Position numbers and translations under genes: made by a program. From the IMG/VR virus record IMGVR_UViG_3300044971_002751, positions 1-24,372 of that record: a DNA stretch of 24,372 bases. One strand, given 5' to 3'. Shown here piece by piece: positions 1 through 24,372 of the stretch (position 1 is the stretch's first letter; every line of letters begins with the position of its first letter). Origin of the DNA: a virus. The notes beneath the pieces are model-generated. The model was not told the DNA's origin. It ran no database searches and saw only the letters and a program-made list of their open reading frames with translations.

Positions 1-141
1 CTCTTCCTTGGTGTCGATGGCATCGGCCACCCGCACCCGCGATCCGCCCTCATAGACGGCGTCGATCGCGAACCAATAGCACCCGCGGTTCCGCTCCATG
101 CATTCCCGCACCACCACATAGGCGACAGGCTTGGCATTCAT
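1..141 (-). CDS. Unknown small protein, C-terminus cut by window edge
   Basis: The frame is open for 47 codons from an ATG at 141 to the window edge, so only the N-terminal part is visible (it begins MNAKPVAYVVVRECMERN). The start is chosen because it overlaps the stop of the upstream gene as ATGA and has a GGAGGAGG ribosome binding site about five bases before it, lying inside that gene's last codons. The visible part holds a short beta-strand-like stretch (AYVVV), two cysteines and the segment CYWFAIDAVYEGG. No signal peptide, membrane segment or known motif is seen. It is the third gene of a minus-strand operon and is probably translationally coupled to its neighbour. I do not recognise the family. 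Confidence 0.7.
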   Translation of the reverse strand, partial: MNAKPVAYVVVRECMERNRGCYWFAIDAVYEGGSRVRVADAIDTKEE

Positions 142-533
142 GTTGCCTCCTCCGCTACGTTGATGGCGGCCTTGAGGGCGGCGATGGCCTGCTCGCCGGC
201 CGGCGTGTGGGCCTGGTTGCCGAACGCGCTCACTGCCATGCGACAGGCCTTGAGCAGCTCATCGGCCGCCTCGGCCGGCGTGTACTTGTGCTGATGCTCG
301 GCCGGCACCGGCAGAGACTCCCAGTTGTCATAATCGTGGTCGCTCGCCGGCACCACGATCGATGTGATCCAGTGATCGCTGGAATCATCTTCGTAGTAGG
401 AGATGTCATCCGCCTCCTCCCACTCGCCGTGCCGGATTTTGGTGCAGGCCTCCTCAACGCTGGCGGCGCTCACATATTCCGCCCGCTCCGCAACCGCAGC
501 CCACCGCACAGTGACTAGATATGTCTGCAACAT
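138..533 (-). CDS. Unknown acidic phage protein, 131 aa
   Basis: This is a complete frame of 131 residues. The ATG at 533 is preceded by GGGGAG eight bases upstream. The N-terminus (YLVTVRWAAVAERAEYVSAASVEEACTKI) has the strand-helix pattern of small phage proteins that put a short beta strand ahead of a V.A.S.EEA helix. The middle is very acidic and tyrosine-rich (EEADDISYYEDD). The C-terminal third is an alanine-rich helix (AADELLKACRMAVSAFG, then EQAIAALKAAINVAEEA). There are no membrane segments. It lies between two unknown genes of the same operon and ends in an ATGA overlap with the next one. Its function is unknown, and the coding call rests on the ribosome binding site, the overlap and the acidic, non-random composition. 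Confidence 0.75.
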   Translation of the reverse strand: MLQTYLVTVRWAAVAERAEYVSAASVEEACTKIRHGEWEEADDISYYEDDSSDHWITSIVVPASDHDYDNWESLPVPAEHQHKYTPAEAADELLKACRMAVSAFGNQAHTPAGEQAIAALKAAINVAEEAT

Positions 534-563
534 CGTCGCTTCTCCCCTTCTGGAAAATGGAAA

Positions 564-1208
564 TCACCCACCCTGCAATGCGTCAACGTGACGCAGCAGG
601 CTATCGCGATCGGCTTGGGTGCCGAGTATTGCACGGCCGATCATCTCTTCGCTGGGGAACGGATGTTCCCCCATCACCAGGCGGTAGGTCTGCCGGTTGG
701 CAGCGTGTCGCTGTGCCGCCACCAGCAGCAGGCCACGCCGCAGCCCACGCGGCACGGTCAGGTAGATGTACTGCATGGTGATCCGCCTGCGGATGGCTCG
801 CGCCACAGTGCGGAACGGCTCGGCCACATGCAGCCGATCGACCACCGATCGAATGAGCTGATGGTGCGGCTCGTCCAGCTCCAGGATGTCGCCCGAGTTG
901 ATGACCCGCGCGACTTCATTGGGCTGCGCACAGATGCATGGCAGCGGCTTCAAGCCGGGATGCCGGATCAGCTCGGGGTCAGGGTAGGCCATCAGCTTCG
1001 GCTTGACCGGCGCCGGCTTCGGCTGATCGACCAGCGGGCGCAGCCGTCGAGCTGTGGTCAGGATGTGCCGGTGGGTGTCGTGCGTCAGCACCCGGTAATT
1101 GAATGAGCTGCTCGGCCGGCCCAGCGTCTGCAACACGGTGACCAGCGCTAGGCGCCCATTCACCTTCAGCCTATAGGTGCCACCGACTGTGATGTCTTTC
1201 GCTCGCAT
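564..1208 (-). CDS. Unknown phage protein, 214 aa, first gene of the left minus operon
   Basis: The frame could begin at 1250, but the ATG at 1208 is preferred because GAGGAGAGG lies a few bases before it and the resulting N-terminus (MRAKDITVGGTYRLKVNGRLALVTVL) is a clean beta-hairpin pattern of a type common at the start of phage proteins that set a value or bind a ligand. The remainder is basic (RRLRPL, RRRIT, RRGLLL) with the motif LKPLPCICAQPNEVARVINSG in the middle. There is no transmembrane segment. The gene heads the leftward operon, with a 30-base gap holding the next gene's ribosome binding site. The divergent region before it carries the G-rich repeat and a palindrome. Function is unknown; a DNA-binding or regulatory role is only a guess from its charge. 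Confidence 0.7.
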   Translation of the reverse strand: MRAKDITVGGTYRLKVNGRLALVTVLQTLGRPSSSFNYRVLTHDTHRHILTTARRLRPLVDQPKPAPVKPKLMAYPDPELIRHPGLKPLPCICAQPNEVARVINSGDILELDEPHHQLIRSVVDRLHVAEPFRTVARAIRRRITMQYIYLTVPRGLRRGLLLVAAQRHAANRQTYRLVMGEHPFPSEEMIGRAILGTQADRDSLLRHVDALQGG

Positions 1209-1249
1209 GTCCTCTCCTCGTTTGAAAACAAAACCAACCACAGCCCACA

Positions 1250-1278
1250 TACATACCCGCTATCGACTATGTAGTCAA
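1250..1278 (-). promoter_or_regulatory. Candidate promoter with internal palindrome for the left minus operon
   Basis: On the minus strand, TTGACT (1278-1273) is followed after 17 bases by TATGTA (1255-1250), about 40 bases before the ATG at 1208. The -35 box is good and the -10 box is weak. The spacer holds a palindrome, GACTA-TG-TAGTC at 1265-1276, which could be an operator. Only sequence pattern supports this. Confidence 0.35.
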
Positions 1279-1298
1279 CACCCGTTCACCAAATCGCG

Positions 1299-1322
1299 AA
1301 CCCCAACCCCAACCCCAACCCC
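1299..1322. repeat. Perfect (AACCCC)4 / (GGGGTT)4 tandem repeat, G-quadruplex motif
   Basis: Four exact hexamers lie in the divergent gap between the genes starting at 1208 and 1485. Read on the minus strand they are (GGGGTT)4: four runs of four G separated by TT, the sequence class known to fold into very stable G-quadruplexes and identical to the Tetrahymena telomere unit. It lies 91 bases upstream of the left operon's start codon and 163 bases before the plus-strand gene. Whether it acts at the DNA level or as a replication or transcription pause is not known. Confidence 0.9.
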
Positions 1323-1403
1323 GACGCCCTGTCGCGCGTGGAGAGGGGCGTTCAGCCGTCGCCCTGGTGGTCGGCCGGCGGTGCAAAATTCTGTGGCGAA
1401 CGG

Positions 1404-1425
1404 CTGTACAGTTTGCCGATATCGG
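1404..1425. promoter_or_regulatory. Two adjacent palindromes, possible operators
   Basis: CTGTACAG (1404-1411) and CCGATATCGG (1416-1425) are perfect palindromes four bases apart, 60-80 bases upstream of the plus-strand gene at 1485. This is a usual distance for repressor or activator sites. No clear -35/-10 pair was found beside them, so their role is inferred from symmetry and position only. Confidence 0.35.
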
Positions 1426-1436
1426 GTATGTTCTTA

Positions 1437-1460
1437 GGTGGATGGTTTTGGTTTTGGTTT
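1437..1460 (+). repeat. GGTTTT tandem repeat with five GG runs
   Basis: GG pairs occur at 1437, 1440, 1444, 1450 and 1456, the last three as GGTTTT-GGTTTT-GGTTT. The tract lies 25 bases before the start codon of the gene at 1485, so it would fall in its promoter or 5' leader. Five GG runs could form a two-layer G-quadruplex. It stands about 115 bases from the (GGGGTT)4 repeat, with G runs on the opposite strand. Confidence 0.7.
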
Positions 1461-1484
1461 CACACTTCAAAAGAGGGTTTCAAC

Positions 1485-2339
1485 ATGTCCACGTTTCAGA
1501 CGATCGAGCAGTTCGGCGGTACGGTTTTGGGCAGCTTCTCTAAGGGGGTGGCCGGTGCCGCATCGCTCAACTTCGGGCGCAGCGGGGGAGCAAACTGTGA
1601 TGTCGGATGTCGGCACCATCCGGCAAACTTCGCAGGGGCCGATAGCCTCGATGGCTTTTGCTATGCGGTGGAAGTTGAGTTGAGACACGATCGCGTTCAG
1701 TTGAAAAACAAACTGGATCGGCACGAGCAGACGATCGCATCGCACATCGTGGCGAAAGCGCTGCTCGAACTAGAGCGGGAAGAAATGTACGGCCGACCCC
1801 CGCGCCCGTGGTTCCGATTCTCTACCAACGGCGCGCTACCCTCCCCCGCGGATGCGTTGGCCGATCGGCTTTTCATCCCCCGTATGCGGGCGCTGCTCGC
1901 ACACCTGAAGCGCCGCGGCACCCCTGTCCACTTGCCAGTGGAATCGGCGGAAAAGGCTGCATTCTATCGGGAGCAGCTCGGCGCCGATGTCATCGTGAGG
2001 GAATCGATTCAGACTCCCCACATGAATCCCGAGACGATCGCAGCCCATGCGATTCCCGCCGGCCCCTGCTCATTCACCGCGGGGGAGGATGTCGGCAACA
2101 AACCGGGAAAGCGTATGCGGATTCTCGCCGCGGCCGATGCGGCTGCGAAAGCGTGGGCGAAGCTAACCGGCCGAAAGACGATCGTATGCCCAGCGGTTCG
2201 CGTGTCTTTCCTGTCGCGTTGCAACGCTGGCAAGGGTAACCGCACCCCCGAGCAGCTCATCGAATGGCGGGAGGGGGCGAAGTGTGGTTCCTGCCCAGGC
2301 TGCTCCCGCGATGTCGATGTGGTTTATCCTGCCCACTAG
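1485..2339 (+). CDS. GP88-like cysteine-rich phage protein, 284 aa
   Basis: The ATG at 1485 is chosen over upstream in-frame codons because AGAGGG precedes it and because the upstream extension would be translated from the repeat-rich gap. The layout matches the phage gene-product-88 family as I know it: an N-terminal Cys-Cys pair (C38, C42), a CYA motif (C59), a hydrophobic 'phenylalanine-arginine-phe-ser' strand (WFRFSTNG, 109-116) where family members have a conserved acidic-glycine motif, then VCPA (C235), C246, and a C-terminal C267-x2-C270-x2-C273 cluster ending in VVYPAH. Nine cysteines suggest metal or Fe-S binding. The family's biochemical role is not established. The gene is transcribed alone and ends 26 bases before a strong terminator, so it is a single-gene unit divergent from the left operon. 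Confidence 0.65.
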   Translation: MSTFQTIEQFGGTVLGSFSKGVAGAASLNFGRSGGANCDVGCRHHPANFAGADSLDGFCYAVEVELRHDRVQLKNKLDRHEQTIASHIVAKALLELEREEMYGRPPRPWFRFSTNGALPSPADALADRLFIPRMRALLAHLKRRGTPVHLPVESAEKAAFYREQLGADVIVRESIQTPHMNPETIAAHAIPAGPCSFTAGEDVGNKPGKRMRILAAADAAAKAWAKLTGRKTIVCPAVRVSFLSRCNAGKGNRTPEQLIEWREGAKCGSCPGCSRDVDVVYPAH

Positions 2340-2365
2340 CAGACCGGCCGACATCGAGCAGCTCG

Positions 2366-2405
2366 ACCCGCGGCGATCGATCCCGATCGCCGCGGGTTTT
2401 CTTTT
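2366..2405 (+). terminator. Strong intrinsic terminator after the GP88-like gene
   Basis: A perfect 14-bp stem (2366-2379 with 2384-2397) has a 4-base loop (ATCC) and is followed by TTTTCTTTT. It begins 27 bases after the stop codon at 2339. This is a textbook Rho-independent terminator on the plus strand. Confidence 0.93.
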
Positions 2406-2561
2406 GCGCCGGCAGCGCGCACCAGGCGTAGGGGGTTCAAGTATTTTGAATCCACTTTCTGGATCGCGGGCCTCGAGGCGCCGCCGGTCGGCAGCGCTCG
2501 CGCCTACGCTGGCAACGGGCGGGGCGGCACCCGCTACCCTAGCTTTTGCCTTGCTTGTTTG

Positions 2562-2579
2562 TCTGTTGGTTCCAACGGA
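2562..2579. promoter_or_regulatory. Dyad in non-coding region
   Basis: TCTGTTGG and CCAACGGA flank TT, giving an 8-bp dyad with one G-T mismatch. It lies 38 bases before the small reading frame at 2618 and could be a regulator site or a small hairpin. Apart from this dyad I see nothing definite between 2406 and 2600. Confidence 0.3.
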
Positions 2580-2617
2580 CGGGACGCAAACCCATACAGC
2601 CAAAGGAGTTACGACAC

Positions 2618-2857
2618 ATGCACCCCACCCGTCACCCCCCCACACACACCCTATATAATATATGTCCCCCTCTTGGATTTTTTCCGAAATCGCAAATGGC
2701 CCCCCTGGCGTTCGTTCTCCCGCCCTCACGCCCTCCGAGGCACCCTCGACACCCTTCGCCCCGGTTGACCCGCCAGAAGCGATGCTATACGCTTGAACAG
2801 GCATCCCCGGCGGCAGACCCCTACTGGGGCGATGCAAGGCCCGTTGGCAGGATGTAG
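2618..2857 (+). CDS. Possible small proline- and histidine-rich protein, 79 aa (doubtful)
   Basis: An ATG at 2618 follows an AGGAG ribosome binding site at a nine-base distance, and the frame stays open for 79 codons. The translation begins MHPTRHPPTHTLYNICPP and is dominated by proline, arginine and histidine, as expected of random C-rich DNA. An A/T-only tract and a candidate promoter fall inside the frame. No family is recognised. The ribosome binding site is the only positive evidence, so I treat it as a weak candidate in what otherwise looks like a regulatory region. Confidence 0.25.
   Translation: MHPTRHPPTHTLYNICPPLGFFPKSQMAPLAFVLPPSRPPRHPRHPSPRLTRQKRCYTLEQASPAADPYWGDARPVGRM
2652..2663. 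promoter_or_regulatory. A/T-only tract containing TATAAT
   Basis: Twelve consecutive A/T bases (including a perfect TATAAT at 2654-2659) are set inside a C-rich stretch. There is no convincing -35 box 16-18 bases upstream. It could be a -10 box or a melting site. The compositional contrast is what makes it stand out. Confidence 0.3.
2765..2791 (+). promoter_or_regulatory. Candidate promoter before a hairpin-rich segment
   Basis: TTGACC (2765-2770) and TATACG (2786-2791) are 15 bases apart, a short but possible sigma-70-type spacing. Transcription would start near 2798 and run into the three hairpins of 2818-2912, away from any plus-strand gene, since the next genes (2950-4098) are on the other strand. 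Confidence 0.35.
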
Positions 2858-2949
2858 GCACATCGGGGATCGCTACCCCGGTGCGAGCTGCGGTCGGTAT
2901 CTTGCGACCGTGAGTCGTGGTTGGCAGCGGACTGATAAACCGTGTCGCC
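2798..2949 (+). ncRNA. Candidate structured non-coding RNA
   Basis: No convincing gene is seen here. Three hairpins follow each other: CCCC-TACT-GGGG (2818-2829), an 8-bp stem with one wobble and a 7-base loop (2861-2868 with 2876-2883), and CGGTCG/CGACCG with an 8-base loop, extendable by two wobbles (2889-2912). A promoter-like pair lies just upstream. A transcript would end antisense to, or collide with, the leftward gene whose stop codon is at 2950. No T-run terminator follows, and no known RNA family is recognised. Confidence 0.25.
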
Positions 2950-3309
2950 CTATCCGCGGCTTTTCTCCCCGTCAGTCTCGAGCTGCGGGGAGTCATTGGA
3001 GAGCCGGTTGGCCATGTCCAGCAGGATCTGGGCGTCTTTGGAGCATCCGGCCTGTTCGGCGTCCCAGACGGCCGACATGACCGCCATCCGCTCCTCGGTG
3101 GTGATGTACCGGCCGTTGACGCACAGCTCCTTCATCTTGTTGTATTCCTCAAGCGACTTGCCCAGCGACTCGCCGTCGAGCTTCCTTAGTTCTTGGAGAT
3201 GCTCAATCTCCTCGACAAGATTGGCGATCAGCACAGCCGAGTATCTAGCCTTGAGGTGCTGTGGCAGTGAGGCGAGGTGAGCTTGAGCTGCCGCGACGAT
3301 GTCAGTCAT
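2950..3309 (-). CDS. Unknown helical phage protein, 119 aa
   Basis: The start codon at 3309 overlaps the upstream stop as ATGA and has GGAG nine bases before it. The protein is predicted almost wholly helical from its composition: an N-terminal helix (VAAAQAHLASLPQHLKARYSAVLIANLVEEIEHLQEL), a lysine/glutamate-rich middle (GESLGKSLEEYNKMKEL) and a C-terminal helix (DAQILLDMANRLSND). It has no membrane segment and two isolated cysteines. It is the last gene of a three-gene leftward operon, and no clear intrinsic terminator follows, only the 2889-2912 hairpin without a T run. The family is not recognised. The heptad-like leucine pattern in residues 20-45 suggests oligomerisation through a coiled coil, which is inference. 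Confidence 0.7.
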   Translation of the reverse strand: MTDIVAAAQAHLASLPQHLKARYSAVLIANLVEEIEHLQELRKLDGESLGKSLEEYNKMKELCVNGRYITTEERMAVMSAVWDAEQAGCSKDAQILLDMANRLSNDSPQLETDGEKSRG

Positions 3310-3902
3310 ATCGTTCGCTCCAGCAGCTTGCGGAGCGTGGCGGCTGTCTGGTCATCCGGCACATACGCGGTTCGCAGCCTCGCTTCGGCGCGATAGATCG
3401 CCTCCCGCTCCTCGTCGGTGAGCGTGGGCGAGCGAAAGAGCGGGACGACTGCGGCATCGACATAGACGTTATTAGCCTCGGCGTGTTCGCGGAGCAGGCT
3501 GACGTACTGGTGATCGTTGTGCAAAATCGCCCACGCCACAGGCTCCTGCTGCACCGTTTCGCGACTCTCTACGCTACAGTTTCGCCGCACACTACCCTCG
3601 CACGGTGTAGCGTGCGCGGCGGGTGTAGCGTCGGCGGGTTCGATAGGCTCGGACCTATCAAATTGCCGCAGCCGCTCGATCTCATCCGCGGCCTGCTCCG
3701 AGAGCCTGTCCGTGGCCTTGAAAGCGTATGCCCTGTCGCGGAGCTGGTTAACGATGTCCCCAGCGTGGTGTTTTGGCGACCCGCTCCGCAGCATCTCAAT
3801 CTCGCGGGCCGCCTCGTCCATGAGGTCGCTGGCCGGCACCGCATCGGTGGCGATGGCCCACCTCCGCAGGCGGGACACGATGTCCCCCGAATACTCAGTC
3901 AT
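3306..3902 (-). CDS. Modular phage protein with duplicated GDIV-RLR helix unit, 198 aa
   Basis: The ATG at 3902 has GAGGA nine bases upstream and overlaps the previous gene by eight bases. Residues 6-39 and 48-79 are tandem copies of one unit of the form GDIVxxLRxxA...EAAxEIExLR, a helix-turn-helix-sized module seen singly in many phage ead/Ea22-like proteins. A polar linker follows. Then comes EPVAWAI...VVPLFRSPTLTDEEREAI (120-169) and a last helix ending QTAATLRKLLERTI, both of which resemble recurring segments of mosaic phage accessory proteins. I infer a mosaic protein built from common phage segments. No catalytic motif is visible and the function is unknown. It is in the middle of a leftward operon, coupled on both sides by overlaps. 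Confidence 0.72.
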   Translation of the reverse strand: MTEYSGDIVSRLRRWAIATDAVPASDLMDEAAREIEMLRSGSPKHHAGDIVNQLRDRAYAFKATDRLSEQAADEIERLRQFDRSEPIEPADATPAAHATPCEGSVRRNCSVESRETVQQEPVAWAILHNDHQYVSLLREHAEANNVYVDAAVVPLFRSPTLTDEEREAIYRAEARLRTAYVPDDQTAATLRKLLERTI

Positions 3903-4098
3903 AGAGTAATTCCTCGCTGATCATGTCCCGAATCAGGTGCATGTGCCGCGCCAGTTCCTCGCTCGGCTCGCCGTGCTTCAGCACCCCACGGCAGTATTGA
4001 GCGATCTCCCAGAGGGCCGCGCGGGCTTGGGGGCCGTGTATGGCGGCAAGGAAGTCGGGGCGCTCCTTGGGGAGCTGGAACTCAAGGATGGCTTTCAT
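3895..4098 (-). CDS. Small conserved-type phage protein, 67 aa
   Basis: The 67-residue protein begins MKAILEFQLPKERPDFLAAI and contains ARAALWEIAQYCRGVLKHGEPSEELARHMHLIRDMI, a pattern I associate with a widespread family of very short phage proteins (strand, then two helices, with the WE..QYCR..LKHGE core). Its function is unknown. The ATG at 4098 has no Shine-Dalgarno sequence at a usable distance; instead TAGACT lies seven bases upstream, so the message is probably leaderless. It heads the leftward three-gene operon and is divergent from the methyltransferase gene, sharing a 77-base control region. It overlaps the next gene by eight bases. Confidence 0.8.
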   Translation of the reverse strand: MKAILEFQLPKERPDFLAAIHGPQARAALWEIAQYCRGVLKHGEPSEELARHMHLIRDMISEELLYD

Positions 4099-4105
4099 GC
4101 GTTCG

Positions 4106-4130
4106 AGTCTACGCTCCTGTCAACCGCTAC
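4106..4130 (-). promoter_or_regulatory. Repeated GTAGCG-TTGACA element, copy D (leftward)
   Basis: On the minus strand GTAGCGG-TTGACA (4130-4118) is followed after six bases by TAGACT (4111-4106), and the start codon at 4098 comes seven bases later. It shares GTAGCG-N-TTGACW-N6-TANACT with the copies at 4143, 5367 and 8248. It is probably the promoter, or promoter plus operator, of the leftward operon. Confidence 0.6.
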
Positions 4131-4142
4131 AAGAATTTCTCC

Positions 4143-4167
4143 GTAGCGTTTGACACGCCCGCATACT
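4143..4167 (+). promoter_or_regulatory. Repeated GTAGCG-TTGACA element, copy A (rightward)
   Basis: GTAGCGT-TTGACA (4143-4155), CGCCCG, then CATACT (4162-4167); the GTG start codon is eight bases later. It lies back to back with copy D: the CGCTAC and GTAGCG blocks form an inverted repeat at 4125-4130 and 4143-4148 around the palindromic core AGAA-T-TTCT. A regulator binding the centre could control both directions. Confidence 0.6.
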
Positions 4168-4175
4168 GGACAGGC

Positions 4176-5486
4176 GTGAGGTACGCCAGCGTATGCGATG
4201 GGATAGGTGCCGCTCATGTGGCTTGGAAGCCATTGGGCTGGGAATGCGCGTGGACGAGCGAGATTGAGCCATTCCCATCGGCCGTGGTCGATCACCACTT
4301 CGGCCTGCCCAACCTGGGCGACATGACAAAGATCACGGAGGAGATGCTCAATGCCAGGGGAACAGTTGAACTTCTGGTCGGAGGAACCCCGTGCCAATCC
4401 TTCTCAGTTGCCGGCCTCCGAGGGGGATTGGCTGATCCGCGTGGCAACCTGGCCCTCCGATTCGTCCAGCTTGCTTCTGTCCTCAAGCCCGAGTGGATCG
4501 TTTGGGAAAACGTGCCGGGTGTCCTCAGTAGCGGAAAAGGACGGGATTTTGGAACCTTCCTCGGGGCGTTGGAGCAGCTCGGGTATGGGTGGGCCTACCG
4601 GACGCTTGACGCTCAGTGGTTTGGAGTCGCCCAAAGACGCCGCCGTGTGTTCGTTGTCTGCCATGCTCGAGACTGGCGCCGTGCCGCAGCGGTTCTTTTT
4701 GAGCGCGAAAGCGTGTTCGGGAATCCTCCGACGCGCGGAGAAGCGGGGCAAAAAGCTGCCGGAGCAGTTGTCGCTCGCTCTGCGCGCAACGGCGGGGCAA
4801 GCAACCAAGACCTAGACGCCGGCCATCTGATTCTCAGCAACGATCCGGCCCACGCCATCTGCCGCAACGAACAGCGGACATACACCAATGAGGGCTGTGT
4901 GTTCCAGTTACGGAATGTGGTGGCCCAGCCAGCCCCTGACCCCGTGGCGTTTCAGTCCAACCTCGGCTCCCACGGGGGCGACGTGTTTGAGGACGGCACC
5001 TCGCCAACGGTGCGCGTCGGAAGCAGCCTGGGCATCCCCTTCCCGCCAGCAGTCGCCTTTAAGCCATCCCACTACACTCGCGGCAAAGATGGCGCGCCTT
5101 CTGAGGTTGCCGCGCCGCCTTCGGCTGATGCCGACAAGGGCGACCAAGATACGGTCGTCGCCCAAGGCATCGGTGTTCTTGCTGCGCCGATGGCCGTTCG
5201 CCGCCTCACCCCACGCGAGTGCGAGCGGCTCCAAGGATTTCCAGACGATTACACGCTGATCCCCTACCGCAACAAGCCGGTCGTGGACTCACCGAGATAC
5301 AAGGCTCTAGGGAACTCAATGGCGGTTCCCGTGATGCGGTGGATTGGTGAACGAATAAATCTGGTGGTAGCGCTTGACACGCCCTTAAAACAGGGAGATA
5401 GCCGATATCACTCAACAAGCTTTAAGGGAGAAAGCCGTGAAGAACTATCTGGTGCGATGGAAGGAAACCGAACAAAAGCCCGATGA
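4176..5486 (+). CDS. Cytosine-C5 DNA methyltransferase (Dcm type), 436 aa
   Basis: It transfers a methyl group from S-adenosylmethionine to C5 of cytosine in DNA. The conserved motifs are all in order: motif I as VCDGIGA (6-12), motif IV GGTPCQSFS with catalytic C73, motif VI ENV (111-113), motif VIII QRRRR (153-157), a target-recognition region of about 160 residues, motif IX/X RRLTPRECERLQGFP and RYKALGNSMAVP (374-385). The recognition region contains the VAFxPSHYTRGKDGAPSEVAxPxSADADKGDQ-type segment usual in phage enzymes. The start is the GTG at 4176, which puts motif I at the very N-terminus. There is no good Shine-Dalgarno sequence and the message may be leaderless. No stop codon follows the methylase core, so about 40 extra residues run through the next gene's control element and 50 bases into that gene. 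No restriction nuclease partner is adjacent, so it is probably a protective or regulatory orphan enzyme. Its target site is not readable from sequence. Confidence 0.95.
   Translation: MRYASVCDGIGAAHVAWKPLGWECAWTSEIEPFPSAVVDHHFGLPNLGDMTKITEEMLNARGTVELLVGGTPCQSFSVAGLRGGLADPRGNLALRFVQLASVLKPEWIVWENVPGVLSSGKGRDFGTFLGALEQLGYGWAYRTLDAQWFGVAQRRRRVFVVCHARDWRRAAAVLFERESVFGNPPTRGEAGQKAAGAVVARSARNGGASNQDLDAGHLILSNDPAHAICRNEQRTYTNEGCVFQLRNVVAQPAPDPVAFQSNLGSHGGDVFEDGTSPTVRVGSSLGIPFPPAVAFKPSHYTRGKDGAPSEVAAPPSADADKGDQDTVVAQGIGVLAAPMAVRRLTPRECERLQGFPDDYTLIPYRNKPVVDSPRYKALGNSMAVPVMRWIGERINLVVALDTPLKQGDSRYHSTSFKGESREELSGAMEGNRTKAR
5367..5395 (+). promoter_or_regulatory. Repeated GTAGCG-TTGACA element, copy B, inside the methyltransferase 3' end
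   Basis: GTAGCGC-TTGACA (5367-5379) is followed by CGCCCT and TAAAAC, with a perfect CCCT-TTAAAAC-type dyad (CCCT 5382-5385, AGGG 5392-5395). Unlike the other copies it lies about 40-70 bases before the start codon it would serve (5437), giving a leader with its own ribosome binding site. It is also translated as part of the methyltransferase C-terminus. Confidence 0.55.
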
Positions 5487-5763
5487 CGAGAAACTCATCG
5501 GCATGATCAAAGCCAGGGATTTGCTCGACCTGTGGATGTCGATGGACGAGGTGATGAATCCGCATGAGGCTCAGTACCTGTCCGTGAAGGGCGAGGGCGG
5601 GGTCATCATGTACGGCAGCGAGCTGATGACAACGTCAAACATCACAGAGCAGCGGGATGTTGAGGGCGGCCCACAGTGGAAGACTTTCGTGGAGCTGGCC
5701 GGCGGCGAGCGTCTTTTTGAGTCCATGTACAAGAAATGGCATTCGGTGAAGAACGATGGATGA
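5437..5763 (+). CDS. Unknown phage protein, 108 aa
   Basis: The GTG at 5437 has AGGGAG seven bases upstream. The 108-residue product begins MKNYLVRWKETEQ and is a soluble alpha/beta protein by composition: an N-terminal strand, a helix (DEKLIGMIKARDLLDLWMSMDEV), two short strands (AQYLSV, GVIMYGSELM) and a C-terminal helix. It has no cysteine cluster, signal peptide or membrane segment. Its first 50 bases overlap the methyltransferase gene in another frame. The repeated element copy B just upstream suggests it starts its own message. It is followed by an eight-base overlap with the next gene. The family is not recognised. Confidence 0.8.
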   Translation: MKNYLVRWKETEQKPDDEKLIGMIKARDLLDLWMSMDEVMNPHEAQYLSVKGEGGVIMYGSELMTTSNITEQRDVEGGPQWKTFVELAGGERLFESMYKKWHSVKNDG

Positions 5764-6094
5764 CGAACCCCGCATCATCACGGTGGGAAAATCCCACCCT
5801 CCCACCGATGTCGCCAAATGGCTGCGAGAGCAGCCCCATGACCGGCGGATCGTCTTGAGCTGTGTGGATGCACCGAGCGTGAGGGGCGAGTACCCCACCC
5901 ACCCCTCACCTGACCCGTGCGTGGATGTGATCGTGAACAGCCTGGTGGCCGGCCAGCGAGCTGGCGTCCTAGTCCGCGTGATGGATCACCAAGCTAGAGA
6001 TCCGGCCCGCCTGTTTCAGATCGTCATCGAGGAGGCCAACGCTGCTTTTGCTGACCTAGCCAAGGGGGCAGCGGGTCAAATAAGCGAAAAGTAA
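5756..6094 (+). CDS. Unknown phage protein, 112 aa
   Basis: The ATG at 5756 overlaps the preceding gene by eight bases, indicating translational coupling. The protein has a strand-rich core (RRIVLSCVDAPSV, CVDVIVNSLVAGQRAGVLVRVM) and a C-terminal helix (PARLFQIVIEEANAAFADLAK). Two cysteines (C36, C55) are not in a metal-binding spacing. There is no hydrophobic segment long enough to cross a membrane. It is one of several unknown genes in the block between the methyltransferase and the PP-loop gene. I cannot assign a function. Confidence 0.75.
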   Translation: MDDEPRIITVGKSHPPTDVAKWLREQPHDRRIVLSCVDAPSVRGEYPTHPSPDPCVDVIVNSLVAGQRAGVLVRVMDHQARDPARLFQIVIEEANAAFADLAKGAAGQISEK

Positions 6095-6105
6095 GGAGGT
6101 GCGGT

Positions 6106-6270
6106 GTGCGACCAGGCGGCGACGATGACCTGTTGCGGATCATGTCCGAGATTGAGCGTGGCCGGCGGGAGATGCGAGAGCGTTACCGCCGGCAGCAGTT
6201 GATGATCGATCTGGTTGCGGGCGTCCTCTGGGCGGTCTTTGGTATTTTGGCTTTGGGGGTGTTCAAGTGA
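6106..6270 (+). CDS. Small single-pass membrane protein, 54 aa
   Basis: A GTG at 6106 has an AAGGAGG ribosome binding site six bases upstream and opens a 54-codon frame. Residues 1-30 are charged (MRPGGDDDLLRIMSEIERGRREMRERYRR), and residues 32-53 form one hydrophobic helix (LMIDLVAGVLWAVFGILALGVF) ending in a lysine. The arginine-rich stretch before the helix predicts the N-terminus inside the cell. The stop overlaps the next GTG start by four bases (GTGA). Small membrane proteins of this kind in phage early regions may act on the host envelope or in superinfection exclusion, but holins are usually longer or have two helices, so the role is open. Confidence 0.8.
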   Translation: MRPGGDDDLLRIMSEIERGRREMRERYRRQQLMIDLVAGVLWAVFGILALGVFK

Positions 6271-6644
6271 GCGTCAGTGTTTACGGCGAGGCCACAAGAG
6301 TGGCGCGGGCGGCAAGGTCTACTAGGTCTTTCTGCGAGACTTTCGAGGTGTCGGTCTACATGGCCGGCGACATCGAACACGCGAAACAGGTCATCCGGAG
6401 ATACTGCAACTCGCACCCCTGCTGCGTCACGGTGGCCCCGACTGCCTACATCTACCGCGGCGGCGAGGAGGCAGGCTTTGTGGTGGCGTTTCGGAATTAC
6501 CCACGGTACTCCAGCGATGACTGCACGCTCGAGGAGCAAGGCCGGGACTTGGGGATGCTGCTCAAGGACGAGTTGGGGCAGGACAGCTTCATGGTTGTCT
6601 CTCCCCGCGGAACTATATTGAACTCTGTGCGAGGAAAGCCGTGA
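6267..6644 (+). CDS. Unknown phage protein with YMAGD and GGEEAGFVV motifs, 125 aa
   Basis: The GTG at 6267 overlaps the preceding stop as GTGA, with a G-rich stretch (GGGGGTG) before it. An internal ATG at 6360 is possible but would remove the conserved-looking FEVSVYMAGD strand. The core pattern is strand (FEVSVYMAGDI), helix (AKQVIRRYC), Cys pair (CC at 52-53), strand (VTVAPTAYIYRGG), EEAGFVVAFRNYPRY, helix (LEEQGRDLGMLLKDEL), strand (SFMVVSPRGTI). This alternation looks like a small ferredoxin-fold-type alpha/beta protein. That is inference, and I do not recognise a named family. It overlaps the PP-loop gene by four bases and is probably co-translated with it. Confidence 0.78.
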   Translation: MSVSVYGEATRVARAARSTRSFCETFEVSVYMAGDIEHAKQVIRRYCNSHPCCVTVAPTAYIYRGGEEAGFVVAFRNYPRYSSDDCTLEEQGRDLGMLLKDELGQDSFMVVSPRGTILNSVRGKP

Positions 6645-7495
6645 GCGAGAAACACATCTTGAACCTGGGGGCCGGCGTTCAATCCACAGCCCTCTTCCTC
6701 ATGTCGATCGCGGGCGAGGTGCATAAATTCGACTATGCAGTCTTCGCGGACACCCAAGAAGAACCGGACGATGTTTACCACCACCTTGAGTGGCTTGAGT
6801 CTCTGGGCGGCCCTCCGATCCTGCGATGCACGGCCGGCCGGCTGGGCGATGCGTTGGACAAAGGCACGGACGCCAACGGGAATGGCCGCACGGACGGCGG
6901 CCACTACATCTCAATCCCGGCGTTTACCAAGCACCCTGACGGCAGGATGGGAGCTGTGCAGCGGCAATGCACCAAGGACTTCAAGGTTGTCCCGATTGAG
7001 CAGGCAATACGGCGGCGAGTCTTCGGCGCGGCTCCAGGCAAGGGGATCCCCAAAGACTCTGTGTGCGTCCAGTACATGGGCCTGTCATATGACGAACCCA
7101 AACGGGTTATTCGCGTAACGGAGCGGTTCCTCTCAAAGCCCAAGAACTGGAAAGTTCAGTTCCCGCTCTTTGAAATGCAGATGACTAGGGGCGACTGCAT
7201 GGCCTACCTGAAGGAGCGAGTCCCTCACGAAGTCCCGCGGTCGGCCTGCGTCTTCTGCCCGTTTAAGAAAGACGATGAATGGCGGCGGCTTCGCGACCAC
7301 GACCCCAAAGGGTGGTCTAGGGCGATTGAAATCGACCGTGTCTGTAGGACGGGAACTGGACTAGACGCCCAGCGGTTCCTTCATCGGCAGTGCGTTCCGC
7401 TGGAGCAAGTGGATCTGCGAACCGAGCAGGAGCGTACTGGGCAGATGATGTTTCAAGGATTCCAAGACGAGTGCGAGGGGTACTGTGGTAACTGA
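6641..7495 (+). CDS. PP-loop ATPase, PAPS-reductase-like, 284 aa
   Basis: The GTG at 6641 has GAGGA about seven bases before it and overlaps the previous gene by four bases. Residues 10-16 (GAGVQST) are a PP-loop of the adenine-nucleotide alpha-hydrolase fold, right after a hydrophobic strand, and YAVFADTQEEPDDVYHHLEWL follows as in phosphoadenosine-phosphosulfate reductase-like proteins. RQCTKDFK (108-115) is the family's substrate-loop motif. SACVFCPFK (C203, C206), C251, C278 and C282 suggest a bound Fe-S cluster or zinc. Relatives include cysteine-biosynthesis reductases, DndC of DNA phosphorothioation and many phage proteins of unknown role. No dndA, dndD or dndE-like gene is present, so sulfur modification of DNA is not shown. 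The gene is coupled by an 11-base overlap to the putative nuclease-fold gene that follows. Confidence 0.85.
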   Translation: MSEKHILNLGAGVQSTALFLMSIAGEVHKFDYAVFADTQEEPDDVYHHLEWLESLGGPPILRCTAGRLGDALDKGTDANGNGRTDGGHYISIPAFTKHPDGRMGAVQRQCTKDFKVVPIEQAIRRRVFGAAPGKGIPKDSVCVQYMGLSYDEPKRVIRVTERFLSKPKNWKVQFPLFEMQMTRGDCMAYLKERVPHEVPRSACVFCPFKKDDEWRRLRDHDPKGWSRAIEIDRVCRTGTGLDAQRFLHRQCVPLEQVDLRTEQERTGQMMFQGFQDECEGYCGN

Positions 7496-8003
7496 CTCAG
7501 GCCGGCCGGCGACAGCTCAGACCGTCACTGTCACGCTGGACAACTCCGAATACCTCCATGCCCTCATAGCCGGCTCCCTCCGCAGGGCGTCTGCCAGGGA
7601 GAAGGGGCGGAAGAACTACTACGGGGCGCAGTCGGCCGACTCCGAGCTGCTCGACCTCATAGGCTCCGTGGGGGAATGCGTGGTGGCCAAGCACCTCGAC
7701 AGGTTCTGGGCCGGCGCCGGCCTGTTCCGCGGCGAGGATGTGGGCGAGTACCAAGTCCGCACCACCACCTATGACTCCGGTCATCTGGTGCTGAACAAGA
7801 ACGACTCCGATGACAAGAAGTACATCTTGGTGTGCGTGAACAGCGGAGTCGGCAAGATCCGTGGCTGGATGTACGCCCGCGACGGGAAGCAGGAAAAGTA
7901 CTGGAAGGACATGTCTGGCCGGGGCGGCGCCTTCTATGTCCCGCAATCCGACTTACGGCCGATTTCCACGCTCAAATCCCCCAGTGTTGACAACGAGTTT
8001 TAG
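7485..8003 (+). CDS. Putative PD-(D/E)XK-like phage protein, 172 aa
   Basis: The GTG at 7485 follows AGGGG closely and overlaps the PP-loop gene by 11 bases. The centre reads like a minimal restriction-endonuclease-type fold: a helix with a conserved-looking GxxGE (G60-E64) and VAKHL, then D85 in EDVGEYQVRT (84-93), where D and Q-V-R take the place of D-(E/Q)xK, followed by strands HLVLNKND and KYILVCVNS, GWMYARDG and the ending YVPQSDLRPI. Unknown phage proteins with this GE..AK / DVG..QVRT / VPQS..LRP signature are common in environmental phages, as far as I recall. The lysine of the canonical site is replaced by arginine, so activity is uncertain. It could act with the PP-loop enzyme on nucleic acid. 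It is the last gene before a new promoter. Confidence 0.7.
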   Translation: MVTDSGRPATAQTVTVTLDNSEYLHALIAGSLRRASAREKGRKNYYGAQSADSELLDLIGSVGECVVAKHLDRFWAGAGLFRGEDVGEYQVRTTTYDSGHLVLNKNDSDDKKYILVCVNSGVGKIRGWMYARDGKQEKYWKDMSGRGGAFYVPQSDLRPISTLKSPSVDNEF

Positions 8004-8017
8004 GCGGTGCCTATACT
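7987..8017 (+). promoter_or_regulatory. Promoter for the helix-turn-helix gene, probably leaderless
   Basis: A perfect TTGACA (7987-7992) and TATACT (8012-8017) lie 19 bases apart. TATACT ends six bases before the ATG at 8024, so transcription should begin at or beside the start codon. No Shine-Dalgarno sequence precedes the ATG. It overlaps the 3' end of the upstream gene. Confidence 0.65.
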
Positions 8018-8023
8018 CGCAGC

Positions 8024-8248
8024 ATGGCTAAGAAGAAACCGAGAAAGATCATGCCGATCGACCTGGAGGAGATGGTCACCCTCCCAGACGCCGCCAAGCT
8101 CATGGACGTTGCCGAGTCCTATGTGCGGAAGCTCGTGCGCGAGAAGCGGGTGGTGGGCTTGAAGTTCGGTCGCAACTATCTGGTCAGCCGGCAGTCTGCC
8201 GCTAAGTTCCAGAAGAAGCCGGGATACGGCCGGCCCAAAAGCCGCTAG
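8024..8248 (+). CDS. Helix-turn-helix excisionase-like DNA-binding protein, 74 aa
   Basis: After a basic start (MAKKKPRKIMP), residues 16-60 (EMVTLPDAAKLMDVAESYVRKLVREKRVVGLKFGRNYLVSRQSAAKF) fit the MerR-like excisionase-family winged helix-turn-helix: helix PDAAKLMDV, recognition helix ESYVRKLVREKRV, wing GLKFGRNYLVS. The protein is the usual size for phage excisionases and small transcription regulators of this type. No integrase is in the window, so a regulator is as likely as a recombination directionality factor. The ATG at 8024 has no ribosome binding site and lies six bases after a -10 box, so the mRNA is probably leaderless. Its position just before copy C of the repeated element makes it a candidate for the factor that reads those elements, which is inference. 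Confidence 0.85.
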   Translation: MAKKKPRKIMPIDLEEMVTLPDAAKLMDVAESYVRKLVREKRVVGLKFGRNYLVSRQSAAKFQKKPGYGRPKSR

Positions 8249-8279
8249 TAGCGCTTGACTCGCCCATAAACTGGGAGTC
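8248..8279 (+). promoter_or_regulatory. Repeated GTAGCG-TTGACT element, copy C
   Basis: GTAGCGC-TTGACT (8248-8260), CGCCCA, TAAACT (8267-8272), then seven bases to the ATG at 8280. It contains a dyad CCCA-TAAAC-TGGG, flanked by GACT and AGTC. GGGAG lies only two bases from the ATG, too close for a normal ribosome binding site. It starts on the last base of the upstream stop codon. Confidence 0.6.
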
Positions 8280-8531
8280 ATGGCGAAACGCTACGAATGC
8301 ATCGGCGGCCCATTGTGCGGCGAGAAGTTTCCGCTGTTCTATGGGCTATCCATGTCCCAAGCGTTTGGGACTATCGATCGCGATGGCGGTGCGCACTACT
8401 ACCGCCTCTGCATCGTCCGCGATGAGATGGATCGCGTAGCCAAGTTCTGGCATTACGCCGGGGTTGAGCTGAACCCATTCATGCCGCCGACGCTTCTCCC
8501 ACCTCGGCGGATGTTCCGAGAAAACTGCTGA
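8280..8531 (+). CDS. Unknown small protein with CIGGPLCG motif, 83 aa
   Basis: The 83-residue product begins MAKRYECIGGPLCGEKFPLFYG. Short proteins starting with a strand and a C/GGP-x-C/D-G turn are frequent in phage genomes, where their role is unknown. The rest alternates strand-like pieces (YYRLCIV, AKFWHYAGV) with a proline-rich end (NPFMPPTLLPPRR). Cysteines at 7, 13, 44 and 83 do not form an obvious zinc site. The start is fixed by the repeated element, whose TAAACT box lies seven bases upstream. It is the last gene before two hairpins that close this block. Confidence 0.75.
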   Translation: MAKRYECIGGPLCGEKFPLFYGLSMSQAFGTIDRDGGAHYYRLCIVRDEMDRVAKFWHYAGVELNPFMPPTLLPPRRMFRENC

Positions 8532-8553
8532 CACTGGCCTGCATCTGCCAGTG
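8532..8553 (+). terminator. Short hairpin after the 83-aa gene
   Basis: CACTGGC and GCCAGTG form a 7-bp stem around an 8-base loop, directly after the stop codon at 8531. The following bases (ACACTTCTTTC) are only partly T-rich, so by itself this is a weak terminator or an RNA-stabilising hairpin upstream of the strong terminator at 8600. Confidence 0.4.
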
Positions 8554-8599
8554 ACACTTCTTTCAATCCTTGCCTGTCGCACCTAGCCCGTGCGACACG

Positions 8600-8642
8600 A
8601 CGCGGCCCAGCGCTCTCCCTTCGCGCTGGGCCGCGTTCTTTT
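8600..8642 (+). terminator. Strong intrinsic terminator ending the accessory block
   Basis: A perfect 14-bp G+C-rich stem (8600-8613 with 8623-8636) has a 9-base loop and is followed by TTCTTTT. GACAC before and GTGTC after could extend it as an outer stem. It separates the accessory genes from the structural operon that begins at 8706. No clear promoter was found in the 60 bases between them. Confidence 0.92.
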
Positions 8643-8688
8643 GTGTCCATAAGCAAGGCAGAGGTTCTCTGGCCCCTAACCAATGGAA

Positions 8689-8699
8689 GGGAGGTGATC
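8689..8699 (+). promoter_or_regulatory. Near-complete Shine-Dalgarno sequence
   Basis: GGGAGGTGATC matches almost the whole 3' tail of bacterial 16S rRNA and ends six bases before the ATG at 8706. It is much longer than other ribosome binding sites here and predicts strong translation of the small protein that opens the structural block. Confidence 0.8.
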
Positions 8700-8705
8700 A
8701 CATCT

Positions 8706-8861
8706 ATGGCGAAGAAGAAAGCTCCGAAGAAAAGCCTCAAGGACAAGTTCAACGCAGCCTACGAAAAGATGGAATTCGCTCGCATGAAGGAGCGATCGAG
8801 CAAGGCTGGCAAGGGTGGGGGCGAGTACTGCGGCAAGGGCGGATGCAACTGCGGGAAATGA
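8706..8861 (+). CDS. Small basic protein with cysteine tail, 51 aa
   Basis: The ATG at 8706 is set by the near-perfect Shine-Dalgarno sequence. The 51 residues have a lysine-rich start (MAKKKAPKKSLKDKF), an amphipathic helix (NAAYEKMEFARMKERSSK) and a glycine/cysteine tail with C42, C47 and C49. The basic N-terminus suggests binding to nucleic acid, and the cysteines suggest a metal or disulfide. Strong translation and its place at the head of the morphogenesis block fit a small virion or DNA-condensing protein, but no family is recognised. An upstream in-frame ATG at 8643 is rejected because it lies in the terminator's tail and lacks a ribosome binding site. Confidence 0.8.
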   Translation: MAKKKAPKKSLKDKFNAAYEKMEFARMKERSSKAGKGGGEYCGKGGCNCGK

Positions 8862-8864
8862 GCA

Positions 8865-9248
8865 ATGCCGCTGCCAACACGAACGCTCGAGCAATTGCAG
8901 GAGTGGGTGTGGTCTGAACTTCCAGTTCGCAAGAACGTGGCGGGCAAGGAGGCGGTGTTCGATGCCGTTTCCGCTGCCGTCCATGAGTGGCCCGATGAGG
9001 AGCTTTCTTCTTCGCCGGCCGGCGGCGAACGCGAGATGGCCGCGATGCTCAGTCTCAGCAAGAGCGTCAGGCGGCACATGGCTCTCGTCTATGGGGAAAA
9101 GCAGTTTGGCTCCATGTGGGTGATCGCCCTCCAGATCCTTCTGCCGCTGATCGTTGATCTGGTTCTCAAGTGGTGGCGCCGCCGGAAGGAACACCGCGCC
9201 CGCGTCCGCGTATGGAGGAGGAAGTGGGTCAATGGCTCCGAACAGTAA
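8865..9248 (+). CDS. Single-pass membrane protein, 127 aa
   Basis: The ATG at 8865 is four bases after the previous stop, with a weak GGGAAATGAG upstream. Residues 1-80 are soluble and mostly helical. Residues 83-103 (SMWVIALQILLPLIVDLVLKW) are a strong transmembrane helix, followed by a very basic tail (WWRRRKEHRARVRVWRRKW). By the positive-inside rule the C-terminus is cytoplasmic and the N-terminal domain would be outside. It might be a lysis-related or ejection-related protein, but it lacks the features of canonical holins or spanins. The last 17 bases overlap the start of the DNMT3-like gene. Confidence 0.78.
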   Translation: MPLPTRTLEQLQEWVWSELPVRKNVAGKEAVFDAVSAAVHEWPDEELSSSPAGGEREMAAMLSLSKSVRRHMALVYGEKQFGSMWVIALQILLPLIVDLVLKWWRRRKEHRARVRVWRRKWVNGSEQ

Positions 9249-10143
9249 GACACTGATGGGAGCCGTCCGAGCGTCCCAGCGGCCCATCAACGTGGTGTCC
9301 GCATTCGACGGGATTGCCGGTGCCAGAGCTGCCCTCGACCAAGCGGGCGTCCCTGTTGGCTCATACACGGCCTACGAAACAGATCCCACCGTCGCAGCGA
9401 TAGCCTCGAGGAACTATCCGGACATCCAGCAGCGTGGCGATGTCCGCGGGTTCGTGCGACCGGAGGGCAGCACCGATCTGCTCTGTGCCGGCTTCCCGTG
9501 CCAGGATCTCTCCCGTGGAAATGTCACCGGAAAGGGGCTGGAGGGCGAGCGATCCGGCCTGTTCTGGGAGCTGCCCAAGATTCTGGATGAGGCACAGCCG
9601 AAGCACTTCCTCATCGAGAACGTAGTTCCGAAGGGATCTCGCGGCGATCAGAACGTCGATGTCATCTCCCGCGCTCTCGGCGTCGATCCGGTGTTCCTCG
9701 ATGCCAAGGACTTCGGGCCGATGGCTCGACCTCGAGCATTCTGGACGAACATCCCGGTTGGCGACTATTCGCCGTCGCAGGCCATGTTCCGAGATGCACT
9801 GCTGGGGGAGGTGCCTGACAAGTACCAGATCTCTCCCAAGGGCGTGGCGTACCTCAACCGCCAGGCACCCGATGGCCGCACCCACTTCGAGAAGCATGGG
9901 ATGGACATCAATGACCCGAAGGCCCGCACCATCCCGGCCGTCATCAGCAAGGGCATCCCATACAACGCCGTGCGGATGGATGACGGCAGCTTCCGCCGGA
10001 TGACGCCGCAGGAAATCGAGGGGATGTTTGGCTTCCCGCAGGGCTACACCGAGGGAACGTCCGACTTCCAGAGATACAAGGCACTAGGAAATTCCTGGAG
10101 CATTCCCACCGTCAGTCACGTTCTTCAAGGGCTTGTGCAGTAA
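9232..10143 (+). CDS. Cytosine-C5 DNA methyltransferase, DNMT3-like, 303 aa
   Basis: The ATG at 9232 has GGAGG ten bases upstream, and an earlier in-frame ATG at 9154 would lie deep in the preceding gene. The conserved motifs are motif I VVSAFDGIAG (21-30), motif IV AGFPCQDLS with catalytic C90, motif VI IENVV (128-132), motif VIII DAKDFGPMARPRAFW (157-171), and motif X RYKALGNSWSIPTVSHVL. Several of these match the catalytic domain of animal DNMT3 better than bacterial Dcm: FDGIAG, DLS after PC(Q/N), ENVV, the VDPVFLDAKD...R.RAFW.N.P stretch and the GNSWSIP.V.H ending. The recognition region is short, as in DNMT3. It is the second C5 methyltransferase of the window and very different from the first. 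It overlaps both neighbours and sits in the structural operon, so it is expressed with virion genes. Confidence 0.93.
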   Translation: MAPNSKTLMGAVRASQRPINVVSAFDGIAGARAALDQAGVPVGSYTAYETDPTVAAIASRNYPDIQQRGDVRGFVRPEGSTDLLCAGFPCQDLSRGNVTGKGLEGERSGLFWELPKILDEAQPKHFLIENVVPKGSRGDQNVDVISRALGVDPVFLDAKDFGPMARPRAFWTNIPVGDYSPSQAMFRDALLGEVPDKYQISPKGVAYLNRQAPDGRTHFEKHGMDINDPKARTIPAVISKGIPYNAVRMDDGSFRRMTPQEIEGMFGFPQGYTEGTSDFQRYKALGNSWSIPTVSHVLQGLVQ

Positions 10144-13100
10144 TGGCTACACCGAATGCAGTTCGCGGCGCCTTGCGGGCAAACAACATTGTCGGCCTCT
10201 TGGAATACAAGCCGGGGCCGGGGATCTACTCCCGCCTCGAGCGAGCCGTGCAGCAGCTCCCCGAGAACGTCAGGGTGCAGGAACTCCCCGGCCTGCTGAA
10301 GCGGTACAAGGACGGCATCCCTGGCTGGGAGCTGAACGCCGTCGATCTGAACTCCGTGGTGGCCGGCCGAACGGTCGTGCCGCGCGAGGAGCTGCTGGCC
10401 GCGGTGCGAGAGCGTAGCCCCGTGTTCACGAACAAGAACGTGATTCTCGGTGGTAACGCGGCTCGTTCTACGATGGCGTACCAGCCCGATCCTGTCACGG
10501 TCAAACCCGTTCCGCTAGGCGGTGACGGCAGGCATGGCAAGCCTGTGTGGGAAGCATATGGCCTGCAAGGGCCGGAATACAAAGAAAGGCTGCTGTTGCA
10601 GCCGGAAGACCCACAGCCGGCAACACCAGGCCAATGGCAGGACAGTCGCAATCGCGGCCGTAACCACTTCGTTGGCAACTGGCTTGGCGGGAACGTGGTT
10701 TCCCACTTGCGGACAGACACGAACGGAGACGCTCTTCGGATCGTGGAGTTGCAATCTGACCTACAGAATCAAGCCCAGAGGGCCGCTGATCCAAATACCG
10801 TTGTGTTTCCAACTGCCGATGTTTGGCAGGAACTTCAACTCAAGTCGGCTTTGCTAGATGCAGCTCGAAGCGGCAAAAACGCCCTTGAGGTCGCAAATCC
10901 AGAAGACATCTCCCGCGTGGTGGGTTTCCCGCAGGACAAGTCGAAGAAGTTCTACGGAACGATGGTGCCTCAGATTCTGGAAAAAACGGGCAAGAGGTTG
11001 GGCGGCTTCAGTGAGATTAGCCGGCCAGCCGCAGAAGCCGGTCAGTCGCAGTTCGTGGATGACACCGTCAGATACATCAACTCCACGCACAACCAACAGA
11101 GAGGCGAGGCACTGGAAAATGCGGTGATGGATCTCGCCAAGATGGACGACATTCACTCAGCAGAACAACACCTTCGCGAAAACCCGCAAATCATCGAAGA
11201 AGCAGAGATTCCGCAGGAAACAAAGACCGAGCTGCAACGCTATCTAGCATACGCCAACCAGCGAGCCACGATTTGGGACAACACCGGAGCGGAGGACTAT
11301 TACTCCGCAATGGACGTTTTGAGCAACCCGAATTGGCGTCAAGAGTACGGCTTCAACGGGATGGATGCCGTGAATGTGGGGCGGCTGCGAACAGAGCTGG
11401 GCTTGGATGTAGACGAAATCAATCCAGCGTTTGCAGGCCCGCTTGGCCATACCGAGACAGGATTGCGAAACCTAGACAACGGCTCCGAAGAAATCCTCAA
11501 CAACATCCAGCGCAAGATTGTTCGCGAGCTGGACGGCACAGACAGGACGTTCTTTCAAGTCAACAGCGGCGACGGCGCAGACTTGATCACTTCACGCAAG
11601 CTTAACGGACTTCTGCACAACCTACAGAACACCGCCGAGACAAGGGCGCACGTTCTAAATCGAGGCGAACACCCCAGGGGCTTCGCGGCGGAAAGAAACG
11701 GCCCAGACCTCTACAGAAAACTTAGCGAGATACTAGGCGAAGAGCGAGCCGCTAAATTGCTGCCAGAGATCATGCTCGATCTTGAGCAATACGGTGAGAT
11801 GCGAAACAACATGGGGCGGTTGCAAGACGTTCAAGAAACGCTCGTGGGCAACGCTGAAGAAGCACTGAAGCCCTCTGGTTGGCGTGGCGTCATCTCTGAC
11901 GAGATGCGGAGGCGGATCATCAATGAGGGCATCCCGGCCGCCATCGCCGTGGGCGTGGGAACCGGACTCGCAACCGGCAGCAACGAAGCCCAGGCCAAGC
12001 CCGTCCTGCCGGAATCGGATGCCGTCCTCCGAGCTGCTATGCCGTGGCAGACCCAGCGAAAGATCACCCGCCTCACCAAGCAAGTCGATGCCGCCTACGA
12101 AAAGGGCGACTTCAAGACTGCCGAGAAGCTGGACGCCCAGCGTGAGCAGCTCGTTGAGGATTGGGACAACAAGCTGGATGCCCTCGATGAAGGTGACGGC
12201 AACGCCGACTTTGAGCCAGAGCCTTACGATGAAGACTCTGCATGGACTGACGAGCTGGCCAACGTCTATGGTCGAGCGGCCGTGGCCCAAAGCCCCACCT
12301 ATGGGATAGAGAACGACGCCGAGCTGGCCCAGGCTCTCCGCGGCGTGTTCCCAGACACCGCCAGGGCAAACGCGATCCCAGACTCCGAGATCATCCAGTA
12401 CGCCAAGGATGCCTTCGACCAGCGGCAGGCCCACCTAGCCAAGGTGCGGTCGAGATCACCCGAGGACGGCGTCCGTGCCATGCAGGCCCAGATGCGTGGG
12501 GCCGGCCTCGCCCCGGCCGTGGCCGCCGGCATGCAAGGGCAGCAGTCGCAGGATCAGACGGGCGGCTACAAGTTCGACGCGATCAAGGCATTCAACGAGC
12601 TGCCGCGAGGGCAAGTTGACCTCGGGCCGATGGGGAGCGGCACCCCAGACCGCAGCTTCGACTTCTCAATGGCAAACTCGCCAGGGGAGTGGGCGACCTA
12701 CTATGACAAAGCTGCAAAGGAGGGCTACTCCCAAGAACACCTCCAGTTCCGCAAGAACGTGGCCGAGGTGATGCAGCAGCCGCTGATCCGAGTCGGCGCC
12801 GCCAACGATCCCGATGTGCAGAACGACCGCGGCATTCCACTGTTGGTCGATGGTGACCAGTACGATCGCATCACGCCGGCCCAGTTCGTCAACGAGTACC
12901 TCGATGTATTCGCTGGCAAGATGCCGCCGGAACGCCGCGCTCAAGTAGTGCAGCGGGTGCAGGCCAAGCTCGACGGCTCGACCCGCGCTCCAGACGAGCT
13001 GGCAGATCCGATCATCAGCCGGATGATGAACTCGTTGCAGGCCAGCTCACCAGGCGGGAAGCATGCCGCGGTCGATCCGATGCCGCAGGAGCAGCTCGAG

Positions 13101-14312
13101 CAGCTCAAAGCCCAGCACGGCGGGTGGGCAGACTCGATGCTCACACCAGGCGGCGCGGAGAACTTTCAGACTCTCCGAGGCTATGAGCTGCTGCGGTCAA
13201 CAATGGAGGGTGAACACGCCCCGGTCTACGCCGACACGATGTCGAATGTCGTGGCCGGCGTGAAGGGCATATTCGACTCCAAGGCCCGCCAGAACTTCCG
13301 CGACTCCACTATGGAGGCTGGCCCCGAGGGGCGGTTCATCCGAGGCAACCGGGACTACGCCGCAGCCGGCCCTCGAGAAGGCGAGCCTGCTGCATTCCGA
13401 AACCAAGATGGAAGTTCGCGATTCGCGAATACCACAACGTCCAATGTGCAGGGGCTGATGCGGGCCGGCAGCGATGTCTCCAACCCTGTCGGTGCGATGT
13501 CGTGGCCGCTGTATGAATCATTTTCCGAGTTCAGCCGTACTCCTGTTGGAAAGGCTGTGACGGGCGAGGGCGGCTCGGCGTTGTTCAGCGACCACGGCTG
13601 GGACGCCTGGAGGCACATGGCGGCGCAGCGGCAGGCATTTGACCGCGAACAGCCGATCCTGCCGGCCGGCATGTCCCGCGAGGAATTCGACCGGCAGAAA
13701 GCAGCTCAACAGCAGGATCGCGCCGAGGGGCAGGCTTGGGGGGCGACTACTTGGCCCAACGTCCAGAATGCCTTTGAGCAGACGGGGCTGATGTTCTCGC
13801 CCCAAGCGTGGGGCGGCGGCGATGCTCCAGCTCCCGAGCCGCTGAAGAAGACATGGGGGCCGCCTCTCTACAACGACTACGGCCCGAACTTCCTACAGAA
13901 CACGGTTGGCAACATCCCGTCTGCCGCCATCATGGCTGGCGCGGCAGCGACCGGCGGAATTGGTGGGCTGGCTTCCGGAGCATTCAAGCCGTCAGGTAGC
14001 ACCGTCCGGAGTCTCATCAACTCTGGCATGGGCCTCGGCAAGGGTGCCGTTCGAGGAGCTGGCGCTGCCGTGACGAGCCAAGCCAAGGATGTGCCGGCCG
14101 ACTTTGGCACAGACATGGGGATCGGTGGCGGCATCGCTGGCTGGGCGAACTACCGCAATTACCTCCTGACACCGCAGGAAGATAACGCCCTGCTCCCCGA
14201 TGTGGATCCGAATGAGATGTCGATCGATGAGCTGAACCGAGCCAGATCCGATGCGATGAACGAGAGAGAGAAGAGGTTCCGATCGAACCAGTGGCAGTGG
14301 GGTAGGCAATAA
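10143..14312 (+). CDS. Giant polyvalent virion protein, probably ejected with DNA, 1389 aa
   Basis: The start is coupled to the methyltransferase stop as TAATG. The protein is mosaic. Residues 1-110 are a leading region. Residues about 180-290 contain HLRTDTNGDALRIVELQSDLQNQAQ...WQELQLKSALLDAARSG...KFYGTMVPQILEKTGKRLG, matching the E(L/I)QSD-type domain that recurs in large polyvalent phage proteins. A hydrophobic segment at about 595-615 (IPAAIAVGVGTGLATGSNEAQA) is followed by a long acidic, helical and Q-rich half. Glycine/alanine-rich hydrophobic stretches occur near the end (SAAIMAGAAATGGIGGLASGAF; GMGLGKGAVRGAGAAV; GIGGGIAGW). Size, hydrophobic patches and place in the structural operon fit a protein packaged in the head and delivered with the DNA, like internal virion proteins. 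Base composition is lower in G+C from about 10,450 to 11,870, suggesting an acquired domain. Confidence 0.8.
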   Translation: MATPNAVRGALRANNIVGLLEYKPGPGIYSRLERAVQQLPENVRVQELPGLLKRYKDGIPGWELNAVDLNSVVAGRTVVPREELLAAVRERSPVFTNKNVILGGNAARSTMAYQPDPVTVKPVPLGGDGRHGKPVWEAYGLQGPEYKERLLLQPEDPQPATPGQWQDSRNRGRNHFVGNWLGGNVVSHLRTDTNGDALRIVELQSDLQNQAQRAADPNTVVFPTADVWQELQLKSALLDAARSGKNALEVANPEDISRVVGFPQDKSKKFYGTMVPQILEKTGKRLGGFSEISRPAAEAGQSQFVDDTVRYINSTHNQQRGEALENAVMDLAKMDDIHSAEQHLRENPQIIEEAEIPQETKTELQRYLAYANQRATIWDNTGAEDYYSAMDVLSNPNWRQEYGFNGMDAVNVGRLRTELGLDVDEINPAFAGPLGHTETGLRNLDNGSEEILNNIQRKIVRELDGTDRTFFQVNSGDGADLITSRKLNGLLHNLQNTAETRAHVLNRGEHPRGFAAERNGPDLYRKLSEILGEERAAKLLPEIMLDLEQYGEMRNNMGRLQDVQETLVGNAEEALKPSGWRGVISDEMRRRIINEGIPAAIAVGVGTGLATGSNEAQAKPVLPESDAVLRAAMPWQTQRKITRLTKQVDAAYEKGDFKTAEKLDAQREQLVEDWDNKLDALDEGDGNADFEPEPYDEDSAWTDELANVYGRAAVAQSPTYGIENDAELAQALRGVFPDTARANAIPDSEIIQYAKDAFDQRQAHLAKVRSRSPEDGVRAMQAQMRGAGLAPAVAAGMQGQQSQDQTGGYKFDAIKAFNELPRGQVDLGPMGSGTPDRSFDFSMANSPGEWATYYDKAAKEGYSQEHLQFRKNVAEVMQQPLIRVGAANDPDVQNDRGIPLLVDGDQYDRITPAQFVNEYLDVFAGKMPPERRAQVVQRVQAKLDGSTRAPDELADPIISRMMNSLQASSPGGKHAAVDPMPQEQLEQLKAQHGGWADSMLTPGGAENFQTLRGYELLRSTMEGEHAPVYADTMSNVVAGVKGIFDSKARQNFRDSTMEAGPEGRFIRGNRDYAAAGPREGEPAAFRNQDGSSRFANTTTSNVQGLMRAGSDVSNPVGAMSWPLYESFSEFSRTPVGKAVTGEGGSALFSDHGWDAWRHMAAQRQAFDREQPILPAGMSREEFDRQKAAQQQDRAEGQAWGATTWPNVQNAFEQTGLMFSPQAWGGGDAPAPEPLKKTWGPPLYNDYGPNFLQNTVGNIPSAAIMAGAAATGGIGGLASGAFKPSGSTVRSLINSGMGLGKGAVRGAGAAVTSQAKDVPADFGTDMGIGGGIAGWANYRNYLLTPQEDNALLPDVDPNEMSIDELNRARSDAMNEREKRFRSNQWQWGRQ

Positions 14313-14335
14313 AAACTGCTGACATCGCGTGCATA

Positions 14336-14356
14336 GCTGCCCCCAGAATCGGCAGC
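14336..14356 (+). other. Small hairpin before the scaffold gene
   Basis: GCTGCC and GGCAGC form a 6-bp stem with a 9-base loop, ending six bases before the AAGGAGG ribosome binding site of the next gene. There is no T run, so it is not an intrinsic terminator. It may affect message stability or stand as a processing site. Confidence 0.35.
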
Positions 14357-14376
14357 ACCTCAAGGAGGGCATGCAC

Positions 14377-15432
14377 ATGTCGGAAGAAGAAGCAGCAGAC
14401 GTTGGCTCTACGGAAGCATTCTCTGACTCCTCGGCCGCGCCCGAGATTGATTCGTCGCCGGCACAGGCAGAAGGATCGGAGGCCTCCGCAGGAAGCGGAG
14501 AAGTCTGGGGTGCATTCCGCCAGCTCCCGCAATTCCAAGGCGCCGATGACCGAGCCATCGCCTCCCGGCTCTACGAAGCCCTCCAGCGAGAGCAGTCTGC
14601 TACGCATGCTCTCCAGCAGTATCAGTCGCTGATTCCCGTCACTTCCGAGTACCTCCAGTACAAGGAACCGTTTCAGCAGTGGATGCAGACGCGGCAGCAG
14701 CCACAGCAGCAGCCGATGGCCCCAGCTCCGCAGGCCCAGCCCGAGCAATCCCCCTGGTGGAATCCCCCGAAGCTGCGAGATGCCTACCGGCAGTACCTCG
14801 TGCGCGACGAGAGCGGCCGGGAGATGATCTCACCGGACGCTCCGCTCGACGCTCGCCACGCCCTCTCCGAGTACCAGGCGTACAAAGCCAACTTCGCCCA
14901 GAAGTTCCTCGAGGATCCGCAGGCAGCTCTCGGCCCGATGGTCGAGAAGGTGGCCGTTGAGCGGGCCGAAAGCATCGTCCAAGAGCGGTTGGGACGCATG
15001 CAGGAGGAGCAATTCGTCTCCTCCCTGGAGCAGCAGAACTCAGATTGGCTGTATGACCAAAATGGCAATGCATCCCCAGAAGGACTTCTTGCCCAGAAGT
15101 ATATACAGGACGCACGGTCACTGGGCATCCAAGGGGCGAAAGCCCGTTGGGAGTATGCGACTCGAATGGTTGAGAGAGACTTACTTCTCTCAAACATGCA
15201 GAGATCACAACAGGCCCAGCAGTATGCGGCACAGGCTCCACGGCCTGCACCGCAGCCGCCCGTGAATCCTGCGAACGTCGCTGCTCAAAAGAACATGGAG
15301 TACTTGCGTACACAAGCCATGCGAACTGCGAGCCAGCGACCGGCCGCGACAACCGATGCGAGAGTTCCAACCAAACCAATGACCTTTGCCGAAAAACTTG
15401 CGGTGCAACTGCAAGAACAAGGCATGGCCTGA
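14377..15432 (+). CDS. Putative capsid scaffolding protein, 351 aa
   Basis: AAGGAGG stands eight bases before the ATG at 14377, which is preferred to the ATG two codons upstream. The product has the profile of a scaffold: an acidic, serine- and alanine-rich N-terminus (MSEEEAADVGSTEAFSDSSAAPEIDSS), a glutamine/proline-rich linker (QTRQQPQQQPMAPAPQAQPEQ), long helices with coiled-coil character (FAQKFLEDPQAALGPMVEKVAVERAESIVQERLGRMQEEQ) and a basic C-terminal end where scaffolds bind the coat. It lies directly before the major capsid gene, the standard place. No protease domain is visible. Scaffolds share little sequence, so the call rests on position and composition. Confidence 0.72.
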   Translation: MSEEEAADVGSTEAFSDSSAAPEIDSSPAQAEGSEASAGSGEVWGAFRQLPQFQGADDRAIASRLYEALQREQSATHALQQYQSLIPVTSEYLQYKEPFQQWMQTRQQPQQQPMAPAPQAQPEQSPWWNPPKLRDAYRQYLVRDESGREMISPDAPLDARHALSEYQAYKANFAQKFLEDPQAALGPMVEKVAVERAESIVQERLGRMQEEQFVSSLEQQNSDWLYDQNGNASPEGLLAQKYIQDARSLGIQGAKARWEYATRMVERDLLLSNMQRSQQAQQYAAQAPRPAPQPPVNPANVAAQKNMEYLRTQAMRTASQRPAATTDARVPTKPMTFAEKLAVQLQEQGMA

Positions 15433-15456
15433 CACTCCTAAAGAGGACAAAGAGAC

Positions 15457-16605
15457 ATGGCGTCACCCACCGATTGGGCGAGAGTTATTGGGACTACAAT
15501 TGTACAGCACACGCGCGAAGAAGAGCTGGCGACGTTTCGCAAGTTCAAGATCTTCGCGATGCTGGAGTCCTCCGGCAACGTGGTGATGAACCAGAGCGGT
15601 CGAGGTTTCGACTGGAACGTCCGGTACAGAAATGCGCCCGTTTCGGGGAACACAGGCGATACGCCGAGGACGTTCAGTCGCATCAACATGTGGAAGCGGG
15701 CCGAGCTTCCGTGGAGGGGATTCACCAGTACTGATGCCGTGTATCGACGGGAGCTACTCGAGAACCGCGGCCAGCAGGCGCTCGTAGACGTTGCCGGCAA
15801 GATGGCCAGCCGTCTGCAAGAGTCGCTCGAGATGCATCTCTCGTATCAGCCGTACAAGGACGGCAATGCGGCGAATGCGGAGAACGACTTCCACGGCATG
15901 GACTCGTTCCTCAACTACAGCGGCACGGTCGATGAGTCGAGTGCCAAGGTCGCAGAAGTTCGCAGCTCGGCCAACACGGCCGATCGCTACGGCTTCCCCG
16001 ATGACAACTACGCCGGCCTCTCCACGAAGCTCGGCTACTACGGTGGCGGTCGCATCAACGCGACCACTGGAACGTGGCCCAACGTGCCGGTGGACAGCGA
16101 ACTCGACTTCTACTCCCCGGTCGTGATCAACTACAACGCCAGCTCGTTCAACTCCGCTGGCAACCGCAACTGGAAGTCGAACTGCATCTTCTCGATCCGC
16201 GAAGGCATTCACCAGTGCAAGCGGAACGACACGAAGGAATCGCAGATCGACATGGTCGTTCTCGATCGCCAGCTCTACATCCAGTTCCTCAATCAGTACG
16301 CTGACAAGGAACGGATCCAGATCACCAAGGAAGGTGGCCTGAAGGCGATGGGCTTTTCCGATGTCACGACCCTCGACGGCGTCGAGGTCTGCTCGGAGTA
16401 CGCTTGTCCAGCAGGTCGAGGCTACGGCCTGTCGATCGGCAACATGGAGTTGCGCTGCCTGGAAAACCAGCTTTTCGTCGCGGAAGGCCCATTTTTCGAC
16501 GAAGAAACGCAGGCATATAGGTACGCCTGTTCATCTCTCGGCAACCTCCGTTTTCGTAGTCCGAGGAATTTTTTTCTGCTCGCCCCCGTCACCGCGGCTG
16601 CTTGA
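15457..16605 (+). CDS. Major capsid protein, 382 aa
   Basis: The ATG at 15457 has AGAGGACAAAGAG before it. The 382-residue protein has the pattern of HK97-fold coats: an N-terminal arm with EEELATFRKFKIFAMLESSGNVVMNQSGRGFDWNVRYRN, a long helix (ENRGQQALVDVAGKMASRLQESLEMHL), an extended loop region with a WP-containing segment, DMVVLDRQLYIQFLNQYADKERIQI as a spine-type segment, and the typical coat ending GNLRFRSPRNFFLLAPV. VEVCSEYACPAGRGYGLSIGNMELRC before it is the kind of beta strand seen in the P domain. The neighbours are scaffold upstream and a decoration-like protein downstream. The product forms the icosahedral shell. I am confident of the role but not of the nearest named family. Confidence 0.88.
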   Translation: MASPTDWARVIGTTIVQHTREEELATFRKFKIFAMLESSGNVVMNQSGRGFDWNVRYRNAPVSGNTGDTPRTFSRINMWKRAELPWRGFTSTDAVYRRELLENRGQQALVDVAGKMASRLQESLEMHLSYQPYKDGNAANAENDFHGMDSFLNYSGTVDESSAKVAEVRSSANTADRYGFPDDNYAGLSTKLGYYGGGRINATTGTWPNVPVDSELDFYSPVVINYNASSFNSAGNRNWKSNCIFSIREGIHQCKRNDTKESQIDMVVLDRQLYIQFLNQYADKERIQITKEGGLKAMGFSDVTTLDGVEVCSEYACPAGRGYGLSIGNMELRCLENQLFVAEGPFFDEETQAYRYACSSLGNLRFRSPRNFFLLAPVTAAA

Positions 16606-16629
16606 TCCCTACAAGGAGAACCCAGAGTC

Positions 16630-17211
16630 ATGTCGAGCTTATTCTCTGACCCCCCGTTCCGCCGTGGCACGACGCTGCTCCAAGGCGAGGCGATTGAAAC
16701 CGACGCAAGCACCGGCAACCCGGTGGCCGGCGGCGAGATCGTTGGTCAGGTCAAGGTCTTCCAAGACGTTAACCCCTCGACCGGCACTCGCCACAGCAAT
16801 CGGCTGGTGTACTGCGTGGCCGCCCGCTACAAGGGAGCCACCGTCAGTGACGCCACGACGGTAGCTGGCGAAGTCTATCTCTGCGACTTCAGCAACCCGA
16901 TGGCGGCGTTCACCACGAAGGGTACGGCCAGCAACGTCCTAGTGGGCCTTGCCTACGGTGTGCTGGACGAGTACCTGACCGGCGAGTTGCGCCAGAACGA
17001 CATCGTCTGGCTGGTGGTCAAGGGGCCGGCCGATGTCAAGCAGACGGCTGCTGCCATCAACGCCGGCGCTCAGGTGCAAGTCTCCGCGACGGCTGGCTCG
17101 ATTGCCACGTTTTCAACGGGCCTCTGCATCGGCCAGCAGATCGAAGGTTCCAACACCACCGCGACTGCGCAGCTCACGCGAGTCAACCTCATCGGCTACG
17201 AAATCGGCTGA
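16630..17211 (+). CDS. Putative capsid decoration protein, 193 aa
   Basis: The ATG at 16630 is preceded by AAGGAGAAC. The protein is beta-rich, with few charges and many small residues (GAQVQVSATAGSIATFSTGLCIGQQIEGSNTTATAQLTRVNLIGYEIG), and contains DIVWLVVKGPADVKQTAAAINAGAQVQVS, a pattern seen in phage head decoration proteins where a strand with W-x-V-x-x-G-P leads to a glycine-rich turn. The position right after the capsid gene supports this. It has no signal peptide or membrane helix. Alternatives are a head fibre or a small capsid-stabilising protein. It ends 28 bases before a hairpin. Confidence 0.65.
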   Translation: MSSLFSDPPFRRGTTLLQGEAIETDASTGNPVAGGEIVGQVKVFQDVNPSTGTRHSNRLVYCVAARYKGATVSDATTVAGEVYLCDFSNPMAAFTTKGTASNVLVGLAYGVLDEYLTGELRQNDIVWLVVKGPADVKQTAAAINAGAQVQVSATAGSIATFSTGLCIGQQIEGSNTTATAQLTRVNLIGYEIG

Positions 17212-17238
17212 TGCAGAGCTGACATCATCTACGCCTCT

Positions 17239-17269
17239 AACAGCTCGCGGCTCAACACCGCGGGCTGTT
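17239..17269 (+). terminator. Terminator-like hairpin after the capsid operon
   Basis: A 12-bp stem with one G-T wobble (17239-17250 with 17258-17269) and a 7-base loop follows the decoration-like gene. The tail (ATGCTTT) is not a clean T run, so it may be a partial terminator or stabilise the 3' end of the capsid message. The gene at 17283 starts 14 bases after it. Confidence 0.55.
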
Positions 17270-17282
17270 ATGCTTTACAGAC

Positions 17283-17999
17283 ATGGAAGAGCGAACGTGT
17301 AATGTCTGCGGCGGCACCTATCCTCTCGACAGGCAGCACTTCCGGTGGCGGAAGGACTTGGAGATCTTCACGGCTGAATGTCTCTCCTGCCGCGCCAAGC
17401 AGCGGCGTGAGAGCAAGGAGCGTGCGGCCTTCAAGCGGGCCGAGGCTCTAGCCACGATTGAGTCGGCCGGCGTAGACATCTTCCTCCGCTCGGCCCAGAA
17501 GGGCGGCTCCAACATCCCGCACACAGCGGAGGTGATTGAGAAAATCTTCCAGTACTTCGGCGGCAGCGGTGGCATGGCCGCGGTGATGGTCAAGCAGTAC
17601 TGGGACGCCGCACCAGGCAGCTCTGCCCGCAACCGCCTGCTCGAGACGATCTGCCGCATGGTCACGAAAAACGTGGACTCTGGCGGCGCGAAGAAACCTC
17701 TGTCCCTGTGGACAGAGGAGGAGCTGGAAAACGAGCTGAACCAGCGATTTGAGCAGGCTCTGTCTGCTTTCCAGGGGAGAACCATCAATGTCAGACCCGC
17801 AGAAGCCCTCCCGGCCCCGAAAGAAGCGGCACCCGAAGGTGCAGCCGCCGCAGATCCCGAACATACCGACGATATCCGAGTACCAAAAAGAAAGCCTCAA
17901 AGAGCTTCAAAGCGAGCTGCGAGAGCGGAAGACAGAAGCTCTACGCCTCTACCGAGCGAACCCGCAGCAGGAGGAGATCCACAAGTGCCGAGCGAGTGA
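17283..17999 (+). CDS. Zinc-finger protein in the small-terminase position, 238 aa
   Basis: The ATG at 17283 has no Shine-Dalgarno sequence, and TATGCT ends eight bases before it, so it may be leaderless or depend on the hairpin just upstream. Cys6-x2-Cys9 and Cys33-x2-Cys36 form a zinc ribbon (NVCGGTYPLDRQHFRW...AECLSCRAKQ) of the kind found in phage HNH-related proteins and DNA-binding proteins. It lacks an HNH catalytic core. The middle (HTAEVIEKIFQYFGGSGGMAAVMVKQYWDA...LLETICRMV) is helical. The last 70 residues are low-complexity and overlap the terminase gene by 212 bases in another frame. Location directly before TerL and a DNA-binding start suggest a small terminase subunit, which recognises the packaging site. 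That is inference from context. Confidence 0.68.
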   Translation: MEERTCNVCGGTYPLDRQHFRWRKDLEIFTAECLSCRAKQRRESKERAAFKRAEALATIESAGVDIFLRSAQKGGSNIPHTAEVIEKIFQYFGGSGGMAAVMVKQYWDAAPGSSARNRLLETICRMVTKNVDSGGAKKPLSLWTEEELENELNQRFEQALSAFQGRTINVRPAEALPAPKEAAPEGAAAADPEHTDDIRVPKRKPQRASKRAARAEDRSSTPLPSEPAAGGDPQVPSE

Positions 18000-19506
18000 A
18001 ATCCTCGTCATCGGCGGCAATCGATCCGGCAAATCTCTCTGCACCTTCGTGGAGGACGCCAGAGCTGTGACGGGGCAGGATCCGTATGACAAGTATCCCA
18101 AGAAGGATGGGATCCTCGTCATTATCGGCCGGGATTGGAAACACATCGGGTTGGTCGTTGTGCCGATGCTCTTCGGCCCAGGCGCGTTCTACATCATCAA
18201 GGATGAGAAGACGGGCGAGTGGCGAGCGTATGACCCCGTGAACGATGCTGCCCGCAAGTCAGAGCGAAAGCCGGCGCCGCCCCTGATTCCGCCGCGGCTG
18301 ATCAAAGCCTCGAGTTGGGTACTGAAGAGTGCCAACTACATGCAGCAATGCACCCTTACTACTGGCTGGGTAATACACTTCTTCAGTAGTGAAGGCGAAC
18401 CTGCGCAAGGCTACCAAAGTAATAGAATACATGTGGACGAGGACGTTAACGACGAGCGTCACATCCCCGAGGCCCAGGCTAGGCTTGCGGATCGCAAGGG
18501 TGTCTTTTGCTGGAGTGCTATGCCGCACTCAACGAATAACGCCCTGCTGAATCTCAAGGAGCGGGCTGACGCCAACGAGCAGGCGCAGGGGGATAAGTCA
18601 TCGATCCGGCAGTTCAGGCTGCGCTTTTTAGACAACCCCTATATCGATGACGAAGAGAAGCGAAAGTCTGTCGAGCGGTGGGCCGCGGCGGGTGAAGACG
18701 TTTTGAGGATGAGGGCCGAGGGCGACTTCATCACAGACTCTGTGTTGGTCTACCCCACGTTCGACATGCGGATCCACGGGATGAAGCGGTCGGAGCTGAA
18801 GGACGGGCAGATTCCCTACGATTGGTGCCGGTATGCGGTGATTGACCCTGGTCACGCTGTGACGGCCATCCTGTTCGCAGCCGTCCCGCCCACCGAGGAC
18901 TACTGGCTGATCTATGACCAGCTCTACCTACGCCAGTGCAACGCCCAGATCTTCGGGGAGAACTTTGAGCGTAAGGTCATGGGCTGGCACTTCCACGCCT
19001 TTGTGATCGACGCCCACGGCGGCCGGCTCCGCGACATCGGCTCGGGCCGGCTCCCGGTGGAGCAGTACACCGAGCAGCTCGTCAAACGCAATATCCGAAG
19101 CCAGATCACCGGCGCGTCATTCTTGGCGGGATGCGATGACATCATCGCCCGCTGCGAGTCCACCAGGAACGCCCTCCACATCCGGCCCACCGGGACGCCG
19201 CTGCTTCGCGTTCTAGAGGGTGCCGTCCCAGACCTCGAGCGGGAGATCAAGAGGTATAGGAAACAGGTGAACTACGTTTCCGGCACTTCAATCGTCACGG
19301 ACAAACCAAACACCAAAGGCGAAGTCCATTTGTGCCAGTGCCTCGAATACCTCTGCGCATACCGCCCGCGCTACCACCGGCCACCAGCTCGCTCAAACGA
19401 GCCGGAACCGTGGTGGGTGAAATGGCTGGCCGGCCGGAAAAAACGGCTGACAGAAGACGGCGGGTCATATGTCTACTTAGGGCCACAAGGAGGACAGAAT
19501 CCATGA
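17788..19506 (+). CDS. terL: Terminase large subunit (TerL), 572 aa
   Basis: TerL cuts concatemeric DNA and pumps it into the prohead using ATP. The ATG at 17788 has AGGGGAG before it; an in-frame ATG at 17749 lacks a site. The ATPase part has Walker A GGNRSGKS (76-83), Walker B IHVDED (214-219) and the coupling motif WSAMPHSTNN (242-251). The nuclease part has VIDPGH (D353) and FVIDAHGG (D408), two acids of the RNase-H-like site; the third is not clear, perhaps near GEVHLCQCLEYL (511-522). It starts with a basic, proline-rich segment that overlaps the preceding gene by 212 bases. Its stop overlaps the next start as ATGA. TerL placed downstream of the capsid gene is an unusual order. Confidence 0.95.
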   Translation: MSDPQKPSRPRKKRHPKVQPPQIPNIPTISEYQKESLKELQSELRERKTEALRLYRANPQQEEIHKCRASEILVIGGNRSGKSLCTFVEDARAVTGQDPYDKYPKKDGILVIIGRDWKHIGLVVVPMLFGPGAFYIIKDEKTGEWRAYDPVNDAARKSERKPAPPLIPPRLIKASSWVLKSANYMQQCTLTTGWVIHFFSSEGEPAQGYQSNRIHVDEDVNDERHIPEAQARLADRKGVFCWSAMPHSTNNALLNLKERADANEQAQGDKSSIRQFRLRFLDNPYIDDEEKRKSVERWAAAGEDVLRMRAEGDFITDSVLVYPTFDMRIHGMKRSELKDGQIPYDWCRYAVIDPGHAVTAILFAAVPPTEDYWLIYDQLYLRQCNAQIFGENFERKVMGWHFHAFVIDAHGGRLRDIGSGRLPVEQYTEQLVKRNIRSQITGASFLAGCDDIIARCESTRNALHIRPTGTPLLRVLEGAVPDLEREIKRYRKQVNYVSGTSIVTDKPNTKGEVHLCQCLEYLCAYRPRYHRPPARSNEPEPWWVKWLAGRKKRLTEDGGSYVYLGPQGGQNP

Positions 19507-19832
19507 GCGAGTCGTGGTCAATGCCGATCCCCAGCATCGGGGATGTTGTGCTGTTCAGCACGGACTATCGGGGATTCTCTGACCCTACGGTGGGATGGGT
19601 CGCCTCAGAACCGGGTGATTCGACCATAAGCATCGTGACGTTCACGCCAACCGGGTACGCCCTGGTACGGAACAGCGTCCATCACAAGGACGATCCGGCC
19701 CTCCAAGGTGACCACGGCTGGCAGGATCTCGGTGCCTGGGACTTCGCTCCCGGCACGAAGGCGATTCGTGAGCTGATGGCACCACCGGAAAAGAGCGAGA
19801 AGCAACGTGGCCGAGAAGCTGCCGGCAAGTAA
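19503..19832 (+). CDS. Small SH3-like beta protein, 109 aa
   Basis: The ATG at 19503 has AAGGAGG about nine bases before it and overlaps the terminase stop (ATGA). Residues 7-62 (MPIPSIGDVVLFSTDYRGFSDPTVGWVASEPGDSTISIVTFTPTGYALVRNSVHH) look like a small five-strand SH3-type barrel with the GDxVxFSTD turn, and DPAL...HGWQDLGAWDFAPG follows. Proteins with this shape are frequent between terminase and portal genes of short-tailed environmental phages, with unknown role. The C-terminus is a charged tail (PPEKSEKQRGREAAGK). It overlaps the portal gene by 26 bases and so is very probably translated together with it. Confidence 0.75.
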   Translation: MSESWSMPIPSIGDVVLFSTDYRGFSDPTVGWVASEPGDSTISIVTFTPTGYALVRNSVHHKDDPALQGDHGWQDLGAWDFAPGTKAIRELMAPPEKSEKQRGREAAGK

Positions 19833-21840
19833 TCCCCTGCGACAAGTGGTCAACACTTGGACAAAAAAGCTCAAGGCTGCGCAGGAGTACAAGAAACCGT
19901 TCACCGAAGACGCGAAGGAAGCTTCGCAGTTTTACGATGGTGAACACAATTGGATGTGGCGGGATTCGTATGCGCGGGGCGAGCGCGGCTACAACTCATC
20001 GATCGCGCCCCCCGCATTTAGAATTCAGCTCAATCGTGTTTTCGAGCTGGTCGAGATCTTTGCCAGCGTTATCTATCACCGCAATCCGGTGCGAACCGTG
20101 ACGGTGATGGAGCATCCGCGGCTCACGCCGGATGCGTTCGGCATGGACGCCCCGGCCGGCCCGATGGGGCTGACGCCCGAGCAGCAGCAGATCATGCAAG
20201 TGGGGATGCAGGAAGAGCAGGACAGGAAGAGCAGAAGCATCGCCGCCAAGCTTCTCGAAAGCTATCTCAACTGGAGTCCCGTCGAGCTGGATCTGAAGAA
20301 GCAGGCCCGCCGCGTTGTCAACGAGGCAATGGTTAAGGGGATGGGCGTCTTCTGGACAGAGATGACCATCGTTGACACCAGCGGTGACGCTACCCGCCCG
20401 CCGATGCGGATGATCGGATCTTTCTATGACAACGTGGATAACTTGCTGATCGATCCGGATTTCGAGAATCCAGACGATAGCTTGTGGTGTGCGAGGAAAT
20501 GCGTCAGGCCGATGGCGGAAGTGGCCGCCACCTACGGCATCCCCATCGAGGATCTGAAGAAGCACCTCGAGCGCGACGAAAACAAGCTGGGCCGCGAGCC
20601 TCGAGGCAAGAAGAAGACATACGAAAACACCAACGAGCTGATCACGTTCTGGAAGATCTGGAGCAAGACCGGCACTGGCGATCGGCTGAAGGACAGCCCC
20701 AAGGACAGCAAGGGCGTCTTCGATAGCCTCGGCAAGTATGTCTATTTGGTGGTGTGTGAGGGGGTGCAATATCCCTTGAACGTGCCGCCGTCCGTAATGG
20801 ACGAGGAAGTGGATCCGCAGCTCGGGATCCCGCAGAGCCTGGTGGCCAGGACTTCATGGCCCATCCCGTTTTACGCCGAACCGAATGGCTGGCCATACAC
20901 GCCGCTGGCATTCCATTGGAAGAGCGGATACGCCTGGCCCATCAGCCACATCCGGCCGGCGATCGGGGAGTTGCGACTGCTGAACTGGGCTATGTCGTTC
21001 CTCGCCACTCGCATCGCGACGAGCTGCGAGACAATGGTCGCCGTTCAAAAAGCAGCCGACCAAGACATCAAGGATCAAATCTTGGCACCGTCAGAGGGCG
21101 GATTCAAGATTGTTGAACTGTCAGAACTGCTGGGCCGGCGCATCGAAGATGTGATGTCGGTGTTTCAATTCCCACAGGTCACAAAGGATCTCTGGGACAT
21201 CATCTCCGCGGTGTCTGATCTGTTCGCTCAACGCACCGGCCTAACTGAGCTAGTGTACGGTTACACCAGAAGCCAGTTCAGAAGTGCAGCAGAAGCAACG
21301 ATCAAGAACGAGAACATTTCGGTCAGGCCCGACAACATGGCGAACGAACTCGAGGACTGCATGTCCTTGTTGTCTCGCCGCGAAGCTCTCGCAGCTCGTT
21401 GGTTGCTCGAGCCGCAGGATGTGCAGCAAGTGCTTGGCCCGCTCGGTGCCGCGGCGTGGGGCCAGCATGTGATGCAGCGTGACATCGTCGCTCTCACGCG
21501 CGACTTCCTCTATCGAGTGGAAGCGGGATCCGCGAGGAAGCCAAACAAAGCCACACGGGTGGAGCAGATGCAGCTCGCCGTGCAGACGCTCGGCCCGATC
21601 CTGTCTGGCCTGGTGGGGGCCGGCGTTGTCGATCCGTTCAACGCATTGATGAGGGATTGGGCAGGAAGCTTGGATATCGATCCAGAACCGTACCTTGTCC
21701 CACAGCCACAACCCCCTGCCGCCGCGCCGCCGTCGCTCCCTCCCACCGATGGCAGTGCTGCGGCGGCAGGGGCGCCCCCTCCGCGGCTTCCGCCTCCGGA
21801 ATCCCAGATCCCGCCAGAACTCCAACCACCAGTTGGCTAA
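19807..21840 (+). CDS. Portal protein, 677 aa
   Basis: The GTG at 19807 is the only plausible start: the body of the protein begins MAEKLPASNPLRQVVNTWTKKLKAAQEYKKPF, and the previous gene ends 26 bases later. At 677 residues it is in the size range of short-tailed phage portals. An N-terminal helix with KEASQFYDGEHN is followed by the crown of helices (FRIQLNRVFELVEIFASVIYHRNPVRTVTV), wing-type beta regions with DNLLIDPDFENPDDSLWCARK, then stem and clip segments (TKDLWDIISAVSDLFAQRTGLTELVYG; SRREALAARWLLEP). The C-terminus is a proline-rich tail (QPQPPAAAPPSLPP). The portal is the dodecameric ring at one head vertex through which DNA passes. Its stop overlaps the next gene as TAATG. Confidence 0.88.
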   Translation: MAEKLPASNPLRQVVNTWTKKLKAAQEYKKPFTEDAKEASQFYDGEHNWMWRDSYARGERGYNSSIAPPAFRIQLNRVFELVEIFASVIYHRNPVRTVTVMEHPRLTPDAFGMDAPAGPMGLTPEQQQIMQVGMQEEQDRKSRSIAAKLLESYLNWSPVELDLKKQARRVVNEAMVKGMGVFWTEMTIVDTSGDATRPPMRMIGSFYDNVDNLLIDPDFENPDDSLWCARKCVRPMAEVAATYGIPIEDLKKHLERDENKLGREPRGKKKTYENTNELITFWKIWSKTGTGDRLKDSPKDSKGVFDSLGKYVYLVVCEGVQYPLNVPPSVMDEEVDPQLGIPQSLVARTSWPIPFYAEPNGWPYTPLAFHWKSGYAWPISHIRPAIGELRLLNWAMSFLATRIATSCETMVAVQKAADQDIKDQILAPSEGGFKIVELSELLGRRIEDVMSVFQFPQVTKDLWDIISAVSDLFAQRTGLTELVYGYTRSQFRSAAEATIKNENISVRPDNMANELEDCMSLLSRREALAARWLLEPQDVQQVLGPLGAAAWGQHVMQRDIVALTRDFLYRVEAGSARKPNKATRVEQMQLAVQTLGPILSGLVGAGVVDPFNALMRDWAGSLDIDPEPYLVPQPQPPAAAPPSLPPTDGSAAAAGAPPPRLPPPESQIPPELQPPVG

Positions 21841-22373
21841 TGGATAAACGACTCCGGAAACGGCAGTCGAACCTCTGGTTGCGCTACGGAATCACCCTAG
21901 CAGCATTTGAGAAGCTGCATGCCAGAAACAGAGGTAGGTGCGAGATATGCGATCTGGACAAGCCGCTGTGCGTCGATCACTGCCACGACACGAATGCGGT
22001 TCGTGGACTGCTGTGCAAGTCATGTAATTCGGCCATAGCCCTTCTCGGAGATTGTTCTGATGGCGTCCGGAAAGCCTGCAATTACCTCCAGCGACACGAT
22101 CGACGTTCCCGCGGATGTCAGGGCCGCCGGCCCAAGCGTGGTGGAGTTCTTCGTGAGATTGAGATCCGAGGGGGCGACCGAGCGTTGGGCCTCCATGTGC
22201 GCCCTGCAACGCCCGCCGGGAGTAAAGGGAACGGACAGCTCCTTCATGCAGGGCCGGATGAACAACCAGCAGCTCGACGACATGCCAAAGGATCACGCCC
22301 AAAACATCGTGACGCTGGCAAAGCGAGCGGGGATCAACGTCAGCGGCAAGTACTACGCAAGCGGGCTGGCTGA
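21840..22373 (+). CDS. Recombination endonuclease VII-like protein, 177 aa
   Basis: The ATG at 21840 is coupled to the portal stop (TAATG). Residues 21-85 show the endonuclease VII signature: RGRCEICDLDKPLCVDHCHDTNAVRGLLCKSCNSAIALLGD, with zinc cysteines C34-x2-C37 and C59-x2-C62, catalytic-type D46-H47 and H49, and N63. The family resolves DNA branch points, which is useful for packaging branched concatemers. The whole recognisable domain ends near residue 88. The remaining 90 or so residues are basic and glycine-rich and have no stop only because this frame stays open through the next gene, giving a 314-base overlap. Whether that tail is functional is unknown. Position next to portal and terminase supports a packaging role. 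Confidence 0.88.
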   Translation: MDKRLRKRQSNLWLRYGITLAAFEKLHARNRGRCEICDLDKPLCVDHCHDTNAVRGLLCKSCNSAIALLGDCSDGVRKACNYLQRHDRRSRGCQGRRPKRGGVLREIEIRGGDRALGLHVRPATPAGSKGNGQLLHAGPDEQPAARRHAKGSRPKHRDAGKASGDQRQRQVLRKRAG

Positions 22374-22632
22374 CAAACGCGGAGTGGCCGATCCTCGAGC
22401 GTGGGTGTCATCGGCCGACGATATCCGCCGAGTTGCGATCGAGCGAAATCTTTCGGTTACGGGTGCCGTGGAGCATAAAGGCATCCCCGAAGATCGACCA
22501 CAGTCGAAACCTTTGAGCGAGCGACTGACCCGCGAGCTGATGCAGCGTGAGCGAAAGTACCACCCGAACATGAAGGCCGGCGAGCTGCGGGAGATGGTCG
22601 TGTCTCGGTTCGGCCGGAAGGTCAAGAAATGA
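22060..22632 (+). CDS. Unknown conserved-type phage protein, 190 aa
   Basis: The ATG at 22060 has GGAG ten bases upstream, inside the endonuclease VII frame. The protein looks clearly coding from its composition: VVEFFVRLRSEGATERWASMCALQRPPGVKGTDSSFMQGRMNNQQLDDMPKDHAQNIVTLAKRAGINVSGKYYASGLADKRGVADPRAWVSSADDIRRVAIERNL, followed by KPLSERLTRELMQRERKYHP. The motif set QGR-NNQQL, GKYY-SGLAD and ADP-AWVS resembles, from memory, proteins of environmental short-tailed phages located between portal and adaptor genes, with no assigned function. The C-terminus is a basic helix (ELREMVVSRFGRKVKK). It overlaps the next gene as ATGA. Confidence 0.85.
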   Translation: MASGKPAITSSDTIDVPADVRAAGPSVVEFFVRLRSEGATERWASMCALQRPPGVKGTDSSFMQGRMNNQQLDDMPKDHAQNIVTLAKRAGINVSGKYYASGLADKRGVADPRAWVSSADDIRRVAIERNLSVTGAVEHKGIPEDRPQSKPLSERLTRELMQRERKYHPNMKAGELREMVVSRFGRKVKK

Positions 22633-23891
22633 ACACAGCTCAAGACCTTGTCCACTTCATCATCTCGGGGGCGGGTGGCGGCGCCCAGGACGGGGAGCAT
22701 GCGGCTGTTCGGCATGCGGTGATGCACGGCGTTCGTGAGGTGATGCAGAGCCGCGATTGGCTGTGGCACATGCGAACGGGATCCTTCACCACCCAGCAGC
22801 TCCAGACCACCGCCTCGCTCACGGCCGGCTCCAAGGACATCGTGGTCGCGAATCCGACAGGCTTCTATCCCGGCCGAGCCATCAGCGTTCCGGCCTACTA
22901 CTTCCCTACCCCGGTGCGGATCGCATCCGTGAACGGGAATGTGGTGACGCTCGACGCCGCGGCCTCGCAGACCATCAGCGATGTCACTGTCATGCCGCAG
23001 ACCTACTACGATCTGCCGGCCGACCTCAAGAATATCGACACGCTGATCACCAATACGGTTGGGACGTTGCATTGCCAGATCACGCCACAGGAGTGGCAGC
23101 GGCTGGAAATCAACACTCGAGGTGCCGGGGAACCCTACTATTACACGGTGATGCGATCGGACAGGGATCCCAACCGATATCAGATTCGGTTCGTGGGTGT
23201 CCCGACTGACGCGACGGTGGTGCATTACACCTATCGCGTTACGCCGCCGACGATCAAGTACATGGGGTACGAACGGCTCTGCCGGCAAGGCACCGTATCC
23301 CTGTCGATGCTGGAGAACGGGGCCACGGTCATCGGTGACGGCACGGCCTTCCCGCAGGATGTGGCCGGTGCGTTCATCCGGTTTGGCTCGCCTGGTATGG
23401 AGGCAGATCCGGTTGGGTCAACCACTCCATATGTGGCCGAGCGTCGAATCGAAGCGTGGCTCTCGCAGTCAAAGCTTGTCCTGTCCGGAGCCATGAACCC
23501 TGTCCCGTTCCCGCACAACGACACGTTCAGCTCGACCACGTTCGACGGCGGTGTTGTCGGAGAGGCGGTGGCCAACACAGCTCCGATCGACGCGACAACG
23601 CTGTACAGCAGTGACGCACTGATCCTGCCGGCCAAAACCAAGTACTCGATCAGCCACCCGATCGACGCCTCGCCCCAGATGTGGACGGCCATCCTGTCTG
23701 CCTGCGAACTCTGGTACGCCCGCATGGCCGGCAAGCCAGCGAACGAGGCTCTGGTGATCTTCACTCGCGATCTTCGACTCGCCATTGAGGCCGATGTCGT
23801 GACTCCGCGATCGGGCAAGGCCAAGGGCTACGCCCACTCCACGCCGCGTTCAGCCGGCTGGTACTCCACCCTGCGGCCAGATGTGCAATGA
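22629..23891 (+). CDS. Putative head-tail adaptor protein, 420 aa
   Basis: The ATG at 22629 overlaps the preceding stop (ATGA). The N-terminus (TAQDLVHFIISGAGGGAQDGEHAAVRHAVMHGVREVMQSRDWLWHMRTGSFTT) has the helix pattern with a W/RDWxW motif typical of phage head-to-tail adaptor or neck proteins, which bind below the portal. A beta-rich domain follows (TASLTAGSKDIVVANPTGFYPGRAISVP...VRIASVNGNVVTLDAAAS) and then further beta segments with a small helical end (FTRDLRLAIEADVV). The position after portal and before the nozzle-like gene fits a short-tail assembly. It is coupled by overlap to the following gene. The family is not identified with certainty. Confidence 0.65.
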   Translation: MNTAQDLVHFIISGAGGGAQDGEHAAVRHAVMHGVREVMQSRDWLWHMRTGSFTTQQLQTTASLTAGSKDIVVANPTGFYPGRAISVPAYYFPTPVRIASVNGNVVTLDAAASQTISDVTVMPQTYYDLPADLKNIDTLITNTVGTLHCQITPQEWQRLEINTRGAGEPYYYTVMRSDRDPNRYQIRFVGVPTDATVVHYTYRVTPPTIKYMGYERLCRQGTVSLSMLENGATVIGDGTAFPQDVAGAFIRFGSPGMEADPVGSTTPYVAERRIEAWLSQSKLVLSGAMNPVPFPHNDTFSSTTFDGGVVGEAVANTAPIDATTLYSSDALILPAKTKYSISHPIDASPQMWTAILSACELWYARMAGKPANEALVIFTRDLRLAIEADVVTPRSGKAKGYAHSTPRSAGWYSTLRPDVQ

Positions 23892-24372
23892 AGATACGCC
23901 AATGGCTCGGCTATAACGAAGACGCTTCGCAGTATCTGCTGCGGCCGGGTGAGCTGCGTGTCCTCAACAATCTTCAGTCGCGCCGCCCAGGCATGCTGAT
24001 CGCCCGCCGCGGCCTGACCAAGATCTACGGCAAGTATGACAACGAAGTGATCTACGGCCTCTACCGCAGGGCGTCGATCATCGGTAGCGTGTCCGACTTT
24101 CTGTGGCTCCAGAAGGTGAAGGTGCTGCAAACCCTGACAATCAGTGAGATCACGGCTCTCACGGATCCGTACAAGTATGTGTGGATGATCCGGAGGATTA
24201 AGGGGAACGAGTCTCGTGTCATCGACACCCAGGAACTCTCTCCAGATGGGCTGACGAACATCTCCAACTTCTGCGTGGCCGAGGATCGGCACGGCCGCAT
24301 GTTCATCGTCTACGGCCACGGCGTTCGGCCCAAGCTGTACCGCCCAGACGATATCAGCAACGTGGCACTGGA
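23888..24372 (+). CDS. Putative tail nozzle/hub protein, N-terminal part (runs off window)
   Basis: An ATG at 23888 overlaps the previous stop (ATGA), and the frame is open to the window end, so 161 codons are visible. The protein begins MKIRQWLGYNEDASQYLLRPGELRVLNN with LQSRRPGMLIARRGLTKIYGKYDNEVIYGLYRR, and later GRMFIVYGHGVRPKLYRPDDI. The early RPG and R-x-G turns followed by repeating short strands are the pattern of beta-propeller nozzle/hub or tail-stabilisation proteins of short-tailed phages, placed after the adaptor gene. This is from general pattern and context only, and the protein is truncated by the window edge. No signal or membrane segment is seen. Confidence 0.6.
   Translation, partial: MKIRQWLGYNEDASQYLLRPGELRVLNNLQSRRPGMLIARRGLTKIYGKYDNEVIYGLYRRASIIGSVSDFLWLQKVKVLQTLTISEITALTDPYKYVWMIRRIKGNESRVIDTQELSPDGLTNISNFCVAEDRHGRMFIVYGHGVRPKLYRPDDISNVAL

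Follow-up and report, generated by a model that had tools for sequence, protein, structure and literature searches.

The window, the whole 24.4-kb stretch of DNA analysed here, is a phage fragment from IMG/VR that carries phage structural genes as well as DNA methylases and a PAPS-reductase-like gene. The gene at 17749–19506 is read as the large terminase, judged by its position and conservation. Five genes, starting at 4098 (minus strand), 4176, 8024, 8280, and 17283, have a TANNNT-like box shortly before the start codon. At 4098, 4176, and 8280 the box is part of one promoter-like module consisting of GCGY-TTGAC, exactly 7 bases, and TANNNT, referred to here as the N7 module. The features discussed are as follows.

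3895–4098, minus strand: 67-aa gene of no known family, candidate leaderless
4106–4123, minus strand: N7 module, with TTGAC at 4123–4119, 7 bases, and TAGACT at 4111–4106, 7 nt before ATG 4098
4150–4167, plus strand: N7 module, with TTGAC, 7 bases, and CATACT, 8 nt before GTG 4176
4176–5486, plus strand: C5 cytosine DNA methylase (PF00145, 5e-53), candidate leaderless, GTG 4176 being the sole possible start
5374–5391, plus strand: N7 module (TTGAC-N7-TAAAAC) serving as internal control, 45 nt upstream of the Shine-Dalgarno-led gene 5437
5424–5430, plus strand: Shine-Dalgarno sequence AAGGGAG of gene 5437 (dG -8.8)
5437–5763, plus strand: 108-aa gene with a normal leader and Shine-Dalgarno sequence, downstream of an N7 module
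7987–8017, plus strand: second layout, TTGACA-N19-TATACT, 6 nt before ATG 8024, kept in the relatives G001, G002, G003, and G004
8024–8248, plus strand: 74-aa small helix-turn-helix protein (HTH_17/excisionase-like, weak matches), candidate leaderless
8255–8272, plus strand: N7 module, with TTGAC, 7 bases, and TAAACT, 7 nt before ATG 8280, the N7 spacing being kept in G001–G004
8280–8531, plus strand: 83-aa gene of no known family, candidate leaderless
15457–16605: match to a major head protein, a phage structural gene
17239–17274, plus strand: terminator-like hairpin AACAGCTCGCGG/CCGCGGGCTGTT (the hairpin itself at 17239–17269) with TATGCT on its tail
17283–17999, plus strand: 238-aa gene just upstream of the terminase, of ambiguous leaderless status
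19807–21840: portal match, a phage structural gene

The large terminase has no phage relatives in INPHARED and more than 80 relatives in IMG/VR. In GTDB genomes, relatives were found in a Planctomycetia bin (75% identity) and a Pirellulaceae bin (55–56%), and a 35–38% relative accompanied by head and portal genes sits on a 148-kb planctomycete contig, which also bears MdoG and DUF7133/cytochrome c genes and on which the phage-like locus looks like a prophage. The fourth GTDB match, a weak one, is a betaproteobacterial bin. The host is therefore probably a member of the Planctomycetes, with the caveat that the short contigs might be binning errors. The suggestion of the sequence-only reading that the boxes hint at an actinobacterial or Deinococcus host is unsupported, because the relatives of the phage lie in Planctomycetes genomes.

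That reading had described the five genes as unit-leading and leaderless, with TANNNT boxes ending 6–8 nt before the start codon and no usable Shine-Dalgarno (SD) sequence. The positions and spacings of the boxes are correct, TATGCT ending 8 nt before ATG 17283 and the others as given above. Four of the five boxes are TANNNT, whereas the box of gene 4176 (CATACT, or GATACT in a relative) is not strictly so. Each of the five starts is the furthest upstream possible in its own ORF, and the start of 4176 cannot lie further downstream because residue 1 already belongs to the methylase domain. The absence of a usable SD sequence at the five starts was borne out, since the SD-like strings near two of them are misplaced, with AGGAG lying 15 nt from start 4098 and GGGAG only about 3 nt from start 8280, and both are absent from the relatives. 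SD sequences are present at the other unit leaders, 1205 (minus strand), 1485, 5437, and 8707, and at 8690–8707 a gene is preceded by GGGAGGTGATC, which is complementary to the canonical 16S tail almost throughout (dG -17), so strong SD use exists in the same phage. Genes inside operons had been said to carry SD sequences, which holds for some and not for all of them, those of 10143, 14329, and 23888 being weak. Among nine candidate unit leaders, the choice of which involved judgement, TANNNT at 6–8 nt was observed four times against 0.40 expected from shuffled upstream regions (P = 0.0004). A comparison of upstream motifs over all 27 genes gave 4 against 0.93 expected after shuffling (P = 0.013). 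In a set of 133 gene clusters, boxes at 6–8 nt occur in 7 of 40 clusters without SD sequences versus 2 of 93 with them (P = 0.003). Chance accounts poorly for boxes at this distance.

The distance between box and start is also kept in orthologues. It is 7 nt for gene 8280 in five genomes (the window and G001–G004), 6 nt for 8024 in five (the window and four relatives), 8 nt for 4176 in two (the window and one relative), and 7 nt for 4098 in two (the window and one close relative), with a weaker version in one distant relative. The same is seen for a gene outside the five, whose product contains MYSLLHSGP and whose box lies 6–7 nt before the start in G002, G007, and the distant L238. No SD sequence was found in the orthologues of 8280, 8024, 4176, 4098, and the MYSLLHSGP gene that keep a box distance of 6–8 nt. 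The TANNNT box, the lack of an SD sequence, and the conserved spacing would place these genes with leaderless genes having a TA-like signal, the spacing of 17283 being mixed. The leaderless reading is thus likely to be right for 8280, 8024, 4176, and 4098, as judged from the conserved spacing and the association of boxes with missing SD sequences, and is doubtful for 17283.

Gene 17283 is ambiguous because its TATGCT box sits on the tail of the conserved terminator-like hairpin, overlapping the 3' end of that element. Whether this box is simply the tail of an intrinsic terminator, with no promoter there, is evenly balanced for this one gene. The hairpin at 17239 is kept in dozens of relatives, and L019, L020, L022, L036, and L037 have T-rich tails without TANNNT, which speaks for a terminator; against this, the hairpin-less lineages L013, L017, and L085 carry TATNNT at 6–7 nt from the ATG, and TGACA stands 19 bp upstream of it.

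The N7 module, its copy at 5374, and the TTGACA-N19 layout at 8024 had been missed by the sequence-only reading. When TTGAC-N(k)-TANNNT was counted in the window, G001–G004, and G007, 15 sites were found at k = 7 and 0–3 at almost every other k, the remaining raised values being k = 18 (7 sites, canonical sigma-70) and k = 20 (5 sites, the 8024 orthologues). With orthologues removed, k = 7 retains 9 sites, where the other spacings average 0.57 (P about 1e-8); roughly 3 of these 9 fall in structural genes and look like chance matches. Only the N7 spacing recurs among many loci in near relatives; a clear peak was not found in more distant ones. The orthologue of 4098 in G003 reads TTGAC-N7-TAGAAT-7-ATG, with a weaker version in L034, and that of 4176 in G001 reads TTGAC-N7-GATACT-8-GTG, while the module is absent from the 4176 orthologue in G004 (L085). 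In a scan of IMG/VR for the 7-base gap placed 7 nt before an ATG, the only matches were the five known relatives and a single unrelated sequence that came up three times, and a control scan with an 8-base gap found only other sequences. In stretches of planctomycete DNA the counts are highest at the canonical spacing (k = 18 for the Pirellulaceae bin, G017, and k = 17–18 for the Planctomycetia bin, G016), so N7 is no visible host habit. The three boxes are better explained by a module that appears to be phage-specific than by a general leaderless habit of the host.

The module also occurs at genes that have SD sequences. The copy at 5374 is kept in G001, G002, and G004, and at position 40969 of G002 an N7 module lies 24 nt upstream of a gene with the SD sequence AGAGGAG. 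Because the module both adjoins SD-less starts and lies 24 or 45 nt before SD-led genes, it looks like a transcription element, the placement of which would decide whether the message has a leader and needs an SD sequence. RNA polymerase usually starts 6–8 bp beyond a -10-like box. We propose that at least 4098 (minus strand), 4176, 8024, and 8280 would each be transcribed from their own promoter, the -10-like box of which ends 6–8 bp before the start codon, with RNA polymerase starting on the first base of that codon or beside it. The resulting messages would be leaderless or near-leaderless and would be translated without an SD sequence. Three of these putative promoters and that of gene 5437 would share the phage-clade module, which would set the transcription start, and at 5437 the gene carries an SD sequence instead. 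Gene 8024 would use the other layout, TTGACA-N19-TATACT; its TTGACA falls within the last part of the ORF before it, and the conservation of this block may therefore be partly at the protein level. We regard this account as a whole as probable. The affected genes are probably several early genes in a family of uncultured phages, with most of their promoters sharing a layout that is seemingly phage-specific.

The unit-leading position claimed for all five genes is less direct for 8024 and 8280, which begin 20 and 31 nt past the preceding stop codon and could lie on longer transcripts. Such short gaps would suit internal genes of a longer operon that are translated by re-initiation, with the boxes being incidental. 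This seems quite improbable, as the boxes and spacings are kept in five genomes at 66–88% protein identity, and the N7 module is also present at the divergent promoters of 4098 and 4176, where no ORF precedes on that strand.

Neither layout has the 16–18-bp gap between -35 and -10 of a sigma-70 promoter: at the N7 sites TTGAC is followed by 7 bp, and at 8024 TTGACA is followed by 19 bp. Inspection by eye of the 8280 orthologues showed no canonical -35 a further helical turn above the TTGAC block. As a 7-bp gap to the -10 fits no ordinary sigma-70 promoter, the TTGAC block may be a regulator site. It could be an operator, bound by a phage repressor or activator, that overlaps a promoter of the ordinary -10-only type, in which case the conserved spacing would reflect regulator placement and transcription would still start near the start codon. 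TTGACA-containing stoperators of cluster A mycobacteriophages offer a likeness. Block and -10 are 11 bp, or one helical turn, closer than in the canonical k = 18 promoters of the same phages, and inverted repeats such as GACTCGCCCATAAACTGGGAGTC overlap some sites, but these repeats are lost in some orthologues (L084) and a cognate regulator for the block was not found. We consider an operator a serious but somewhat less than even prospect.

The N7 module might instead be read by an ECF-like sigma factor of the phage itself. A divergent 173-aa protein of this kind, found in 15 IMG/VR loci (for example L094:12680–13198 and L089:6980–7498, minus strand), is 66–88% conserved across the phage family. 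Its orthologues match Sigma70_r2 (E 0.0027) and Sigma70_r4_2 (E 0.022), nearly all top Foldseek matches of its model are sigma factors, and its best PDB profile match is the ECF factor SigE (E 0.065). Each of these matches is weak and the model has a pLDDT of 62.5, yet the sigma-70-family signals are consistent. Phage sigma factors do read unusual promoters, as with phiEco32 gp36, which uses a single element with starts 6–8 bp downstream (PMC8948821). On the other side, distant phages with the 173-aa protein lack a clear N7 peak, and ordinary two-domain sigma factors span about 16–17 bp. Recognition of the module by this protein is accordingly rated as unlikely. A still less likely form of the idea is that the factor reads a compact promoter, with TTGAC one helical turn nearer the -10, and thereby makes chosen early genes leaderless in a host that uses SD sequences. 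A search for a T7-type RNA polymerase gave no match, and its control was silent as well.

The boxes had also been taken as a hint at the translation habits of the host, on which the window says little in general. SD starts are frequent and leaderless signals scarce in the planctomycete DNA that was sampled: 460 kb of G017 show clear SD starts and no box peak at 6–8 nt. In the first half-megabase of G016, 13 occurrences of an extended -10 motif, picked once the data had been viewed, were found versus 2 expected; fresh DNA gave 1 versus 1.4 expected, and this leaderless signal was dropped as not replicating. Across all terminase relatives the leaderless signal is weak, since the sample consisted largely of structural operons. 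A published survey of one planctomycete pointed to starts that are leaderless and/or S1-dependent (PMC5397173), and no planctomycete transcription-start map was found in the literature searched.

Other elements were seen in the window and its relatives. A canonical promoter, TTGAC-N18-TACGCT (2765–2793, plus strand), is followed by a strongly structured stretch to 2960 that has no gene of its own on the plus strand, is conserved at 85–97% in G001–G003, gave no Rfam match, and is a candidate small RNA. Another conserved promoter of the canonical type, TTGAC-N18-TATYTT or TATTTT, occurs at L094 3432–3500, L089 17107 (minus strand), and L104 10819 (minus strand), followed by conserved, apparently non-coding sequence with 'agaaggga'. 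G002 has serine resolvase/invertase-like (L094:13540–14295, minus strand) and tyrosine integrase-like (L094:2721–3416, minus strand) genes, and L094:15464–16699 (minus strand) matches a phage queuine tRNA-ribosyltransferase family (phrog_887, 1e-27).

Catalogues of leaderless genes come mainly from Actinobacteria, Deinococcus, and archaea, and Planctomycetes-linked phages are little studied. A module that gives SD-less starts when adjacent and SD starts when farther away would be a natural experiment on promoter position and translation mode, and its unusual spacing, in phages that have a gene for a sigma-like protein, would allow new promoter recognition to be tested. In leaderless genes already known (Zheng et al. 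2011, PMC3160421; for Deinococcus, PMC12340547), a TANNNT box stands about 12 bp ahead of the start, and the genes described here resemble them in having TANNNT ending 6–8 nt before the start and no SD sequence. They differ in belonging to a Planctomycetes-linked phage family, in being few, and in that most boxes belong to a two-block module of fixed spacing, in which TTGAC precedes the box by 7 bp. The canonical sigma-70 promoter (TTGACA-N17-TATAAT) likewise has two hexamer-like blocks, whereas in the phage the blocks stand 6 bp apart at the N7 sites, if the first is counted as TTGACA, and 19 bp apart at 8024. The promoters of phage sigma factors, such as those of phiEco32 gp36 and phage 7-11 (PMC8948821), are similar in being a clade-specific element with starts 6–8 bp downstream, a position that is predicted here, and in belonging to phages that encode a sigma-like protein; they differ in sequence and layout, and the link between sigma factor and module is putative in the present family.

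Follow-up and report, generated by a model that had tools for sequence, protein, structure and literature searches.

Here, we describe a compact two-box element that occurs four times in the window, i.e., the whole 24,372-nucleotide stretch of viral DNA analysed (IMG/VR record IMGVR_UViG_3300044971_002751). The element is real, is more general than the sequence-only reading that first noticed it could see, and is almost confined to one phage clade. We consider the chances somewhat better than even that it is a compact promoter peculiar to a single uncultured clade of planctomycete-associated tailed phages, read by the phage's own small ECF-like sigma-70 factor.

Element copies and their spacing

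Searching the window for GTAGCG-N-TTGACW-N6-TANACT with at most three mismatches returned exactly four sites, where 0.02 would be expected and none of 100 shuffles reached four, which bears out the four copies first reported. When the upstream regions of the window's virus (G001, a 33.9-kb contig that is 100% identical to L001 over the shared part) were all compared blindly in pairs, three element copies came out as the best matches. The copies are few and lie mostly in intergenic gaps. Each stands directly before a transcription unit, as the sequence-only reading had proposed, and at three of them (4098 on the minus strand, 4176 and 8280) only 7-8 bases separate the box from the start codon, a closeness on which that reading had not remarked.

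Copies A and B form a divergent pair, back to back with 12 bp between them and flanked by divergent genes, and divergent element pairs are also present in the relatives G002 and G019. Copy A (4106..4130, minus strand; GTAGCGGTTGACAGGAGCGTAGACT) consists of TTGACA at 4123-4118 and a -10-like TAGACT at 4111-4106, 7 nt before the ATG at 4098 of a 67-aa ORF (3895..4098, minus strand) with no Pfam or PHROG match. Homologues of this ORF in G004 and G019 have the same ATG, and in G019 an orthologue of copy A (GCGTTTGACGCCCCCGTAGAAT) precedes the same gene. Copy B (4143..4167, plus strand; GTAGCGTTTGACACGCCCGCATACT) places CATACT 8 nt before the GTG at 4176 of a C-5 cytosine DNA methyltransferase gene (4176..5486, plus strand; Pfam PF00145, E = 5e-53), the start codon of which is backed by homologues (the protein begins MRYASVCDGIG); its orthologue in G003 (GCATTTGACAGAGCCGGATACT) lies ahead of the same methyltransferase gene. 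The 67-aa ORF and the methyltransferase gene are the genes that these two predicted promoters would drive.

Copy C (5367..5391, plus strand; GTAGCGCTTGACACGCCCTTAAAAC), with its box TAAAAC at 5386-5391, overlaps the 3' end of the methyltransferase reading frame (4176-5486), outside the conserved domain of that protein, and has no close start codon. Its box is followed after 9 nt by GCCGATA, which is common to copy C, its orthologues and L189, and the leader that comes next includes a Shine-Dalgarno sequence ahead of the GTG at 5437. The first gene after it, a 108-aa ORF (5437..5763, plus strand), has a homologue in G004 and no Pfam or PHROG match. Orthologues of copy C are present in G002, G003 and G004, with a similar copy in G019. 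A sigma-28-like reading of TAAA...GCCGATA was rejected, the spacing being 4 bases short and the arrangement missing from the other copies.

Copy D (8248..8272, plus strand; GTAGCGCTTGACTCGCCCATAAACT) carries TAAACT at 8267-8272, 7 nt before the ATG at 8280, and heads a gene block that runs into the structural genes. The first of these genes, an 83-aa ORF (8280..8531, plus strand), shares 82-99% identity and its ATG with the homologues in G002-G004 and G019, and has distant homologues in G006 and G020. Ahead of it, GC[AG][CT]TTGAC[TG]CG[CT]CCATAAACTGGG is retained in five genomes, though the upstream flank varies and is unrelated in G019. A hairpin or dyad at copy D (CCCATAAACTGGG) was discarded, as it is not conserved in the other copies and is broken in G019.

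Some details of the original description needed revision. Agreement at 17 of 18 bases, claimed for every pair of plus-strand copies, holds for two pairs (17 and 17) but not for the third (16 of 18), and the minus-strand copy is without the CGCCC part, reading AGGAGC there. A TANACT-like box, likewise claimed for all copies, is exact at 4106-4111 and 8267-8272 but reads CATACT at 4162-4167 and TAAAAC at 5386-5391; once relatives are compared, the box is better written TANAAY. The 5' GTA is weakly conserved, and the conserved core is GCNNTTGACACGCCNNTANAAY.

The spacing, on the other hand, was described correctly: six bases separate TTGACW from the box in all copies, which does not fit the 16-18 bases of a sigma-70 promoter. 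This 6-base gap between TTGACN and TANAAY is rigid in the window and in relatives, and it is invariant over 14 independent site groups. Of about 35 TTGAC/TA-box pairs in the phages of the sigma-bearing clade, 20 have a gap of 6, with no other gap represented more than twice except gap 19 (5 pairs), whereas relatives outside the clade have a single pair at gap 6. When the box is additionally required to lie 6-8 nt before a start codon, 11 cases remain at gap 6 and at most 4 at any other gap (4 at gap 19). The gap-19 cases represent one conserved ordinary promoter, that of the 8024 gene, with the arrangement TTGACA-N19-TATACT-N6-ATG and without the compact spacing.

In several genes that are unrelated to one another, the box lies on the coding strand at a fixed distance from start codons confirmed by homology. 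A box this close to the start codon would fit a -10 element, with TTGAC near -24. If so, the mRNAs at three of the window copies are predicted to be leaderless or nearly so, because a box 7-8 bases from the start codon leaves no room for a normal leader. TTGACW is not a conventional -35, since a -10 placed 17 bases from it would coincide with the start codon; the canonical sigma-70 reading was rejected on this ground, and the gap of 6 in all copies departs from its 16-18 bp spacing. Conversely, a conserved -35 was sought 17 bases upstream of the TANAAY box and none was found. Neither the host nor the phage gene sets showed a general enrichment of leaderless -10 boxes, which argues that near-leaderless starts are a feature of the element sites and not of the genomes at large. 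Other near-leaderless genes of these phages (8024 and 17283) have TATACT/TATGCT boxes 6-8 nt before their ATG without the element.

Distribution among phages and probable hosts

Relatives were collected using the terminase and neighbouring proteins. The element is kept at orthologous sites among them, ahead of the same genes in up to five genomes, while the flanks diverge. A weight-matrix scan of relatives, which had been suggested as a check, yielded 26 matches of at least 16 bits in 110 pieces compared with 3.7 in shuffles, and recovered extra copies in distant relatives that had not been used to build the matrix. With a matrix built from the 14 site groups, matches were confined to this clade (1.7 expected by chance over the whole set), and there was no match in G008, G011-G018 or G020. 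An exact scan for the consensus across 2.9 million IMG/VR contigs matched ten contigs, nine of them in the clade. The description of the element as a phage-specific control element is thus well supported, given its restriction to one phage clade and its fixed distance to start codons.

Reading the element as a host promoter was rejected because none of 294 planctomycete genomes contains an exact match and a Pirellulaceae MAG shows no enrichment. Among 84,980 genomes, the only relatives of the terminase are on contigs binned in planctomycete MAGs (55-75% identical), which suggests planctomycete hosts for the clade. In INPHARED, no phage record encodes a protein related to the terminase, the major capsid protein or the portal protein, and our literature search found no planctomycete promoter or start-site map and no study of a planctomycete phage sigma factor. 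The transcription programmes of Planctomycetes-linked phages therefore appear to be undescribed in the phage collection and literature searched.

Candidate reader and alternative readings

Gene-content comparison revealed a family of ECF-like sigma-70 proteins of 170-173 aa. Pfam Sigma70_r2 matches four of six members (best E = 2.1e-6), the matches of the first member being below the Pfam cut-offs; matches to sigma-70 region 4 are weak (best E = 0.015), and the PHROG family 'RNA polymerase sigma factor' is matched at 8.1e-5. A structure model of the protein is of low confidence (mean pLDDT 63); sigma factors make up most of its top fold matches, none of which reaches significance. All seven relatives whose sequence covers the early region (G002, G003, G005, G006, G007, G009 and G010) carry the gene, and in each of them an element lies 4.5-5.8 kb upstream of it on the same strand. 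Other copies of the element precede the late operon. The window does not include the sigma-like gene, nor did it turn up in the partial 33.9-kb contig of the window's phage, which does not cover the early region; judging from G002, which has the gene at L107:12680-13201 and is ~90-95% identical over most shared stretches, this phage probably carries it as well.

We infer that the phage sigma factor is the most likely reader of the element. Specifically, we take the element to be a phage-sigma promoter because its layout matches that of phages 7-11 and phiEco32, in which phage-sigma promoters lie ahead of the sigma operon and the structural genes (PMC4331800). The earlier suggestion of a promoter for an unusual sigma factor is well supported in that the clade encodes a sigma-70-family protein. 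Co-occurrence with the element is not specific to the sigma-like gene, as a helicase and other early genes co-occur with it too. G006 has the sigma-like gene and one weak element only, with none ahead of its homologue of the 8280 gene, and G012 and G013, which encode distant sigma homologues, lack the element; a blind upstream-pair search of these two sigma-bearing outgroups found no analogous motif.

According to the phage-sigma reading, TANAAY would be the -10 element and transcription would start 6-8 bases downstream, giving several genes leaderless or nearly leaderless mRNAs. GCNN-TTGACACGCC, placed a helical turn nearer than a normal -35, would serve as an upstream recognition element and not as a -35. 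The likeliest reader would be host core RNA polymerase together with the phage's own sigma factor, encoded in the early operon. A first round of transcription driven by the host would make the sigma factor, the element that heads the sigma operon would then allow it to amplify itself, and the remaining copies would switch on the middle and late blocks, namely the divergent pair at the methyltransferase and the structural operon, as in phiEco32 and 7-11.

The main rival holds that TANAAY is a -10-only promoter for host sigma-70, overlapped by the site of a phage activator or repressor (GCNNTTGACACGCC), so that a phage factor other than a sigma would confer specificity. We regard this as possible but on the unlikely side. 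TANAAY does resemble an ordinary -10, and both the lack of a conserved -35 17 bases upstream and the element-free boxes of genes 8024 and 17283 are in keeping with it, yet the gap never varies in the 14 site groups, the site lacks the symmetry of most dimer operators, and an activator bound at about -24 would clash with the polymerase. Moreover, among the element carriers, the sigma-like protein is the sole recognised shared regulator. The sequence-only reading had offered an operator as its second option, bound by the 74-aa HTH/excisionase-like protein at 8024..8248 (plus strand; sub-threshold Pfam HTH_17, PHROG DNA-binding/excisionase). This option is weakened by the asymmetry and by the lack of a homologue in the carriers G005, G009, G010, L058 and L189 (some of these records being partial). 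We therefore rejected the HTH protein as a common reader across the clade, and it is unlikely to read the element.

The other explanations fare considerably worse. It is very unlikely that the element is instead a repeat used in replication, packaging or recombination and lies upstream of genes by chance: such a role would be in line with the low copy number and mostly intergenic placement, but not with a fixed box-to-start distance on the coding strand of several unrelated genes or with back-to-back copies at divergent genes. A variant sigma-54 promoter of the -24/-12 type has a slimmer chance still. Sigma-54 promoters have the consensus TTGGCACGN4TTGCA, in which GG at -24 lies 10 bp from GC at -12. 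TTGACACGN4TA is spaced like this consensus, TTGACACG and TTGGCACG have 7 of 8 bases in common at the same spacing, and the gap is as rigid as in sigma-54 promoters; however, the element always has GA where the hallmark GG would stand at -24, the aligned copies lack the GC at -12, and Pfam detects neither a sigma-54 nor an enhancer-binding protein among 48 ORFs of G003. Least probable of all is a promoter for a phage single-subunit RNA polymerase, in which a TAAACTGGGAG or TAAAACAGGGAGA run would recall T7-type initiation, as the GGGAG just 3' of the box in copies C and D gives way to CGAAC in copy A and TAAGT in one G019 copy, and the 48 G003 ORFs have no RNA_pol family match. A PF00940 search of 18 records gave no match either, but its control was silent too and so uninformative.

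Comparison with known systems

The closest parallel to the phage-sigma reading is found in phiEco32 and 7-11 (PMC4331800). As in these phages, few and well-conserved copies lie ahead of a phage sigma operon and structural genes, there is no recognisable -35, a -10-like box has an adjacent upstream extension, and a sigma-70-family factor is encoded by the phage (here in seven relatives, and not seen in the partial contig of the window's phage). The elements themselves differ. The phiEco32/7-11 core of ~9-12 bp (tAATGTAtA, TGATGTTATA) is joined directly to its TATA part, whereas the element described here is 22 bp long, with a rigid distance of 6-7 bases from TTGAC to the box and, upstream of TTGAC, a GC motif; the phiEco32/7-11 motif (tAATGTAtA / TGATGT) is not matched, and, unlike in those phages, several genes appear to be leaderless.

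Compared with a canonical sigma-70 promoter, the TTGACA-like and TATAAT-like boxes are similar, but the gap is an invariant 6 and not 16-18, and nothing resembling a -35 stands at the normal place. A sigma-54 promoter has the same inter-box distance and rigid spacing, but its hallmark GG and GC dinucleotides are absent here and the 3' box is -10-like. The phage protein resembles ECF sigma factors (group IV sigma-70) in its size of ~173 aa and in its region-2 and (weak) region-4 matches, although it is very divergent. ECF promoters normally have a GGAAC-type -35 and gaps of 16-17 bp. Phage promoters of the ECF type that lack a recognisable -35 have also been described (PMC5333181).

We also put forward, as a doubtful proposal, that a planctomycete-phage sigma-70-family factor recognises a two-box promoter with -24/-12 geometry (TTGAC, 6 bp, TANAAY) and not -35/-10 geometry. 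If this were true, sigma region 4 or a linker would contact DNA one helical turn nearer the start than in any known sigma-70 holoenzyme.

Overall, we regard the element as a likely promoter, specific to phages of an undescribed clade and marked by the unusual, rigid spacing of its two boxes, and we link it to what is likely a sigma factor encoded by these phages. A clade-wide promoter with a candidate sigma factor would make the temporal programme of these phages predictable from sequence and directly testable, and the compact spacing, should it be confirmed, would put the flexibility of sigma-70-type promoter recognition to the test.

Promoter-like sequences upstream of other genes

Upstream of the gene for the 74-aa HTH/excisionase-like protein (window 7987-8024), we noticed a promoter-like arrangement, TTGACA-N19-TATACT-N6-ATG, with an unusually long gap of 19 bases between its boxes; the start of this gene (8024) is also near-leaderless. 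The arrangement is kept in the related genomes G003, G004 and G019. Upstream of gene 17283 (window 17235-17283), a hairpin, CGCGGCTCAACACCGCG, is accompanied by a TATGCT box 8 nt 5' of the ATG. Both G003 and G004 have other sequence in place of the hairpin region but keep TATCAT or TATGAT near the same ATG.

Methyltransferases and the interval between copies C and D

Two C-5 cytosine methyltransferases (4176-5486 and 9241-10143) occur within this one small phage fragment. Past its conserved domain, the reading frame of the former extends by about 40 codons (5357-5486), crossing element copy C and entering the 5437 gene. The block that separates copy C from copy D encodes, at 6641-7495, a phosphoadenosine phosphosulfate reductase-like protein (PHROG 424).

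Sigma-like proteins and host

The phage-encoded ECF-like sigma-70 family is divergent, with members at L107:12680-13201 (+), L109:6977-7498 (-), L125:10874-11395 (-), L128:11012-11524 (+), L135:5149-5664 (+), L137:11092-11604 (+) and L115:1062-1580 (-) among the relatives' sequence pieces, and distant homologues in the outgroup relatives G012 and G013. Terminase relatives were found on contigs (L158, L159 and L160) that had been binned into Planctomycetia and Pirellulaceae MAGs, which suggests that this family of phages, otherwise undescribed, has a planctomycete host.
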